Below are positions 1-64,000 of a stretch of 64,000 nucleotides of DNA, piece after piece. Origin of the DNA: Ktedonobacter robiniae (GTDB taxonomy: Bacteria > Chloroflexota > Ktedonobacteria > Ktedonobacterales > Ktedonobacteraceae); the NCBI RefSeq assembly GCF_016587375.1, contig NZ_BNJG01000001.1:1798001-1862000 (forward strand), written 5' to 3'. A program made the position numbers and the translations under genes. A model generated the notes under the pieces. The model did no database searches and was not told where the DNA came from. It saw only the letters and a list, made by a program, of their open reading frames with translations. Each line of letters starts with the position of its first letter. Position 1 is the stretch's first letter.

Positions 1-309
1 GAACGCGCGCGCTTCGACGAGGGCACCAAGTGCATCCTCTGTGGCGCCTGCACTGGTTCCTGCCCCTCGATCTGGGGCAACCAGGACTGGGTCGGTCCCG
101 CCGCCATCGTCAACGCGCACCGCTTCATCTTCGATAGCCGTGACGAGGGTGCCGCCGAGCGCCTCAATATCCTGGGCAAGAAGGATGGCGTCTGGCGTTG
201 CCGCACCATCTTCAACTGCTCCGATGCCTGCCCACGCGGCATTCCGGTTACCGACCTGATCGAAGAGGTCAAGCGCGCCATCATCTATGGTGACACAAAG
301 AGTGTTTAG
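1..309 (+). CDS. sdhB: Succinate dehydrogenase/fumarate reductase iron-sulfur subunit, C-terminal part
   Basis: Reading from the first base gives 102 residues and a TAG stop, so the N-terminus lies outside the window. The fragment has the second half of an SdhB/FrdB protein: a CxxCxxCxxxCP cluster (C11, C14, C17, C21) and a later C67 / C73xxxC77-P group, the usual ligand set for the [4Fe-4S] and [3Fe-4S] clusters. It would pass electrons from the flavoprotein subunit to quinone at the membrane. The 2Fe-2S ferredoxin half is not visible. The last three codons (K-S-V-stop) lie inside a long inverted repeat shared with the convergent hydrolase gene. Confidence 0.88.
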   Translation, partial: ERARFDEGTKCILCGACTGSCPSIWGNQDWVGPAAIVNAHRFIFDSRDEGAAERLNILGKKDGVWRCRTIFNCSDACPRGIPVTDLIEEVKRAIIYGDTKSV

Positions 310-370
310 TGATAAAAAAACAGTAGTTGCACTTCGTGCAACTACTGTTTTTTTATCACTAAACACTCTT
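298..370. terminator. Long perfect palindrome between convergent gene ends (hairpin 1)
   Basis: Arms of 35 bp (298-332 and 336-370) match without a mismatch around a TTC loop. Seven A and seven T sit in the arms, so it can act as a terminator in both directions. Both stop codons (307-309 on plus, 359-361 on minus) are inside the stem, and both proteins therefore end in Lys-Ser-Val. Confidence 0.85.
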
Positions 371-1264
371 TGAAGCCTTTTGGAGAAATTCGGTGATCCA
401 TTCATTGACGAGTTCGGGTTTCTCTTGCTGGACCCAGTGGCCGCTATCGGGGATGCGCCGCACTTCTATGTTGGGAACCCACTCCTCCAGGCCATAGGTC
501 ATGGCGATATCCAGGGCCACGTCCTGCTCACCCCAGATAAGCAGCGTGGGCTTATCGATTCTCCCTTTGTTTCCGCTGACGGCCCCGATACTTGAGCGCC
601 GCCAGATCGAGCGATAGTAGTTAATCGCCGCCGTCAGTGCGCCCGGCTTGCTCATGGCCTCTTTATAGCGCTCCAACACATCCTCTGGAAAGGCTGACTT
701 CTGCACGGCGCTGGCGTAGAGCATCTTTGCAATAGGCTCAGCCCCTTCACGACTAAGGGCCAGCTCTGGCAGGACGGGCAGTTGAAAGGCATAAACATAC
801 CAGCTCTTGCGCAGCTGCTTCCAGGTCCGTAGCTCACGCGCGAAGGTCCAGGGCGGCGGCGCATTCAGACCAATCAGGCGCTCAACCATGTGCGGATACC
901 TCAGGCCAAACTGCCACATCAGCACACCACCCCAGTCATGGCCCACGACGATAGCCCGCTCATAGCCCAGGCCCTTGATCAGGCCCTCAATATCGCGCAA
1001 GAGGATCGCGATCTCGTAGCCTCGGCGCGGCTTATCTGTATCGTTATAGCCCCGCAGGTCAGGCGCCACCACCTTATATCCCAGTTGCGCCAAAAAAGGG
1101 ATCTGGTGCCGCCAGGAGTACCAGAACTCAGGGAAACCATGCAGGAGCACAATCAATGAACCCTCACCTTGCGTAACATAATGCATCCGAATGCCATTGG
1201 TGAGGATATCTCGATGCTGCCACTCAGTTATTGTTGTTGTCATACTACCTACCCTCTTTATCAA
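359..1264 (-). CDS. Alpha/beta hydrolase, epoxide hydrolase-like
   Basis: 301 residues, the usual size for soluble epoxide hydrolases. HGFP (42-45) provides the oxyanion region. The nucleophile elbow is GHDWGG with Asp110, which points to an epoxide hydrolase or haloalkane dehalogenase mechanism rather than a serine esterase. Asp248 and His276 (DSGHW) complete the triad. A cap region lies between about residues 135 and 230. No signal peptide, so probably cytosolic. A second ATG eight codons in (MTTTITEW) is an equally possible start. The substrate cannot be read from sequence. It lies downstream of the B12-type regulator on the same strand, separated by hairpin 2. Confidence 0.85.
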   Translation of the reverse strand: MIKRVGSMTTTITEWQHRDILTNGIRMHYVTQGEGSLIVLLHGFPEFWYSWRHQIPFLAQLGYKVVAPDLRGYNDTDKPRRGYEIAILLRDIEGLIKGLGYERAIVVGHDWGGVLMWQFGLRYPHMVERLIGLNAPPPWTFARELRTWKQLRKSWYVYAFQLPVLPELALSREGAEPIAKMLYASAVQKSAFPEDVLERYKEAMSKPGALTAAINYYRSIWRRSSIGAVSGNKGRIDKPTLLIWGEQDVALDIAMTYGLEEWVPNIEVRRIPDSGHWVQQEKPELVNEWITEFLQKASKSV

Positions 1265-1338
1265 AAAGACAAGCCTTCAGCGTCGTGTTACCTACCTAAG
1301 ATTGTAACACTTTTCTTCTGGACGCCTGGTAGGTGTAA

Positions 1339-1405
1339 ATCATGTAAGGGATTATGTGTGGCGACATAGCACAGCTATGTCGCCACACATAATCCCTTAC
1401 ATGAT
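1339..1405. terminator. Long perfect palindrome (hairpin 2)
   Basis: Perfect 32-bp arms (1339-1370, 1374-1405) around an ACA loop. The right arm covers the last codons and stop (1397-1399) of the regulator gene. It would end that transcript before the hydrolase gene. Confidence 0.85.
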
Positions 1406-2941
1406 ATGGTGCGCCTCGTCGCGCGCTGGCTGCGACTGTTGAAGGGGGACAAGCTCGTGCAGGCGGCGGGTGGCTTCGTTTGCGTCGGACCCCAGGAAGA
1501 CACCCTTGATACTTTTTACCAGGCCGAGATCCTGCATAAAGGCACCTCCACCAAAGCAGACAGTGGGGCGAGGTCCCTCTAGTTTACTGATCTCACGCGC
1601 GATCTCTGCCAAGTCCCGCGCGCGTGGTCGCGTGGTTGCTGAGAGACATACCACTCCAGGTCGCAGGCGCCGGATCTCTTGCAGCAAGCTCTGAGGCTCC
1701 AGCATCTGCCCCAGGTAGTAGACATTAAAGCCCTGGCGGCGCCAGAAGAGCGCCAGCATCAGTATACCAATCTCATGCGTCTCCCTCGGCGCGCAGCCAA
1801 CCAGGATGGCTGGCCCCTGGCGCTGGTAGGGCGTGGTCTGAAAGAGATAGGCCAGGCGCGTACGAATCATATTGCTGGCAAAGTGCTCGACCGTTACCGT
1901 GATCTGGCGCGAAGCCCATAATTCACCAATCCGATAGAGCACTGGCTGAAACAGGTTACTACATACCTCCTCAACCGGGTAGTAGAAGAAGGCCTCATCC
2001 ATAATTCTCTGCACATGTCCCTCGTCAAGCTGCCTGATTGCCTCCAGCATGATGTCTGCGATACGCGCCAGCGTGGGCACCGCCTCCATACGCTCCCTGG
2101 CACGCTGCTGACTGGCGTAGATCTGCGGAGCGCGGAGAGCCAGGAGAGAGAGACGTTGAAGAGCTTCGCGCGGGGTCAGGCCCGCCTCGATCAAATGTAC
2201 AATCTGATCGCGTGTGAGCTTGGAGGCAAAGTGTTCGATGGTGCGGGGAAGTGAGACCGTATGGCGCAATTCAACAAGCTTCGTCAGCACCGGTTGCAGT
2301 ACCTGCTGGCAGACGGTGGCCGCTGGATAGGTATCAAAGGCCTCGCTCAGAATACGCCCCGCGCCCCCCTCATCCATCATGGTAATCGCACGCAGCAAAG
2401 ATTCATGCAATTCGGGAAACTTGCGCTGTCTGGGCGGAGTTGTAGACATATTCGCGCTATAGTGCCTGTTATACACCGGCTCCAGGCGCACCAGTTCCTG
2501 CATTGATAGGTAGACACTCGTGTTGTTCTGCTTGATACGTCGATTGAGCCAGTGGATAGCCGCCAGGTCTCGCATTGAATAGAGGCGCGCGTTATTGCTC
2601 CCATGCCAGGGCGCCGGAATACCAAAACGCCGCTCCCAGGAGCGCAGCGTCATCGCCGGGATATGCGTCTGAGAGATAACTGTCTCAAGGTCAAAGCATG
2701 GGGTCGCAGAGTAGCGCTCCAGGTGTGGCAACCCATCTCCAGGCGGCACATGGAGAAGTGAGAACATCTCTTCCGTTACCGGGGTGCGCCGCTCAGAAAA
2801 GGGAGAGCCTGGAGCAGTTTCATTCTGCTCCCCAGGCACGATGATCTCCTGCGTATCATAGATGCCGTTAGCCTGAGGCTGGCTCTCAAACGGCACAATC
2901 GCACGCTCAAATGGATTAAACGGTTTTCCTGAGGCTTCCAT
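1397..2941 (-). CDS. MerR-type regulator with two cap domains and a cobalamin-binding domain (CarH-like)
   Basis: 514 residues. A MerR helix-turn-helix (about 85-150, TLRSWERRFGIP) follows a low-complexity N-terminus. Two copies of the helical B12-cap module follow (about 178-265 and 292-372), then a Rossmann-type B12-binding domain (about 376-500) with E387-T-H389-E-I-G, the ExHxxG form of the lower-ligand motif. The second cap has W342-x9-E352-H353, the Wx9EH signature of the CarH photoreceptors that use adenosylcobalamin to sense light. The first cap keeps E236-H237 but has Arg226 where Trp is expected. CarH proteins usually have one cap (about 300 aa), so this is a duplicated form. Likely a light- or cobalamin-responsive repressor; its target is unknown but it is divergent from the decarboxylase. 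Confidence 0.82.
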   Translation of the reverse strand: MEASGKPFNPFERAIVPFESQPQANGIYDTQEIIVPGEQNETAPGSPFSERRTPVTEEMFSLLHVPPGDGLPHLERYSATPCFDLETVISQTHIPAMTLRSWERRFGIPAPWHGSNNARLYSMRDLAAIHWLNRRIKQNNTSVYLSMQELVRLEPVYNRHYSANMSTTPPRQRKFPELHESLLRAITMMDEGGAGRILSEAFDTYPAATVCQQVLQPVLTKLVELRHTVSLPRTIEHFASKLTRDQIVHLIEAGLTPREALQRLSLLALRAPQIYASQQRARERMEAVPTLARIADIMLEAIRQLDEGHVQRIMDEAFFYYPVEEVCSNLFQPVLYRIGELWASRQITVTVEHFASNMIRTRLAYLFQTTPYQRQGPAILVGCAPRETHEIGILMLALFWRRQGFNVYYLGQMLEPQSLLQEIRRLRPGVVCLSATTRPRARDLAEIAREISKLEGPRPTVCFGGGAFMQDLGLVKSIKGVFLGSDANEATRRLHELVPLQQSQPARDEAHHIM

Positions 2942-3536
2942 ATCCTAACCTACTCCTCTACATCCTACACACATCGACTCAGCTTTATAAGGTTCTTTCC
3001 ATGACAAGCAGAAGATCTGCCAATACATCTTCAATTTTCAAAGAGAAACATACAATATAAACGATATACTATATACTAACATTATATACAAAAATAAGAT
3101 ATTAATAACGCATAAAAATTTCTTACAGGCAGCAAAGCTATACAATATGGCTTGCTTATATTTAACCATCAAGACGCATCACAGGCGTGCTTACAATTGC
3201 CTAGAATAAATGCTAATTACTCAATACGTATCGACTATTTATTATGTCTAGATTGTAATATTGAAGCACGCCCTTCCCTTACCCGAAAGGCTCGCTACAC
3301 GAGCCGAAGCAGGTTCCAGATGATTTTTTATTCATATTCAACGTGTCACAGAAACTCAAAGTGAAAATATATTTAGCAATGCATCAATGTTTTTGCATGA
3401 GCTATATTGACGATTACCATCTATTTTCTTACAATTAACTGCAACAAATGATTACTCCGTGGTAAGAAGGCATACAATACCAGGATATTCCCATCTAAAC
3501 GTTGTTCTCTGGTTGTTATGTGGAGGTGGTTGAACA
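2942..3536. other. AT-rich divergent intergenic region, probable regulatory region
   Basis: 595 bp between the divergent regulator and decarboxylase genes, clearly more AT-rich than its surroundings. TACAAT occurs five times on the plus strand (3051, 3141, 3192, 3430, 3473), and TATACA-like runs are frequent. CarH-type proteins are known to recognise operators built on TACA-containing repeats, so these may be operator half-sites, but AT-richness alone could produce some of them. No credible gene seen. Confidence 0.4.
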
Positions 3537-5111
3537 ATGCATATACCTCTAGAAGCAGGACCCACGCCCCAACCCCGCGAGGGTGATATGGACGCTGAAG
3601 CTTTGCGTCACTATGGACACCAGGTCGTCGATTGGATCGCTAATTATATCCAGAGCGTCCATACACGCCCCGTTCTGGCCCAGGTCAAACCGGGCGACAT
3701 CCAGGACATGCTCCCTTCCCATCCACCCTCTCAAGGTGAAGAGATGGATCAGATCCTGGCAGATGTTGAACGCATCATTGTTCCCGGCCTGACCCAGTGG
3801 AACTCCGGCAGGTTTATGGGCTATTTCGGCGTGACCAGCGCTGGACCAGGCATACTGGCTAATATGCTTGAAGGAGCCTTCAATGTCTCACGTATGCTCT
3901 GGAAGACAGCTCCTGCCGCGACCGAACTGGAGCAAGTCACGCTGGATTGGCTCCGCCAGATGCTTGGCCTGCCCGCACCCCTCTTTGGCATGATCCATCA
4001 CAACTCCGCTATCACCAATGTTCTCGCGGCGGCGCGCGAGTTTGTTCCCGGCCTGCACATACGCCAGCAGGGACTCGCGGGTCGCAAAGAGATGCCGCGC
4101 CTCCGCTTCTATGCCTCCGAGGAGGCTCACTCATCACTGGAGAAGGCGGCTATTCTGCTCGGTCTTGGACTGGAGAGTCTGCGGAAGATCGAGACCGATG
4201 ATGCCTACCGAATAAATGTGGAGGCGCTCGACCAGGCCATCCGCGAGGATCTACGCGAGGGCTGGTGGCCCTTCGCGGTTGTGGCCACTGTAGGCACAAC
4301 CTCTACGACCAGCGTTGACCCCGTGGAGTCCATCGCAGATCTCTGTGAGCGCTATGGTCTCTGGCTCCATGTCGATGCCGCCTACGCCGGGGTCGCGGCC
4401 CTCATGCCCGAGAAACGCTGGGTCCTACGCGGTTGCGAGCGGGCCGATTCACTCTCGATCAATCCCCATAAGTGGCTCTTCACTCCCTTCCACTGTAGCG
4501 TCCTCTATACACGCCGCCCGCAGGCGTTGCGCGCTACCTTTAGCCTGACCCCCGACTACCTGCAAAACACCGAGAGCCGTTCAGGACAGGCGATCAACCT
4601 GATGGACTATGACACCTCCCTGCCACATGGCTTTCCCGCGCTCAAGCTATGGATGACGTTGCGCTACTTTGGTTATGATGGTCTCGTCGCCAATATCGCT
4701 GAACATTGTCGCCTGGCGCGCCTCTTTGCCGATTGGGTTGAGGCTTCAAGTGATTGGGAGTTGCTCTTCCCCACTCACCTCAGCGTGGTCTGCTTTCGCG
4801 CACACCCCTGGACCATCCAGAACGAGGAACGGCTGGATCATTTGAATGAGCGCGTGCTCAATCGCGTTAACGCCAGCGGGCGCTGCTTTCTCTCGGCCAC
4901 CCGCTTGAAGGGTCGCTATACACTCCGCCTCGCTATTGGCAATCTGCGCACACACGAAGAGGAGGTACACCTGGCCTGGAATGAGCTACACACGGCCTTA
5001 CGCCAGGAGTTGGGCGCGACCCCAACCCTCTGGCACACGCTGCGCCAGGGCAGGCTACGTCTGCTCTCGTTCTCAGATGTGCCCGCCAAACCCAATAATC
5101 TCTTGCCATAA
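3537..5111 (+). CDS. PLP-dependent aromatic-L-amino-acid decarboxylase family protein
   Basis: 524 residues, group II decarboxylase family. H198 (SEEAHSSLEKAA) should stack on the PLP ring, D280 (HVDAAYAG) should bind the pyridine nitrogen, and K312 (NPHKW) should form the Schiff base. It would convert an aromatic amino acid (DOPA, tryptophan or tyrosine) to the amine plus CO2; the substrate is not certain. TGGAGGTGG is placed 8 bases before the ATG. It is divergent from the CarH-like regulator and convergent with the secreted protein at 5118. Confidence 0.88.
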   Translation: MHIPLEAGPTPQPREGDMDAEALRHYGHQVVDWIANYIQSVHTRPVLAQVKPGDIQDMLPSHPPSQGEEMDQILADVERIIVPGLTQWNSGRFMGYFGVTSAGPGILANMLEGAFNVSRMLWKTAPAATELEQVTLDWLRQMLGLPAPLFGMIHHNSAITNVLAAAREFVPGLHIRQQGLAGRKEMPRLRFYASEEAHSSLEKAAILLGLGLESLRKIETDDAYRINVEALDQAIREDLREGWWPFAVVATVGTTSTTSVDPVESIADLCERYGLWLHVDAAYAGVAALMPEKRWVLRGCERADSLSINPHKWLFTPFHCSVLYTRRPQALRATFSLTPDYLQNTESRSGQAINLMDYDTSLPHGFPALKLWMTLRYFGYDGLVANIAEHCRLARLFADWVEASSDWELLFPTHLSVVCFRAHPWTIQNEERLDHLNERVLNRVNASGRCFLSATRLKGRYTLRLAIGNLRTHEEEVHLAWNELHTALRQELGATPTLWHTLRQGRLRLLSFSDVPAKPNNLLP

Positions 5112-5117
5112 GCCAGG

Positions 5118-6278
5118 CTAGAAGAGGCCACCCGGCGCCGTTACGGAGAGGATCATGCTATCGCCCGCCGCGCAGGGCACATTACTATTGGGACCAATGC
5201 TGGCCGTGTTCAGCGTAAACTTGTCGCCGAGCGCACTACCCAGCTTGCTATTTAGCTCCTGCTGAATCTGGCTATTGTAGGTATCATAAGGAAAGGTAAA
5301 GATGGAGAAGATTGTAACCGTGGTCTTCTGCACCTGGATAGCCAGCTTCCCCTGCTGTGCCAATGGCATAATCGTCGTGGTCGCCTGGGCCAATTTCAAA
5401 GATTTTCCCAGCGTGATATCGCTGGTCGCAACCAGATGGTTTCCACTCACGGAGAGCTGGATATTCCGCGCGAAGAGGTCATTGCCCAGAGAGAGTACGC
5501 CCAGGCCAGGTCCCAGGGTACTCAGTGAGCTAGCAGGAATCTCGACATAAGCATGCGTTCCCGCTGTAGCGCTCGCTGGCTTCTGCCAGTTCGTCAGAGT
5601 GGTGCGCGAAGATTGCCCCCGCGTAAAGGTTGCGTTCTGCGTGATCGCTGGCGCGTCCAGGTTGATCGGGAGCTGCATGCCAACATCTAACGCGTTCGCG
5701 CCACAGCCCGGAGTCGTATGAATGCTTTGCAGCTGCCCTAGGGGCGTGGGCAAGGTGGTCAGGGGACCACTGACCAGGGTTGGGCTTCCCTGGAGCGGGA
5801 AGGCGCTGACCTGAATCGTCGTGGCGTTGAGCACCGTAAAACGCACAAGCAGGTTGGCGTCGATAGGTTTAGGATCGCCGGGATAGAGACTGATACGCAT
5901 CGAGGTCACCATCCCCCCTGCCTGCGGCGAGAGACCTGTAAGCGTGGCCGAGGGCTGAATCAAGACCTTTGCCATCTTCGCTGCCCAGTCACGCGTGTCA
6001 CCTGGCATCCCATCCGTGATGCCTTTCAGCGTGCTAGCGACCGTTGAGGGCACCTGCGCGTCGATGCGCTCCTGAAAGATAGGCCGTAGCGCGTCGGTCG
6101 CCAGGTAGATATGTGCGCTCAGGGGCAGCTCCTGCTGCACACGCATTTGTATCACGGTGCGTGTCGCGGCATAGACCGGAGTAATCAACACCAGCACCGC
6201 GCTCACAACTATAAGCATAAGCACTATACTCCCCAGCCTGTAGGGAGTACGCATCCACAATTGTTGTACCTTACACAT
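5118..6278 (-). CDS. Membrane-anchored secreted protein, two modules related to the tail of the upstream MFS protein
   Basis: 386 residues with one N-terminal membrane helix (about 15-38), the remainder outside. I do not recognise a named family with certainty; the layout resembles LmeA-type lipid-binding proteins. Two internal module ends look alike: a CGANALDVGMQLP segment mid-protein and CAAGDSMILSVTAP at the C-terminus. Both resemble NCSKGTMMLVIQL at the end of the neighbouring MFS protein. It starts 40 bp after that gene on the same strand, so they probably form an operon. Function unknown, perhaps in lipid export across the envelope. Confidence 0.7.
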   Translation of the reverse strand: MCKVQQLWMRTPYRLGSIVLMLIVVSAVLVLITPVYAATRTVIQMRVQQELPLSAHIYLATDALRPIFQERIDAQVPSTVASTLKGITDGMPGDTRDWAAKMAKVLIQPSATLTGLSPQAGGMVTSMRISLYPGDPKPIDANLLVRFTVLNATTIQVSAFPLQGSPTLVSGPLTTLPTPLGQLQSIHTTPGCGANALDVGMQLPINLDAPAITQNATFTRGQSSRTTLTNWQKPASATAGTHAYVEIPASSLSTLGPGLGVLSLGNDLFARNIQLSVSGNHLVATSDITLGKSLKLAQATTTIMPLAQQGKLAIQVQKTTVTIFSIFTFPYDTYNSQIQQELNSKLGSALGDKFTLNTASIGPNSNVPCAAGDSMILSVTAPGGLF

Positions 6279-6295
6279 GCAACCTTCTCTCCTGG

Positions 6296-6323
6296 CCCGC
6301 TACTGGCGTACGCGGCTACTATG
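6296..6323. repeat. Dispersed repeat R5 (GCTACTGGCGTACGCGGC type)
   Basis: Part of a small family: CCCGCTACTGGCGTACGCGG-like sequence followed by CTACTATG. Further copies at 22682-22707 (inside hairpin 5) and 46997-47021. This copy covers the join between the MFS gene and the next gene. Confidence 0.6.
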
Positions 6324-8898
6324 GGATGGTCAGGGTAGGTGAAAGCTTGTTGATATCGATTGGCCCGGTGAAGCAGTAGGGAGCGGGCGTGGCTATATGC
6401 GGCAGGTCGGCCACAGCGGGCGTCTCCAACTGGATCACGAGCATCATTGTACCTTTGCTACAGTTCAGGGTGGTTGTGGTATGTACCGCGCGTATCTGTA
6501 CGCTCTTGAGTTGGGCGTGTAGCGCGGGCATGATCGAGTTGGTAAACATCTCGTTCACCGGGTCCTGCATAGCAGCTGTAGCCTGGGGGCCGGCATCCAG
6601 TCCGTCACGGCTGAGATGGGTAACCTTCAAATGGATATTCTGCTTCTGGTCAAGGCCAAGCTGGCCATCCATCGCAACCGTCATGCTGCGCTTGATCCCA
6701 TCGGTATTGATATTCAACCGCAGGCTTAGACGCAGGCCATCGTTGGGCAGCGGCGCGACGCTGATATTGCTGATAGTGTCGCTCTTGATCTTCAATTGCG
6801 AGGTTAGCAGCGAGGTCACCGCCTGCTGATCCAGCCCAACCTGCAAGGTCAATGAACGCAACAACGGTTTGGCGCTCTGCTGCCGCAGCATTGGTCCATC
6901 CACAAGAAGGGTCGCCAGAATGCCACTCCCAATCAGCAGCAACACCAGGAGGATGCTTCCCACCGCGAGCACCTGGCGCGGCTGCGCGAAGATGCTCTTG
7001 CCCGGAATGGGGGGCGTGCTCAAGTCCAGCTCGCGCTCCGCCACCGGCGCCTGGTTTCCCCAGAGGAAAACGGCGGGAATGATCGCCAGCAGACAGAGCC
7101 ACATCGTAGCAAAGAAGACCGAGGTATAGACTGTGTGTGCCGAGCGCACCACGTGGACCGCATAGTTTTGCACCCAGATGATATAATCGCCCGCCGTCGC
7201 CTTCATCGAGATTGAGGCATAGCCTTTGATACGACTATTGAAGTCGGCTAGCGCCCACGAGGTCAGGATCGCCAATCCCAGGATCATGCCAACCATACGC
7301 AGCGCCGTGATGACCGCCGAACTCATGCCTGCCTGCCTACTTTTTACAGCATTCAAGGCACTGGTGCCAATGGGTGAGATGACCAGGCCAAAGCCCAGGC
7401 CTGCCACGACCGTGCTTGTGGTAATCTGCGTCCAGCTAACATTGATGGGCCAGCGGCTCATCAGGTAGAAGCCACCCGCGGTAAACAGCAGGCCCAGCAC
7501 TGCCGTCCAGCGACAGGTAATATAGTTACACAGCCACCCACCCAGCAACGCCCCCACGGGAATCAACGCGGTCATACGTAACAGAGCCAGGCCGCTATCC
7601 ATGACCGTTAATTGCATAACCGTATCTACATAGATGGGGATATCAGCCATGGCTATGATCAACGCTGCTCCGACCAGCAGGCTGACCAGGGTAGAGGCAC
7701 TGAAGGTGATACGTTTGAAGAGCGAGAGTTCGACCACCGGCCAGCGCACCTTGCGCTCAACCAGCACAAAAGCGATGAAGAAGAGTACCGCCAGGGCCAG
7801 GATGACGGGATTGTTCTGCGGGGCCGCACTGGTGCTGACATGTGCCGTTCCCATCTCCGCGCCCTGCTGAGCCAGTCCCAGGCTCAAGCAGGTCAGAGCC
7901 AGTCCGAGCAGGATGCTTCCCAACCAGTCAACACCCTCGCGCTGATGTTCTCCTTTGGGAATACAGAACCAGGTCCCAGCCATCAGGACTCCCACAATGG
8001 GGATATTCAGATAAAAGATGGCCTGCCAGCCGAGATGCTCGACCACTAGCGCGCCATAAAGTGGACCCAGCGCGCCACCTATCTCGGTGACTGCGCCGAT
8101 GATACCCAGGGCAATGCCCAGGCGCTTCTGCGTATAGAAATCGCCCGCGATAGCCATAGCCACCGGGACCAGCGCGCCACCACCAATGGCCTGAAAGAAA
8201 CGAGCCGAGATTAGCCAGATGAGTCCAGGTGACGAAGTATCGATGCCCAAAGGTTGCAAGAAGCTCAGGGGAAAACGCTGCCCCAACATTGGCGCGATGG
8301 CGCAGAGAAACGAGCCGATACCGAAAATGGCTAAACAGATCTGGAAGATGCGCCTGCGTCCATAGATGTCTGAGACACGCCCCATCAGGGGCATAGCCAC
8401 AACAAAACCAAGTAGGTAAGCACTCACGATCCAGGAGGCATGATCCAGTTGTGTCAGGGATAACTTGAGGTCCGTAATCACCTGTGGAAGCGCCGTCACC
8501 ACGACCGTTTCATCCAGGGCCGTAACAAAGACGGCAAAGCAGGCGATTGAGAGCGCCATAATCGCCAGGCGGCGATTGCCCTCTGGCACTAGCTGGCGCA
8601 AAGAATCACTTAGCTGTTCGCGTACTGAGGTGGATGTGGAGGTTCCCGCCAGGGGTCCCGTGGGAGCATTCACCAGGGTTGGGGTATCATGTCCCTCACG
8701 CACATCGCGCTCCTCGTGCTGAGGATCATCCCCAGTCGTCGCGGCCGCATCCTTCGCGGCCTTCAGTTCTCGCTGAATCGCTTGCTGCTGCAAACGCGAC
8801 GACGTATCATGATCGTCTTCTAAGGTATACATTCTCCCCCCAATGCTAGGCACTACCAGGCGAAAGCACAATGAAATACGCACAAAAAACAACGTCAC
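6319..8898 (-). CDS. MFS (DHA2/EmrB-QacA type) transporter with C-terminal extracytoplasmic domain
   Basis: 859 residues. A charged cytosolic N-terminus of about 110 residues is followed by an MFS core with the first-helix motif LDETVVVTALP and about 14 helices, as in drug:H+ antiporter family 2. A final helix near residue 640 leads to an outside domain of about 200 residues. DHA2 proteins are normally about 500 residues, so the tail is a true addition; it resembles the secreted neighbour. The GTG at 8898 is preceded by a GGGGGTG run. An internal ATG at 8832 (MYTLEDDH) is also possible, though its GGGGAGA lies very close. Probable role: export of a drug or lipid. Confidence 0.85.
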   Translation of the reverse strand: MTLFFVRISLCFRLVVPSIGGRMYTLEDDHDTSSRLQQQAIQRELKAAKDAAATTGDDPQHEERDVREGHDTPTLVNAPTGPLAGTSTSTSVREQLSDSLRQLVPEGNRRLAIMALSIACFAVFVTALDETVVVTALPQVITDLKLSLTQLDHASWIVSAYLLGFVVAMPLMGRVSDIYGRRRIFQICLAIFGIGSFLCAIAPMLGQRFPLSFLQPLGIDTSSPGLIWLISARFFQAIGGGALVPVAMAIAGDFYTQKRLGIALGIIGAVTEIGGALGPLYGALVVEHLGWQAIFYLNIPIVGVLMAGTWFCIPKGEHQREGVDWLGSILLGLALTCLSLGLAQQGAEMGTAHVSTSAAPQNNPVILALAVLFFIAFVLVERKVRWPVVELSLFKRITFSASTLVSLLVGAALIIAMADIPIYVDTVMQLTVMDSGLALLRMTALIPVGALLGGWLCNYITCRWTAVLGLLFTAGGFYLMSRWPINVSWTQITTSTVVAGLGFGLVISPIGTSALNAVKSRQAGMSSAVITALRMVGMILGLAILTSWALADFNSRIKGYASISMKATAGDYIIWVQNYAVHVVRSAHTVYTSVFFATMWLCLLAIIPAVFLWGNQAPVAERELDLSTPPIPGKSIFAQPRQVLAVGSILLVLLLIGSGILATLLVDGPMLRQQSAKPLLRSLTLQVGLDQQAVTSLLTSQLKIKSDTISNISVAPLPNDGLRLSLRLNINTDGIKRSMTVAMDGQLGLDQKQNIHLKVTHLSRDGLDAGPQATAAMQDPVNEMFTNSIMPALHAQLKSVQIRAVHTTTTLNCSKGTMMLVIQLETPAVADLPHIATPAPYCFTGPIDINKLSPTLTIP

Positions 8899-9036
8899 AC
8901 CACCCCCTTTTCGCGGATAAATTCTTACTCAGGTTTGCCCTCCTGCTATCCCGTAGCGTAAGATAAATAGAGACTCACCCCACTACCCAGTAGTGATTCC
9001 CTCTCTGGGGGATACTATTCTTCTTCCGAAATCCAA

Positions 9037-9102
9037 CGTCACTCTCGTGACTAGCGCTTCCCCCATTCGGGGACAGGCGCGCTCAGGTTTTCGGAGAAGT
9101 AG
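9037..9102. repeat. Dispersed repeat R7 containing CCCCCATTCGGGG
   Basis: About 66 bp closely similar to 18661-18745: CGTCACTCTCG, TGACTAGCGCTTCCCCCATT, CGGGGACAGGCGCGCTCAGG and a TTTCGGAGAAGTAG end. It sits in the divergent region before purH. The core also appears at 30360-30415 (inverted) and 39195-39260 in more diverged form. Confidence 0.7.
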
Positions 9103-9137
9103 ACTACCTATTTTTTTGTGAAGAGGAACCTTTTCTC

Positions 9138-10313
9138 ATGGAGAATACAGAACTTACGCTGCGCTATGGCTGTAATCCACACCAGAAGCCAGCTCGCGTT
9201 TATAGCAAGCAGGGAGCGCTGCCCTTTCAGGTGCTCAGCGGCGCACCTGGATATATCAACCTGCTCGACGCACTCAACTCCTGGCAGTTAGTGCGCGAGC
9301 TTCGCAGTAGCCTTAACCTACCTGCCGCGACCTCCTTTAAGCATGTCAGCCCCGCTGGTGCCGCCGTTGGTGTCCCCCTGGACGACCGCCTGAAACAGGC
9401 CTACGCCGTCGAGGACCTGGAGCTCTCGCCGCTCGCAACAGCCTATGCCCGCGCTCGTGGAGCTGACCGCCAGGCCTCCTATGGTGACTTCGCAGCGCTC
9501 AGCGATATCGTCGATGTTTCAACAGCGAAGCTCATCAGTCGCGAGGTCTCCGATGGCGTGATCGCGCCCGGCTTCGAGCCAGAAGCCCTGGAGATCCTGC
9601 GTAAGAAGCGTAAAGGCTCATATATCGTTTTGCAGATTGATCCCAACTATGAGCCAGGGGAGATGGAGACACGCGAGGTCTTTGGCGTAACCTTTGAACA
9701 GAAGCGCAACAACGTCGTTCCCACCTTCGAGATGCTCAAGGATGTGCCTACGCGCAATAAGAACCTCTCCGAGGCCGCGCAGCGCGACATGGTCCTCTCC
9801 CTGATCACCCTCAAGTACACCCAGTCTAACTCCATCTGCTTCGCCTACGATGGCCAGGCCATTGGTATTGGCGCGGGCGGGCAGTCGCGCATTATGTGTA
9901 CACGTGCCGCGGCTGCCAAGGCCGAGAACTGGTACCTGCGCCTGCATCCCGCAGCCCTCTCGCTGCCCTTCAAGGCCGGCGTCAAGCGCCAGGAAAAAGT
10001 CAACGCCGTTGACACCTACCTGCGCGACGACCTGACCGCCATCGAGGAGAAGGAGTGGGAGCAGCTCTTCGATGCGGTCCCGCCCCGCCTGACCACTCAG
10101 GAGAAGGAGGAGTGGCTTTCAGGTCTAAAAGGCGTCACCCTGGGTTCCGATGGCTATATCCCCTTCCGCGACAGCATCGATTGCGCGGCCCGCTACGGCG
10201 TCTCCTACGTCATCCAGCCCGGCGCGTCCATGCGCGACGAGGATGTCATCCAGGCCTGCGACGCATACGATATCGCCATGGCTATGGCAGGCATCCGCCT
10301 CTTCCACCACTAA
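9138..10313 (+). CDS. purH: AICAR formyltransferase (stand-alone PurH transformylase domain)
   Basis: 391 residues matching only the transformylase half of PurH; the IMP cyclohydrolase half is absent. K68-H69 in SFKHVSPAGAAV corresponds to the catalytic Lys-His of AICAR transformylase. SDGYIPFRDSID and the late GAGGQSR region also fit. It would formylate AICAR with 10-formyl-THF in purine synthesis, so the cyclohydrolase must be encoded elsewhere. AAGAGGAACC precedes the ATG. Codon use matches neighbours. Confidence 0.87.
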   Translation: MENTELTLRYGCNPHQKPARVYSKQGALPFQVLSGAPGYINLLDALNSWQLVRELRSSLNLPAATSFKHVSPAGAAVGVPLDDRLKQAYAVEDLELSPLATAYARARGADRQASYGDFAALSDIVDVSTAKLISREVSDGVIAPGFEPEALEILRKKRKGSYIVLQIDPNYEPGEMETREVFGVTFEQKRNNVVPTFEMLKDVPTRNKNLSEAAQRDMVLSLITLKYTQSNSICFAYDGQAIGIGAGGQSRIMCTRAAAAKAENWYLRLHPAALSLPFKAGVKRQEKVNAVDTYLRDDLTAIEEKEWEQLFDAVPPRLTTQEKEEWLSGLKGVTLGSDGYIPFRDSIDCAARYGVSYVIQPGASMRDEDVIQACDAYDIAMAMAGIRLFHH

Positions 10314-10321
10314 TATAGATC

Positions 10322-10374
10322 GGTGACGTGATGGACCCTGGCAGCCTGCGGTTGTCAAGGCCTATCACATCACC
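10322..10374. terminator. Imperfect hairpin between convergent purH and a small secreted protein gene
   Basis: GGTGACGTGAT at 10322-10332 pairs with ATCACATCACC at 10364-10374 with one mismatch; the inner part pairs loosely. It fits a terminator serving both convergent genes. Confidence 0.5.
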
Positions 10375-10385
10375 TCTCTCCTTAG

Positions 10386-10802
10386 TTAGTGCTGATTCTT
10401 CAGGCTACGTACCACGCCTGTCCCCTGCACAAGGAAGCCATCATACGGCTTGGTCAACACAAGGTAATACTTACCAGGTGTACTATGGGTCTCGAAGGTA
10501 CCTCCACACTCGGGGACCGCCAATCTCTGCACCTCGGGATCAAGCCCCAGCAGGGCCATCCGTCTTACAGCAACTGTCATGGTATATCCCTGGCGACATG
10601 AGCGGGAGGTAAGCGTCCACTTCGCGTCACCAGTATCCATCGCATAGCTGTTCGCGATCTTTGCGTGATTGGTAAAACTATACGAATAGTTATTTGAGTA
10701 AGCTGAAGCACTCAACGGCGAGCCAATCACCGCAACGGCAAGTGCAGCCACCAGCGCCACGCTCGCCAGCACAAAAGACAAAGAAACAAACAACTTTTTC
10801 AT
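10386..10802 (-). CDS. Small secreted protein of unknown function
   Basis: 138 residues from ATG at 10802 (MKKLFVSL), preceded by GGAAAGGA; upstream TTG codons are also open. Signal peptide with hydrophobic core and SASA-Y cleavage region near residue 32. The mature part has two cysteines, which may form a disulfide, and no family I recognise. It stands alone, convergent with purH. Confidence 0.65.
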   Translation of the reverse strand: MKKLFVSLSFVLASVALVAALAVAVIGSPLSASAYSNNYSYSFTNHAKIANSYAMDTGDAKWTLTSRSCRQGYTMTVAVRRMALLGLDPEVQRLAVPECGGTFETHSTPGKYYLVLTKPYDGFLVQGTGVVRSLKNQH

Positions 10803-10956
10803 CAACAAATTGTCCTTTCCACCCTACAACATATGTTGTTTCTTTAACTCAGTATACGTACACATGAAAATATAATGAGCACGAAATATATTATATCTAT
10901 GACTTTAAGGCCATAATTCCATTGATAGGCATATAGAAGCTATCTATGTCTTCTCG

Positions 10957-12108
10957 TTACCCTACCTGTACCCTGTCTTCTACATGCTTATCAAGAATAG
11001 CTTTTATCTCCACTTGTTGATGCATATATCCACTTATCATCACGATATCTCCCTTTGTCAGATACATCTGACAAAGATGTGGAGAGAGCATGAGCAGGGT
11101 CTTATGAGAGACAATTCTCTCGATTTGCTCCCAAGACACAACTTCAAATACACTTGCTTCAATATATATCAAGCCTTGACTGTACAGATGAAGCCGAGTG
11201 AAGCGCGCAAAGTAGCGCGGCATATAAATACCACTGATAAATAGCACAAACATATAGATCAGATGCCAATAGGAGCGCAGAAAACTTACATCCGGGAGAA
11301 AATCAAGGTTAAAGATACTCCGACCAAGAAATAGAATGATACCAATGATAGGACCTACAATGAGCACAGTCCAGATGAGCAGCAGCATATAATAGATTGG
11401 CACCGCCAGTATCTTTCTGCGTAAAATGCCTTTAAAGCCCGCATGGTATGTTGCTATATGCTCCCCCAGTCGATACTCAGCACCTAATTGTTCGACTTCT
11501 TCAGGTCGCTCATATAAGATAAACGCTTCCTTCTCTGTAGCGATTTGTACTTTCTCCTGCTGAAGAAAGCTTTTCCTGATGAGCAGATCTTCAAACCGCC
11601 GCTCAATATCCCTTTCCTCTCCATCTCGTGCAAGCTGTGCTTTTAACTCGATCTCTTGAATGAGCACAACTAATCGCGGTATACGGGATCCAATCTCGAT
11701 CGTTTCCTGGTTTGCAAGGTATATAACACCCTTTTCATGATTCCCTGTCACCCATTCAATCTCTTCCCAGCGCGCTACCTGATAAGTCTTTCCGCTGTGT
11801 ACAAGCAAACCAGAGGCATAGATATAGATGGTCATAGGCTGCGCCAGCAAAATTATAGCCATAAGAATAAGCCCAACAACAGGAGGTATAGCCACAAAAA
11901 GGCCATCTAGGAATAGGTTAAAAGAAGTAAATTGAAAACGGCTAAAGCTGAGAGCCATGACTAACATGACGAGGGAGAGTATGCCTATGATCCATCCCAG
12001 TATTTTCAGATCGGAACGCTTATCTGTACAATAAATCTTGAGTGGCGCCCCTAAGTGATGTTTCTCCGCCAGTTGAGAAGCTTCATCAGATACTTGCGCA
12101 ACCATCAT
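10957..12108 (-). CDS. Membrane protein with two DUF6585-like modules
   Basis: 383 residues. Two similar halves can be seen, each with a short lead (HHLGAPLKIYCTDK / YRLGEHIATYHAG), a pair of membrane helices, then a PH-like strand pattern with the motif Y-x-x-G-L ... W-E-x-I-E (97-120 and 309-332). The same motif occurs once in the gene at 60300. The first half ends in a charged stretch with coiled-coil character (about 150-190). GAGAAGAGACAA precedes a double ATG. Function unknown; the internal duplication is what the sequence shows, and the DUF6585 link is from memory. Confidence 0.65.
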   Translation of the reverse strand: MMVAQVSDEASQLAEKHHLGAPLKIYCTDKRSDLKILGWIIGILSLVMLVMALSFSRFQFTSFNLFLDGLFVAIPPVVGLILMAIILLAQPMTIYIYASGLLVHSGKTYQVARWEEIEWVTGNHEKGVIYLANQETIEIGSRIPRLVVLIQEIELKAQLARDGEERDIERRFEDLLIRKSFLQQEKVQIATEKEAFILYERPEEVEQLGAEYRLGEHIATYHAGFKGILRRKILAVPIYYMLLLIWTVLIVGPIIGIILFLGRSIFNLDFLPDVSFLRSYWHLIYMFVLFISGIYMPRYFARFTRLHLYSQGLIYIEASVFEVVSWEQIERIVSHKTLLMLSPHLCQMYLTKGDIVMISGYMHQQVEIKAILDKHVEDRVQVG

Positions 12109-12180
12109 TTGTCTCTTCTCCAGAGCAATTTTCTCGCAATTGTAGCATACAAGTAAACGCTCCCAGCCACGAAATACAAA

Positions 12181-12224
12181 AAGAGAATGGAGAGGCTCGT
12201 GCCTGCAAGCCTCCCCATTCTCTT
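12181..12224 (-). terminator. Rho-independent terminator after the CysS/MshC-like gene
   Basis: 17-bp arms (12181-12197, 12208-12224) with one mismatch. On the minus strand the stem is followed by a T-rich run (TTTTTGTATTT), the classical layout, 12 bases past the stop codon. Confidence 0.75.
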
Positions 12225-12235
12225 GCTCTACTAGA

Positions 12236-13423
12236 TTAGATGCACAGGCCCAGGACGCGGGACTGGCGGATGACCTCCGCGCCAGCGTTTAGGTCGCGGT
12301 TGGCAATGACGGTCTGGGCAGCCTCGCGCAGTCCCGAGACGGCTGTAGGCGTATCCAGGTCGTTCTCCATGGCCTGCTGGAAGAGGGCGCGAACCTGTGC
12401 GTCCTCGCCATGGCTCTCCTCACCCACAAGGCAACGCACCTGCTTAAAGAGTTCAATCGTCTCTTGCGCCTTGCCCAGATCCTCGGGTGTGCATTCCCAG
12501 GGCTGACGATAGTGATGGCTCTGAAGCGTCACGCGGATCACATCTGGTGAATAAGTCTTGAGCAGGTTGCTGACCAGCGTCAGGTTACCCAGCGACTTGC
12601 TCATCTTCTCGCCATCCTGGTACACCATGCCGGTGTGCATCCAGAACTGGCTGAAAGGCTTCTTGCTGGTATAGTGCTCGGATTGCGCAATCTCACAGGC
12701 GTGATGGGGGAAGGCCAGGTCGGCACCGCCACCATGGATGTCGATCTGCTGACCCAGGTGGCGAATCGACATGGCGCTACACTCTATGTGCCAGCCGGGA
12801 CGTCCCGGACCCCAGGGGCTGGGCCACGCGGGCTCACCAGGTGCCTGGGCCTGCCAGAGCACGAAGTCCAGGGGATCATGCTTGCGCTTATCCTCGGGAA
12901 AATTACCACGCTCATTGGCGACATTGAGCATCGACTGGTAGTCATTGAGGCCAATCGCGCGCCCAAGGGTACCAAAGTCGGGGTCCTGCTTCACGCTATA
13001 GAAGACGCAACCCTCGCTCACATAGGCCAGGCCCTTCTCAACGAGGTCCTGCACGATCTCGACAACATCAGGAATCGCGTCGGTGGCGCGTGCGTAGACA
13101 TCGGGGCGACGAACGTTTAGAGCGTCCATGTCGCCCAGGAAGCGGGCCGTCTCACGGCGTCCCAGTTCGTCCCAGGCCATATTCAGCTCACGGGCCTTGC
13201 GCAATACATCGTCATCAATATCGGTCACATTCTGTACGTAGCGCACGGTGATCCCCTGCGCCTCCAGATACCGAATGAGCGTATCAAAGGATACATAGGT
13301 AAAGGCATGCCCCAGGTGAGTTGTATCGTATGGAGTGACACCACATACATAGATAGTGGCCAGGCCTTGTTTAAGCGGGGTAAAAGGGTCAATGGATTGG
13401 GTCAGCGTATTAAATAGCTTCAT
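12236..13423 (-). CDS. Cysteinyl-tRNA synthetase-like / MshC-like cysteine ligase
   Basis: 395 residues, class I aminoacyl-tRNA synthetase fold. VCGVTPYDTTHLGH (26-39) contains the HIGH motif, GEKMSKS ends at 277, and C27, C215 and H240/H241 fit the zinc site. TPYDTTHLGHA and the length (395, no extended anticodon-binding region; CysS is about 460) resemble MshC, which joins cysteine to glucosaminyl-inositol in mycothiol synthesis. EIAQSEHYT and GRPGWHIECSAMS resemble CysS. I cannot decide between the two. AGGAG precedes the ATG; the start overlaps the end of tatD by 14 bp, so translation is probably coupled. Confidence 0.75.
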   Translation of the reverse strand: MKLFNTLTQSIDPFTPLKQGLATIYVCGVTPYDTTHLGHAFTYVSFDTLIRYLEAQGITVRYVQNVTDIDDDVLRKARELNMAWDELGRRETARFLGDMDALNVRRPDVYARATDAIPDVVEIVQDLVEKGLAYVSEGCVFYSVKQDPDFGTLGRAIGLNDYQSMLNVANERGNFPEDKRKHDPLDFVLWQAQAPGEPAWPSPWGPGRPGWHIECSAMSIRHLGQQIDIHGGGADLAFPHHACEIAQSEHYTSKKPFSQFWMHTGMVYQDGEKMSKSLGNLTLVSNLLKTYSPDVIRVTLQSHHYRQPWECTPEDLGKAQETIELFKQVRCLVGEESHGEDAQVRALFQQAMENDLDTPTAVSGLREAAQTVIANRDLNAGAEVIRQSRVLGLCI

Positions 13424-14198
13424 CTATAGCTCCTAGAGAGAACAGGCGAATAGCGTTCTGTGTAGTGATTTGAGCAATTTCCTCAAGCGTCATATCTCGA
13501 ATATCAGCAAGTTTCTGCGCCGTGTGCCTGACAAAGAGGGGCTCGTTACGCCTCCCTTTCTCTGGCTTGGGAATGAGATAAGGGCTGTCCGTCTCCACCA
13601 TCACCCGGTCCAGGGGAACTATACGCGCCACTTCGGGCAATTCATTTCCCTGTTTGGTGAGGGGACCCGCGAAAGAGAGGACAAAACCGGGGAAGCTGGT
13701 CAGGCACTCCTCAGCTTGCTTAACGGTTCCAGAGAAACAGTGGAAGACACCGCGCAGCCCCTTACCATGGGTCTGCAACAGCTCTACCACATCCTCATGT
13801 GAATCGCGCACATGAATGATACAGGGCAGGTCATACTGACGGGCCAGCTCCAGGTGCGCGCAGAAAACCTCGCGCTGAATATCACGCGGGGTGAGCATGC
13901 GAAAATAGTCCAGTCCAAACTCGCCGATGGCAACGACTTCTGGCTCGCTGGTCATCTCACGTAGCTCAGCCTCTACCTCAGGCGTATAGCTCTGGGCATC
14001 GTGCGGATGCACGCCCACGCCCGCGAAGACCACTCCTGGATGCTCCTTCGCGAGTTGGAGCGCCGCCCGGCTAGATGCCAGGTCGCAGCCTGGATCGATC
14101 ATGCGTGTCACACCGCCCTTGATGGCGCGCTGAATAACCGCCTCACGATCCTCCTGAAAGCGGGACATATCAATATGCGTATGGCTGTCCGTAAGCAC
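13410..14198 (-). CDS. tatD: TatD family metal-dependent hydrolase/DNase
   Basis: 262 residues, standard length. SHTHID at the N-terminus supplies H6 and H8. IGEFGLDYF, IIHVRDSHED, FHCFSGT and ETDSPYLIPKP are the family blocks in order. TatD proteins are Mg2+-dependent 3'-5' exonucleases of the amidohydrolase fold. Starts with GTG preceded by AAGGATCAGAGA. First gene of a two-gene unit with the CysS/MshC-like ligase. Confidence 0.9.
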   Translation of the reverse strand: MLTDSHTHIDMSRFQEDREAVIQRAIKGGVTRMIDPGCDLASSRAALQLAKEHPGVVFAGVGVHPHDAQSYTPEVEAELREMTSEPEVVAIGEFGLDYFRMLTPRDIQREVFCAHLELARQYDLPCIIHVRDSHEDVVELLQTHGKGLRGVFHCFSGTVKQAEECLTSFPGFVLSFAGPLTKQGNELPEVARIVPLDRVMVETDSPYLIPKPEKGRRNEPLFVRHTAQKLADIRDMTLEEIAQITTQNAIRLFSLGAIDEAI

Positions 14199-14660
14199 TC
14201 TCTGATCCTTCTCTCTTTCCCAAAATCCCTGTGAGGGACTTTCTGATACACCGGAAACGTTGTAGGATCCATGCTTGCATGGACTTCCTCTGGTGCATCA
14301 CGTACACAGACCCCCAGATATCTCGGGGAGAAGAGCACATAAAAATACGGGGCGCATCCTTACTATGATGACCGCCCCTCCATGCCCATCTCCTCGAAAC
14401 ACGTTCCCAGAAACTTGCTCTTCTATATAGAACACGCGAGGGTTCGATTCTATGCCCTCAACATGCTAGCATATCCCATCTGGTATTTTGATCGGCCAAA
14501 ACTTCAGCATTTGTAGTATACGTGGCCCCTTCTTGCACTGTCAAATAGCAGGTAGGCTGCTAGTAGTACTAGCCAGAGACACCTGAGAAAACCTCTTCCG
14601 CTTTTTAAGCATACAAAAAGATACTCCTACTAAACAAACTTGTGTTGCAGGAGTAAAAGT
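14199..14660. other. Intergenic region between divergent tatD and the SUKH-domain gene
   Basis: 462 bp. It holds a copy of repeat R6 (14261-14285, inverted). A weak hairpin with GGGGCG (14349-14354) and CGCCCC (14373-14378) is followed on the minus strand by GTATTTTT, which could attenuate tatD transcription. I looked for a T-box and saw no conserved T-box sequence. No small gene seen. Confidence 0.4.
14261..14285 (-). repeat. Dispersed repeat R6, inverted copy
   Basis: Small palindromic repeat, on the minus strand AGTCCATGCAAGCATGGATC followed by CTACA. Other copies at 58410-58432 and 62460-62482. All three are in intergenic DNA. Confidence 0.7.
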
Positions 14661-16265
14661 ATGCCATACTTACAAATCACCATACCCTCCGGCAAAAGCG
14701 AGGCCGAGGCAAAAGCCATACTCACCGAACTGCGCGATACCTTTCCCCTGCGTCAATCCCAGGGCCGTTCCCTCCGCATGACATCCTACTACATCGTCTT
14801 TGAGCAACCCGAGCATACAGCTTTGACGATGGAGCAAGTGCTCTGGCTTGAGCAACATGGATACGAGGATCAACAACGCTCTTCGATATACGATAATGAG
14901 CGCACTTTGTACATTCGCTTTCTCGAAGACCAGGACCAGGGTTGCCGCAACTGCAATCACCCATTCGACGATGCCCCCTTCGGTTACTGCTCACAATGTC
15001 ACACACGCGACCCTTATAAGACCATCTCTTTCTCCCTTCAATTCTCGCCTGAAGAACACGCATATATCTCACATGTTGCTCGTCAGGTCTGGCATAATTC
15101 AGAAAACGCCTATTTGGCCCGTATATTACGCAGTCTTATCTCAATTCTCTCCAATCAAACCAGTGAGCAGAGCACACACCTCCTGGCTACAGACAGGTTT
15201 AACACCTCTGTACAAACCTTTACCAGAGATCATCCCAAACAAAGTGCAGACCTCCAAAACCAAAGCAAGATGGAGGGCAGATTAACACAGATCCAAATCA
15301 TACTCTCACACCGTGAATATCGAGCCATGCAAGAACTGGCTGAGCAGCTAGGCGTAGATATTCACGGTATAGTGCATCTATCTCTTGGCATTCCCGAAAT
15401 ACAACTCGCAGAAGCTAGCCTCTCAGCTGCAACAGGAAATATCTTTTCCTGCGAAAATGGCTTTTATCTGAAGTATTTTGAAGAGCAAGCCACACAAATT
15501 TCTCCACCTACTCAAACAAAAGAGCCTAAGGTTGTCTCTGTCTATGCCGCTGATGGACGAGCTGTGCCTATGGATATTTTCCAGCTTATCTTTCAATGCA
15601 TACTTATTTCTCGTCACCTGCCTCTCCTTGAGGGCACTATCATTCCTATTCTGGTAGGCTTATCACGCACACAATCCGGTCAAACCCATCTCGCTTGGGA
15701 AAAGGAACAATTGAGCAAACTGAACACAGAGACGATTATTCGAAATGTACCATGTTTGCCAGAAGAAATCATCCAATTGGAGCAAGTTATCGGCGCCTCC
15801 CTACCAGCGGCCTATGTAGAATTCCTCGCCTGGATGGGTCATAGCTCAAGCGAATTTATGCGCCACCTGGACTGCTTCTACCCCTCGCTCATTCACTTCC
15901 AACAAGCTGCTCATGATCTACTGGCGAAAGATAACAGCCTTGCCACCTTGCCTGATGATGCCTTTGTTTTCTTTTTCCAGCCTGAGCAAAGCTTCGCCTT
16001 CTTCCGCACCTCCGAGGGCGATAATCCCCCTGTCTACGCCCACCGACAAGATTGGCGACATTATCCTTTCAGACAGATCTACTATCACTTCAGCGACTTC
16101 CTGGCCATTCAAATAGCACTTCACGTCGAACATAGATGCGTGGGCCCATTTACTCCTGTGACAATCACTCAAGAATCAATGGATGAGCTTTTCATTCTAG
16201 GCGCAAAAATCCGAAACGCGATCAACCAGAAATTAGCCCTGAAAGCGGAGCAAGGAGAACAATAA
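14661..16265 (+). CDS. Large protein with zinc-ribbon and C-terminal SUKH (SMI1/KNR4-like) domain
   Basis: 534 residues from ATG at 14661, which has CAGGAG at a good distance; an upstream TTG is less likely. CRNCN ... GYCSQC near residue 100 looks like a small zinc ribbon. The middle is helical and unrecognised. The last third (from about residue 375; PEEIIQLEQVIGASLPAAYVEFLAWMG, split here by residue runs PEEIIQLE and LPAAYVEFLAWMG) fits the SUKH fold used by many contact-toxin immunity proteins and other binding proteins. Followed after 3 bp by another unknown gene, so the two form an operon. No toxin is recognisable next to it, so immunity is only a possibility. Confidence 0.6.
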   Translation: MPYLQITIPSGKSEAEAKAILTELRDTFPLRQSQGRSLRMTSYYIVFEQPEHTALTMEQVLWLEQHGYEDQQRSSIYDNERTLYIRFLEDQDQGCRNCNHPFDDAPFGYCSQCHTRDPYKTISFSLQFSPEEHAYISHVARQVWHNSENAYLARILRSLISILSNQTSEQSTHLLATDRFNTSVQTFTRDHPKQSADLQNQSKMEGRLTQIQIILSHREYRAMQELAEQLGVDIHGIVHLSLGIPEIQLAEASLSAATGNIFSCENGFYLKYFEEQATQISPPTQTKEPKVVSVYAADGRAVPMDIFQLIFQCILISRHLPLLEGTIIPILVGLSRTQSGQTHLAWEKEQLSKLNTETIIRNVPCLPEEIIQLEQVIGASLPAAYVEFLAWMGHSSSEFMRHLDCFYPSLIHFQQAAHDLLAKDNSLATLPDDAFVFFFQPEQSFAFFRTSEGDNPPVYAHRQDWRHYPFRQIYYHFSDFLAIQIALHVEHRCVGPFTPVTITQESMDELFILGAKIRNAINQKLALKAEQGEQ

Positions 16266-16268
16266 ACT

Positions 16269-17273
16269 ATGTCTGTTGATTGGCTTGACTACATTCCCTT
16301 TAATTACAAGCGCTATGTGCAGGAGATCCTGCCAGCCTTCGAACAGGCCTGTATAGGTAATCCTAAACCAATAGAGGCACTACTACAAACGGCCACCACC
16401 TTTGCTTTTAGTCCTGGATCTACATGTCCTATACCGCTTACAGGTGAACATGTTGAGAAGCTCCTCAACACGCGCTACAATTTTCAGGGGTTATTCGACG
16501 CCGAGACCTCACATGCCTTGAAAGAAGGAGCGCCCTGCGATATCTGGCGGCATATGGCCCAGATTATTCCCACCCTTGAGGGCAAAACCATGCGCACCCT
16601 TGGCAAGTATGGCAATCTGCTACATAGTCACGTCTTTAGCACCTTCTGCTGTGAGCTACCGCCGCCTCTCAAAAAAATTACAGGAATGTTGCAAGACTAT
16701 CCTTTTATCTTGAATGAAGACGTTTATGATTGGCTTGAGTATTGTGATCGCGATTCTGAGATAGAGGCAATTTGGTCAGTTTTCAGACAGCTTCCCCCCT
16801 CTGAGCTGGCTCATAAGCTGCCCTTGCTCAATTCTGATAACGAACTAATACTTCTATCCTATGGTCACCGTGCGTTTACCGGAGCCGTCAATGAGCATAT
16901 CTCAAGTTTTATTACCTGCGAAGAAGCTCAGAACCTACTCCAACTCCGGACCCGTGACACACCGCTCCTGGAATCCATTGTTTCTTGCTGCGTACGCGAT
17001 GGGAGGTCAAAAGATTGGAGTATCGACATTACTCGTATTGATCCCCAAATGGTAAAGCACATAGAAACTGTTTTCCCCTGGCAACCCAATGGAGAAAAAT
17101 TCGACATTGAGGAACGAGCGCTTTTCGATTATTGGATGCAAGAACACAATGAGGAGATGCAAGGCTTCATTCAAAGATATCATGAAAATCTGTGGCGCAT
17201 AGAGGACGAACTACTTCATCGCGTACGTTTCGCTGTTGAGCGAGGTTGGGGGCTATTGAAGTTACAGCGCTGA
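16269..17273 (+). CDS. Unknown protein, partner of the SUKH-domain gene
   Basis: 334 residues. I do not recognise it. It is predicted mostly helical, without signal peptide or membrane segments, with scattered cysteines (CC near 131 and 241) and an acidic, aromatic C-terminal helix (FIQRYHENLWRIEDELLHR). It follows the SUKH gene after 3 bp and shares its AT-richer codon use, so the pair may have been acquired together. Ends in a hairpin. Confidence 0.6.
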   Translation: MSVDWLDYIPFNYKRYVQEILPAFEQACIGNPKPIEALLQTATTFAFSPGSTCPIPLTGEHVEKLLNTRYNFQGLFDAETSHALKEGAPCDIWRHMAQIIPTLEGKTMRTLGKYGNLLHSHVFSTFCCELPPPLKKITGMLQDYPFILNEDVYDWLEYCDRDSEIEAIWSVFRQLPPSELAHKLPLLNSDNELILLSYGHRAFTGAVNEHISSFITCEEAQNLLQLRTRDTPLLESIVSCCVRDGRSKDWSIDITRIDPQMVKHIETVFPWQPNGEKFDIEERALFDYWMQEHNEEMQGFIQRYHENLWRIEDELLHRVRFAVERGWGLLKLQR

Positions 17274-17291
17274 TAGTCAGCACTGTAACTT
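17259..17291. terminator. Hairpin at the end of the SUKH gene pair
   Basis: AAGTTACAGCGCTGA pairs with TCAGCACTGTAACTT across a short loop with one mismatch. The stop codon (17271-17273) lies within it. Confidence 0.6.
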
Positions 17292-17304
17292 CGCACTTTA
17301 CATC

Positions 17305-18594
17305 TTATTGATACTCGTTGATACGGCTGTGGGTGTCGTTTAGCTCGGCCAGGGTGGCCTGCAATTCTTGCTCTAATTCTGCCAGTTGCTGTTTGACACT
17401 CTGCAATTGTTGCTCGTGGTCTTTGGCGCGTTGCAGGCGTGACTTAGCCTCCTGGAGCTGCTGCTGGGTCGCCTGAAGTTGCTGCTGATAACGCTGGAGT
17501 TGCGCAGCATGCGTCGCCGTAACATCATCATTCTGGCTGACCTGATAAGCTCCGTTCTGGTTCGCCAAAGCAGCTCCTACCGAAGCATCCTCGTAGCCTG
17601 CACCCTGCGCGGAGGTCGTGCCCTCAGTCGCGGCCTCTTGCGCAGGCGTCTCCCCGCCCCAGGTCGCTGGGGCCGTCGCACCCTGCGCCTCTGGATTCTC
17701 GTCAGCAGGCGCCTCTACCTGCGAGAGGTCAGGCTCGGTGTTATAGCGCGAGGTGTACGCCTCGGTACTATCATATTGACCATCTTCGATTTTATACTCA
17801 GCAGAGGCGGCATCCTGCTCGGGCACGTCTGGCGCCTGAGGCTGCTGCTCAGCGGTGCTCGCCTCAGGTTGCTGATAAGAATCTTCCTCTGCTTCGCGCT
17901 CGACTATGCCTTCATCCACATTCTGCTCGCTAGCTTGCTCCTCTGGCTCAGCATCATAGTTGTCGACCTTCGGCACATAATCACCTATGGGCGTCTCATC
18001 CGCCGCGCTCTCAACAGGCCGTGAATAGTTGCTATCTTCAGCGTTTGCATTCACGTCCTGCGATTCCTCTGGCTGCTGATAGAAACCTTCTTCCTTTCCA
18101 GGCTCGGCATAACTTGTAGCGGGCTGCTGATATGCGATTGTCCCCATATCCTGCTCGCCGACGGGGTAGTCGCTCGCCTGCGTATCATCAGCCGCAGGCT
18201 GACCGTCATTACCTGTATTATCATCTGCGAAAGATGTGCTCGGGCGCACATTGTACGCGCCGTAGCGATGCAAGATCCCTAGAACCTCTTCTTCTCGCCC
18301 CGGCGACTGGACCGTCAGCAGAGTATTTCCATTACTATACTCACTTGCGTAATACAGGGCATCATCGTCCGAGAAACCCAGACCATTGAGATCCCTGGCA
18401 ATCGTGCTGCTTGTCGTGTCATTCCCTGTGAATAGACTCTTGAGATCCTGAAAGAAGCTTCCCGTTGTTCCCGGCGCGGAGAAGCGAATCTGCTCATGCG
18501 CGAAGCCCGCGCCATACAGCCCTTCAATGGCCTGCTCGGCCTGGGAACGGTTCCGAAAAACTCCCACAACTGTAGAGGATGGCGTCACTGACAT
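17305..18594 (-). CDS. General stress protein 17M/YflT-like domain protein with acidic linker and coiled coil
   Basis: 429 residues in three parts. Residues 5-115 (VVGVFRNRSQAEQAIEGLYGAGF) resemble the YflT / heat-induced stress domain. Residues 120-350 are a low-complexity stretch rich in Glu, Ala, Gln, Ser and Tyr. The C-terminus (about 360-428) is a Gln/Leu/Glu coiled coil. No signal peptide. GAAGGAG precedes the ATG. Such proteins are made in general stress in Firmicutes; the role here is inferred only from the first domain. Convergent with the SUKH pair. Confidence 0.7.
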   Translation of the reverse strand: MSVTPSSTVVGVFRNRSQAEQAIEGLYGAGFAHEQIRFSAPGTTGSFFQDLKSLFTGNDTTSSTIARDLNGLGFSDDDALYYASEYSNGNTLLTVQSPGREEEVLGILHRYGAYNVRPSTSFADDNTGNDGQPAADDTQASDYPVGEQDMGTIAYQQPATSYAEPGKEEGFYQQPEESQDVNANAEDSNYSRPVESAADETPIGDYVPKVDNYDAEPEEQASEQNVDEGIVEREAEEDSYQQPEASTAEQQPQAPDVPEQDAASAEYKIEDGQYDSTEAYTSRYNTEPDLSQVEAPADENPEAQGATAPATWGGETPAQEAATEGTTSAQGAGYEDASVGAALANQNGAYQVSQNDDVTATHAAQLQRYQQQLQATQQQLQEAKSRLQRAKDHEQQLQSVKQQLAELEQELQATLAELNDTHSRINEYQ

Positions 18595-18660
18595 GCTTGT
18601 GCTCCTTCACTCATGCCCATTAAGTTCTTATTCCAAAGCCCTACTCCCATTCTGGGGGCG

Positions 18661-18745
18661 CGTCACTCTCGCCTGCCCCAAATGGGAATGACTAACGCTT
18701 CCCCCATTCGGGGATAAGCGCGCTCAAGGTTTCGGATAAGAAGTA
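18661..18745. repeat. Dispersed repeat R7, second copy
   Basis: Matches 9037-9102 except for about 17 extra bases after CGTCACTCTCG. The CCCCCATTCGGGG core and the GCGCGCTCAAGG end are kept. It lies between the stress-protein start and the TnpB element. Confidence 0.7.
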
Positions 18746-18844
18746 AGCATAGTTTTTGCGAGAAAACCAGAACTATAATATGAAGATCTCTCCCGCACAC
18801 GCACCCATGTTTTCCACGTCTTTTCTCAGCAAAAAGATGCAAGT

Positions 18845-19010
18845 TCACAAGTCAGTACCCTACGGCTAAAGCCGAGGGCTTGGAGTTGTGTCTGAACTCC
18901 ACCGCAACTCAGCATACCTTTTCAGGCGTGCTGCTTTGGCTTCATCGTCCGACACATCAGGGCGTACTGACAAGAGGCCCGTTCCTATCCAGTCTTGCCG
19001 GATAAGAAGC
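18845..19010 (-). ncRNA. Possible omega RNA region at the right end of the TnpB element
   Basis: In IS200/IS605 elements the guide RNA overlaps the 3' end of tnpB and stops at the transposon right end. Here a hairpin CCCTCGGC-TTTA-GCCGTAGGG (18858-18878) covers the TnpB stop codon and is followed by TACTGAC, as expected for a right end. The 5' limit given is a guess. The guide would be read from the DNA just below 18850. Confidence 0.35.
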
Positions 19011-20179
19011 GTTCGCATCGCAATATTCCTCGCGCCAACCAGATCGGCATGGAGCGTGTATTGACAATTCTGACAGACAAAGAGCAAGCCCTTGTAAGGG
19101 CGATTCTCTTTGCAGGTGTGCCCACATTTGGGGCAAGACTGCGAGGTATAGTTGGCATCCACCTTGATTGCCATACTTTGATGCAAGAGCGCTTTATAGG
19201 CGATCATCGCGTGCAACTCACCAAAAGCCCATTTGGAGAAGGTACGATTGGCTTTTCGCTGTTTGGCACTGGCTTGTTTGCCTTTCCGTCGTTTGGTGTG
19301 CTCACGAATGTCTGTCAGATGCTCCAGTCCAATCAAGCTTTGTGAATATCGGGCAACAATCCGTTTACTCACGACATGATTGGCGTTGGCTTTCAACCGT
19401 CTCTCTCGTCCACTGATGGCGACGAGCCTTCTCGCCGCGGAACGAGTGCCTTTCTTTTGCAGACGCTTTCTCAATCGTGCGTAGTGGTGAGACCTGGTAA
19501 TAGGAGAGATGTCAGCATGGAAGGTGCAATCGCCTTGCATGGTCGCCGTGACGGCAAGGTATCGCATCCCCACATCCACGCCAACGACCTGCTTGTGCGT
19601 TTCTGGGGTAGGATCAGCCGTCTCCACTTCCAGGGAGACGAGCAGGTAAAACTGCTTCTTGGGCTTGTCATACCAGAGTTTCGATGCACCTATCTCCGTA
19701 CCACGCTGGATCAATGCCACGTGCTTGTCATAGCCAGTATAGGGAACCTTGACCCGTCCCTCAAGAGTGAGAAGACTCACGTGCTGCTCTTTCTTGAACG
19801 TGTAGTCCTTCTTATACTGGTAGGTCAACGTGGGGGAGAGAAACGTAGGAGCCTTATCAAGCCCTTTGTACCGCTTTTTGGTGAGACCTGCCTTACGATG
19901 AGCAGCATTGTTCTTCACCTTTGTCCATAAGCCTTTATAAGTGGCTCCAACTTGGCGAGGAACAGAACAGGCCATTTGTGAGGGAAGGTGAAAACGGAGG
20001 CGAATCTCATCATACGTGCCATCTTGCAGACGAACAGCATTACTCATCTTGCCATTCTCAAAGGCATATGTACTGACATAGTTGAGAGCATCACGATATG
20101 CCAGTTGTGTCTCACGTAATTCCTTGAATTGCTCGGGTGTTGTATTCAATTTGAGTTTCGCTGTTAACACCGTTTTCAT
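18866..20179 (-). CDS. tnpB: TnpB, RNA-guided nuclease of an IS200/IS605-family transposon
   Basis: 437 residues. N-terminal REC/wedge part, then a RuvC domain with all three acidic positions: D202 (GVDVGMRYLAV), E286 (LIGLEHL), D379 (HADLVGARN). A zinc finger sits between them (C349, C352, C369, C372). It appears full length and intact, so the nuclease may be active. Such proteins are guided by an omega RNA and cut the empty donor site, helping the element persist. No TnpA transposase is present in the window, so it would have to be mobilised in trans. The stop codon lies within the right-end hairpin. Confidence 0.93.
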   Translation of the reverse strand: MKTVLTAKLKLNTTPEQFKELRETQLAYRDALNYVSTYAFENGKMSNAVRLQDGTYDEIRLRFHLPSQMACSVPRQVGATYKGLWTKVKNNAAHRKAGLTKKRYKGLDKAPTFLSPTLTYQYKKDYTFKKEQHVSLLTLEGRVKVPYTGYDKHVALIQRGTEIGASKLWYDKPKKQFYLLVSLEVETADPTPETHKQVVGVDVGMRYLAVTATMQGDCTFHADISPITRSHHYARLRKRLQKKGTRSAARRLVAISGRERRLKANANHVVSKRIVARYSQSLIGLEHLTDIREHTKRRKGKQASAKQRKANRTFSKWAFGELHAMIAYKALLHQSMAIKVDANYTSQSCPKCGHTCKENRPYKGLLFVCQNCQYTLHADLVGARNIAMRTLLIRQDWIGTGLLSVRPDVSDDEAKAARLKRYAELRWSSDTTPSPRL

Positions 20180-20371
20180 ACTTTAGAGTAAATCATAGTT
20201 TTCATCTACCTGTCAATAGAAAAGGAGCAGATGAAAAAGCTGTCTACGGGGTCTCTCACCCAAGCCACCGACAAAGGAACGCCGCATTCCTCCCCATGCC
20301 TGAAAGGGCAGGGGCATCCTGCGGCGATTTCGGTGAATTCCCTACAGCAGTCAGAATTTGTGCAGCCCTCC

Positions 20372-20818
20372 CTACAGCTCCGCACTATCCAGCCAGATGG
20401 TTACCGGTCCATCATTGCAGAGCTGCACCTGCATATGCGCACCAAAGACGCCACCTGCTACCTTCACGCCGTAGCCCGCTATCCCTCCTTTGAAGCGCTC
20501 TACCAGAGGCTCAGCAAGCACGGGCGGCGCGGCATTTGTATAGCTCGGGCGCCGTCCCTTGCGCGCGTCTGCGTAGAGCGTAAACTGCGAAACCACCAGG
20601 GCCTCGCCCTCCACGTCTAACAAGGAGCGATTCATCTTCCCCTCGGCATCTTCAAATATCCTTAGATTCACGATCTTCTCGACCAGCGTCTTGACCTGGG
20701 CCTCGCCATCTCCCTGGCCCACGCCCAGCAAGATCAGCAAGCCCCCGCCGATCTCACCCACTACCTCTCCCTCAACCGTCACGCTCGCCTGGCTAACACG
20801 CTGTAGTAATGCTCGCAT
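20372..20818 (-). CDS. dtd: D-aminoacyl-tRNA deacylase
   Basis: 148 residues, normal length. [15 protein letters not shown] start, SQFTLYAD motif (about 77-84) and the cross-subunit GPVT motif near the C-terminus (NDGPVTIWL). It removes D-amino acids wrongly attached to tRNA. GAGGTAGCT precedes the ATG. It lies directly beside the TnpB element, and the left element boundary is about 40 bp from its stop. Confidence 0.95.
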
Positions 20819-20889
20819 AGCTACCTCACTTCGTTATTTATAACTGCTTTACTTCTCTCTAGAAGGTATTCTCAGCGTCTGCGACGCTT

Positions 20890-20956
20890 CGCGGGGTTAT
20901 GGGATGTGGTGGAAAAATGCCTTTGGCATTTTTCCACCACATCCCATAACCCCGCG
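20890..20956. terminator. Long perfect palindrome (hairpin 3) with shoulder hairpins
   Basis: Perfect 32-bp arms (20890-20921, 20925-20956) around TTT. On the left lies GCGTCTGCGACGC and on the right GCGAGCCACGTAGTGGC, the small secondary hairpin that also flanks hairpins 6, 8, 9, 10 and 17. Lies between dtd's start and the end of the kinase gene. Confidence 0.85.
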
Positions 20957-21009
20957 AGCCACGTAGTGGCAAGGAATCCTGCCTGCATGGGCGATGTCAT
21001 TGCTTCTGA

Positions 21010-21924
21010 CTACTGCATATACTCGCGCAGGCGCTTGATGCTCCAGCTATACGCGGCGGGATCGAATAGCTTGCAGTCAGAGAGGAGCAGGCTATAATAC
21101 ACCCCATATACACGTATCGCGGTAAGGATTTCCGGGCCATATAGCGCCAGGGCCTGCCGGGTCAGAGAGGTAATCTCTTGAGGCGTTACATACTCATAGA
21201 GGTCAAGAAACATTACTGCGCCAGCGATATCCATAAGGTGATCGCCCACCACGCTCCACCAGCTGACATCGAGTACTGCGGAGATCTTCAGCTTATCATC
21301 GACCAGCACATTGCCAAAGAAATAGTCGCCATGCACAAAGTTTTTCTCGGGAGTATCAGGCACATTCTCGATATCCTGGAGAAACGTCTCTAGCAAGCGT
21401 GCAACATCAATCCCTTCCTGGCGCAGATCATCCTGTGTTTGTGGCAATTTAAGTGGGGCCGTTTCCCGCAAAAACTGTCTCCAGCTCTGATATGGTACTG
21501 GCGACTGTCCTGGGGCATGAAAGATGCTTCCATATGGTTGTGTAGGGAGAGTCACCCCTTGCAAGTGTCTTACAGCCTTAAGATAATTAGACAGCAGGCG
21601 CTGCCTCTCATTTGTCTGTAGTCGAGCATAAACCGTACTGATTGGCCTGCCTACTAGCTTTTTCTCTATAAGATAGACTGTATCCTCATGTTGCTCAATA
21701 GCATAAATTTCTGGCACGGCGAAAGGGAGATGATGAGTGGACAGCCATGCATAGATAGAGCACAGATGGTCCAGGTTATCCCGCTCGACCGGTCCTTTAT
21801 AGATCTTGACCACCTTGTCCGCAGTATATTCATAGGCCTGGCTCTCAGAACCTTCTCCAAGCAAAACTGGCTCTTTAATACCAAGGATGGAGAATATTTC
21901 TTGTTGTATAGTCAATCTACTCAT
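21010..21924 (-). CDS. Aminoglycoside phosphotransferase (APH)-family kinase
   Basis: 304 residues from ATG at 21924 (MSRLTIQQE), which has GAAGAGGTGAA in front; a longer form from 21951 is open. LGEGSESQAYEY is the nucleotide loop, HGDYFFGNVLVDD the catalytic loop with the Asp base, and LDVSWW the Mg2+-binding Asp. Family members phosphorylate small molecules such as aminoglycosides, choline or sugars; the substrate here is unknown. Hairpin 4 lies just upstream. Confidence 0.75.
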   Translation of the reverse strand: MSRLTIQQEIFSILGIKEPVLLGEGSESQAYEYTADKVVKIYKGPVERDNLDHLCSIYAWLSTHHLPFAVPEIYAIEQHEDTVYLIEKKLVGRPISTVYARLQTNERQRLLSNYLKAVRHLQGVTLPTQPYGSIFHAPGQSPVPYQSWRQFLRETAPLKLPQTQDDLRQEGIDVARLLETFLQDIENVPDTPEKNFVHGDYFFGNVLVDDKLKISAVLDVSWWSVVGDHLMDIAGAVMFLDLYEYVTPQEITSLTRQALALYGPEILTAIRVYGVYYSLLLSDCKLFDPAAYSWSIKRLREYMQ

Positions 21925-21969
21925 TTCACCTCTTCTTCCAGCGATAGACAAAAAGGCCGATCCTTACGA

Positions 21970-22037
21970 CTAAAGCACGAGTTTTCATAGAATGGTATGA
22001 TATTGCCCGTACTATTCTATGAAAACTCGTGCTTTAG
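21970..22037. terminator. Long inverted repeat (hairpin 4)
   Basis: 24-bp perfect arms (21970-21993, 22014-22037), extended inward by three or four more pairs. The outer CTAAAGCACGAG resembles repeat R3. It lies between acpS and the kinase, both on the minus strand. Confidence 0.75.
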
Positions 22038-22069
22038 CAGCGTCTTCCCACACTACCCACGCACGCTGG

Positions 22070-22615
22070 TCAGGACTCTTCTTCAGTCTGCTGATTAGTT
22101 TGTCTGGCCGAAGGAGCGATATCGGCCTGTACGCCTACGGCGATGGCAATGGAGAGTTGGGCCAGGTCGGCGATGCTGACATCAAAAGCGCTCAAGCCTA
22201 GCTGCTGGGCGCGCAGCATAGCTGTCCCGTGCAGGCGCACGGTTGGACGCCCGCTACGCAACTGGACGACCTCCATTTCGCGCCACTTAACCCCACGCAA
22301 TCCCGTTCCCAAAGCCTTACTGATGGCCTCCTTGGCCGCGAAGCGCCCCGCCAACCGGGCCGGCTTATTGCGACACTGGAGCACCTCTTGCTCGGTAAAG
22401 ACGCGTTTGAGAAAGCGCTCGCCGTGTTTCTCAAAGACCTTGCGCACCCGGTCAACTTCGATAATATCGATGCCAACCGCGATATTGACGCCCTGCGTGG
22501 GGAGGAGTCCTCCTGGTAGGCCGGCCTTGCCCGCAGGACCAAAGAGCCAATCGGGAATCTCGACACCAGGCTGGCGCACCAGGGGTGTAAATAAGAGTGG
22601 TTGCTCGCCGTCCAT
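22070..22615 (-). CDS. acpS: Holo-[acyl-carrier-protein] synthase
   Basis: 181 residues from ATG at 22615, chosen because GGGAGG lies 6 bases upstream; an earlier TTG is open. VGIDIIEVDRV (from about 47) and RFAAKEAISKALGTG carry the Mg2+ and CoA-binding residues. The protein transfers 4'-phosphopantetheine from CoA to acyl carrier protein. It has about 45 residues before the domain and about 20 after it, longer than the usual 120-130. Confidence 0.9.
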   Translation of the reverse strand: MDGEQPLLFTPLVRQPGVEIPDWLFGPAGKAGLPGGLLPTQGVNIAVGIDIIEVDRVRKVFEKHGERFLKRVFTEQEVLQCRNKPARLAGRFAAKEAISKALGTGLRGVKWREMEVVQLRSGRPTVRLHGTAMLRAQQLGLSAFDVSIADLAQLSIAIAVGVQADIAPSARQTNQQTEEES

Positions 22616-22656
22616 TACAGGCCTCCCTTGAACAAAATATACCAATGCCAGGCTCC

Positions 22657-22706
22657 AGTAGTCGCGTATGCCAGTAGTGGGTCCGCTACTGGCATACGCG
22701 ACTACT
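22657..22706. terminator. Long inverted repeat (hairpin 5)
   Basis: Perfect 21-bp arms (22657-22677, 22686-22706) with an 8-base loop. The right arm is a copy of repeat R5. It ends 4 bases from the stop of the UDP-glucose dehydrogenase gene. Confidence 0.8.
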
Positions 22707-22709
22707 ATT

Positions 22710-24119
22710 TTACTTGCTCTCTTCGAGGCTGAGCAATTGCGCCTCGCCTAGAATGCTCGTGGTATCGCCTGGAGGCAGGATTGTTGGCGCGGGGCCAGTT
22801 CCACGCCCAATGCCACGGTAGATGAAGCCATAGCGATTCATCTCTGTCGCCTCGTAGATGTTGCGACCGTCGATCAGGACGGGGCGGCGCATAGCGGCAC
22901 GCACCTGTAGCATATTGAGCGACTTAAATTCGTTCCATTCGGTGGAGATCACCAGGGCATCAGCGCCCGTTGCGACATCGTAGGAGGTCTGGCAGAACTC
23001 GACCATATCCAGGTTAATGCCCTCGCGCTCAAGTGCCGCACGCCCAGTCTCTGTAGCCACGGGATCATAGACGCGTACGGTCGCGCCCTGCGCGGTAACC
23101 CAACGGATAATGTCAATGGAGGCTGATTCGCGCATATCATCGGTATTAGGTTTGAAGGCCAGGCCCAGGACACCAATCACGCAACCACGCAGCGAGCCAA
23201 GAATATTGGTCAGTTTGTTAATAACCAGGCGGCGCTGATCATGGTTGATATCCATGACGGCATGAAGCATCTGAGGGTGAAGACCCGCTTCGTCCGCCAT
23301 GTGGGCCAGGGCACGCACATCTTTGGGAAAGCAGCTACCGCCATAACCCAGGCCAGCATCCAGGAAGGCACGCCCAATGCGCTTGTCGTGGCCCATACCC
23401 TCGGCAACCTCTTTCACATCCGCACCCAGGCGCTCACAGATCTGCGCGATTTCGTTAATGAAGGAGATCTTGGTCGCCAGGAAGGCGTTCGAGGCGTACT
23501 TGATCATCTCAGCAGTATAGATGTCCGTTACAAGGATGGGGGCACGCAGCGGGAGATAGAGTCGTGCCACGCTCTGAGCTGCTTCGGGATCAGAAGAGCC
23601 AAGCACAACACGATCGGGGCGCTGGAAGTCGCCCAGGGCATTGCCTTCGCGCAGGAACTCAGGGTTCGAGACCACTGCAAAGTTGACCTCAGGGCGCTTC
23701 AGGTTGTTGCGAATGACACGCGAAACCACATCACCACTACCTACTGGTACCGTGCTCTTATTGATAACGATAGCATAATGATCCAGTTCCTGGGCGATCA
23801 TGCGTGCAGCCATCTCGACATAGCGCATATCGGCCGCGCCCTGGTTGGCACCCGTAGGTGTGGGAACGGCAATGAAGATAAACTCAGCATTGTCCAGGCC
23901 CTCCTCGTAGCTGGTCGTGAAGTGGAGGCGCCCCGCGTGTACATTACGCTCCACCATCTCTTCCAGGCCAGGCTCATAAATGGGTAGAATTCCCTGCTTG
24001 AGCTTTGCGATTTTCTCTTCAATTATATCTACACAGGTGACGTTGTTGCCCATGTCGGCAAAGCAAGTGCCGGTAACGAGTCCAACGTATCCTGTTCCCA
24101 GAACACAGATATTCGACAC
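22710..24119 (-). CDS. UDP-glucose 6-dehydrogenase
   Basis: 469 residues. GTGYVG (8-13) binds NAD+. C263 in [10 protein letters not shown] is the catalytic cysteine. STVPVGSGD and the C-terminal [16 protein letters not shown] are also typical. It oxidises UDP-glucose to UDP-glucuronate for surface polysaccharide. GTG start with GAGGAG 7 bases upstream. It begins 4 bp after the MBL gene. The substrate source could be galU at 44.2 kb. Confidence 0.94.
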
Positions 24120-24123
24120 GATT

Positions 24124-24813
24124 TCACTCCTCTATAGTAACAAATGGATTTTCGTGCTTTTCTTCTTCAATAGTGGAAGGCTCACCATGACCAGGAAATA
24201 CAAAGAGGTCTTCGGTCAAGGTATAGAGCTTATTGCGAATCGATTGTATGAGCTGCTCGTAGTCGCCGCCCTCCAGGTCAGTGCGCCCGATGCCACGATA
24301 AAAAAGGGTATCGCCGCTAAAGACGCAATATGGCTGACTGATCAGGCAGACGCCACCCCGAGAGTGACCGGGAGTCTCGACAACCTCCAGTGTGAGGACA
24401 CCAATGGTAAAGCGGTCGCCCTCTTTGAGCAAGATATCTGGCTCACGCTCGACAAGCGGATGTTTGAGGTTGTATCTTTTTGAGATTCGCTCATCAGTAT
24501 ACATGTAGACATCAGCGGGATGAATCGCCAGTGGGACTGGGTAAACCGCGCTAACCTCGTCAATAGCTCCCGTATGGTCAAAATGACCATGCGTGTTGAT
24601 AATGTACTTAGGAATGATTTGCAGTTCTTTAATGGCTTCGAGAATCCGTGGAGCCTCGTCGCCGGGATCTATAATGACAGCCTCGCGCGTTTGTGGGCAG
24701 GCATACAGATAGCAATTTTCTTCCAGCATGCCTACAGTGATACAGGCGACAATAGGCTGCTCTTGATTGGTGCTGGTCCCAGACATGGTATGCAGCTCTT
24801 TCTTTACAAACAT
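24124..24813 (-). CDS. MBL-fold metallo-hydrolase (glyoxalase II-like)
   Basis: 229 residues. THGHFDH (74-80) is the metal-binding motif; further ligands fit [16 protein letters not shown] and FPGHGEPS. The size and motifs are those of hydroxyacylglutathione-hydrolase-like proteins, which cleave thioesters, but the C-terminal substrate domain of true GloB is missing. A start at MSGTSTNQ nine codons in is also possible. Shares an operon with UDP-glucose dehydrogenase. Confidence 0.87.
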
Positions 24814-24940
24814 TCGCTAACGTCAAGCGTTCGACCCCCATTATAACATAACGCTCTTCAACCGCCCTTCGTACCTGGGAGCTAAATAACCTATGTTAAA
24901 GTACTGGCTTGACTCCTCGCGCCTGCGGCGCTTGCCCTGG

Positions 24941-24997
24941 TAGGTGGTGTGATGCGTGTTGGCAGCTGCAGGCTGCCAACACGCATCACACCACCTA
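24941..24997. terminator. Long perfect palindrome (hairpin 6) with shoulder hairpin
   Basis: 26-bp arms (24941-24966, 24972-24997) around TGCAG. To the left lies CTCGCGCCTGCGGCGCTTGC, the shoulder motif in reverse. It stands between divergent genes, so it is not obviously at a gene end. Confidence 0.8.
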
Positions 24998-25090
24998 CTA
25001 AATATACATGATGTTAAATAGAAACCCGGCAGAAGTCAGCAGCAACGGCAGAAATTGCAGCTTCACCTCCTATGTGATAAAGTGGTCGAC

Positions 25091-25174
25091 AACGAGGCTT
25101 TTTTGCCGATAGGTATGCATCATAACGTCTTTTATAGACATTGCACACGGCGTAACCATGCAATGTCGCCTCGT
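25091..25174. other. Nested stem structure, possible small RNA or leader element
   Basis: ACGAGGC (25092-25098 region) pairs with GCCTCGT (25168-25174), and inside it GACATTGCA (25137-25145) pairs with TGCAATGTC (25159-25167); the two right arms are directly adjacent. Could be a folded RNA. No known riboswitch recognised. Confidence 0.25.
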
Positions 25175-25451
25175 AATTAAAAACTGTTTGAGGGTCTAGA
25201 ACGTAAACTATTATAGCTGTATATTCCTATATCAATCCTTCTTACATATCGGAGAAAAAATCTTTTACCATTTTTAACTGGACGAGAAAGAAAAAGATGT
25301 GTAGAATGGATGTAGGAAATGCAATCAGCAATAGCGGGAGATAAGGATCTCTCCTCGCCCTATGCAAGCCAGATTGCTGGCGTTTATTCGCATCGCAGTG
25401 CCCGCAAAAAATGTAGACGGTCGATAGCACTCGGAGGAAGAGAAGCAAAAC

Positions 25452-26801
25452 ATGTCGAAGGATCAATCGGAACGCAGAACCTATCGCCGGAGTCCTGGAC
25501 GCCAGTATGACTCCGAGTTTGATCCCCTGCGCAGCCGTACTGGCGCTAGCAGGAGTGGTCAGCTCAATAGCAACGGGGCTCGACAGAGCGGTCGCTTGTC
25601 TTCGCCATCCGATAGCCGCTCTGGATCTCTTCATACCCAGCGACCCGACCCACGCAGAACACGCCAGTTGTTGCGCCAGCAGATCATTTCCAGTAAAGCT
25701 TCCGGGACAGAAGAGGAAGGCGATGAACTTCGCGAGCTAGAGACCGATGAGTTGGAGCAACGTATGCGCCGCACCTCGGGTGTTATAGCTAACAACGTCT
25801 CTGCATCACGTAGCCCTAACCGGACCCGTAACCTCTCCTCCCAGGCACCTTACCTTCCAGCGGCGCACGATCTCTACCTGGATGAAGACAACGAATGGGA
25901 ACAGGCAGAACTTGATGAAGTCATAGACGACGAATATGAAGATGATCCTTTAGACGAGCGCCTGGGCTACGCCAGTCCAGGCCCGGGCATTGCACGCTCA
26001 GCCCAGCTTCAGCCCCGACGTAGCGTTATGTATAATGACGTCTATGAACGTCGTGCGCCCAGCGGTCGCCTGGCACCTCCTCTTCCACCAGAAGAAGAAT
26101 ACGATGAGCCCTATGAGGAATATGACGATGAGGGCTATGAGGAGATCGACGAACGCGAGGCCCGCCGTCAGAAGAAACGCAACAAGAAGGTCTCTCGGCG
26201 TGGAATTCTCATCGGCCTGGGGGCCGCTGCGGTAGCGACCGCAGGCGTCACCGCCTATGAGCTAGGTCCCAAAATTCCTCAAGCCATTAGCGACACCGGG
26301 AGCAATATAGAGCACCAGATCCAGGATGCCTTCAATAAAGGTATGGCCCAGGGAGCTGAAAACGCACGCAAGGAGTTTATCACGGCCCTGGATAACCTGG
26401 AGGGCTTTACCCTTCAAGGAGCAATTGAGGCCGCCAAGTTGACGCGGGTGGCCTATGACGTCTTTGTCGCGCCCATCGTCCAGTTTGGCTCGACGGTCGC
26501 AACTGATTTCTTGAAGGCCATGCTCAGCGCGCTTAAGACCGCGCGTGGCCTGCTTGCGGGCGTCTACCAGGACAACGCGACCCTTCAAGCCATCCAAAAA
26601 GTCCTTGAAAGTTGGGTCAGCCAGGTACAGAACATGCCTAAGCAGCTTACCGCCGTAACCCAGACTGACCTGGATGGTGCCCAGGCCTACCTGCGTGCTC
26701 TCCAGCGCAAAATTGATGATGAGAAGGCCAAGCTGAATAACCCTCAGCCCTCGCCGACTGTTCCCGCTTCACCACAGGCCACACCCAAGGCCAAGCAATA
26801 G
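25452..26801 (+). CDS. Unknown membrane-anchored protein with long acidic disordered N-terminus
   Basis: 449 residues. Residues 1-235 are low complexity, first Arg/Ser-rich, then Glu/Asp/Tyr-rich. At about 240-270 a basic stretch (RRQKKRNKKVSRRG) precedes a hydrophobic helix, so the first part should be inside the cell and the rest outside. The C-terminal part (about 280-430) is amphipathic helical, then a Pro/Ala tail. The SRRG run before a hydrophobic helix resembles a twin-arginine signal but is too far in. GGAGGAAGAG lies upstream of the ATG. I do not recognise it. Confidence 0.65.
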   Translation: MSKDQSERRTYRRSPGRQYDSEFDPLRSRTGASRSGQLNSNGARQSGRLSSPSDSRSGSLHTQRPDPRRTRQLLRQQIISSKASGTEEEGDELRELETDELEQRMRRTSGVIANNVSASRSPNRTRNLSSQAPYLPAAHDLYLDEDNEWEQAELDEVIDDEYEDDPLDERLGYASPGPGIARSAQLQPRRSVMYNDVYERRAPSGRLAPPLPPEEEYDEPYEEYDDEGYEEIDEREARRQKKRNKKVSRRGILIGLGAAAVATAGVTAYELGPKIPQAISDTGSNIEHQIQDAFNKGMAQGAENARKEFITALDNLEGFTLQGAIEAAKLTRVAYDVFVAPIVQFGSTVATDFLKAMLSALKTARGLLAGVYQDNATLQAIQKVLESWVSQVQNMPKQLTAVTQTDLDGAQAYLRALQRKIDDEKAKLNNPQPSPTVPASPQATPKAKQ

Positions 26802-26805
26802 AAAT

Positions 26806-26852
26806 GGTATGTGTTGGAAGAGACGGCTTCGCCGTCTCTTCCAACACATACC
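26806..26852. terminator. Perfect palindrome (hairpin 7)
   Basis: 22-bp arms (26806-26827, 26831-26852) around TTC, 4 bases after the stop codon of the preceding gene. Confidence 0.85.
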
Positions 26853-26881
26853 AGGTCACTCATGCTTCTGAAGCAGTTTTC

Positions 26882-26946
26882 CAGGGTCAGGGTATATGAG
26901 GAGGAGGCCGGCTTCACTGGCCTCCTCCTCACATACCCTGACCCTG
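26882..26946. terminator. Long palindrome (hairpin 8) with shoulder hairpin
   Basis: 28-bp arms (26882-26909, 26919-26946) with one mismatch and a 9-base loop. Followed by GCGAGCCACGAAGTGGCGAG, the shoulder motif. Second hairpin within 100 bp. Confidence 0.8.
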
Positions 26947-27007
26947 CGAGCCACGAAGTGGCGAGAAGTCCTGAATATATCGAAGAAAATAAACGAGGAA
27001 GAGTGCC

Positions 27008-27709
27008 TTGGTCCAGAGTGATGTAGAGCAACCTTCCATGCTGCGTATTGATGAGCTGGCGCAACAGGTGGGCATGCCAAGCCGGACGATTCGTTTTTAC
27101 AATACCCAGGGGCTGTTGCCGCCTCCTGTCATGAAAGGGCGCACGGCCTACTACACGCAAGAGCATTTCGTGGTTCTGGGTATTATTCGCGAGCTTAAAG
27201 AACATCAGAATCTCTCATTAGAGGCAATCAAGCGCCTGCTCGAAGTTCGCGACCAGCAGGGAGATGTGCAGATGCACATGGCGCTCAAGCAGCGCCATCT
27301 CAAATCCCTGACCGTAGGTGGTACACAGGTTCATTTAGCCCAGGAAGAGCTGGCGCGCCAGGGAGAAGTAACTGTCGCGCGCATCAATGAACTGGTAGAA
27401 TTGGGGCTGCTCTTCCCCTTCGAGGGCGAGCAAGACGAGCAGCTCTTCACTGGAGATGATGTGCTCTTGCTTCAGCTTTACCGCCACCTGGAAGAATTGG
27501 GCCTCCCCCTCGCGCTCCCCTCCCTTATCCGTTTCCAGCTCAAACAGCTTACGCGTAGCGAGGTCGCGGCCTATGAGCAACATCTGCTCCCCCGCTGGCG
27601 TGAAGAGGGTCTCGCGCTGGAGCAACAGACTGAGCGCTTCGAGGAGGTTATGGCTTTGTCTGATACACTCATTTCTCTCCTGCACCGCAAGCTTCTCTAC
27701 CAGGGCTAA
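27008..27709 (+). CDS. MerR-family transcriptional regulator
   Basis: 233 residues. The MerR helix-turn-helix is LRIDELAQQVGMPSRTIRFY (about 12-31) with wing YYTQEHFVVL. A second, similar helix-turn-helix-like stretch starts near 118 (AQEELARQGEVTVARINELVELGLL), so the protein may hold two DNA-binding domains. No metal-binding cysteines or B12 domain. TTG start at 27008 with GAGGAAG upstream; ATG at 27038 is the alternative. Effector unknown. Confidence 0.78.
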   Translation: MVQSDVEQPSMLRIDELAQQVGMPSRTIRFYNTQGLLPPPVMKGRTAYYTQEHFVVLGIIRELKEHQNLSLEAIKRLLEVRDQQGDVQMHMALKQRHLKSLTVGGTQVHLAQEELARQGEVTVARINELVELGLLFPFEGEQDEQLFTGDDVLLLQLYRHLEELGLPLALPSLIRFQLKQLTRSEVAAYEQHLLPRWREEGLALEQQTERFEEVMALSDTLISLLHRKLLYQG

Positions 27710-27741
27710 TGACTTCTCGCACCTGCGGCGCTCGCTTGGAA

Positions 27742-27879
27742 AAGAGAAGTGGGGCGTACTGCCAGCCTACGGCTGGCAGTACGCCCCACTTCTCTTACTC
27801 AGGAGTTGATGGCTTGTTTGAGCCTCAGGCTGGCAGTACGCCCCACTTCTCTTACTCAGGAGTTGATGGCTTGTTTGAG
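27742..27879. repeat. Hairpin 9 with tandem-duplicated right arm and lgt end
   Basis: Left arm 27742-27767 pairs perfectly with 27771-27796 (loop TAC). A 52-bp stretch (27771-27822) recurs at 27828-27879, period 57, so a second identical right arm exists at 27828. The duplicated segment includes the last codons and stop of lgt. Shoulder motif CTCGCACCTGCGGCGCTCGC precedes it. Confidence 0.85.
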
Positions 27880-28895
27880 ACTACTTCTGTTTCGGCCTCA
27901 TCCTCATCGACGTTTGTCTCTTTGGCCTGCTCCTCTGCTTCGGCTGGCTCCTCTGGCTTCTTATCTCTCTCTGCCTCCTTGCTTGCCAGTTGGGGAATGC
28001 CATAGGTGGCGGCTACCTCTCCCTCGGGAACTGGTTTGGATCGGGAGAAGACCAGGTAGGTGATGGGCAGCAGGAGGACGAACAGGATTACCGAGGTCCA
28101 CTGCGCCTGCTTGAGAATATGTGTTCCCAGGAAGTCGACGATGATGTTGTCGCGCGTAAAGAAGATGAAGAACTGCGTAATCACATACGCGTACAGGTAG
28201 ACCAGCATCAGCATGCCTGGGCGCCTGAACTTGCGCGCACAGTAGAGCATGACGCCGAGCAGTACGATATTGGTGATCATCTCGTATAGGGCTGCGGGCT
28301 GCACGGGAACGTTACAGAGGTTGTAGACGCCGCAGGCCCAGCTCTCGGGATGTACATAGACCGTCGACCAGGGTAGCGTGCTCTGATAACCAATGATGTC
28401 GCCATTGATGATGTTGCCAATACGCCCAAAGATCTGGCCCGCCGCGCCAAAGAGGACAGCCGCGTCTACCAGGACCAGCGGATTCACGCGCTCGACACGC
28501 GCACGCCAGAAGAGGGCCGCGATAACCAGGAAGATCGCGCCAAAGAAGGCCATGCCGCCCTCCCAGGTCGCGATAATATGAATAGGGTTCTTCAAATAGT
28601 ATTCAACCAGGTTTGGCTGCTGTAAGACGAAATACAGACGCCCACCAATCACACCAGCCGCGATACACCACCACAGGAGACGGTAGACCAGGTCTTCCGT
28701 AACACCCTTACGCTGGCAGTATCCCTTGATGACCCATAACCCTATCAGGATACCAACGACATACATCAAGCCATACCAGCGTACGGCTAGTGGGCCAAGC
28801 CTGAAGATGACCGGATCAATATTCAAGTAGATATAGGGTGGGCCAATACGTAACCATCCCCAATTGATAAGATCGGCGAACGGGAGAGTTCCCAT
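27852..28895 (-). CDS. lgt: Prolipoprotein diacylglyceryl transferase
   Basis: 347 residues. Seven membrane helices expected. GRIGNIINGD (157-166) is the Lgt signature with the essential Arg and Asn. WEGGMAFFGA carries Phe where E. coli has His103, a variation common outside Proteobacteria. A C-terminal acidic tail of about 60 residues (rich in Glu and Ala) is extra. It attaches diacylglycerol to the lipobox cysteine, as needed for the lipoprotein at 46698. The 3' end has been tandemly duplicated. Confidence 0.93.
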   Translation of the reverse strand: MGTLPFADLINWGWLRIGPPYIYLNIDPVIFRLGPLAVRWYGLMYVVGILIGLWVIKGYCQRKGVTEDLVYRLLWWCIAAGVIGGRLYFVLQQPNLVEYYLKNPIHIIATWEGGMAFFGAIFLVIAALFWRARVERVNPLVLVDAAVLFGAAGQIFGRIGNIINGDIIGYQSTLPWSTVYVHPESWACGVYNLCNVPVQPAALYEMITNIVLLGVMLYCARKFRRPGMLMLVYLYAYVITQFFIFFTRDNIIVDFLGTHILKQAQWTSVILFVLLLPITYLVFSRSKPVPEGEVAATYGIPQLASKEAERDKKPEEPAEAEEQAKETNVDEDEAETEVVSNKPSTPE

Positions 28896-29324
28896 GCTAT
28901 CACTCCATATACTGATAATTTCTCTAGCAAACAGGCAAGTAGAGTTGCAACCTCTTTCGCGCCTGGTATTGCCAACATTGTTATTTTACGCTTTCCTGTA
29001 TCATAATATGCATTACGTAACCACGCAACCCGTCTATCGGGTAGGTGGGGAGGTTCTAGTTCTTGCCTCGGCTCGCTACGCTCGCCGGGTAAGGGGATGT
29101 GGATGGAAAACGGCATTGCCGTTTTCCATCCACATCCCCTTACCCGTGGACGCCGCAGGCGCACAAGCGTTACCTGGTGAGCGCGCAGGCGGGAAAGAGC
29201 TTCTGAGCAAGGGAAGCTTCCCATATTCCCACAGACACGTACCTCTGAGCGCTGCGTATACCATTATCATAATCGAGTTATTCTTTCTTTTCTTTATCGC
29301 CATAGAAAGGCATATCTAACTACT
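28896..29324. other. Divergent intergenic region holding hairpin 10
   Basis: 429 bp between lgt and the EamA transporter. Contains hairpin 10 with shoulder hairpins on both sides (GGCTCGCTACGCTCGCC, left; GACGCCGCAGGCGCACAAGC, right). Open frames crossing it include the palindrome and have no family match. Confidence 0.55.
29086..29146. terminator. Long perfect palindrome (hairpin 10)
   Basis: 29-bp arms (29086-29114, 29118-29146) around ATT. Lies between two divergent genes, so termination of a known transcript is not its evident role. Confidence 0.85.
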
Positions 29325-30290
29325 ATGCAGGAATGTCAAGAATTGCCGTCATCAACTACGCAGTCGGTGCCTACGGCAGCAGATCCGCACAAGGCACGCA
29401 TGCTTACGCTCCTGGGCTTTGGCGCCATGGTGCTCGTCTGGGGATCTTTTCCCGTGGCAGCCAAAATTGGAACGGAGCACGTACCTCCTCTGCTCTTCTC
29501 TGCGGTACGCTTCCTTCTGGCGTTTTTGCTCTTGCTCCTGGTCGCACGCTGGCGCCGGGAGAGCCTCTGGATCACGCGCACACAGCACTTGCGCATCTTT
29601 CTGACCTCGCTCTTTATGGTGGGTATACCAGCCGCTATTTTCTTTGCCTCGATTCCATACGCGCCAGCAGGCGCGCTTACATTAATGTGGGCCACCGCGC
29701 CCCTCTTCGTCTCGCTCTTTAACTTCAGGGGGGCAGGAGAAGCGCGCGGCTGGCGTTTGCCTGTAAGCTTGCTTATTGGTATCGCGGGTATTTTGCTTGT
29801 GCTCCTGGGGCGGGTTCCCTTTCTGCCCAACCAGGGGGCGAGCATACCTGGTTTTGCCATGAGTGGGCCCGCGCTTATCGCGGAGCTAGTGGTCCTGGTC
29901 TCGGCGGCGGTCTATGGCTTTGGAATGCTGCTTGCTAAGCGCTATAGTGCCGATGTGCCTGTGCTAGTTATGACGGCCTGGCAGGTCTTCTATAGTGGCG
30001 TTGTTATCTTACTGGCCTCTCTCATCTTTGAGCATGGGGGTCCCTTTGCGCCCACCTGGAGCACCCTGGAGGCTTTACTCTATCTCGTGGTATTTTGTAG
30101 CTGCATTAGTTTCTTTCTGACCTTCTGGCTTATTCGACGGATCGGCGCGATCCGAACAGCTTACTCTGACTTTATCATTCCGGGTGTTACACTCCTCCTG
30201 TCATACTGGCTATTGGGAGAAGAGCTCTCGCCAGCTAAGCTTGGCGGCTTTCTCCTGGTTATGCTGGGGTGTGCTCTGGTTGAGAAGTAG
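29325..30290 (+). CDS. EamA/DMT-family transporter
   Basis: 321 residues, about ten membrane helices in two EamA halves (about 30-160 and 180-320). LVWGSFPVAAKIG at the first helix and the end GGFLLVMLGCALVE are typical. Members export amino acids or metabolites; substrate unknown. Starts at ATG 29325 with AAAGG upstream. Confidence 0.88.
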   Translation: MQECQELPSSTTQSVPTAADPHKARMLTLLGFGAMVLVWGSFPVAAKIGTEHVPPLLFSAVRFLLAFLLLLLVARWRRESLWITRTQHLRIFLTSLFMVGIPAAIFFASIPYAPAGALTLMWATAPLFVSLFNFRGAGEARGWRLPVSLLIGIAGILLVLLGRVPFLPNQGASIPGFAMSGPALIAELVVLVSAAVYGFGMLLAKRYSADVPVLVMTAWQVFYSGVVILLASLIFEHGGPFAPTWSTLEALLYLVVFCSCISFFLTFWLIRRIGAIRTAYSDFIIPGVTLLLSYWLLGEELSPAKLGGFLLVMLGCALVEK

Positions 30291-30359
30291 CAAGGATTGG
30301 AGGCACGTGCTACAATCATTTTGCGATCTCCTAGCAAAAACCTGAGTGCGGAGCACTAG

Positions 30360-30415
30360 CCAACCCCATTAGGGAGCAGGCGATAGTGGCGCCGTGCCCC
30401 TGAATGGGGGGTGGT
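30360..30415 (-). repeat. Diverged R7-like repeat
   Basis: Read on the minus strand it gives ACCCCCCATTCAGGGGCACG and a GCCTGCTCCC segment, similar to 39195-39260. It lies just before the DUF3592 gene. Confidence 0.4.
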
Positions 30416-31352
30416 TTTCGTATACAAAACACTTGCTGTATTGAACAAGCTTTATCCAGCAAGAATCTGCATGCAAGCGAATGCGAGTTACAATTTTGTG
30501 AAAAAGAGAGCATTCTTCCTGCGGCGCGCCCTCCTGGTGGTATGTGTCGTTGTACTTTTAGCATTACTGGCCCCTGTGCGCCGCGTACTCTACTATAATT
30601 CCTTTGTACAGGCACCTTGTGTCATTACCGCTAAATCCCTACTCACCATTCGGGAGAGTAAGAGCAACGAAAGTGACAATGTATATGGAAGTTATCGGCC
30701 TCAACTCTCCTACACTTTGACCCTTCCTGGAGGACAGCAAGTCAGCACGAAGGGCTTTGAGGGGCCAGATATCCTGGTCTACAGTACGAAAGAGGCTGTC
30801 CAGCACATTCTGGATCGCTATCGCGTTGGCGAGAAGAAGAGTTGCTGGTACGATCCAGCCGATCCCCAGCGTGCGCTGCTGGTCTTTCAGGGCTTTACTT
30901 TTGGGCAGATTTTGTCCAGTTTTGCCTTCTTTTTCCTGGCCTTCCTGATCTTTGTTCCCGCGCTGGCCTACTGCCTGGAGTGGCAATTCTGGCGTTATAT
31001 CGCGCTGCGTACGCGTGGGGTGCTGACGCGCGGCATTGTTGTCAATCGTGTTGAGCAACGCCGGCGCGACTTTACTAGTAATGTGTATACGGTGCTTTAT
31101 CGCACGGGTGAAAATCAGCAAGAGGGGGTTGCGCGTCATATCCAGCTTATAGCACCTCCTATTGAGCGGCATAGTCTCCCCGATCTGTATAATATTTTTG
31201 TCTGCTACGATCCGCACCAGCCTATGTATGATCGTTGTGGGAAATTTCCGCGTCTCTATCGCATTATTCCAGGTGTGGTTGGTTCGCTCTTTTTTCTGGG
31301 GTTGACGCTTGTGTTTATGTATGAGGCACTCTTTAATCTCTATTGGGTATGA
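30411..31352 (+). CDS. DUF3592-domain membrane protein
   Basis: 313 residues; start at ATG 30471 (MQANASYNF) may be more realistic, as the first 20 codons overlap a repeat. First helix at about 37-58, an outside beta-rich segment with SYTLTLPGGQQVSTKG and CWYDPADPQRALL (the DUF3592 pattern), two more helices near 170-195 and 285-305, and a second such domain between. Function unknown. Confidence 0.7.
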   Translation: MVFVYKTLAVLNKLYPARICMQANASYNFVKKRAFFLRRALLVVCVVVLLALLAPVRRVLYYNSFVQAPCVITAKSLLTIRESKSNESDNVYGSYRPQLSYTLTLPGGQQVSTKGFEGPDILVYSTKEAVQHILDRYRVGEKKSCWYDPADPQRALLVFQGFTFGQILSSFAFFFLAFLIFVPALAYCLEWQFWRYIALRTRGVLTRGIVVNRVEQRRRDFTSNVYTVLYRTGENQQEGVARHIQLIAPPIERHSLPDLYNIFVCYDPHQPMYDRCGKFPRLYRIIPGVVGSLFFLGLTLVFMYEALFNLYWV

Positions 31353-31382
31353 TTTTAAAGCTAGAGAGGGGATGGATGGAGA

Positions 31383-31796
31383 ATGGTTAGTCCGGAACAG
31401 TTGGTTGCGAGGGCGCGTGAGGCGGCTCGCAATGCGCATGTGCCTTATTCGCATTTTCATGTGGGGGCAGCGGTGGTGGCTGATGGGCGTGTGTATACAG
31501 GTGTGAATATTGAGAGTGCCAGTTATGGACTGACGCTCTGTGCCGAGCGGTCGGCGCTGGCTTCGGCAATTTCGGCGGGGGATAAGCAGGTAAGCGAGAT
31601 CGCTGTGGCATGCGTTGATGCGCCTGATGGCGCGCCTCTGAATACACGTACACCCTGTGGAGCCTGTCGCCAGTGGATGATTGACCTGGCTCCAGATGCT
31701 GTTATTCATATCGATGGCGGGGTGGATGAGCAGGGTAAGCCAGTTATTCATAGTATGCATGTGCGTGATCTCCTTCCTAATGCCTTCCAGCTTTAA
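31383..31796 (+). CDS. cdd: Cytidine deaminase
   Basis: 137 residues, standard for the tetrameric form. C53-A-E55 and PCGAC (C92, C95) are the zinc ligands and catalytic Glu. VPYSHFHVGAA and GVNIESASYG bind the ribose. Converts cytidine and deoxycytidine to uridine forms in pyrimidine salvage. GATGGAGA precedes the ATG. Confidence 0.95.
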   Translation: MVSPEQLVARAREAARNAHVPYSHFHVGAAVVADGRVYTGVNIESASYGLTLCAERSALASAISAGDKQVSEIAVACVDAPDGAPLNTRTPCGACRQWMIDLAPDAVIHIDGGVDEQGKPVIHSMHVRDLLPNAFQL

Positions 31797-32704
31797 TGGC
31801 GCTTACTTGTCGTATACTACTGGAGTTTAAAATTTAATGTGGGAGAAGAAGGCATCTCCCTAGTTATAGACGCCACACCGCTTCCTCAAATGGATGTTTA
31901 CGGCGCGCAAGGCAATGTATCGCCCGAATACAGGGTTGTGACTAAGTCAATGGCTTGGTATCACTTGTCCTGGTACAATATCTCGTTAGAAATGAATACT
32001 CGTTATCCAGTAATATTGCGATAAATCGCCTTGTACGCGATAAATCGGGCACCTATAAAGGGGATTTTCGCTCACTATACCCTTTTGCTCCTTGTGTGAA
32101 TTTTGTGTGAACTTCCCTTGACAGGCATTCTATTCTTGTGTACGCTATAGTTTACCAGTAGCATCTTGGTAGACACAAGCGCTCCTTATGCATGACTTTG
32201 TAGAGTGAACCCCTAGTGCGAAAACTCTAGTTCTCGCTCTGAGGTGCATCTATGTGGTTTGGCGCACAGGCGCACAAGTACCACAACGGTCTCCTGACAA
32301 CTTATCCCGGGTTCTGGCTCGGGTTCTCTTCCTGTTTTCTACGAGCACCAGGTCCGCGCAGGGACATACGGTGCACAGATGGCAGTTCTCTTTCCTCATT
32401 CCTAATTTTCCTGAGTCTGAAGCTTTATCACCACCTGTTCGCGCATTGTTCCGATTACGTTATTTCCGGCGCACAACTTGCCCGCACAAGCAAGCATACA
32501 TGCAATCTTTCTCACTAAACGGGCCTTCTGCGTGGGAAAAAGCTATTGTTCGCGCACAACTGTACCGTGAGCCTTGAATTGGGGCAGCAGGGTAGGTGCT
32601 CCCAATTGCCGGTTTACAGAACGAGTAGTGCTTCCATGCATCTAATGGTGTTTCGCTACCAGGTCGTAGGCCTGGATACTAGCAAGCTCAGGAAGGAGCC
32701 TACC
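31797..32704. other. 908-bp intergenic region
   Basis: Contains repeat R1 at 32018-32056 and a possible sigma-70 promoter with TTGACA at 32118-32123 and, 17 bases on, TACGCT at 32141 (or TATAGT at 32146 with wider spacing). The rest, up to the AGGAAGGAG before the next gene, holds open frames without recognisable content. The leader of the next gene could be nearly 550 bases long. Confidence 0.45.
32018..32056 (+). repeat. Dispersed repeat R1 (double GATAAATCG)
   Basis: GCGATAAATCGCC followed by TTGTACGCGATAAATCGGGC and ACCTAT. Near-identical copies at 41634-41672 (minus), 44056-44094 and 50666-50704; partial ones near 38491 and 41901. Confidence 0.8.
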
Positions 32705-33835
32705 ATGGCGCATCAGTTTACACTTGGCGTCGAAGAAGAGTTCCAGATGGTCGATAAACATACGGGCCAGCTTGCCTCGCATATTCATGCCATCATGGAC
32801 AAAAGCGCCCCCTCGCTCGGCGAACACATTAAGGCAGAGATGTTGCAGTCAGCCGTGGAGCTGATTACGAATGTCTGCTCCGACATTACGACGCTGCGTC
32901 TCGATCTCCAAAACCTGCGCGCCCAGCTTATTAACCTGGTTGAGGCCGAGGGACTGGCCTTGATTAGCTCGGGGACGCATCCAACGGCGCACTGGAAGGA
33001 CCAGGAGCGCACGCATAATCCGCGCTACGAGGAACTTGAAGAGGAATACCAGGATGTGGGGCGCTCGATTCTGATCTTTGGTCTGCATGCGCATGTGGGG
33101 GTCGAGAACCAGGAGATTGCGATCTCGCTTTTGAACCAGTTGCGCACCTGGATACCTCACCTTCTGGCCATCTCTTCGAACTCGCCCTTCTGGGCCGGGC
33201 GTCATACGGGCCTTAAATCGTATCGCTCTATCGTCTGGAAGCGCTTCCCGCGCTCTGGTGTTCCTATGCTCTTCAACTCTTATCGCGATTTTGATGGCTA
33301 TGTACAGGGGCTTATCAATACTGGCTGTATCGATAACGGTAAGCGCATCTGGTGGGATGTGCGCCCGCATCCCTTCTTCAATACGGTCGAGTTTCGGATC
33401 GCGGATATGCCTGCGACTCTTGAGGATACGCTGGCTATGACGGCCTTTGTTCAGGCCCTGGTGGCCAAGCTCTCCTGGATGCATAAACGCAATCTGACTA
33501 CGTATGCTCTGCCCGCGCACTTCATTGAAGAAAACAAGTGGAAGGCCAGCCGTTACGGACTCGATGCTGAGTACGTCGATTTTGTGCAACAGCGCCGCAT
33601 GACTATGCGCGAGTCGATTGGCGAGACGCTTGATTTTGTAGACGATGTGCTGGATGATCTGGGAAGCCGCCGCGAGATTAATTATCTGCGTACGCTCCTG
33701 GAGGATCCGCGCGGTACCGGGGCCGATAGGCAGCTCGCGGTCTATAAGGAGACTGGGAGTCTGTATGCGGTGACTCACTACCTTATGCGTCAGGTACATG
33801 AGAGTTCGTCGCTTAATAATCATCGCTCCTGGTGA
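32705..33835 (+). CDS. Glutamate-cysteine ligase family 2 (YbdK-like carboxylate-amine ligase)
   Basis: 376 residues from ATG at 32705, which has AGGAAGGAG upstream; earlier open codons lack a good site. FTLGVEEEFQMVD carries the metal-binding acids, ELITNVCSD and HVHVG-like LHAHVGVENQE follow, and NTVEFRIADMPATLEDT is the usual late motif. Members join glutamate or related acids to cysteine or another amine with ATP. The presence of an MshC-like gene suggests low-molecular-weight thiol chemistry, but the two loci are 19 kb apart. Confidence 0.87.
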   Translation: MAHQFTLGVEEEFQMVDKHTGQLASHIHAIMDKSAPSLGEHIKAEMLQSAVELITNVCSDITTLRLDLQNLRAQLINLVEAEGLALISSGTHPTAHWKDQERTHNPRYEELEEEYQDVGRSILIFGLHAHVGVENQEIAISLLNQLRTWIPHLLAISSNSPFWAGRHTGLKSYRSIVWKRFPRSGVPMLFNSYRDFDGYVQGLINTGCIDNGKRIWWDVRPHPFFNTVEFRIADMPATLEDTLAMTAFVQALVAKLSWMHKRNLTTYALPAHFIEENKWKASRYGLDAEYVDFVQQRRMTMRESIGETLDFVDDVLDDLGSRREINYLRTLLEDPRGTGADRQLAVYKETGSLYAVTHYLMRQVHESSSLNNHRSW

Positions 33836-33888
33836 GTGATGGGTAGAGAAATTGTTTTTGCCTTGCGGTTGTCTAAAGCGCGGTAGGC

Positions 33889-33937
33889 GCGACGTGGGAC
33901 CTGGCGACCGTAGGTGGTTCGCCAGGTCCCACGTCGC
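33889..33937. terminator. Inverted repeat (hairpin 11)
   Basis: Perfect 19-bp arms (33889-33907, 33919-33937), 11-base loop, about 50 bp past the ligase stop. Confidence 0.75.
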
Positions 33938-33998
33938 CCCCCAATCTTCCTCTTCATTAGTTTTTCTCCTTTATTTGTGTGGTGTGGTTTTGTTTTTT

Positions 33999-34302
33999 GC
34001 CGCCTGCGGCGACAAAAAACAAATTAAAAAGAATTTTTCTGGGGACACCCCAGACCCCGGCAGGGGGACGAAGTCCTCCCTGCCCCCCCTTTTTCTGGGT
34101 TACTCCAGGCTCCGGCGGGGCATCCTGCACCCCCTTTTCGAGGAACTACCAGACCCTGGCAGGGAGATTTCGTCCCTCTGCGCACTCCTTTTTCTGGGTA
34201 TCCCAGACCTGGCAGGGGGGTTGCTCTCCTGCACCGCTTTTTCAGGGGAACCTTAGATCCTGGCAGGGGAATTTCGTCCTTCTGCACCGCCTTATGTGAA
34301 GG
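33999..34302 (+). repeat. R4 array: five tandem hairpin units
   Basis: Starts with GCCGCCTGCGGCG and an A-rich spacer, then five related units of about 45-60 bp. The first reads CTGGGGACACCCCAGACCCC, GGCAGGGGGACGAAGTCC and a T run; later ones keep CAGACC-TGGCAGGG and a CTGCACC(G/C)CCTTTTT end. Each unit can fold into one or two short hairpins. Related arrays at 36601-36775, 43447-43501 and 59921-60110. Confidence 0.8.
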
Positions 34303-34427
34303 GGATATAATAGGGGGGAGCCCTGGGGCTTGGGAGAAGATGGTGATGTGATTTTTTGACATGGTCTTCTCTACTTTCGAGGGAAACGGTGTTGTTTCCA
34401 GATGACCGATGAGGGAGTGAATAAGAA

Positions 34428-35137
34428 ATGGTTAAAGAGATGGTTCACCAGACGGGTAGGGGACGCGAGTTGAGTACGTATGAGCGTTATCTGCGTACGG
34501 ATGAGTTGCTTGCGCTGCAGAAGGCGGAGGGGAGCTGGCTCATCATGATGAGTTGCAGTTCCAGGTTGTGCACCAGGTTTTTGAGCTGTGGTGGAAGGAG
34601 AGCGCTTTTGAGTTGCGGACAATTCGTACGCTTCTGGGCAAGGGCGATCTGCCCTATGCCATTCGCTTGATGCAGCGGGTGATTCGTACGCAGCATTTGA
34701 TGCTGGAGAATTTGCGGATGCTTGAAAGTATGACGCCCTGGGAGTTCCATGCTTTTCGCAAGGTACTTGAGGATGGGGCGGGTACGGATTCGCCTGGCTT
34801 TCACGCGCTGATGCGTCTCTCGCCTCTGCTGTGGGATGACTATAAGGCTCTGCTTGAGCGCGAGGGTGTGACGCTGATCGAGGTTTATACACAGCCGCAA
34901 CATTATCCCCTCCTCCTGGCTATGGCCGAGGCACTCATCGATTATGATGAGATTTTTCAGCTTTTCCGCACTCAGCATTTTAAGCTGGCGATACGGATGA
35001 TTGGTCCGGGTTCGATGGGTACGGGTGGGACCTCTATGCAGGTCCTTGAGCGCACCTTGCGTGATGCCTTCTATCCTGAGCTCTGGCAGGTGCGCAATGA
35101 GCTGACTGAGCTGGCGAATCAACAGGGTGAGCGATAA
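34428..35137 (+). pseudogene. Tryptophan 2,3-dioxygenase, split by an apparent one-base frameshift
   Basis: Frame 1 from ATG 34428 gives YERYLRTDELLALQKAEG; frame 2 continues with DELQFQVVHQVFELWWKES and runs to 35137. Together they make one TDO-like protein (about 236 residues): haem-binding helix blocks, RMIG and the end GTGGTSMQVLERTLRD-FYPELW. The frames meet at a GGGG run (34529-34532); one added G would restore A-E-G-E-L-A-H-H-D-E-L-Q. So either a base is missing from the assembly or the gene has lost a base. The enzyme opens the tryptophan indole ring. The rest is well conserved, favouring a recent or artefactual break. Confidence 0.82.
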
Positions 35138-35142
35138 GGAAT

Positions 35143-35203
35143 TTTTTGTAGAACGTCTTGTTTGTCTGCGCCTTGCGCAGACAAACAAGACGTTCTACAA
35201 AAA
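35143..35203. terminator. Long perfect palindrome between convergent genes (hairpin 12)
   Basis: 29-bp arms (35143-35171, 35175-35203), loop CTT, with T and A runs at the outer ends. It fills the gap between the dioxygenase stop (35137) and the peptidase stop (35204) almost exactly. Confidence 0.9.
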
Positions 35204-36580
35204 TTATTCTTCTCCCAGGGCGGTGAACATGTAGCAGTTGTAGGAGACGGCGCGTTCGAGGTCTGAGAGACGAATGTGCTCGTTGGGTGAGTGGGCGGCG
35301 CTGCCCCAGTAGGCGGCGTTGCCGGGGGCCATCAGTCCGAGCAGGTTGACGTGCTTGCGCATGGAGCCGAGCAGAGGTAGGGTTCCCCCACCGAGGGGGG
35401 TGATGGAGACGGGCTTCTCCGCGTACTCCTCGGCGATATGGGCCACGCGTTGCGCGAAGGAATGGGCCAGGGGTGTCATGACGGGTTCGGCGTTGCCGAA
35501 GGTCGTGATGCGAATGTCCTGGTAGCCGTGGGTGTCGAGGTGGGCGCGCAGTTTGGCGACGATGTCGTCCGGGTCCTGCTCGGGGACGAGACGGAAATCG
35601 ATCTTGGCCATGGCTTTCGCTGGCAGGACGGTTTTGGTGCCCTCGCCGGTGTAGCCACTCAGCAGACCCGCGATATTGCAGGTTGGCGAGAATGCCTGGC
35701 GCTTGCGCAGTTCGATGCCGGTCAGGTTGTCATTGAAGGTCTCGACGGCGAAGGCTTTTTTGAGGAATTCTTCGTGATTACCCTGGCTGGCTAAAGCCTC
35801 GATCTCGGCCTCGCTGGGGATCATGACGGCGTCATAGAAGCCGGGGATGAGTACTTTTCCTTCGGGGGTGCGTAGCGATGCCAGGGCCTGTACCAGGCGC
35901 CAGGCGGCGCTGGGCAGGATGGGGGCATTGCCTGAGTGCGCGTCCACGCCTACGCCCTGGACGTCGAGCTGGACATAGACCAGGCCTTTACAGCCAAGCA
36001 CCAGGCTGGGGCGACCGTCCTCATCGAAGCCGGAACCTTCCCAGAGCGCGCCATCGCCCTGCAAGAGATGGGCGTATTTCTGCGCGATTTCGTCGAAGTG
36101 GATGCTGCCGATCTCTTCTTCGCCTTCGATCATCCAGCGAATCGTGATGGGGAGTTCGCCGTGGGCGGCACGTAGGGCGCGGATAGCAGTCAGGCGGGCA
36201 GCGATCTCAGCTTTGTTGTCGGAGGAGCCGCGGGCGTAGAGCTTGCCATCGTGTATGGTTGGCTCAAAGGGTGGAGTATCCCAGAGCTCCAGGGGTTCGG
36301 CGGGCTGGACGTCATAGTGGTTGTAGAGCAAAAGGGTGAAGGGGCTGCGGCCGCGAATTTCGCCGAAGATGACGGGTGGGGCGTCGTCTACGGTCAAGCG
36401 TTGGATGCTGAAGCCGTTCTCAGCGAGCAGCGACTCTACGAGGTTCGCCATTTCTTCGACGCCATCATTCTGGGCGGCGACGCTGCGCTGGCGGCAGAGG
36501 CGTTCCAGGAGGTGTTGGGCTTCGTCTTTGTGTTCGTCGAGGTATGCCTGGACGGCGTTTGATTGGAGCTTCCTGGTCAT
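35204..36580 (-). CDS. M20-family metallopeptidase (dipeptidase)
   Basis: 458 residues from ATG at 36580 (MTRKLQSN), with AAAGGAAC upstream. YNHYDVQPAEPLELWDTPPFEP carries the first His and Asp (run split as YNHYDVQPAE and ELWDTPPFEP), RGSSDNKAE the bridging Asp, EGEEEIGS the catalytic Glu pair. Dimerisation domain in the middle. Cleaves dipeptides with two metal ions. A paralogue follows at 36798. Confidence 0.9.
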   Translation of the reverse strand: MTRKLQSNAVQAYLDEHKDEAQHLLERLCRQRSVAAQNDGVEEMANLVESLLAENGFSIQRLTVDDAPPVIFGEIRGRSPFTLLLYNHYDVQPAEPLELWDTPPFEPTIHDGKLYARGSSDNKAEIAARLTAIRALRAAHGELPITIRWMIEGEEEIGSIHFDEIAQKYAHLLQGDGALWEGSGFDEDGRPSLVLGCKGLVYVQLDVQGVGVDAHSGNAPILPSAAWRLVQALASLRTPEGKVLIPGFYDAVMIPSEAEIEALASQGNHEEFLKKAFAVETFNDNLTGIELRKRQAFSPTCNIAGLLSGYTGEGTKTVLPAKAMAKIDFRLVPEQDPDDIVAKLRAHLDTHGYQDIRITTFGNAEPVMTPLAHSFAQRVAHIAEEYAEKPVSITPLGGGTLPLLGSMRKHVNLLGLMAPGNAAYWGSAAHSPNEHIRLSDLERAVSYNCYMFTALGEE

Positions 36581-36600
36581 AAGAGTTGTTCCTTTCTTTT

Positions 36601-36775
36601 TGTTTTTGCCGCCTGCGGCGGAAAAAAACAAAATAAAAAAGTTTTTTCTGGGGACACCCCAGACCCCGGCAGGGGGACGAAGTCCCCCTGCACCCCCTTT
36701 ATCACATCACCTTACAGAAAAAGAAGTTTCTGGGGACATCCCAAGCCCCGGCAGGGAGGGCTTCGTCCCCCTTTA
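36601..36775 (-). repeat. R4 array: seed plus two hairpin units
   Basis: GCCGCCTGCGGCG (36608-36620), A-rich spacer, then units beginning CTGGGGACACCCC (36648) and CTGGGGACATCCC (36731). It sits directly 5' of the first M20 gene, between the two paralogues. Confidence 0.8.
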
Positions 36776-36797
36776 TCACGCTACCTACTTAAAAGGG

Positions 36798-38162
36798 TTA
36801 GGCGAGGTTTTGGAGGAAGCGGGCGACCGTGCGGATGCCGCGGTAGAATTGGGCGAGCGAGTATTTTTCGTTGGGGGCGTGGAGGTTGTCGTCGGGGAGG
36901 CCGAAGCCCATGAGGACGACGGGGACGTGGAGGATCTCGTTGAAGAGGGCTGCGACGGGGATCGAGCCGCCTTCGCGGAGGTAGATGGGTTCTTTGCCGT
37001 AGGTCTCTTTGAGGGCCTGGGTGGCGGCGACCATGGCGGGGTTGTCCAGGTCGACGACGAGGCCTTCGCCGCCGTGCAGGTTTTGGACGGTGACCTTGAC
37101 GCCTTCGGGGGCTGCGTCGTGGACGGCCTTCTCAAAGAGGGGGAAGATCTCTTTAGAGATGAGGTCGGGCGGGAGGCGCAGGCTGATTTTGGCTTTGGCG
37201 ACGGCTGGGATGACCGTTTTGGCGCCATCGCCGATGAAGCCGCCGGCGATGCCGTGGACCTCTAGCGTGGGGCGCGCACTGATGCGCTCCAGGGGCGGGT
37301 GTTCTGCCTCACCAACGAGTTGCGAGACGCCCATTTCCTCGCGCAGGGCCTCGGCGAAGTTCAGGGGGTCATTCTCCCAGAAGTCGCGCTCAACCTGGGC
37401 GGCGAGGCGTAGTTTGTCGTAGAGGCCAGGGATATGGATGTGTCCCTGCTCGTCCTTCAGTTTGCTGATGATGATGGCAAGGGCGTGCAGGGGATTGGGG
37501 GCGATGCCGCCGTAGGTGCCTGAGTGCAGGTCGCGCCTGGCGCCTTGAACTTCGACCTCGGTGTAGATGATACCACGCAGGCCGGTGATCAAGGCCGGGG
37601 TCTCGGGTCCGGGCATGTGGGTGTCACAGATGAAGGCGGCGTCGCAGCCCAGGGGTTCGGGAGTGGTACGCACGTAGTGCTCGATGGACTCACCTCCAGC
37701 CTCTTCCTCGCCCTCGATGAGGACCTTGACGTTTACGGGCAGTTTGCCATCGACGGCCATGAGGGACTCTAGAGCTTTAAAGACGAGCATGGTCTGCCCT
37801 TTATCGTCGCATGCGCCACGGCAATAGATGTTGCCATTGCGGATGGTTGGCTCGAAGGGGGGTGTGTCCCAGAGTTCCACGGGATCGACGGGTTGGACGT
37901 CGTAGTGCCCGTAAATAAGCACGGTAGGCTTGCCAGGGGCATTGAGCCACTCTCCATACACGAGGGGATGGCCCTGGGTCGCGATAACCTCGACTTTGTC
38001 GAAGCCGATGCTCTGCAGGTCGCGGGCGGCGTATTCAGCAGCGGCACGGACGTCGCCTGCGTGCTCTGGCAGGGTGCTGATGCTGGGGATGCGCAGCCAG
38101 CCTTTCAGTTCGTCGAGGAAGCGTTCCTCGTGTTCGGTAATATATGTTTCTAGCTGTGTCAT
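36798..38162 (-). CDS. M20-family metallopeptidase, second paralogue
   Basis: 454 residues. YGHYDVQPVDPVELWDTPPF, RGACDDKGQ, EGEEEAGGES and the late LREGGSIPVAA show all metal and catalytic residues. Similar to the gene downstream but not so close that the duplication is recent. Likely cytosolic dipeptidase. Ends at a TAA-type stop right after an R4 array. Confidence 0.9.
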   Translation of the reverse strand: MTQLETYITEHEERFLDELKGWLRIPSISTLPEHAGDVRAAAEYAARDLQSIGFDKVEVIATQGHPLVYGEWLNAPGKPTVLIYGHYDVQPVDPVELWDTPPFEPTIRNGNIYCRGACDDKGQTMLVFKALESLMAVDGKLPVNVKVLIEGEEEAGGESIEHYVRTTPEPLGCDAAFICDTHMPGPETPALITGLRGIIYTEVEVQGARRDLHSGTYGGIAPNPLHALAIIISKLKDEQGHIHIPGLYDKLRLAAQVERDFWENDPLNFAEALREEMGVSQLVGEAEHPPLERISARPTLEVHGIAGGFIGDGAKTVIPAVAKAKISLRLPPDLISKEIFPLFEKAVHDAAPEGVKVTVQNLHGGEGLVVDLDNPAMVAATQALKETYGKEPIYLREGGSIPVAALFNEILHVPVVLMGFGLPDDNLHAPNEKYSLAQFYRGIRTVARFLQNLA

Positions 38163-38532
38163 GAAGTAAGAAACCCTTTCTATTTTTCCAAGTTTTATTC
38201 GCCCAAGCCATATTCAGAAAAGGAGTTTTTTTCATCCTATCAGCTAGGAAGGGGGGTTGTCCAGTGGTGCACCGCCCATGCAAGGGAGGAGCAAGGCCAC
38301 AAGGCAGTTAAAGGTAGATTACCTGGGTGCGTTGGTGAGACGGTGGGATGGTAAGAAACAGATGATCTATAGTGCGAGATGCCGAAAGTGAACGTTTTAG
38401 GCTGCGCCTACAGGCCATTAATGGCATTTGGACGCGCTAAAGCAAGTCCCTACCGGAGAGGAGAGCGTTTCCCAATTCCCCAACAAATCATGAATCGGGC
38501 GCCTATATTGAGTATGGGACGGGATTTGGTTG
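38163..38532. other. 370-bp intergenic region with repeat R2 and partial R1
   Basis: R2 copy at 38394-38457 and a partial R1 (TGAATCGGGCGCCTAT, 38491-38506). The truncated ATPase gene ends into this repeat DNA. Confidence 0.55.
38394..38457 (+). repeat. Dispersed repeat R2
   Basis: GTTTTAGGCTGCGCCTACAG followed by GCCATTAATGGC, GGACGCGCTAAAGC and GTCCCTACCGGA. The better preserved copy is at 47049-47113. Confidence 0.75.
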
Positions 38533-38877
38533 TTAAGGTGCGCGATTGGTGGGTGGAATGGTTGTGAGCGATTGTGTTTCGAGCGCGAGGTAGAAGATGG
38601 TGCCGTAGGAGGGGCGGAGGTACTGGGAGGCGACGTCGAGCGCGGGATCCTGGGTAGCGAAGGGGGGCGTGGCGGTCGCGATGTCGAGCATGAGCTGGAG
38701 GGCGAGGGAGGATTTACCGGAGCGGGGGTCACCGCTGAGGAAGGTCAGGCCGACGGGGAGGAGGTTTTGGATGATCCAGGATTCGTGCGTGGGAAGGAAG
38801 ACGGGGAGATCGGAGAAGGCGGTGAAGGGCATGTCGGGGCGGGCAAAGAGTTCTGAGAGGTTAGGTGTAGTGGTCAT
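38533..38877 (-). pseudogene. Truncated RepA/AAA_25-like ATPase, N-terminal piece
   Basis: 114 residues. Contains a Walker A motif GDPRSGKSSLALQL after the usual FLPTHESWIIQNLLPVG lead-in of RepA-like ATPases carried by plasmids and mobile elements. The strand before Walker B (IFYLALE) is present, then the protein changes into unrelated sequence and stops. The family is normally over 300 residues. Likely a broken remnant of a mobile element; the join lies near 38585. Confidence 0.65.
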
Positions 38878-39333
38878 AGAAGCTCCTTATCTGTTTGTAG
38901 GGGTGACGATGTAGGAGTCTGGCGTTACGAGGGTGTTTTTATGTGTGCATAGAAGATGCTATATGATATATAGTTATATTAATTGTATATAAAGTGTAAT
39001 TGAGAATGGATGTGTTTGTCAAGGGTAACGGGGATAGATTGAAGAAATTGGAGGAAGTGGGGAGCGTGGGGGGACGACGCCCAATATGTAGACGCGCTGC
39101 TAAAGCACGCGCCTACATATCGGGGGCGGTGCCAGGCGGAGTTGGGTCGTGAGGGGCGCCGCAAGGCGGGGGCACAAGGTCGGGTGCTTGTCAACCCCCA
39201 TTCGGGGGCACGGACCCGCCTGCATGGGACAGGCGAGCAGGGCGTTTTCGAGCATGTCGATAGTCGCGCCGAATTGCTGCTAGAGGGCGATCCTCCACAA
39301 TGGGTCTAGCTTACGCTTCTCCTTCCTAAGCAT
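38878..39333. other. 456-bp intergenic region, AT-rich then repeat-rich
   Basis: An AT-rich stretch (38945-38995) with TATATAGTTATATTAATTGT is followed by an R3 palindrome (39084-39120) and an R7-like segment (39195-39260). No gene seen. Confidence 0.5.
39084..39120. repeat. Dispersed repeat R3, palindromic
   Basis: ATATGTAGACGCG-CTGCTAAAGCA-CGCGCCTACATAT, split here at its arms. Related sequence at 49932-49961, in the loop of hairpin 15 (53022-53060) and at the ends of hairpin 4. Confidence 0.7.
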
Positions 39334-40014
39334 TTAATCAAGCCGTTGATGCAAGAACTCGATGGTACGCTCCCAGGAAAGTTGCGTGGCCTGGGCGTTA
39401 TACTCGGGGCGATTCTCCTCAAAGAACCAGTGTTTGGTCCCTGGATATGTAAAGACGGCTACTGGCCTCCCCGCGGCCTGGAGTTCCTGCTCCATCTCTG
39501 CGGCAGACTCCACTGGTCTAAAAGGGTCATCCTCCGCGAAGTGGCAGAGGTATGCCGCCTTCGCACTGCGATAATCCAGTCCGGGGTAGGAGTCATAAAA
39601 GGTCACGACTGCGGCGATCTCCTCGGCCAGGGTAACGGACATGTCGAGCGCGTAGGCGCCTCCCAGTGAAAAGCCAACGAGGGCGAGTTTGCTACTACTG
39701 TCGGCCTGATGGGTCGCACTATGTTGACGCAGGACCTGCATCGCTCCCGCAATGTCGCCGCGCCACCGCTCCACATCTTGATCCAGCGCCTCGCTCAACG
39801 CGTGCGCCTCCTCGACCGACGTGGTTGTCTTGCCGTGGTAGAGGTCGGGGGCGAGCGCCACGAAGCCAGCCTCTGCGAGCCGATCGCAGACCTGCTGAAA
39901 CGGCTCCGTCAGCCCCCACCAGGCATGTAGGATCAGCACACCTGGTCCGCTGTCCTGCTCGGGAACGGCCAGATAGGCGCTAATCGTTCTGCCATCAACT
40001 TGAAATTCTCTCAT
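39334..40014 (-). CDS. Dienelactone hydrolase family protein
   Basis: 226 residues, family length. VLILHAWWGLTEPFQQVCDR is the oxyanion region; the nucleophile elbow GFSLGG has Ser where classical dienelactone hydrolase has Cys; the late Asp (EDDPF) and His (GTKHWF) complete a triad. Probably an esterase of unknown substrate. AAGGAGGAC precedes the ATG. Confidence 0.87.
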   Translation of the reverse strand: MREFQVDGRTISAYLAVPEQDSGPGVLILHAWWGLTEPFQQVCDRLAEAGFVALAPDLYHGKTTTSVEEAHALSEALDQDVERWRGDIAGAMQVLRQHSATHQADSSSKLALVGFSLGGAYALDMSVTLAEEIAAVVTFYDSYPGLDYRSAKAAYLCHFAEDDPFRPVESAAEMEQELQAAGRPVAVFTYPGTKHWFFEENRPEYNAQATQLSWERTIEFLHQRLD

Positions 40015-40466
40015 ACTGTCCTCCTTAAAGTGCTCAAGAAACGCACTGCTTCTGGTTAGAAGTCATGAACAGTGTTCGATTCCTGCATCTTTCGACAACT
40101 GCCCGGCGCGGCTGGCCGTACAGCAACCCATTCTCTGAGGCAAAGGCGAAAACGGTAGCGGGAAGAGAAGGGAGCTCGCTCATGCAGGAGGGAACCTGGT
40201 TGCGTTACCCAGAAAGCACGCCACCCATGCAGGAGGAGCAGGGAAGCGTTGCCGGGATATCCACGCACAGACAGGATGGGCATGGACGTGCTTCTGATGG
40301 CTTCTGATATATATAGGTGATGCATGCTTTTTGGACGAAGACCCTTGCATAGCTCACTAAGGCTCGCGTAATATAGAAAGACATCAGAGAGACATCCCCT
40401 TTCACCAATGGGTGACACATATTCCTTTGAATGGATGGAGAACACTGAAAGAAAAGATAGGATGGG
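40015..40466. other. 452-bp divergent intergenic region
   Basis: Holds the ribosome site of the dienelactone hydrolase gene at its left edge. Open frames run across but show no family and overlap the next gene. I see no hairpin or known repeat here. Confidence 0.4.
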
Positions 40467-41498
40467 ATGAGCAGAGCTATGCGTGAACCACCGAGGATTA
40501 GCGAGGAAGACCTTCGTGCCTGTTTGCAGGACCAGTATGATCTGAGCCCCGTCACGCTGACGTTTCTTCCCCTGGGTCATGATTACGACGCCGGGATATA
40601 TCGTGTGGAAAGCGAGCAGGGAACAGCCTATGCGCTCAAAGCCACGACGAGATCGCTCTACGAACCACGATGCCTGGTTCCTCGCTATCTCAACAATCAG
40701 GGGATTGCATCGGTTGTGGCTCCCATCCCCAACCGCAGAGGTGCATTGTGGGCCCAACTCTCGGATTGGACCGTGATCGTCTACCCCTGGATCTCCGGAG
40801 AGAGTAACTTAACGGGGATGACGGACGAGCAGTGGAAGCAGGTGGGAAACATCTTCCAACAGATTCACCAGGTCATGCTGCCGCCTGGTGGTTTTGCGTC
40901 CTTGCGCAAGGAGACCTTTGATCCAACAGAATATGTTCGATGGGTACGTGCCTTTAAAACCCAACAGGCCCATGCTCAAGACGGAGGTGCCTCACAGCGT
41001 GCGCTTCGCTCCTCCTGGGTGGCGCATCAGTCCACGATTCATACGGTGGTGACCTCCCTGGAAAAGCTGGCAGTGGTGCTCCAGTCGCGACCATTGCCCT
41101 ACGTCATCTGTCACGCCGACCTGCATGCAAGAAATCTGATCCGGAATCGAGCGGGCCAGGTGTTTGTGGTCGATTGGGATGAGGTGATGCTGGCCCCCAA
41201 AGAGCGTGATTTCATCTTTGTCAGGCCACCACACGCTGAGGCGTTTTTTCAGGGTTATGGGCAGGAGGAGATCGATTGGGTGACTCTCACCTACTTCCTC
41301 TGGGAACGGGTCGTACAAGATCTGATCGAGTGTACCCACAACGTGTGTTTCAGGGATGATTGGGGAGAAGAAAGCAGGGCCGAGGCCGTCCAATTGCTTG
41401 ATGTAATCCTGGCAGAGGACAGCGGCCACATCGACGCTGCCTATAAAGCCGCGGCCCATCTCCCAAGAGATCTCACCTTTCACAGAAAGAACTCTTGA
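40467..41498 (+). CDS. APH-family phosphotransferase
   Basis: 343 residues. VICHADLHARNLI is the catalytic loop (HxD with Asn), VVDWDEVMLAPKERDFIFV the Mg2+ Asp region, typical of spectinomycin- and aminoglycoside-type kinases of this fold; resistance is possible but not shown. AGGATGGG precedes the ATG at 40467; a second ATG four codons later is also possible. Confidence 0.82.
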   Translation: MSRAMREPPRISEEDLRACLQDQYDLSPVTLTFLPLGHDYDAGIYRVESEQGTAYALKATTRSLYEPRCLVPRYLNNQGIASVVAPIPNRRGALWAQLSDWTVIVYPWISGESNLTGMTDEQWKQVGNIFQQIHQVMLPPGGFASLRKETFDPTEYVRWVRAFKTQQAHAQDGGASQRALRSSWVAHQSTIHTVVTSLEKLAVVLQSRPLPYVICHADLHARNLIRNRAGQVFVVDWDEVMLAPKERDFIFVRPPHAEAFFQGYGQEEIDWVTLTYFLWERVVQDLIECTHNVCFRDDWGEESRAEAVQLLDVILAEDSGHIDAAYKAAAHLPRDLTFHRKNS

Positions 41499-41522
41499 TG
41501 AAACTTCTCCGATCCAGAGGTG

Positions 41523-41636
41523 ATTTTCGTCCTTCGCTGTAAAACGCCAGTTGATGGTCACTTGCTCCTGATTGCGATCGTGCTGCCAGGCTTCCACTTG
41601 TAAACGAACGTCTTCAATGGTGGTCAGCCGTCGATA
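41523..41636 (-). pseudogene. Remnant of an IS630-family transposase C-terminus
   Basis: On the minus strand the translation includes YRRLTTIEDVRLQVEAWQ and INWRFTAKDE, which match the end of IS630-type transposases (a conserved 'VEAWQ...R N...I.W.F...DAR' pattern). Upstream and downstream parts are missing; it runs straight into the end of the kinase gene. Confidence 0.55.
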
Positions 41637-41672
41637 GGCGCTCGATTTATCGCGTGCAAGGCGATTTATCGC
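41634..41672 (-). repeat. Dispersed repeat R1, inverted copy
   Basis: Minus-strand sequence GCGATAAATCGCC, TTGCACGCGATAAATCGAGC, GCCTAT. Directly abuts the IS630 remnant. Confidence 0.75.
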
Positions 41673-41767
41673 CCGAAAACTGGCTCGCCTGTATCTCACC
41701 ATAACGCCACGTGTCGCCCCCAAACCTCAACGTCGAGCCACATGATTTGTCACAACCCGGTGCCACT

Positions 41768-41870
41768 GCGATAATGTAGTTTCACAAATAAATGTGGATT
41801 ATCATGAGAGCCAGCAGAGCGTGGCAGGCATTTCCATAACCCGTTTTAATTTGTGAAACTACATTATCGC
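41768..41870. mobile_element. MITE-like element with 22-bp perfect terminal inverted repeats
   Basis: GCGATAATGTAGTTTCACAA + AT at 41768-41789 is exactly inverted at 41849-41870, enclosing 59 bp without coding potential. No clear target duplication. The layout is that of a miniature non-autonomous element. Confidence 0.55.
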
Positions 41871-42050
41871 GGGGGATGCGGCGGGTTTGGGAAGGATGTG
41901 CGATTTATCGCGGGGATACGGGGTGGTGAGGATGGTGTGCGTGTTTTTCCTTTGGGGCGAGGGGCGAGGGGGACAAGCGAGCGTTTTTTTCAATTGGGGA
42001 CAAGGGTGGCGCCCGCATTTTCAATGGGGCGCCGGGGGTAAGGTGGATGG

Positions 42051-43391
42051 TTAGTTTTTTTCGGGGGTGAGGAGGGTGGTGCGTTTGTCGCGGAGGTATT
42101 GGGCGATCTGGGCGGGTTCCTCTTTGCGGAGGGCCTGGGCTTTGATGTCGGCGAGGACGTTGCTCCATTGCTCTTTGGCGGTGAGGAAGCGGTTGTCGCG
42201 GGCGAGGAGTTCCTCGAAGATGTGGCGTTCGAGTTCGTGCCAGAGGGAGCGGTCGCGGCCATCGAGGTCGCCTTCGCCGGGTTCGTAGTCCTGGTCGCTG
42301 GTGTGGTTGTCGATGCGGGCATGGAGGGGGGTGAAGTGCTGGCGGAGCATTTCTTCCATGCGTGATATGTCGAGGGAGCCGGCGTCGAAGGCGAGGGTGC
42401 CCGTGAGGGTGACCTGGACGACGGGGGGCTTCTCGGTCTGGGCGTAGGCGGGGCCTTTGTCCTGGCAGTAGGATTCGAGGCGCAGATAGATGTCTTCGGG
42501 CTCGTTGAGGCCGTCAACGCGGATCTCGTGGCGCACGAAGGGGCGACGGGTGCTCTTGAGGCGCTCGGCGTGATGGATGCGCTCTTTCTTCTCCAGGTTG
42601 ATGATGCGTCCGGGCTCGTCGGTATCGATCTCGACGTAGTAGTAGCCACGGTCCTCCCACTGGACCTCTTCGGCGCTACAGGTCTCGGTGGAGCCGGGAT
42701 TGTAGATCCAGCCGTCGAATTCATAGGGTTTGTGGACGTGGCCGAGGGCGAGATAGTCGACCTGGCCGCTGAGGGCCTGGAACTGGGCCATGGTGGGAAG
42801 ACCCTGGATGCGGGCGACCATGCCATCGATGCCAGTGTGCATCATGAGCAGGCGGTAGGCGACGCCGGAGGCGTCTTCGTCGGCGCGGGCGTCCTGGAGG
42901 GCGTGCGACATGCCTTCGAGGGCACGGGAGGTTGAGGAGCCAAGCCAGTGGATGCCGTAGACGCGCAGATTGCCATCGAGGAGGTCAACATAAGCGCCGA
43001 GCATGTTTTGCTGGTCCCAGGGTTCGAGCTGGGGCATGCCGTCGACCATGCGCGGCTGGAGCAGGACGAGATAGCCCTGGTAGCAGAGGAATTGCAGCCA
43101 GGAGGTACCCTCACGGTAGTAGCTGCGGTCGTGGTTGCCTTCGATGGCGATGACGGGGATGTTGGCGTCCTTGAGCTTCTTGAGGCCTTCGATGGCGTGG
43201 ATGAGGGTCAGGGCATCGATGGCGCGCTTGTTGAAGAGGTCGCCGGCGATGACCATGAAGTCGACACGGCGCTCGATGGCTTCGTCGACGAGTTCCCAGA
43301 AGGCCCATGTGAAGTCGTTGAAACGTTCGCGGACGCCGTATTGTTCATAGCCCAGGTGGGTGTCCGCGCAGTGTATGAAGGATGCGCGCAT
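42051..43391 (-). CDS. DNA repair exonuclease, SbcD/Mre11-like
   Basis: 446 residues from ATG at 43391 (MRASFIHCADTHLG). Phosphoesterase motifs: CADTHLG, GDLFNK, EGNHDRS, HTG near 215 and GHVHKPY. C-terminal capping region of about 180 residues. Such nucleases cut DNA ends and hairpins with an SbcC/Rad50 partner; no SbcC is in this window. This may matter because the surrounding DNA is full of long palindromes, which are SbcCD substrates in E. coli. Confidence 0.88.
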   Translation of the reverse strand: MRASFIHCADTHLGYEQYGVRERFNDFTWAFWELVDEAIERRVDFMVIAGDLFNKRAIDALTLIHAIEGLKKLKDANIPVIAIEGNHDRSYYREGTSWLQFLCYQGYLVLLQPRMVDGMPQLEPWDQQNMLGAYVDLLDGNLRVYGIHWLGSSTSRALEGMSHALQDARADEDASGVAYRLLMMHTGIDGMVARIQGLPTMAQFQALSGQVDYLALGHVHKPYEFDGWIYNPGSTETCSAEEVQWEDRGYYYVEIDTDEPGRIINLEKKERIHHAERLKSTRRPFVRHEIRVDGLNEPEDIYLRLESYCQDKGPAYAQTEKPPVVQVTLTGTLAFDAGSLDISRMEEMLRQHFTPLHARIDNHTSDQDYEPGEGDLDGRDRSLWHELERHIFEELLARDNRFLTAKEQWSNVLADIKAQALRKEEPAQIAQYLRDKRTTLLTPEKN

Positions 43392-43446
43392 AAGGGTTAT
43401 GCCTTTCTTTTTTTGGTATATTCCAATAAATTGGGGGGGAATTTTT

Positions 43447-43501
43447 GTGGGGACACCCCACGCCCCGGCAGGAGGGAGACCCTCCTGCACCTCCCCTTTT
43501 T
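43447..43501 (-). repeat. R4 single unit
   Basis: GGGGACACCCCACGCCCCGG, then CAGGAGGGAGACCCTCCTGC. Placed just 5' of the SbcD-like gene, as R4 arrays are 5' of other genes. Confidence 0.7.
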
Positions 43502-43504
43502 GTG

Positions 43505-43903
43505 TTACATGGTGGCTGGGCCGGTCATGAAGGCGCGAACGGCGGCGGCGACGAGGATCAGGGCGGCGATGCCGTAGATCAGGGCGTCGGTGCGCGGTTT
43601 TTTGCCGCTGGATGCGTAGGTGGTGGCGACGGGTATGGCGAAGATGACGATGGCTCCATAGACGTAGTGGAGGTAGTAGAGGTTGGAGCCGCCGCCGGGT
43701 TTGAGGCCCGAGGCTACCATGATGAGGCCGAGAAGGCCTTGTAGGGCGGCGAGGCCGACGGCGATGTACATGCCAATCGCCAGGGGCCGGGTGACACCTG
43801 ATTTACGGAAATATTGCACGAAGCTCCAGATCATGACGATGGCGCCTGAGAGAAAGATCAGGTATGGGTTGTATTGATGAAGGGTTAGTACGAGTCCAGT
43901 CAA
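43505..43903 (-). CDS. Small four-helix membrane protein
   Basis: 132 residues, four hydrophobic helices (about 14-32, 40-62, 76-95, 106-126), histidines at 9 and 79. The layout resembles small haem- or quinone-linked membrane proteins, but I see no firm family. TTG start with GAGGAG 9 bases upstream; no better start exists. Confidence 0.6.
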   Translation of the reverse strand: MTGLVLTLHQYNPYLIFLSGAIVMIWSFVQYFRKSGVTRPLAIGMYIAVGLAALQGLLGLIMVASGLKPGGGSNLYYLHYVYGAIVIFAIPVATTYASSGKKPRTDALIYGIAALILVAAAVRAFMTGPATM

Positions 43904-44055
43904 GGTGATAACTCCTCAAGGAATCTATTCTTTGCCTACCTGGCATAACCGGTAAGGGTTGTGGATGCTGTGTTGTAATATAGCGCGAGTGGGGAGGAAA
44001 AACAAGTTGGGTAAGGTATGGTGGTATGGGGATTTGCAGGTAATTCAGTTTTTGG

Positions 44056-44094
44056 GCGATAAATCGCCTTGCGCGCGATAAATCGGGCGCCTAT
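44056..44094 (+). repeat. Dispersed repeat R1
   Basis: GCGATAAATCGCC, TTGCGCGCGATAAATCGGGC, GCCTAT. Third full copy. Confidence 0.8.
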
Positions 44095-44135
44095 GTTAGG
44101 CATGGAGCACGAGTGGGAAGGAAAAACAAGTTAGT

Positions 44136-44196
44136 CACTGGAAAAGGGGATGTGGTGGGCTGGCAGAGCCAGCCCACCACATCCCCTTTTCCAGTG
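44136..44196. terminator. Long perfect palindrome (hairpin 13)
   Basis: 29-bp arms (44136-44164, 44168-44196) around AGA, 12 bp after the galU stop on the minus strand. Confidence 0.88.
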
Positions 44197-44208
44197 AGCA
44201 AAAAAGGA

Positions 44209-45099
44209 TTAGCACTCATTGAGTTTCTGGTCTTGGAGGACGGAGTGCATGTATTCGCGGAGGGCGGGGGCTAGCTCGGGGCGTTTGAGAGCGTAGGCGA
44301 TGGAGGTCTTGAGCAGGCCGAGGGGGGTGCCGGTGTCGAAGCGCTCGCCGTCGAAGCGGAGGCCGTAGCAGCGGCCGGATTCGGCCTGGCGCTGGAGGGC
44401 GTCGGTGAGCTGAATCTCGCCGCCTTTGCCGGGCTGGGTGTGCTCTAGAAGTTCGAAGATGTCGGATGAGAGGACATAGCGACCGGCAACGGCCAGGTTG
44501 GAGGGGGCCTCTTCGGGGTCGGGCTTCTCGACCATGTGGGAGATTTTGATGAAGTCGTTTTCGCCTTTGACGGCCTCGCCGGCGACGATGCCAAAGGATG
44601 AGATCTCTTCTTTGGGGACCTCGAAGAGGGAGATGACGCTGCTCTGGGTGCGCTCGAAGAGTTCAATCATGCGGGGCAGGCAGGGTGTTTCGGGAGCAAC
44701 TAGGTCATCGCCGAGCATGACGACGAAGGGCTCGTTGCCCACGAGGTGTTTGGCGCAAAGAACGGCATGGCCCAGGCCATGAGCCTCTGGCTGGCGGACG
44801 GCGGCGAATGAGGCCAGGGTCTGTACGCGGCGCAGCTCCTCTAGCTCTTTGAGCTTGCCTTTGCGCTCAAGGGTGCGCTCCAGGTCAGGGAAGGAGTCAA
44901 AATGGTCTTCAATGCTGCGCTTGCTGGAGCTGGTGACAAAAATAATCTCTTCGATTCCAGCGGCCACGGCCTCTTCTACGATGTATTGTAACGTCGGTCG
45001 ATCGACGAGGGGTAACATCTCTTTGGGGATTACTTTACTTGCTGGCAGAACACGAGTGCCTAGACCAGCTACCGGCAGTACGGCTTTACGAATGCTCAT
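44209..45099 (-). CDS. galU: UTP-glucose-1-phosphate uridylyltransferase
   Basis: 296 residues from ATG at 45099, which has a perfect AGGAGG 4 bases upstream. GLGTRVLPASKVIPKEMLP is the nucleotide loop; EEIIFVTSSSKRSIEDHFD and MLGDDLV follow in family order. Makes UDP-glucose, the substrate of the UDP-glucose dehydrogenase at 22.7 kb. Confidence 0.94.
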   Translation of the reverse strand: MSIRKAVLPVAGLGTRVLPASKVIPKEMLPLVDRPTLQYIVEEAVAAGIEEIIFVTSSSKRSIEDHFDSFPDLERTLERKGKLKELEELRRVQTLASFAAVRQPEAHGLGHAVLCAKHLVGNEPFVVMLGDDLVAPETPCLPRMIELFERTQSSVISLFEVPKEEISSFGIVAGEAVKGENDFIKISHMVEKPDPEEAPSNLAVAGRYVLSSDIFELLEHTQPGKGGEIQLTDALQRQAESGRCYGLRFDGERFDTGTPLGLLKTSIAYALKRPELAPALREYMHSVLQDQKLNEC

Positions 45100-45218
45100 C
45101 GGTCCTCCTGATAATAAGAGCACAGAAGTGACGCCTTACTATCTGGCGCTCGACTTCTCTTTTACTATTGTAGTGTATGTACTTATGGTTGGTCAATCTG
45201 TGCCAGGGAGATACAACC

Positions 45219-46409
45219 TTAGCTGGGGAAGAGGAGTAGGAAGGGGCCGGCGCGGAGTAGGAAGAGGCCGGCGATGTAGAGGATGAAGGTGATGGTGTAG
45301 ATTTGGGAGGCCCAGAGGGTGAAGCGGTCACGGGCCTGCCAGCCGTAGAGGAGCATGGCCAGGACGAGGCCGGTTGAGAGACGGCCGGCGGAGACGAGTT
45401 CCTCGTATGAGGCGATAGACATGAAGATGGTCAGGGCCAGGTTCAGGCCCCAGATGAGCCAGGTGTGCCAGGTACAGTTGCCCCAGCGGCGCGGGAGGGC
45501 GGCGCGGGCGAAGGCGATGATGCTGAGCACGGTGGGGATAAACATCAGGATGATGAGTGGGGGAAAGCGGTTAGGGTCCTGGTAGAAGACAAATAGTCCG
45601 CGAAAGGGGATGCGCTCGAAGGGGGGAGCATAGCCCAGGCCGGTGCGCCCAAAGATGATGACGATCAGGCCGTACCAGAGTGCGGTGGGGAGGAGTGAAA
45701 TGAGGGCGAAGCGTATGCTTTCCCACCAGCGGCGGCGCCAGAAGAGGAGCGCGATATAGCCCAGAGGAAAGAGGACGGCGGTTTCGCGTGCGAGGACGGC
45801 CAAGCTCATACAGATGGCGGCTGTGCGAGTGCGTTTCCATTCCAGCGAGAGCAGGCCGAGGCAGATCAAGAAATAGGTCAGGGGTTCGGTTGTGTCGAAG
45901 ATAAAGGCGGTGGTCTGGCCGAAGTAGAGGCCCAGGGCCAGGCTATACCAGGGCGAGAGCTGGCGCCGCTTGAGCAGATAGGCCGCGATCTCTACGCTGC
46001 CCACAATTGAGACAAAGTTGATGAGTAGCATGGCATATGGGACCAGGGCTTTCTGTCCCAGACTAAGCAGCACCGTCAAGAGGGGATAGATAATGCGTTG
46101 ATAGCGGTATGAGGGATCATCAATATGCGCGGGCGCGTGCTGGGGGTCGGTCACCATGTAATAGAAAAACTGGCCATCGTAGCCGGCGCTTCCATGAGCT
46201 ACATGCTGCGAAAAGACTGTACCGATGTGCACATAATGCAAGGCGTCATACTGCTTATACATGCTAAACGCCACGATGAAGACCAGGTAGAGCAACGCTG
46301 TAACTACTGAAGGTCTGATAAGAAATGCCAGGAGGCGCCTGGGCCCTGTTTGTCCATTCCCCTGCTGAATCAGTTCGCCTGAAGACGCCGTCTGTGTACC
46401 TGTACTCAT
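45219..46409 (-). CDS. Polytopic membrane protein, glycosyltransferase-like (GT-C type)
   Basis: 396 residues from ATG at 46409 (MSTGTQT). About ten membrane helices. After the first helix an outside loop with GYDGQFFYYM and DDPSYRYQRIIYP has the acidic residues typical of GT-C enzymes using lipid-linked sugars. Similar proteins are annotated in actinobacterial and Chloroflexota cell-surface glycan loci. Upstream of galU on the same strand, 120 bp apart. Exact sugar unknown. Confidence 0.7.
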   Translation of the reverse strand: MSTGTQTASSGELIQQGNGQTGPRRLLAFLIRPSVVTALLYLVFIVAFSMYKQYDALHYVHIGTVFSQHVAHGSAGYDGQFFYYMVTDPQHAPAHIDDPSYRYQRIIYPLLTVLLSLGQKALVPYAMLLINFVSIVGSVEIAAYLLKRRQLSPWYSLALGLYFGQTTAFIFDTTEPLTYFLICLGLLSLEWKRTRTAAICMSLAVLARETAVLFPLGYIALLFWRRRWWESIRFALISLLPTALWYGLIVIIFGRTGLGYAPPFERIPFRGLFVFYQDPNRFPPLIILMFIPTVLSIIAFARAALPRRWGNCTWHTWLIWGLNLALTIFMSIASYEELVSAGRLSTGLVLAMLLYGWQARDRFTLWASQIYTITFILYIAGLFLLRAGPFLLLFPS

Positions 46410-46697
46410 GAAATAACCTGCTTCCTCTTGCAATATTAGGAAAAAGTCTAGCAGAACCATTTGGAAATGGCAAGAACGATGCTTTGGTGGGGTGGTGAGT
46501 TATTCGTGAGTATTTGCAGAGTAAAGATTAACTGCATCTTGATGTTTTCTTGAAATCTCAGCTTTATAATCGAGAGTGTCGGTGGGAAACAAACAGGCAG
46601 AGAAATGAGTTCCCGGACGACAGGCTTATTCCACGCATATGTTTATGCTCTGCGAAAAGAGATTAGATAGAATTTTTGGAAATGAAGGAGCTAGCTG

Positions 46698-46991
46698 ATG
46701 AATTGGAAAAAGCAGGCGCGGCGCTTGAGTCTTCTTCTCGTCTTGAGCGCGTTGCTGATTCTCTCGTGTGTCCTGGTGGCATGTGGAGGTAATGCAGGGG
46801 GTACGAGCACAGGTACGACGACGACGAGCAGCACGCAGACGACGTCCAGCCAGTCGACGTCTGATCAGTCTACGACGAGCGATAATGGCAGCGATGATCA
46901 GCAGATTCAGAACCTGATGCAATCGGCGAATGATACGTCTCCAGATAACAATGGTAGTTCGCATGGCAGCGATAATGATGTTATTCCCTAA
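46698..46991 (+). CDS. Small lipoprotein
   Basis: 97 residues. Signal peptide with a lipobox LVAC (Cys at about 30), then a Thr/Ser-rich stretch and an Asn/Asp-rich tail without family features. Processed by Lgt and displayed at the cell surface. AAGGAG 8 bases before the ATG; a TATAAT lies at 46565-46570 in the leader region. Function unknown. Confidence 0.72.
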   Translation: MNWKKQARRLSLLLVLSALLILSCVLVACGGNAGGTSTGTTTTSSTQTTSSQSTSDQSTTSDNGSDDQQIQNLMQSANDTSPDNNGSSHGSDNDVIP

Positions 46992-46996
46992 GCGGG

Positions 46997-47160
46997 CCCG
47001 CTACTTGCGTACGCGGCTACTGTTGAAGCCAGTGCGTCCATTCGAAAAGTTTTGAGGCTGCGCCTACAGGCGATTAATCGCCTTTGGACACGCTAAAGCG
47101 GGTCCCTACCGGAATGTTGGTCTTTGGATGTGCTAAGGTGGGTCCCTACCGGAATGTTGG
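46997..47160 (+). repeat. Composite: R5, then R2 and a partial second R2
   Basis: R5 at 46997-47021; R2 at 47049-47113 (GTTTTGAGGCTGCGCCTACA, GGCGATTAATCGCC, GGACACGCTAAAGC, GGTCCCTACCGGA); then a diverged half unit 47123-47160 that repeats GGGTCCCTACCGGAATGTTG. Fills the gap between the lipoprotein and the next gene. Confidence 0.75.
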
Positions 47161-47224
47161 CCAAGTTCATAACCTATATTCACTCTGAAGAAGAGTTTTT
47201 TGAGAAAGGATTCGGTTTAAAGAT

Positions 47225-47989
47225 ATGATCAGCCCAATGCAGTTTGTACGCCGGTTTTCGGGTCGTGTTGGTTTCGCGGTTGGTTTGGGGGTGCTCTCGT
47301 TGAGCATGGCATTGCCGGCACAGGCTTTCGCGGCCACGATGAATGTTGATGCCCAAAAGTGTGGGGCCAAGGATGTAAAGTGTGTGATTGCCTTTGGAGA
47401 TCAGCGTATTACTGAGCGCCTAACCGATCTCAGCGCCCTGGATACCAAGGTGCAGACCTTGCAGCAGAAGAAGCATATCGGCGAAGACGAGGCCGAGGCC
47501 CTGAAAAATGATGTGAGCACCAATAAGAATGGTCTCAATACGCTGAAGAGCAAGCTGGACGCCGAGAGCGAGGCCCAGGCCGCACGCCAGGATGTGAAGA
47601 ACATTTATGAGCAGTTCCGCATCTATGCCGTTGTGCTGCCACGCGATGAGCATAGGCTGCACCTTGACGTAGAGAAGACCCTCGATGATAAGCTCACGGA
47701 TATGAAAACGAAGATCGAGGCCCGCATCGATAAAGCGCCCACTGATAAGAAGGACCAGTTGAACAGCCTGTACAATGACTACAAGGCGCAGTTGGCGGCC
47801 GTCACGCCTCTGATTGAAGGGGCGAAGGCCATCCTCCCTAACATGACCCCGACGAGCTTCAATACTAATCGCGGCGCCTATGAGGGGCAGCTCAACACAC
47901 TGAAAAGCGATGAGAAGACCATCCAGAGCGACCTGCAAAAGGCTGCAAGTGATCTGAAGCAGATCAACCAGCTTCTTAAGAAGAAGTAA
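47225..47989 (+). CDS. Secreted helical (coiled-coil) protein of unknown function
   Basis: 254 residues. Signal peptide ending at AQAFA-A near residue 37, then a mature part almost entirely of charged helices with heptad character, two cysteines near 46 and 53. I do not recognise a family. Its stop codon lies in the 37-bp palindrome shared with the transporter gene. Confidence 0.68.
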   Translation: MISPMQFVRRFSGRVGFAVGLGVLSLSMALPAQAFAATMNVDAQKCGAKDVKCVIAFGDQRITERLTDLSALDTKVQTLQQKKHIGEDEAEALKNDVSTNKNGLNTLKSKLDAESEAQAARQDVKNIYEQFRIYAVVLPRDEHRLHLDVEKTLDDKLTDMKTKIEARIDKAPTDKKDQLNSLYNDYKAQLAAVTPLIEGAKAILPNMTPTSFNTNRGAYEGQLNTLKSDEKTIQSDLQKAASDLKQINQLLKKK

Positions 47990-48061
47990 AAGTGGATAAT
48001 AAAAAACACAGTGGTGGCCTCGCATGCGAGGCCACCACTGTGTTTTTTATTATCCACTTTT
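47988..48061. terminator. Longest perfect palindrome, no loop (hairpin 14)
   Basis: 37-bp arms (47988-48024, 48025-48061), fully self-complementary, 74 bp. It joins the two convergent stop codons (47987-47989 and 48061-48063). Confidence 0.92.
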
Positions 48062-49788
48062 TAGTGGCTCTGGCCGGTCAGGAGGCCGTAGAAGAGGAGG
48101 AGGGCGGCTGTGGTGAGGACCAGGGCGGTAATAATGAGGCCGGTATTGGTCAGCCAGCCCAGGCGCTGCTGCTTCATTACCTTGCGGCTATTGCCGATGA
48201 TGAGCAGGTAGATGACCAGGATGGGGGTTAAGACGCCATTGAGGATGTTGGCCCAGAAGAGTAGGGTGATGGGATCGAAGTGGCAGAGGGCCAGGGCCAG
48301 GCTTACCACTAGCGCGCAGGTAAGGATGAGGTAGAAACCTTCGCGCTGCCAGGGCTTCTTGGAGAGACCCACGGGCCATCCGAAGGTGCCTGCCACAGCA
48401 TAGGATGTACTGGCGAGCAGGACGGGAATCGCGACCAGGCCCGCGCCAATGAAGCCAATCGCGAAGAGGTAGGTAGCGTAGGGTCCAAGGATGGGAGTGA
48501 GGGCGACTGCCGCATCTGAAGCGGTTTGAATCGTCTTGTGGTGAGTAAAGAGGGTAGTCGCGGCAGTTAGAATAATACAGTAGGCGACCAGGTTACCACT
48601 CACGGCTCCCAGGGCGATATCGAGGGCAGCGTAGCGTGATTGCTGACGCTTCGTCTTGCCCAGGCGTTTCTCCTCTTTCTCGCCCTGCATCTGCCAGTAG
48701 ATCGTATAGGGCGAGATGGTGGCACCTAGCAGGGCCACGGCGCTACTGATGCTATCGAAGGAGAGTCCAATGTGGGGCGCAAAGGTATTAAAAAGGACCG
48801 CGCCCCAGGCGGGTTTTGAGAGGACGGAGGTCACGAGATAGACTACAAAGGCCAGGCTCATCACAAGAAAGACCTTCTTGATGGACTCAAAGTTGCGGTA
48901 GACGGACAGGTACCAGAGGATCAGGGCCACGGGAATGACAAACCAGATCCAATTGATGCGTGAACCCGTGAGGAGTTCAAAGCCGCTACTGACCGCGACC
49001 AGGTCAGCAGTAATCAGCGCCACATTAGCGATAATCAGCACCAACGAGGCCACGCTAGCCACGCGACGACCATAGTGAGTGCGTAACACCTCGGCCAGGC
49101 CCTGGCCGGTGGCGCGGCCGATCTGAGAACAGCTATACTGGACCGCCTGGTAGAGGGGAGTCGCCAGCAGCATTAGCCAGAGGTGCGCGAGTCCAACCTG
49201 GGCGCCATCAAGCGAATAGGCGCCAACGGCTGAGGCATCATTACCAGCCATACCGCTCAGGAAGCCAGGGCCAAGCATGCGTAAGAGGCTGGCTTTATCA
49301 CTCTTCTGAGAAGCTTGCTCCTCCACATCTCGGGCCACTTCAGCGTCGATACCGGGATGTGCCTCCATCTGGCGCAGGCCTTCAGCGGTAGGGATATGCT
49401 CTTGAAGCTCGTCGAACAAGTCGTTCTCTCGCTGGTGCTCGGCCTCGGTCTCGATCTGCTCGCGGCCCTGGGCAGTTAGACGTTTAGATTCGCTCTTATC
49501 AATGTCGATTGTCACCGTGCCAGGATTATGGCTATCGTGAGGGGAGTCTGGTGCATCGACCTTTTGAACGCGGTTGGCGGGAATCTCTAATTGCTTATGG
49601 AAAACGGTACCTTTACGCACGAGGAGTTTTTGGACGCGGCCCTGGCTATCACGTACGACTTGCTCAACCTTCGGTTTGCTGACATCCTCTTCGCCCAGGT
49701 CGCCTTCAGTGGCCGCGACTGACATACCGGGCTGGATGTCATCGATTTGAGATGGGGGAGTTTGTTCCTCTGGATTTTTCGTGGCCAT
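48061..49788 (-). CDS. NRAMP-family metal ion transporter with N-terminal PRC-barrel-like domain
   Basis: 575 residues from ATG at 49788 with AAAGGAAAAG upstream. Residues about 10-75 (GMSVAATEGD ... EIPANRVQKVD) look like a PRC-barrel/DUF2171 domain. After a charged linker come about 11 helices. The first helix has GPGFLSGMAGNDASAVGAYS instead of the canonical DPGN; the sixth has ATISPY in place of the A/C-M-P-H metal motif. Such changes occur in NRAMP-related clades including Mg2+ transporters. So the ion may not be Mn2+/Fe2+. Cation import at the plasma membrane. Confidence 0.85.
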   Translation of the reverse strand: MATKNPEEQTPPSQIDDIQPGMSVAATEGDLGEEDVSKPKVEQVVRDSQGRVQKLLVRKGTVFHKQLEIPANRVQKVDAPDSPHDSHNPGTVTIDIDKSESKRLTAQGREQIETEAEHQRENDLFDELQEHIPTAEGLRQMEAHPGIDAEVARDVEEQASQKSDKASLLRMLGPGFLSGMAGNDASAVGAYSLDGAQVGLAHLWLMLLATPLYQAVQYSCSQIGRATGQGLAEVLRTHYGRRVASVASLVLIIANVALITADLVAVSSGFELLTGSRINWIWFVIPVALILWYLSVYRNFESIKKVFLVMSLAFVVYLVTSVLSKPAWGAVLFNTFAPHIGLSFDSISSAVALLGATISPYTIYWQMQGEKEEKRLGKTKRQQSRYAALDIALGAVSGNLVAYCIILTAATTLFTHHKTIQTASDAAVALTPILGPYATYLFAIGFIGAGLVAIPVLLASTSYAVAGTFGWPVGLSKKPWQREGFYLILTCALVVSLALALCHFDPITLLFWANILNGVLTPILVIYLLIIGNSRKVMKQQRLGWLTNTGLIITALVLTTAALLLFYGLLTGQSH

Positions 49789-49931
49789 ATGTGCTTTTCC
49801 TTTGCTCTTTGGACGAAGGCGGGAAGATGATAGTGTACCCCTCGCCATGCGTGGGATACTGTTCTGCTATATCTTAATTACTATCGGAAAAACAGAAAAG
49901 TTTCAGGGTGGAGGGGCGGCGGGGGGACAAC

Positions 49932-49961
49932 GCTACTAAAGTACGCGTCTACATATTATGG
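49932..49961 (+). repeat. R3-type repeat, partial
   Basis: CTACTAAAGTACGCGTCTAC followed by ATATTATG. Lies between the transporter and the next gene. Confidence 0.55.
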
Positions 49962-50070
49962 GACGGGGTAGTTTTAAACATGTTATCGGAAGGTTTTAGC
50001 TTGGCAGATAGTTTTTCATGCGTTATACTGTTATCGATGTATGTATTTCTTTTATAGCAAGGATGGCATA

Positions 50071-50637
50071 ATGAGTACTTATGTTGAGCAGTCTGAGGCT
50101 GTTGCGGGTAAGATGAGGCGGATAGTGGGGCGGGTGGCATATATTTCGGCGGGACTCTGGATCGTGCGTTTGCTGGCTTTTTTTGTTCCGGCATTGCGGG
50201 ATGCGAGTCCGAGTGGGGCGCCGTTGTTAAGCGAGCTATTTTGTGTGTTAGGGATCGCGACGCATATGACGTTGCTGCCGGTTGTGGATGCGTTGCCGGG
50301 TCCGAGATGGGGGAAGGCGGCGGGCTATGGCTGGATTGCGATTGACATGGCGACCGAGATCATGCAGTTGAATGGTGTGCCACATGCGACGTATATCGCT
50401 TTGAAGTATGGTGGGCATATTTCGGCGGCGGTCTGGTTCGCCACGACCTCCTGGGGACAGAAGGGGGCGATGCGCGTTGTGGGGCTACTCCTAGCCGTGT
50501 TCCTGGGTGGCTACTCTTTCGTCGCACCGTTTGATACGACGCATTTTATCGGGTTGTTGCCTTCGTTGGTTTTGATTCCGACGTGGATTATCCTGGCGGG
50601 GCGTGAAATCGCCAGAGAGAGGAGCCTATCCTCATGA
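50071..50637 (+). CDS. Unknown polytopic membrane protein
   Basis: 188 residues from ATG at 50071 (MSTYVEQ), with AAGGA upstream; an earlier ATG at 50041 is open. About five helices. No family recognised. Upper repeat R1 follows. Confidence 0.6.
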   Translation: MSTYVEQSEAVAGKMRRIVGRVAYISAGLWIVRLLAFFVPALRDASPSGAPLLSELFCVLGIATHMTLLPVVDALPGPRWGKAAGYGWIAIDMATEIMQLNGVPHATYIALKYGGHISAAVWFATTSWGQKGAMRVVGLLLAVFLGGYSFVAPFDTTHFIGLLPSLVLIPTWIILAGREIARERSLSS

Positions 50638-50665
50638 TGCGAGAGGCCCGCTTTTCGGTATTCGT

Positions 50666-50704
50666 GCGATAAATCGCCTTATGCGCGATAAATCGGGCAC
50701 CTAT
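50666..50704 (+). repeat. Dispersed repeat R1
   Basis: GCGATAAATCGCC, TTATGCGCGATAAATCGGGC, ACCTAT. It is between two convergent genes. Confidence 0.8.
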
Positions 50705-50771
50705 GAAAGGGAAGATATCCTTCATGAGGATATCCGGACAAAATTTGCCAGCAAAGCCTGAAATGTGGCGC

Positions 50772-52292
50772 CTATGTAAGAGCATGACAGCAACCTATTA
50801 TGGGAAATTGGAGGGTTACGGTGGTGCCCTGGTTGGGGGTGCTAGTGAGGGTAATGGTACCGCCGTGGGCCTGGACCAGGCCCTGGGCGATGGAGAGGCC
50901 CAGACCGCTGCCACTCTGGGCGGTGGTGCGTATGCGGGCTTGATCGACGCGGTAGAAGCGATCAAAGATGTGGGGGAGAGCTGAGGCGGGAATACCAAGG
51001 CCGGTATCGGTGATTTCTACGCAGGCCAGGGAGCGACCCTCGCATTGTTTACCCAGAGCGCGCAGAGTGATATCTCCACCAGGAGGGGTAAACTTGATGG
51101 CATTCTCAATGAGGTTGAGGAAGACGCGACGCAACTGGTCGCTATCGCCTTCAATGGAGAGGGATTGTTTGGGCAAATCAAGGGTAATATGCTGACCTTG
51201 AGCTAGAATATCGGCCTGTTCTTTTACATTGGTCAGGAGTTGGCAGAGATCGATGTGGGTCTTTCTGAGTTTCACCTGGCCTTCGTCCAGGCGAGAGAGT
51301 ACGAGCAGGTCAGAGACCAGGCGTTGCATACGCTCGACCTCGTTGTACATGCCAAGAACCAGGCGACGCTTAGCCGCCGCGTCACCATTGTCGGCTTCCA
51401 GCAGCAGCATCTCCAGGCTTCCTCCCAGGCCCGTTAGGGGGGTACGTAGCTCATGGGAGACATCGGCCACAAATTGTTTCTGGCGCGCAAACATGTGCTC
51501 CAGGCGGATGACCATACCGTTGAAGGCCGTGGCCAGGCGGCCAAGCTCGTCCTGGGTTGGGGGTTCGGAGAGGCGCTGAGTGAGATCACCACTGGCGATA
51601 CGCATACTGGCGCGCTCGATTTCGGTCAGGGGGCGCAGGGCCTGGCGAATCAGGGGTAGCGTCAGGAGAGCGGCCACAAGGAGGCCGATAGCGATGGCGA
51701 TAAAGAGGAGCAGGCGTGTGGAGGAGACGGCGCTATCGATAACGGTGGTCGAGCTTTGAAGTTGCAGGATACCCCCGGCATAAGTCATGCTTTGCTTATC
51801 CATCGCCAAAATGCTATAACGCACCACCAGTTCGCGCTGTCCGTTGGGAGTGGTCGCAACCATGTCGGCATGGCCCTGTTTGTGCAACTGCTGTAGTAAT
51901 TGTTGCTCCTGCTCGAAGCTAAAGAGATATGTGGAATTCGTTCTCCCGTCGCTCTGAGCCAGCAGATGACCATCGGGCGAGAGAATCGTCACGAGGGTGC
52001 TTTTATCAACAAAGTTTTGCGCGCTCCCAGCGATTTTGCCCGCCATCTCCTTCGAGAGAGGCTGAGAATTAGCACGGATATTAGACTGGCCACCTGAAGT
52101 TTGGATCAGAATGCCCGCCTGAGTGTTAAGCGCGCTGAGCTGGTTGGAGAGGAGCACCTGTTCCTCGACGCTTGAAACCACAATACCCATCGTAATCAAG
52201 ATCAGCGCCAGCAGACCAAAGGAGACGAGAGCCACACGCCAGCGCAGGGGAAGGCGATTGAGCCAGAGAGAGAGCCAGGAAAAGCGGCGCAT
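50772..52292 (-). CDS. Sensor histidine kinase
   Basis: 506 residues. Helix at about 20-40, outside sensor region of about 150 residues, helix 193-213, HAMP 215-267, phospho-acceptor H280 in VSHELRTPLTG, then N-box (NLIENAIKF), G1 (DTGLGI) and G2 (GSGLGLSI). Autophosphorylates and passes phosphate to the regulator encoded 9 bp upstream. Signal unknown. Confidence 0.93.
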   Translation of the reverse strand: MRRFSWLSLWLNRLPLRWRVALVSFGLLALILITMGIVVSSVEEQVLLSNQLSALNTQAGILIQTSGGQSNIRANSQPLSKEMAGKIAGSAQNFVDKSTLVTILSPDGHLLAQSDGRTNSTYLFSFEQEQQLLQQLHKQGHADMVATTPNGQRELVVRYSILAMDKQSMTYAGGILQLQSSTTVIDSAVSSTRLLLFIAIAIGLLVAALLTLPLIRQALRPLTEIERASMRIASGDLTQRLSEPPTQDELGRLATAFNGMVIRLEHMFARQKQFVADVSHELRTPLTGLGGSLEMLLLEADNGDAAAKRRLVLGMYNEVERMQRLVSDLLVLSRLDEGQVKLRKTHIDLCQLLTNVKEQADILAQGQHITLDLPKQSLSIEGDSDQLRRVFLNLIENAIKFTPPGGDITLRALGKQCEGRSLACVEITDTGLGIPASALPHIFDRFYRVDQARIRTTAQSGSGLGLSIAQGLVQAHGGTITLTSTPNQGTTVTLQFPIIGCCHALT

Positions 52293-52301
52293 AGGATCAC
52301 C

Positions 52302-53006
52302 TCAGCTTTTCACTTCGCGCAGGACATAGCCAACGCCACGCACGGTTTGCAGTAGTTGGGGAGGGAGATCCTGAAGTTTCTCCCGCAGGTGTTTGACATA
52401 GACCTCGATGACATTATCATCACCGACATAGTTGTAGCCCCAGATACGCGCCAGGATGGCGTTGCGCGTCAGCACCTGGCGGGGATGAGAGAGAAATAGC
52501 TCAAGAAGCTCAAACTCGCGCGGAGTCAGCTCTATTTCGCGTGTACCACGGCGTACGACACGGGTGGTACGGTTAAGCGTGATATCCTGAAAGACCAGCA
52601 CATTGCCAAGCTGCAAACCGCGTCGTCGAAGGACTGCGCGTACACGAGCCAGGAGTTCTTTGAAGGCAAAGGGCTTGGTCACATAATCGTCGGCCCCTAG
52701 CTCAAGGCCAGCCACGCGATCCTCCACCTCCTCGCGGGCCGTCAGCATGATAATGGCGGTATCGTAGATGCCGTGAAGTTGTTGCGCAACGGCCATACCA
52801 TCCAGGCCGGGGAGCATAAGGTCGAGGATCACAATATCGGGTTTGTGCTTTTCCACAGCTTGCAGGGCCCCGTGGCCGGTCATGGCTACATGGACGGTAA
52901 AGCCCTCATACTCAAAGCCCATGCGCAGAAACTCAATAATCTGCCGCTCATCATCGACGAGCAAGATGGTAGGCATGTGCTCTTGTGCTTCGGGAGAAGA
53001 TACCAT
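52302..53006 (-). CDS. OmpR/PhoB-family response regulator
   Basis: 234 residues. Receiver: DDE (18-20), phospho-site D62 (VILDLMLPGLDG), Thr (LTARE), Lys (TKPF). Winged helix C-terminus with LTPREFELLELF. A shorter start at 52973 (MPTILLVDD) is possible. The first ATG and its GAGG lie inside the stem of hairpin 15. Confidence 0.93.
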   Translation of the reverse strand: MVSSPEAQEHMPTILLVDDERQIIEFLRMGFEYEGFTVHVAMTGHGALQAVEKHKPDIVILDLMLPGLDGMAVAQQLHGIYDTAIIMLTAREEVEDRVAGLELGADDYVTKPFAFKELLARVRAVLRRRGLQLGNVLVFQDITLNRTTRVVRRGTREIELTPREFELLELFLSHPRQVLTRNAILARIWGYNYVGDDNVIEVYVKHLREKLQDLPPQLLQTVRGVGYVLREVKS

Positions 53007-53080
53007 ATGACCTCGTTCTGTTTGATATGTAAACGCTGCTAAAGCACGCGTCTACATATCAAACAGAACGAGGTCATATG
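53004..53080. promoter_or_regulatory. Long inverted repeat covering the response regulator start (hairpin 15)
   Basis: Perfect 28-bp arms (53004-53031, 53053-53080). The inner part is an R3-like sequence. The start codon and GAGG of the regulator are in the left arm. If transcription comes through from the upstream gene, translation would be blocked; it may also end that upstream transcript. Confidence 0.75.
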
Positions 53081-53126
53081 TAGGAAACGTGCCTTAGTAG
53101 CGTCATTGTCCTAGAAAACGGCGTTA

Positions 53127-53957
53127 TTACTTGCTGGGCTGGTTGCAGGCTGGAATGTCCGAGGGGAGTGGTCCGACAACCACCTGGCGAGCATCCAGTG
53201 AACCATTGCTAGCTAGCGTACCATCTGCCATGATAAAATCGCCTACCTTCAATTCGCTCAGGGAGATCGAGTGTCCAGCGATTTTGCTCGCGATCTCGGT
53301 GCTGGTACTAGTATTGACGGTATAGGTCTTGCTATTCTTAAAACCGCTTACCGTAAGCGTTGCCCCATGGATCGCGGTAATGCGTCCCACGATGCCGGTC
53401 TGGTTGGTTTTGGCCGAATCTTCGAGCTTCTGCTTATCGCTCTCGGAAGAGGGCTTTTTCTCGCTGGAGGAGGGTGGCAGCACAACCGTGATAGATTGGG
53501 CGGTCAGAGCCTTATCAGCACTATATACGGCATCGACCTGGATAAAGTCATCAACCTTCAAATCTTGAGATGAGATGGCCTTGCCCGCCAGCTTGCTCCC
53601 ATACCCTGTGGAAGAGGTTGTGGTGACCGAGACAGTCGCCCCATTGTCATAGCGGCGCAGGGTAAGCGAGGAGCCGTTGATGGCGGTAATCGTGCCGATC
53701 ATATGGACGGTATTGGGATCGGGCTGCTTCCCCGGATTGCACTTGGAGAGATCAACCAGGTTTGTGTTAGCTAGAAGAGACGTGTTGGTAGAGGCCTGGG
53801 CTGTGTGCATAAAGATGCCGCCTGCGACGAAGGCCGCGAGCATCAGGCATGTGCTCACCAGGGCATAGAGATGAACTGGCTTAAAGCGAGGTGAGGGCGG
53901 ATTAATCTTGTCGAGAGACGTACTGTTCTCGACTTCAGGGTTTTGCTCGTGTGACAT
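53127..53957 (-). CDS. Secreted/anchored protein with two DUF5666-like repeats
   Basis: 276 residues from ATG at 53957 (MSHEQNPE), AGGAGG about 12 bases upstream. Helix near 30-50, then two similar beta-rich modules: MIGTITAINGSSLTLRR ... KVDDFIQVDA and IVGRITAIHGATLTVSG ... KVGDFIMADG. This is the DUF5666 pattern. A Ser/Lys linker separates them. Located outside the membrane. Function unknown, maybe sensed by the adjacent two-component system. Confidence 0.75.
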   Translation of the reverse strand: MSHEQNPEVENSTSLDKINPPSPRFKPVHLYALVSTCLMLAAFVAGGIFMHTAQASTNTSLLANTNLVDLSKCNPGKQPDPNTVHMIGTITAINGSSLTLRRYDNGATVSVTTTSSTGYGSKLAGKAISSQDLKVDDFIQVDAVYSADKALTAQSITVVLPPSSSEKKPSSESDKQKLEDSAKTNQTGIVGRITAIHGATLTVSGFKNSKTYTVNTSTSTEIASKIAGHSISLSELKVGDFIMADGTLASNGSLDARQVVVGPLPSDIPACNQPSK

Positions 53958-54093
53958 AGGATAGTATTTCCTCCTTGATAGGTTTACAGACAAGAGAGCA
54001 GGTATGGTCTTGCCTTCGAGAGCTAGCATAGCAAGCTGGATTGAAATATCAGGAGGTTTTTGCTGAAAAAACGCTGAAGGAGATCAAAGTGGC

Positions 54094-54720
54094 TTAGCGC
54101 TTTGTAGCCAGCCAAGTATGCAAGTTGCGTATAGTATCGTCGCGGTAGGCCTTGAAGAGTTGCTCCATCTCGGCTTCGGAGACGGTATGCATTCGAGGGT
54201 TGCAGTGCAAGAACGAGAGATGGCGCGCGGCATCCGGGTTGGCCAGATGCTTCACTTCGGGATCGTTATCGCTTATATCCAGCCATAGCTCAGTAATGGC
54301 ATCCATGGTCAGAAGGCGTATCGACAGCCACTCATGTTCAAGAAAAGTCCCTAACACAGGGAAATGGGCCTGTTGATGCGAGGAACCTAAGATCATGATG
54401 GCAAAGTCCAGCCCGTGTAATGAAGGAAATGAAGTAATCTTGCTTGCCAGGGCCTCATAGTCAAGGTATTCGCGGGTAGGGTTATAGCGTTCAGCGGTCT
54501 CTACTAGGCAGAACAGATCCTCTCGTGCTTCATTATCAGCCTCCTCGAGGGCCATTTTCAGCAGCATTGAGGCAATGGAGCCGACCTCCTCAAGTTGAAA
54601 GGCATCACCATTTTCCAGGATCCAATCCAGGTCGCTGCTGGCATGTAAGCGCGTTTGAGGGTCATGTAAACACTGAAGAAACTTTTCCGTTTCCTGGCGT
54701 AGTCGCGAGGGATCGCTCAT
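54094..54720 (-). CDS. Unknown helical protein
   Basis: 208 residues, acidic, mostly helical, no signal peptide. Possibly HEAT-like repeats (LASKITSFPSLHGLDFA, FLEHEWLSIRLLTMDAIT). I cannot name a family. Confidence 0.55.
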   Translation of the reverse strand: MSDPSRLRQETEKFLQCLHDPQTRLHASSDLDWILENGDAFQLEEVGSIASMLLKMALEEADNEAREDLFCLVETAERYNPTREYLDYEALASKITSFPSLHGLDFAIMILGSSHQQAHFPVLGTFLEHEWLSIRLLTMDAITELWLDISDNDPEVKHLANPDAARHLSFLHCNPRMHTVSEAEMEQLFKAYRDDTIRNLHTWLATKR

Positions 54721-54876
54721 TTGTTTCTCTCACTTAATAGGGCAGTCATCAAGCCAGGTAGCAAACCAGGCATAGAGGGATGATGCCTCAATTGTAAATT
54801 CTTTCGCATCGGCAGTCTGGTCGCTATTCGCTGCCATGTTGATTGACGCATGTATTGTCAAAGATTGAGAAACGTT

Positions 54877-55251
54877 CTAATCCGATGTATCAGGCGAGAG
54901 GCACTCGATCATGAGGACCTGGGGGTCTTTGACGCGGTGGCTCATCTTGACGATATTCTGGATGTTGGCGGGATGGGTCATAAAGCTTGTGGCCATGTCT
55001 ACGGCATCCTCGGCGCTGGCAAAGATGCCATCGAAGAAGGCGAGAGGGTCTTTTTCGAGGAGGAGGCCGACATGCCAGCCCTCGTTGAAGGAGAAGACCA
55101 GCAGGAGGCCGATGTGGTGACCGGCGATCTTCGCCAGGCTGGTGGTGTGGTAGATAACGTCGGTAGCGGTGCGATCTTCGAGGAGGAACTCCTGATCCTC
55201 GATACGAAGGGAGGAAGGAAAGACCATATCCTGGGCGGACCCATCACTCAT
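54877..55251 (-). CDS. Unknown small cytosolic protein
   Basis: 124 residues, AAAGGAT before the ATG. No signal peptide or known motif. Codon use is like that of the neighbours, supporting a real gene. Confidence 0.55.
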   Translation of the reverse strand: MSDGSAQDMVFPSSLRIEDQEFLLEDRTATDVIYHTTSLAKIAGHHIGLLLVFSFNEGWHVGLLLEKDPLAFFDGIFASAEDAVDMATSFMTHPANIQNIVKMSHRVKDPQVLMIECLSPDTSD

Positions 55252-55365
55252 GAAAATATCCTTTGCGCTGTAAGGGCTTTTGTTAGATATGGATATTATA
55301 CTATGTAGACGCGATTTCTTCAGAAGGGGTGCATGTGGAAAAAATGTGGATGAATTGTGGAGAAG

Positions 55366-55438
55366 TGGGCCTGAGAGGACTCGAACCTCCGACGCACGGT
55401 TTAGGAAACCGACGCTCTATCCACTGAGCTACAGGCCC
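55366..55438 (-). tRNA. tRNA-Arg (anticodon CCT)
   Basis: The minus strand folds into a full cloverleaf: acceptor GGGCCTG/CAGGCCC, D arm GCTC...GAGC, anticodon arm TCGGT-TTCCTAA-ACCGT (anticodon CCT), T arm GGAGG-TTCGAGT-CCTCT, discriminator A. The CCA end is not encoded. Reads AGG codons. Confidence 0.97.
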
Positions 55439-55508
55439 AACGCTTCAATAATACCATACTCGTCAATCATCGTTCAATAGGTTTTGTGGGGTATTTCAGG
55501 GAAGAGGG

Positions 55509-55551
55509 AGAGGCAGATTGTGCCTGGCGAAGCCGGGTACAGTCTGCCTCT
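55509..55551 (+). terminator. Hairpin with GU pairs between CHAP gene and tRNA
   Basis: 20-base arms (55509-55528, 55532-55551) around GAA. Three positions are GU pairs in plus-strand RNA (mismatches in minus-strand RNA), so it would be stable only in the plus direction. Confidence 0.5.
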
Positions 55552-55659
55552 TTCCTGCAAAAAGAAGGTGCATGGGGTCTCGATACGACAGCCATTTATA
55601 GGGGCTACCTCTCTCGCGCTGGCAAGCATAAGAAAGGTAGTTTGGCTATATATAGTTTT

Positions 55660-56481
55660 TTATTGGGGGCTGACAAAAGATACACCCTTGCCGGGGTAGT
55701 AATGCTGGTAGGAGACGGCGCGTGGATTAGGTTGCCAGTTCATGGAGCTGGCGATCACTGATCCGTCGTCTAGAACATGCTCTACGACTCCGACATGGCC
55801 TGCTCCGCCTGAACCTTGCACGCCACCCTGGAGCACGATAATGGCTCCCTCGGTGGGGGCAGAGGAGACGTTCCAGCCTGATTCGGCCGCGCGGTCGGCC
55901 CATTGCCAGGCCATGGCACCACCATGGCTCCATGGGACATAGTATCCGTAGAGGTCATGGAAACGTTTATTGGCATACCAGGTACAGGTTCCAAAGGGGA
56001 AGCTGTTGTAGTCTATCTCATCATCTGAATCAAGCCAGGGAAACTGGCTGATATATGGGGGCTGTTGTGGCCCTCCCCCATTGTGTTGCAACGATAGGGG
56101 TTGTAGATAAGGCTGCGCATTCTCTCCCTTCGCGGCGTTGTTCACGCCCTCCTCCGCATCGGCAGCCTTGAGAGACTCGTTCTGGTATGGCGATGTTTTT
56201 CCATTGTTATGGCATACAAGTTGATTGCGGGAGGAGTGTTGAGAAGATTGGGCATGTTGATCTGACAGGTGCTGCTGCTGGCTTGCGCTCTCCACGCTTG
56301 CACACTGAGACGCCTCGGCGGCTGCGACCTGGACATTCTGCATAGAGAGTCCCAGGGCAACACCAATCGAGAGTATGCCTAGTAGCGCCAGGGCACCGGT
56401 CTTGAATACACGCTGTAGTATATGTGGTGGCTGGAGTTCGCTCCAGCTTTTTCGCTGCGTTCGCACTATATCCTCTTCCAT
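55660..56481 (-). CDS. CHAP-domain cell wall hydrolase
   Basis: 273 residues. N-terminal membrane helix (about 28-50), low-complexity Gln/Ser/His stretch, then a CHAP domain from about 150 with C166 (FGTCTWYA), H229 (GHVGVVEHV) and the SSMNW end. It would cleave peptide bonds in peptidoglycan outside the cell. A leader of about 130 bases precedes the ATG with AAGGAG placed too far away (about 37 bases), so the start site is unusual. Confidence 0.85.
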   Translation of the reverse strand: MEEDIVRTQRKSWSELQPPHILQRVFKTGALALLGILSIGVALGLSMQNVQVAAAEASQCASVESASQQQHLSDQHAQSSQHSSRNQLVCHNNGKTSPYQNESLKAADAEEGVNNAAKGENAQPYLQPLSLQHNGGGPQQPPYISQFPWLDSDDEIDYNSFPFGTCTWYANKRFHDLYGYYVPWSHGGAMAWQWADRAAESGWNVSSAPTEGAIIVLQGGVQGSGGAGHVGVVEHVLDDGSVIASSMNWQPNPRAVSYQHYYPGKGVSFVSPQ

Positions 56482-56617
56482 TTCGGCAACTTGCAGACCC
56501 CTGCAATGGCTTGTACTCCTTTCCTAACACCGTATGGGTTCGCACTGCCCAATTTTGGCCCGTTAAGGGCGGAATACTCTGCCTAAAAATACTATACACC
56601 GCCCTTTGTAAAAATAG

Positions 56618-56665
56618 ATACCGATATGTAGGTATTTTACATATAAAATACCTACATATCGGTAT
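56618..56665. terminator. Perfect palindrome, AT-rich (hairpin 16)
   Basis: 22-bp arms (56618-56639, 56644-56665), loop CATA. Unusually AT-rich for this set. Confidence 0.8.
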
Positions 56666-56695
56666 ATGACACTTCTCGCCACTGCGTGGCTCGCA

Positions 56696-56748
56696 GGGTA
56701 ATAGGGGTGTTGCGGCGGTGCGACACCGCCGCAACACCCCTATTACCC
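56696..56748. terminator. Perfect palindrome (hairpin 17) with shoulder hairpin
   Basis: 25-bp arms (56696-56720, 56724-56748), loop CGA. Left shoulder CTCGCCACTGCGTGGCTCGC. Confidence 0.85.
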
Positions 56749-56790
56749 CGGTATAAAAAGAGCGTAGGGCGGATCACGAGCGTCCTGGTC

Positions 56791-56858
56791 AGGTGGAAAA
56801 AGAGTGGGGAGTAGATGCCGACGCATGTCGGCATCTACTCCCCACTCTTTTTCCACCT
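56791..56858. terminator. Long perfect palindrome (hairpin 18)
   Basis: 32-bp arms (56791-56822, 56827-56858), loop GCAT. Ends 8 bases from the stop of the 95-residue gene. Confidence 0.88.
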
Positions 56859-56865
56859 AATATTT

Positions 56866-57153
56866 TTAGAGGCGTTGTTTGGGCTTTTTGTGGATGAAGG
56901 GCGAGGTTTTCTCCTCGGCGCCACGGATTTCGGAGACGCCGGTCTCCTGGTTGTACTCAACCTCGGTCACCTGCTCGCGACGAATGGCATTGATGGGCTT
57001 CATGCCGGTGGGAGAAGGAGTAGTGCGTGGGCCGGGCCGGGAGGAGGGCCATTCCGGAAAAACAACCTTCACTTCGCCGGAGAGAGCGGTATTGTCTGCG
57101 GGCGCCTGGCCTTGCAGGGCTTTCTTGGTATCAGTAACTTTTGGTTTCTGCAT
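56866..57153 (-). CDS. Small unknown protein, proline- and lysine-rich
   Basis: 95 residues from ATG at 57153 (MQKPKVTD), AGGGAAG upstream. Low complexity, no family. Confidence 0.5.
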   Translation of the reverse strand: MQKPKVTDTKKALQGQAPADNTALSGEVKVVFPEWPSSRPGPRTTPSPTGMKPINAIRREQVTEVEYNQETGVSEIRGAEEKTSPFIHKKPKQRL

Positions 57154-57425
57154 GTGTCTTCCCTCTGAAAACATTTCTAGATTGATAGGTCAATGTGATA
57201 AGGTCAGTAAAATTTTACTGTACACCGAGTGAACATACAAGTAAGAAGAACTATAGATTACACGCAGAAGTCTTCTTGACCTGTGACACATCGAAATACT
57301 AGTACTTTTAGAAATTTTGGCACTAGCCTCTGACATTTACTCGTTGCGTAATGGAACAAGCAAATCTTCTTTTCTATTGTACAATGCTCAATCTAGATAT
57401 GCGATGGGAGTGAGGAGGAAAGTTT

Positions 57426-58403
57426 ATGCGAATATTGCTGACGGGGGCGACGGGGTTGCTGGGGGGACACCTGGTGAAGGCGTTGCGGGAGAGGGATGAG
57501 CGGGTACGAGCACTGGTACTTCCGGCTGAGGATGCGCGTTCATTGGAGGGACTGGGGGTTGAGGTGGTGCGTGGGGATATTACGGAGGCTGGTGCGCTGG
57601 TGGAGGCTGTGCGAGGGAGCGAGTTGGTCTTTCACCTGGCGGGGATGATGGGGGTCTGGCGTCCCCTGGCGGAGTACTGCCGCGTGAATGTTGAGGGGAC
57701 GCGGAATCTCTACAAGGTAGCTATGGAGGCAGGAGTGAGGCGGTTTGTGCATACCAGTTCGCATACGGTGTATGGGCTGGGATATGGGCGATTTCTGACG
57801 GAGGATGAGCCACTGCGGCCCGATAACGATCCCTATAGCTTGAGCAAGGCGGAGGGGGATAGGCTAGTGCGCCGCCTGATGCTCACAAGCCAGATGGAGA
57901 CAGTGATTATTCGGCCGGGAACATTCTTTGGGCCGGGCGATAAGCTGCATTTCGCGCGCATGGCAGAGAAGTTGAGGCATGGGCGCGGCGTCATTCTGGG
58001 GCGCGGCGATAATCATCTCCCCTTTTGTTACGTTGACGATATCGTGCAGGGCTATCTTCTGGCGGGATATCATCCCCAGGCGCCAGGGAACGTCTACAAC
58101 ATTACGAATGATCAGCCGCTGACACAGCTTGAGATGTTTAATGAGATCGCGGACGCCGTGGGGGGAGAGCGCCCCAGGCTGCACCTGCCTTACCAGCCGA
58201 TCCGCCTGGGGGCGATCTGCGCGGAGAAGTTGGTGGCGCGTATGACGCGGACCCGACCCCTGGTTACGGAGTTGGGGGCTTTGATGTTTGGTAGTGATAA
58301 TAAGCATAGTATTGAGAAGGCACGCCGCGAGCTAGGCTACGCACCCCACGTGGGGCTGCGCGAGGGGATTCAGCTCGCGGCGCAGTGGTTCAATGCAGTG
58401 TAG
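57426..58403 (+). CDS. NAD(P)-dependent epimerase/dehydratase (extended SDR)
   Basis: 325 residues. GATGLLGGH (7-15) binds the cofactor; the active site has YSLSK (Tyr-Lys) near 138; HTSSHTVYG provides the Ser/Thr. The final motif GRGDNHLPFCYVDDIV is of the 3-beta-HSD/dihydroflavonol-reductase-like group. Substrate unknown, could be a sugar or a steroid/terpenoid. ATG with GAGGAAAG 4 bases upstream. Confidence 0.88.
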   Translation: MRILLTGATGLLGGHLVKALRERDERVRALVLPAEDARSLEGLGVEVVRGDITEAGALVEAVRGSELVFHLAGMMGVWRPLAEYCRVNVEGTRNLYKVAMEAGVRRFVHTSSHTVYGLGYGRFLTEDEPLRPDNDPYSLSKAEGDRLVRRLMLTSQMETVIIRPGTFFGPGDKLHFARMAEKLRHGRGVILGRGDNHLPFCYVDDIVQGYLLAGYHPQAPGNVYNITNDQPLTQLEMFNEIADAVGGERPRLHLPYQPIRLGAICAEKLVARMTRTRPLVTELGALMFGSDNKHSIEKARRELGYAPHVGLREGIQLAAQWFNAV

Positions 58404-58409
58404 CCAGGA

Positions 58410-58432
58410 GTCCATGCAAGCATGGACCCTAC
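58410..58432 (+). repeat. Dispersed repeat R6
   Basis: AGTCCATGCAAGCATGGACC and CTACA. Directly follows the epimerase stop. Confidence 0.7.
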
Positions 58433-58441
58433 AGCAGTGGT

Positions 58442-58726
58442 TTAGTCGGGAGGGGATTTAGGAGGGACGGCGTTTTGGAGGCCGAAGCGTTGGATGGTGC
58501 GCGCCAGCCAGGTGGCGACGGGGCCTTGGTCGGCACGCTGGCTGGATTGGAGGAGGAAGCTGGCGGTTGGGGGGTGTGAGGGTTGTTGCTGGCTTTGTTT
58601 GATGTGCGCCAGTTCGGCGTAGTGTTGCGCGGCCCAGTAGAGGTTGATACGGCAAGCGCGGCAGTTTTTGGCGCTCTCTTCATTGCTTTCGCCACATTGG
58701 GGGCAGATGAACATGGGATTGGACAT
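58442..58726 (-). CDS. Zinc-ribbon protein
   Basis: 94 residues. CPQC ... CRAC (8-24) is a zinc ribbon; the remainder is Gln/Pro-rich. AAAGGAGCTACC precedes the ATG. Shares its strand with the radical SAM gene upstream, 17 bp apart, so they probably form an operon. Confidence 0.68.
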   Translation of the reverse strand: MSNPMFICPQCGESNEESAKNCRACRINLYWAAQHYAELAHIKQSQQQPSHPPTASFLLQSSQRADQGPVATWLARTIQRFGLQNAVPPKSPPD

Positions 58727-58743
58727 GGTAAGGTAGCTCCTTT

Positions 58744-59892
58744 TTATGATGGTTGGCTGGCTGTTTTAGCCTGGGTAGCGCGGGGGCGCAGGGTAATCAG
58801 CGATTGGGCGCTCTCGCGGGCGACTGAGAGCGCCACGCGGCTGACAGTGGGTATATGACAGAGCATGTTGGTGTAGGCCGCATTGGCGAGGGGGCAGTAG
58901 CACTCGCCGGCCTTGATGCTGCGTCGCAGTTCGGCGGCGCGGGGAGTGCTCCAGACGCTTTGGAAGTTATAGTCGTGTTCGCGCAGGTTGCCCATGGGTT
59001 CGGCGCGGATACAGCAGGTCCAGACGTCGCCATTGGGGGCTATCTGGGCGGAGGCGACGCCCGCGAGGCAGGGGATCACCTGGCGCTGCTCGGCGAGGGT
59101 GCGTTTAACGAGATCATAATAGCGATCCCGGAAGGCCTGGGTGATACGTGAGACGCCGCTGGCCTCGGATTGGCGTATCCCCTGCTGCAAGCGTTCAATA
59201 ACGGCCTGGTACTTGGGTAGGGGAGGGGTGATGCCCATACCGACGGTGTCCAGCTCCACGCGCTCCTCGGCGATCTCACTGATGAAGGAATCGGGGCGCA
59301 GTTCCTCGCGCACGTAGGCATAGATCTGCTCAAATTCGTCGACATTAAAGTTTGAGATGACGGTATGTACTCCCACGGTCAGGTTTTTGTAGCGCGCTTT
59401 GAGGGCCTTGAGGCCAGCATAGGTCTTGAGGGCGCGGGCGAAGTTGCCTTTGACACCACGCACGCGATCATGCTTCTCGCCAATGCCATCCAGGGAGAGG
59501 TTGATAATGATTTCTGAGCCGGGCGCGGCTTGCAGGACCTGCTCGATGCGCGCAGGGATGATGGCGTCCTGGATGCCGTTGGTGGGGATATTGATGATGC
59601 CAGGTCGACAGTGCCGGTAAGCGGAAGCGATGATCTGGGGGAGGTCTCGACGCAGGGTAGGTTCGCCCCCGCTGAAGGTGAACCAGTAGGCGGCGCGGTC
59701 AATTGAGGCGAAGGTGCGTTCGTATTCTTCTAGCGTGAAGTCGTCGTTGGGACGCTGCCAGACGTTACAGGTTTTGCAGCGCGAGTTGCAGCGATAGCTG
59801 ACGCTGATGGTGAGGTTGAGTGGGAGGACCAGTGGTTGGCCTGTGGCGTATGAGGCTTGTATTTTGGCGATTTTTGGTAATATTTCGAGCAT
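58744..59892 (-). CDS. Radical SAM protein with C-terminal cysteine cluster
   Basis: 382 residues. CNSRCKTC (C35, C39, C42) binds the 4Fe-4S for SAM cleavage, SGGEPTLR binds SAM. A late cluster (CLAG, GDVWTCC, GECYCPLA, MLCH) looks SPASM-like and may hold an auxiliary cluster. Substrate unknown, possibly a peptide or carbohydrate. GGGAAAGGG precedes the ATG. An R4-type array lies directly 5'. Confidence 0.87.
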   Translation of the reverse strand: MLEILPKIAKIQASYATGQPLVLPLNLTISVSYRCNSRCKTCNVWQRPNDDFTLEEYERTFASIDRAAYWFTFSGGEPTLRRDLPQIIASAYRHCRPGIINIPTNGIQDAIIPARIEQVLQAAPGSEIIINLSLDGIGEKHDRVRGVKGNFARALKTYAGLKALKARYKNLTVGVHTVISNFNVDEFEQIYAYVREELRPDSFISEIAEERVELDTVGMGITPPLPKYQAVIERLQQGIRQSEASGVSRITQAFRDRYYDLVKRTLAEQRQVIPCLAGVASAQIAPNGDVWTCCIRAEPMGNLREHDYNFQSVWSTPRAAELRRSIKAGECYCPLANAAYTNMLCHIPTVSRVALSVARESAQSLITLRPRATQAKTASQPS

Positions 59893-60299
59893 GTGTTTCC
59901 CTTTCCCTTCTTTCCACGTTGCCGCCTGCGGCGGCAGAAAAAAATTACTCGGGGGCTTTGCCCCCGCACCCCCATAGTTTCCGACCGAGGCCGCATACGG
60001 TGGCAGGAGAATTTATTCGGGGGCGATGCCCCGCACCTCCATAGTCGAGACCGGGCCGTGCTGCGGCAGCAGGAGAATTTATTCGGGGGCGATGCCCCGC
60101 ACCTCCATGGGCGTCCTCTTATTAAGACGGATAACTGTATGCAATTACGTTTGGTATGGTACCAGAGGATATTTTTGGTATTTTTGTAGCTGGAGGTAAA
60201 TTTGCGCGATTTTTGCTGCCGGATTCCATTCTAAATGATGTAAATAGATGTTACGATATAAGGGATAATAGCAAGCGAGATAGCAAAGGGTGTGTATTT
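59893..60299. other. 407-bp divergent region with R4-type array
   Basis: Array at 59921-60110, then about 190 bp leading to the next gene, with AAAGGGTG before its ATG. No other gene. Confidence 0.6.
59921..60110 (-). repeat. R4-type array, three units
   Basis: GCCGCCTGCGGCGGC seed, then units GGGGGCTTTGCCCCCGCACC and two of the form GGGGGCGATGCCCCGCACCT, separated by GGCAGGAGAATTTATTC. The seed and the layout are the same as other R4 arrays but the unit sequence differs. Confidence 0.75.
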
Positions 60300-61193
60300 A
60301 TGGTTCAACAATCCCGATATAGCGATGCTGGCCAGAATGGGGGTCCATATCTTGGGGCGCTGCGTGCGACGTATCGCCACGTTATGCTGTTGAAGACAAT
60401 GTTGACGCTGATTATTTGTGTGGTTGCGCTGGGGCTAATACTAGAGGCTGTACGTCTGTTAAAAATTCATATGTTGACGGTAGGGATAGCGGGATTCTTC
60501 GGGGTGATTTTGCTGATCGTTTTTGGCTTCTGCCTGGCGTTGTTTCTGCGTTATCGGCATGAGACGGTGCAGGTCTATGAGCAGGGGCTGGTGGCGACGA
60601 ATCGCGAGGGGTGGGTGGCGCTGCGTTGGGATGAGATTGAGTATATCTGGCATAAGGTGGATCTGCAGACGCCTGATCCGGATTTTGAGATTGATACGAA
60701 CCGCCTGGCATATATCGCTTATGATAATCCGCATGCGACATCGTGGAGTAACCTGGATTATGTGACCCATACCGAGGCGACCAAGGGATCAAGCATTCTG
60801 AAACATTCGTATGTTGTGCGTTCATATCGAGGAGTTTCGCTGAACATTCCACAGCATTATCTGCGCTGGTCGAAGCTGTGTGACACGATTGATCACGAGG
60901 CCACGCGCTACCAGTATTCACTAGCGCAGACGCTACTACAACAGGGGAGGCCGGTCTCCTTTGGTCCACTCCTGCTAAGTCGAGATGGTATTTATTATGG
61001 GCAGGATCTCTTGCCCTGGCAGTTCTTCGGCGCCCTCTCTGTGGATGAGCGCTGGGGGCTGATTACGATTACGGTGAAGGGGTATGCGCGGCCATGGGCC
61101 TGGCTGCTGGTGGCGCGCGTTCCCAATATCGCGCTCTTGCAAGGCTTGCTGGTCATAGCACAGCAGAAGTTTGCACGCGGGCCGCAGAGATAG
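60300..61193 (+). CDS. DUF6585-like membrane protein, single module
   Basis: 297 residues from ATG at 60300 (MVQQSRYSD), AAAGGGTG upstream. Two membrane helices (about 33-55, 62-85) followed by a PH-like domain with VYEQGLVATN ... LRWDEIEYIW, the motif seen twice in the protein at 10957. A second globular part ends near 290. Function unknown. Confidence 0.65.
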   Translation: MVQQSRYSDAGQNGGPYLGALRATYRHVMLLKTMLTLIICVVALGLILEAVRLLKIHMLTVGIAGFFGVILLIVFGFCLALFLRYRHETVQVYEQGLVATNREGWVALRWDEIEYIWHKVDLQTPDPDFEIDTNRLAYIAYDNPHATSWSNLDYVTHTEATKGSSILKHSYVVRSYRGVSLNIPQHYLRWSKLCDTIDHEATRYQYSLAQTLLQQGRPVSFGPLLLSRDGIYYGQDLLPWQFFGALSVDERWGLITITVKGYARPWAWLLVARVPNIALLQGLLVIAQQKFARGPQR

Positions 61194-61200
61194 CGTGTTA

Positions 61201-61229
61201 TTGTCGCCATAGCGAAATTTTGCTATAGT
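61201..61229 (+). promoter_or_regulatory. Probable sigma-70 promoter of the gcv genes
   Basis: TTGTCG (61201-61206) and TATAGT (61224-61229), 17 bases apart, leaving a leader of about 80 bases to gcvT. No glycine riboswitch motif seen in the leader. Confidence 0.6.
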
Positions 61230-61315
61230 GGACAGCGGAAGCTTTGCGCGTCTGGTATTTTTATTAGATAGCGAGAGTAATCGATCCTCTAGAGCGCACG
61301 CATGGGAGTTTTTGT

Positions 61316-62440
61316 ATGACCACACAAGACAGCGCCGTCCCTAGTTTAAAAAGGACCCCGCTTTATGAACAGCACCGGGCTCTGGGTGCCCGCCTGGTGG
61401 AGTTCGGTGGCTGGGATATGCCTGTACAGTATAGCGGCATTATCGAGGAGCACCAGGCCGTTCGCACGAAGGCGGGTCTCTTTGATGTGAGCCACATGGG
61501 CGAGTTTAAGGCCGAGGGAAGCGATGCCCTGGCCTTTCTGCAATATCTTGTGCCCAATGATGTCTCACGCCTGGCAGTTGGGCAGGCATTATATACGCAA
61601 CTCTGCCGACCAGATGGCACGACGATTGATGATTTGCTGATCTATCACCTGGCGGAAGAGCAGTATATGCTTGTCGTCAACGCCGCTAATATCGATAAAG
61701 ATTATGCCTGGATCGAGAGTCACGCGCAGAAGTTTGCCAACGTCACCCTCTCTAATCAGTCAGATACGACTGCCTTGATCGCCTTGCAAGGCCCACTGGC
61801 GATGAGTATTCTGCAACCGCTGGCGGACGTCAAGCTGGACGAGATCAAGTATTATCACTTCGCGCCAGGCCAGGTTGCGGACATTCGTTGCCTGATCTCA
61901 CGCACCGGCTACACGGGCGAGGATGGCTTTGAGCTGTACTGCCCCTCCGTTGACGCGGCCAAGCTCTGGCAGACCCTGCTTGAAGCGGGCAAGCCACAGG
62001 GGGTGCTGCCGGCAGGCCTGGGAGCGCGCGACACGCTGCGCCTGGAGGCGGCCTACTGCCTCTATGGGCATGAGCTGGACGATGAGACCAATCCGCTTGA
62101 GGCCGGCCTGGGCTGGACTGTCAAGCTAAAAAAGAGCGTGGAGTTTATTGGTCGCAGCGCCCTCCAGCAGGCGAAGGAGCAGGGGCTGAAGAAGCGCCTG
62201 GTGGGAATTGAACTGCTGGAACGTGGCGTGCCACGCAGCGGCTACGCCATTTACGATGGCGAGCAGCGCATTGGCGTTCTTACCAGCGGCTCGCATGGGC
62301 CCACAGTGCAGAAGAGCATTGGCCTGGGCTTTGTGGACCCGGAACATGCGAAAGTGGGGACACGCGTGCAGATCGAGATTCGCGGGAAACGCGTCGCCGC
62401 GCAGGTGGTCGCTCTTCCCTTTTACAAGCGCGGGGAATAG
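61316..62440 (+). CDS. gcvT: Glycine cleavage system aminomethyltransferase (T protein)
   Basis: 374 residues. GGWDMPVQYSGIIEEH near the start, RTGYTGEDGFELY in the middle and the beta-barrel C-terminus with VGIELLERGVPR are family features. Takes the methylamine from GcvH and makes methylene-THF plus ammonia. First gene of the gcv group. Confidence 0.96.
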   Translation: MTTQDSAVPSLKRTPLYEQHRALGARLVEFGGWDMPVQYSGIIEEHQAVRTKAGLFDVSHMGEFKAEGSDALAFLQYLVPNDVSRLAVGQALYTQLCRPDGTTIDDLLIYHLAEEQYMLVVNAANIDKDYAWIESHAQKFANVTLSNQSDTTALIALQGPLAMSILQPLADVKLDEIKYYHFAPGQVADIRCLISRTGYTGEDGFELYCPSVDAAKLWQTLLEAGKPQGVLPAGLGARDTLRLEAAYCLYGHELDDETNPLEAGLGWTVKLKKSVEFIGRSALQQAKEQGLKKRLVGIELLERGVPRSGYAIYDGEQRIGVLTSGSHGPTVQKSIGLGFVDPEHAKVGTRVQIEIRGKRVAAQVVALPFYKRGE

Positions 62441-62459
62441 AATTAGTTGTGGGCTTTTA

Positions 62460-62482
62460 GTCCATGCAAGCATGGACCCTAC
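62460..62482 (+). repeat. Dispersed repeat R6
   Basis: GTCCATGCAAGCATGGACCC and TACA between gcvT and gcvH. Confidence 0.7.
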
Positions 62483-62540
62483 AATTTCCGTGAAGTGGGG
62501 AATAGAACAAACAGAGATACATTGAAGGAGAAGATAGACG

Positions 62541-62936
62541 ATGGCTAGCCTTAACCATCCTGCTAACCTGAAATATACGAAGACCGATGAGTGGGTCCTT
62601 GTAGAGGGGGACCAGGCGACAATTGGTATTACGGACTATGCTCAGGATCAGCTGGGTGACATTGTGTATATCGAGCTGCCCTGGGATGGCGGCCAGACGC
62701 TTGGTAACGAAGAGAAGTTCGGCGATATCGAGTCGGTCAAGGCGACCTCCGAGCTTGTGGCACCGCTCAGCGGCGAGGTGGTTTCCGCCAACCAAGAGTT
62801 GAAGGAGCGCCCAGAGCTGATCAACGATAACCCTTATGATGAGGGGTGGATGCTGAAGATCAAGCTTGCCAATACCGCGGAGCTGGACCAGCTGATGACT
62901 GCCGAGCAGTATTTGCAATACCTCGAAGGTAGATAG
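62541..62936 (+). CDS. gcvH: Glycine cleavage system H protein
   Basis: 131 residues. The lipoyl lysine is K67 in ESVKATSEL. TKTDEWVLVEGD and EGWMLKIKL are typical. Carries the aminomethyl group between P and T proteins. GGAGAAGATAGACG precedes the ATG. Confidence 0.96.
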   Translation: MASLNHPANLKYTKTDEWVLVEGDQATIGITDYAQDQLGDIVYIELPWDGGQTLGNEEKFGDIESVKATSELVAPLSGEVVSANQELKERPELINDNPYDEGWMLKIKLANTAELDQLMTAEQYLQYLEGR

Positions 62937-62938
62937 AT

Positions 62939-63003
62939 AGCGAGCAAGAAAAAAGCCGCTGGGATGGGCAACGCCCATCCCAGCGGCTTTTTTCTTGCTC
63001 GCT
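62939..63003. terminator. Long perfect palindrome between gcvH and gcvPA (hairpin 19)
   Basis: 31-bp arms (62939-62969, 62973-63003) around AAC, 2 bases after the gcvH stop. A run of T is inside the right arm. It should separate gcvPA from gcvTH transcription. Confidence 0.9.
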
Positions 63004-63225
63004 AATGAAGAAGGGCTATGTCCACTTATCCTTTTTGGCTATTCCGTTCATCAATGCGATATAATAGGTTGTCTGCATTGACCACTTCATCCCATTATAA
63101 TAGATCAATTTTTAGTACTTTATGCGGGTCTCTGTGTACTCCCCAGGGGAGATGGCAGGAGGCCTGCCGATTATGATTTGCAGAAGACCAAAGCCTTTAT
63201 AATCTCCAGGGAGATGTTTAAATCC

Positions 63226-64000
63226 ATGAGTTATGTGCCTAATACACCGGAAGAGCAGCAGGCCATGCTGGAAAGCATAGGCCTCTCTTCGATTGAAGAC
63301 CTGCTGACTCCCGTTCCTGAAAATGTGCGCCTGGATCGCCCGCTCGATCTGCCGGAAGCGCTTGCAGAGCCAGATCTGCGGCGCGTGGTGACGCGGATGG
63401 CGGCGCGCAATAAGAGCCTCGACACTACCATTTCATTCCTGGGGGCCGGGACCTATGACCGGGCCATCCCCAGCGTGGTGCCGCACCTGCAACGCCGCTC
63501 GGAGTTCGTCACGTCCTACACGCCCTACCAACCGGAAGTGAGCCAGGGCATCCTGCAGGCGACGTACGAGTTCCAGACCATGGTTTGCCAGATCACCGGC
63601 ATGGACATAGCCAATGCCTCGCTCTATGATGGCGCGACAGCCATGATTGAGGCGGTCTTCGTGGCCCTTGGCCCCGGTGGGCGTGGTGAGGTCGTCATAT
63701 CGACCGGCGTTGATCCCCAGTATCGCCGGGTGTTGCAGACCTATGCCTTCGCGCGCGGCTTTACGGTACGTGAGGTTCCAACTCAGGATGGTGTCACCTC
63801 CCTTGACGAGCTGGACGCGGCAGTGACGTCCTCGACCTCGGCGGTCATCATTCAGCAGCCGAACTTCTTTGGCTGTGTTGAGGACGCGCACGCAATCGAG
63901 GCCATCGCGCACAAGGGCAAGGGTCTCTTTATTACGACCATTACCGAGCCGGCCTCGCTGGGTATCCTGGCAACTCCTGGAGAATACAATGCCGATATCG
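63226..64000 (+). CDS. gcvPA: Glycine dehydrogenase (decarboxylating) subunit 1, N-terminal part
   Basis: 258 residues readable, still open at the window end. SYVPNTPEEQQAMLESIGL start, FLGAGTYDRAIPSVV, SYTPYQPEVSQGILQATYEF and NASLYDGATAMIEA are GcvPA blocks. With subunit 2 it forms the P protein, decarboxylating glycine and loading GcvH. AGGGAGA precedes the ATG. It has its own leader of about 220 bases with a TATAAT near 63100. Confidence 0.93.
   Translation, partial: MSYVPNTPEEQQAMLESIGLSSIEDLLTPVPENVRLDRPLDLPEALAEPDLRRVVTRMAARNKSLDTTISFLGAGTYDRAIPSVVPHLQRRSEFVTSYTPYQPEVSQGILQATYEFQTMVCQITGMDIANASLYDGATAMIEAVFVALGPGGRGEVVISTGVDPQYRRVLQTYAFARGFTVREVPTQDGVTSLDELDAAVTSSTSAVIIQQPNFFGCVEDAHAIEAIAHKGKGLFITTITEPASLGILATPGEYNADI

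What the first reader, a model, noticed from the sequence alone, without database searches (positions are those of the whole stretch)
298..63003. Nineteen long, almost perfect palindromes at gene ends, each with its own stem
Arms of 19-37 bp with very short loops occur at 298, 1339, 20890, 21970, 22657, 24941, 26806, 26882, 27742, 29086, 33889, 35143, 44136, 47988, 53004, 56618, 56696, 56791 and 62939. Typical rho-independent terminators have stems of 5-12 bp. The stem sequences are unrelated to one another, yet arms match exactly, so each palindrome seems to be kept or renewed locally. Some (24941, 29086) are between divergent genes where no terminator is needed. Possible roles: strong bidirectional terminators, 3' end protection, or products of a template-switching process. 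This could be a described but overlooked genome habit of this group.
Basis: partly seen in the sequence, partly recalled or inferred. Interest (0 to 1): 0.85.

Follow-up and report, generated by a model that had tools for sequence, protein, structure and literature searches.

The report
Self-matching palindromes at bacterial gene ends
A bacterium that likely belongs to the order Ktedonobacterales has a long, near-perfect DNA palindrome about every 4,000 bases in the half-million bases examined, mostly near gene ends; in related genomes both arms change together and the tiny loops flip over, so one arm is likely recopied onto the other during DNA replication, which would keep these likely transcription stop signals perfect while their sequence drifts.

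Summary
In detail: all 19 palindromes are present (arms 21-37 bp), and the habit is general. In 540 kb of this genome 132 palindromes have arms of 18 bp or more; simulated DNA has none above 14, and 1.45 Mb of other bacteria and archaea has 13. They crowd at gene 3' ends (40 in 12 kb of convergent gaps, 13 in 31 kb of divergent gaps). Same-genus genomes (5-8% different beside the palindromes) show the arms changing together: over three comparisons of alignable sites 243 pairs changed on both sides to a new matching pair (about 8 expected), 157 were broken (about 650 expected). That is near what neutral mutation plus unbiased arm copying predicts. Of 83 loops matched exactly, 35 are inverted. 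Paired changes are not enriched in transitions, G.U mismatches are not preferred over A.C, and palindromes between divergent genes behave alike, so upkeep looks DNA-level: replication template switching, a known mutation process at unusual scale. Function at gene ends is most likely two-way transcription termination (inferred from position and composition, untested). A minority, flanked by mini-hairpins and frequent between divergent genes, is a dispersed class. A second genus has the same gene-end palindromes.

The parts
296..372 (.). palindrome, arm 37, loop 3, spanning both stop codons of a convergent pair (309/359)
   Evidence: G001 has 3 paired changes, 1 single and an inverted loop, G003 a re-modelled stem
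1339..1405 (.). palindrome, arm 32, loop 3, tandem (-), overlaps gene end 1397; loop ACA inverted to TGT in G003; imperfect (no palindrome by my rule) in G001
20889..20957 (.). palindrome, arm 33, between two mini-hairpins; absent in G001, which keeps both mini-hairpins; a larger stretch is missing in G003
21970..22037 (.). palindrome, arm 28, loop 12, tandem (-)
22657..22706 (.). palindrome, arm 24, tandem (-); the centre reads as its reverse complement in G003, where the site no longer passes my palindrome rule
24940..24998 (.). palindrome, arm 27, loop 5, divergent genes, mini-hairpin beside it
26805..26853 (.). palindrome, arm 23, 4 bp after stop codon of 25452-26801(+)
   Evidence: site differs in G001 and G003
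26882..26946 (.). palindrome, arm 30, 2 mismatches, mini-hairpin at its right end
27742..27796 (.). palindrome, arm 26, convergent pair; extra partial arm copies to its right
29086..29146 (.). palindrome, arm 30, loop 1, divergent genes
33889..33937 (.). palindrome, arm 21, loop 7, tandem (+)
35143..35203 (.). palindrome, arm 29, nearly fills the gap of a convergent pair (35137/35204)
44135..44197 (.). palindrome, arm 30, 12 bp from gene end 44209(-); G001 stem differs by paired changes and gaps
47988..48061 (.). palindrome, arm 37, loop 0, fills the gap of a convergent pair (47989/48061)
53004..53080 (.). palindrome, arm 33, loop 11, with the GCTGCTAAAGCACGC / CTACATAT repeat motif, tandem (-)
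56618..56665 (.). palindrome, arm 24, loop 0, tandem (-)
56696..56748 (.). palindrome, arm 25, loop 3, mini-hairpin at its left end
56791..56858 (.). palindrome, arm 32, loop 4, 8 bp from gene end 56866(-); 5 paired changes and 1 single in G001
62938..63004 (.). palindrome, arm 32, loop 3, 2 bp after stop 62936(+); 6 paired changes, 1 single and an inverted loop in G003

Best explanation
These are long, near-perfect palindromes, mostly at gene ends, whose two arms change together between related genomes, likely because DNA polymerase switches template during replication and copies one arm onto the other, and those at gene ends likely act as two-way transcription terminators. Shown: number, excess over chance, position at gene 3' ends, mirrored changes of both arms, in-place loop inversion, same behaviour at sites without a gene end. 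Inferred: that replication template switching (partly between the two strands, which would invert the loop) is the copying step; that the GC-rich inner ~12 bp plus the T-rich, G-poor outer arm ends transcripts in both directions. In this picture selection would act only on having a hairpin there, while the exact base-by-base match comes from the copying and needs no selection. A minority flanked by mini-hairpins is a dispersed class that shows the same changes.
For: Paired changes at alignable sites: G0-G3 80 loci, 2199 pairs: 70 complementary double, 53 single, 2 other double, flank divergence 0.053; G0-G1 59 loci, 1578 pairs: 69/49/4, 0.073; G1-G3 56 loci, 1521 pairs: 104/55/2, 0.077. If arms changed independently at flank rates: 222/212/216 single and 2.1/2.8/3.0 complementary double. 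Mirrored co-changes 72, 73, 106 against shuffle means 9.9, 9.6, 20.1 (maxima 20, 18, 31 of 1000). Neutral hits plus unbiased copying predicts 235, 229, 234 hits; implied 197, 195, 267. Loops of 3+ nt, three comparisons, 141 in all: exactly same 48, exactly inverted 35, nearer same 21, nearer inverted 17, ambiguous 2, length changed 18. Not RNA-driven: transitions:transversions among paired changes 151:92 against 518:258 in flanks (Fisher p 0.19); G.U vs A.C mismatches in transcript sense 12:18, 17:14, 13:14. Divergent sites (17 of 43 comparisons alignable): 15 paired, 12 single, 1 other of 502 pairs; loops 2 same, 6 inverted, 7 other. Gene ends: convergent 40 in 11.9 kb, tandem 76 in 65.7 kb (67 of 76 nearer the 3' end), divergent 13 in 31.0 kb. 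Convergent 3' arms: 63-67% GC within 12 nt of the loop, then 45-50% T and 8-11% G at 16-28 nt; tandem 30-37% T, 7% G; intergenic baseline 26% T, 23% G. Template switching that homogenises arms and inverts spacers is described in yeast and, for rRNA, proposed from patterns (PMC8604942, PMC8794818; passages).
Against: The paired-change counts use only loci with at most 15% broken and 15% gapped pairs; 13, 27 and 28 palindrome sites per comparison fail that and look replaced or realigned, and 2 and 2 more in the two G001 comparisons fail with only a short palindrome left. Unfiltered counts are less clean (paired/single/other double/gap 75/114/11/187, 118/177/30/277, 138/155/14/376). Of anchored own sites, 18 of 111 in G003 and 18 of 106 in G001 have no palindrome by my rule (5 and 6 of them empty), so upkeep is not absolute. 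The three comparisons share genomes, and flanks are partly coding, which may lower the flank rate. My G.U test lacks power: a control on ordinary short terminators with one mismatch gave G.U 24, A.C 17, other 18. Only 53 of 190 tandem palindromes (three genomes) have TTTT in the 3' arm or within 8 bases after it, so most are not canonical intrinsic terminators; no RNA data. Clustering of adjacent paired changes, expected of multi-base events, exceeds shuffles clearly only in G0-G3. No repair defect that would explain a high rate was found: MutS and ExoVII are present.
Confidence: 0.68

Rival explanations
1. Ordinary compensatory evolution: selection for RNA hairpins (terminators or 3' stabilisers) removes broken pairs and fixes second-site repairs; no template switching needed.
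For: Strong placement at gene 3' ends, GC-rich core and T-rich outer arm at convergent sites; mid-stem pairs have the fewest single breaks (about 1%).
Against: Paired changes are as rich in transversions as flanks, which cannot pass through G.U; A.C mismatches are as common as G.U in transcript sense (weak control); loops invert exactly, which pairing selection does not ask for; palindromes between divergent genes do the same; paired changes reach near the neutral expectation.
Confidence: 0.17
2. Most are copies of a mobile palindromic repeat (REP- or MITE-like) that inserts at gene ends; arm identity reflects recent insertion.
For: Mini-hairpins sit beside 23 of 132 own palindromes by a motif rule. 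Sites empty in a relative exist: own palindromes 5 of 132 (G003) and 6 of 132 (G001), G001 palindromes 13 of 135 in each comparison, G003 palindromes 3 and 4 of 112. Over three comparisons 14 of 69 mini-hairpin cases are empty, against 10 of 330 others.
Against: 116 of 132 arms match no other palindrome; most own sites are shared with relatives (93 of 111 and 88 of 106 anchored), so they are not recent; no consistent target duplication seen by eye; no Y1 (RAYT/IS200-type) transposase match in the genome.
Confidence: 0.1
3. Loops are flipped by reciprocal recombination or cruciform resolution between the arms (or by an invertase), not by polymerase template switching; arm matching follows from mismatch repair of a cruciform.
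For: Loop inversion is frequent (35 exactly inverted against 48 exactly same) and would also result from arm recombination.
Against: Arms are mostly unrelated between sites, so no site-specific recombinase fits; arms of 20-37 bp are short for homologous recombination (recalled). Cruciform repair remains possible and predicts much the same sequences; nothing here separates the two.
Confidence: 0.2

Closest known systems
Quasipalindrome template-switch mutation (yeast and rRNA genes from passages; E. coli from search listing only, PMC7202029)
   Same: Arms homogenised, spacer inverted in place, changes on both sides
   Different: There: scattered events (69 loop-inversion-only patterns in a large rRNA set, 10 spacer inversions in yeast coding sequence). 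Here: one long palindrome per ~4 kb, and 35 of 83 exactly matched loops inverted at 5-8% divergence
Intrinsic (Rho-independent) bidirectional terminators (features recalled)
   Same: Hairpin just after the stop codon, GC-rich core, T-enriched distal 3' arm in both directions
   Different: Stems two to three times longer than usual (usual length recalled), T tract usually diffuse and inside the arm, only 53 of 190 with TTTT
REP/REPIN/BIME elements (search listing only: PMC3733652, PMC8266576, PMC3116915; BIME recalled)
   Same: Palindromes between genes; one class here has mini-hairpins beside it
   Different: Mostly single-copy stems; no Y1 transposase match in the genome
Coding palindromes in Nematomorpha mitochondria (PMC6649704, abstract start in search listing only)
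   Same: Many long perfect inverted repeats in one genome
   Different: Those sit inside protein-coding genes of mitochondria; these sit at gene ends of a bacterium

Membership tests
Template-switch-corrected inverted repeat (quasipalindrome process) | both arms change together to a new matching pair | tested here: met
   243 complementary double changes in 5298 pairs over three comparisons of alignable sites, ~8 expected; mirrored shuffles
Template-switch-corrected inverted repeat (quasipalindrome process) | spacer inverted in place | tested here: met
   35 exactly inverted, 48 exactly same, of 141 loops over three comparisons
Template-switch-corrected inverted repeat (quasipalindrome process) | change arises in one replication event | not testable with these tools
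   needs mutation accumulation or near-identical strains; adjacent paired changes against shuffles: G0-G3 10 vs 4.8 (21 of 2000 reach it), G0-G1 7 vs 4.2 (213), G1-G3 15 vs 10.4 (146)
Intrinsic terminator | hairpin shortly after the stop codon | tested here: met
   median 41.5 bp stop to hairpin centre, 108 of 156 gene ends within 60
Intrinsic terminator | U tract directly after the stem | tested here: not met
   18 of 190 tandem palindromes have TTTT at the arm's end or within 8 bases after it, 40 of 190 inside the 3' arm; T-enrichment lies within the arm
Intrinsic terminator | transcripts end there | not testable with these tools
   no RNA data
REP / REPIN (RAYT-mobilised) | related sequence copies across the genome | tested here: not met
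   116 of 132 arms singletons; a minority class shares mini-hairpins
REP / REPIN (RAYT-mobilised) | Y1/RAYT transposase in the genome | tested here: not met
   PF01797: 0 matches in own genome; control rings in 5 of 14

The most novel reading that the evidence does not exclude
A bacterial lineage has handed upkeep of its gene-end signals to a replication error: thousands of long palindromes are continually re-perfected by template switching, so the structure is inherited while its sequence drifts freely, and the same sites carry long palindromes of unrelated sequence in different species, in at least two genera.
Probability: 0.45. Interest if true: 0.82.

Novelty: new variant of a known kind. 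Interest (0 to 1): 0.68.

Why it matters
How long RNA or DNA stems keep perfect pairing is an old question; the usual answer is slow compensatory selection. Here is a set of bacterial genomes with about 25 natural test sites per 100 kb, where neutral mutation plus arm copying roughly accounts for the numbers. It makes template-switch rates measurable in nature, warns that covariation is not always proof of selected RNA structure, and suggests unusually long terminators as a lineage trait.

Tried and rejected
Chance: rejected. Missing Rho as cause: Rho over cut-off in 28 of 29 genomes, own included. Missing SbcCD: inconclusive; the SbcD model gives only sub-threshold matches, in 28 of 29 genomes, among them G007 and G031 whose sampled DNA has few palindromes; the SbcC model passes its cut-off in 0 of 13 genomes but also in only 1 of 14 controls. 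Missing mismatch repair or ExoVII: both present in 13 of 13. Target-site duplication at empty sites: none consistent by eye. Strand orientation of the purine-rich 5' arm: dropped, because a palindrome reads the same way on both strands. Second genus as a co-change test: at 79% identity none of 27 anchored stems passes the alignment filter, leaving only the site test. Multi-base paired events: only weak support. Naming the organism by a conserved protein: the scan lists no record of the genome itself, so the order is inferred from a relative.
Full report
WHAT IS THERE. All 19 palindromes exist: arms 21-37 bp, loops 0-12, 13 of 19 without any mismatch. The window lies in a 10.7 Mb, 9-contig genome. 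It likely belongs to the order Ktedonobacterales: relative G031, listed as same order, has a contig of exactly the length (5,069,607) of CP126532.1, titled Ktedonobacterales bacterium. In 540 kb around the window 132 palindromes have arms of 18 or more (106 of 24 or more); if that density held, the genome would have about 2,600. Two simulated sequences of equal length reach 14 at most. 80 loci from other bacteria and archaea, 1.45 Mb, have 13 and 0.

WHERE. With a simple gene predictor of my own, 129 of 132 lie between genes: 76 in tandem gaps (67 nearer the 3' end), 40 convergent, 13 divergent; 3 are inside predicted genes. Per kb of gap that is about 3.3 convergent, 1.2 tandem, 0.4 divergent. 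Of gaps of 30 bp or more, 39 of 63 convergent, 72 of 234 tandem and 14 of 68 divergent hold one (with a 15 bp margin). Stop codon to hairpin centre has a median of 41.5 bp over 156 gene ends.

HOW THEY EVOLVE. G003 and G001 (same genus) align along the region. Of 132 own palindromes, G003 has a palindrome at 93, empty 5, none or shorter 13, no anchors 21; G001: 88, 6, 12, 26. At alignable sites (80, 59, 56 loci in three comparisons) 5,298 pairs show 243 complementary double changes, 157 single, 8 other double. Independent change would give roughly 650 single and 8 complementary doubles (sums). If mutations strike at the flank rate and are then resolved by copying either arm onto the other, about 698 hits are expected; 2C+s+2X gives 659 (sums). 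The three comparisons share genomes and are not independent, and flanks are partly coding. Sites failing the 15% filter (13, 27, 28) and the unfiltered counts are given under evidence against.

LOOPS. Of loops of 3 or more bases that are not self-complementary, 22, 9 and 17 are identical and 16, 12 and 7 are the exact reverse complement; the other 58 are near matches (21 nearer same, 17 nearer inverted, 2 ambiguous) or changed length (18). Examples: 1339 (ACA to TGT) and 62938 (AAC to GTT) in G003, 296 (TTC to GAA) in G001, and the centre of 22657 in G003.

DNA OR RNA LEVEL. Paired changes have the same transition share as flanks (151 of 243 against 518 of 776, p 0.19), so G.U steps do not lead. 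In transcript sense G.U and A.C mismatches are about equal (its control is weak). Palindromes between divergent genes show the same paired changes and loop inversions. This points to DNA copying, not RNA pairing, as the force that keeps arms matched. Mid-stem pairs (12-19 from the loop) are the most often co-changed and least often broken in all three comparisons. Recombination or cruciform repair would leave much the same traces; replication template switching is my choice because it is the described process with these signatures.

FUNCTION. At convergent sites the arm is 63-67% GC within 12 bases of the loop, then 45-50% T with 8-11% G at 16-28 bases; tandem sites have 30-37% T there, and the 13 divergent sites 12-27% T. 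With the gene-end position, a compact terminator core inside a longer palindrome is the likely reading, working both ways because the palindrome reads alike on both strands. It is untested. If transcripts end near the core, the outer arms never pair in RNA, which again fits DNA-level upkeep (inference).

TWO POPULATIONS. Mini-hairpins such as GCGCCTGCGGCGC or GCCACTGCGTGGC sit beside 8 of 13 divergent but 1 of 40 convergent palindromes (p 1.2e-5); in G001 6 of 17 and 0 of 32, in G003 7 of 13 and 2 of 37. That class is also more often absent in a relative (14 of 69 comparisons against 10 of 330). At 20889 G001 keeps both mini-hairpins but lacks the palindrome. No Y1 transposase match was found in the genome.

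OTHER GENERA. Densities per 100 kb of arms 18 or more: G002 (same genus) 6.7, G007 1.0, G009 6.2, G011 15, G022 5, G024 15, G023+G028 0, G031 0, G051 10 (20-180 kb sampled each), own 24.4. In 200 kb of G024 there are 49 and in G026 33; in G024 they are again densest in convergent gaps (10 in 3.0 kb; tandem 32 in 20.2 kb, 25 of 32 nearer the 3' end; divergent 7 in 11.7 kb), in G026 9 in 4.8 kb, 20 in 23.0 kb (15 of 20), 4 in 12.4 kb. At 79% identity 27 of 49 G024 sites could be anchored; 12 of these have a G026 palindrome of arm 18 or more, about 1 expected from density, and none of the 27 passes the stem alignment filter. So sites persist while stems turn over.

KNOWN OR NEW. Template switching that homogenises arms and inverts spacers is described (passages of PMC8604942 and PMC8794818). 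PMC8604942 also says that inverted repeats in proteobacteria are more conserved than their surroundings, citing a paper not held here. The all-bacteria inverted-repeat survey (PMC10434271, passages) names Chloroflexi only as the subgroup with the lowest frequency and has no word beginning with Ktedono. A Ktedonobacteria genome paper (PMC13289182, passages) mentions terminal inverted repeats and no palindrome, hairpin or terminator. The listings of searches (titles and abstract starts; several lists capped) show no description of this habit; the library holds open-licence papers only. The odds given to the rivals overlap with the main reading and with each other, so they do not sum to one.

Noticed in passing
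window 42024-44028: This segment is inverted in G003; one breakpoint lies about 107 bp from the palindrome at 44135, perhaps a palindrome-linked rearrangement.
   Followed up: no
window 27742-27850: A third partial copy of the arm follows the palindrome, and G001 has further tandem copies of the same arm piece, as if copying had run on.
   Followed up: no
window 53004-53080 and own-genome sites: A small repeat family with GCTGCTAAAGCACGCG and TCTACATAT motifs (5 of 132 own palindromes by a simple motif rule), palindromic and scattered.
   Followed up: partly
window 18866-20179 (-): TnpB-family RNA-guided nuclease in a genome with no match to the Y1 transposase family, so no such partner was found.
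   Followed up: partly
window 12236-13423 (-): Close to both the cysteine--tRNA ligase and the mycothiol ligase MshC models (394 bits, over its cut-off; 373 bits, below its cut-off of 485).
   Followed up: no
window 43104-43376 (-), inside ORF 42051-43490: Weak SbcD-like (nuclease) match; a second such match at G000:C1:2251499 lies about 1 kb from an SbcC-like one at 2252812.
   Followed up: partly
G000:C1:3662999 and 3731082: Two long MutS1 matches, both over the family cut-off, in the same genome.
   Followed up: no
L226-L234 and L140 (G024): Palindromes with arms up to 51 bp (the longest with some mismatches), longer than in the window's genome.
   Followed up: no
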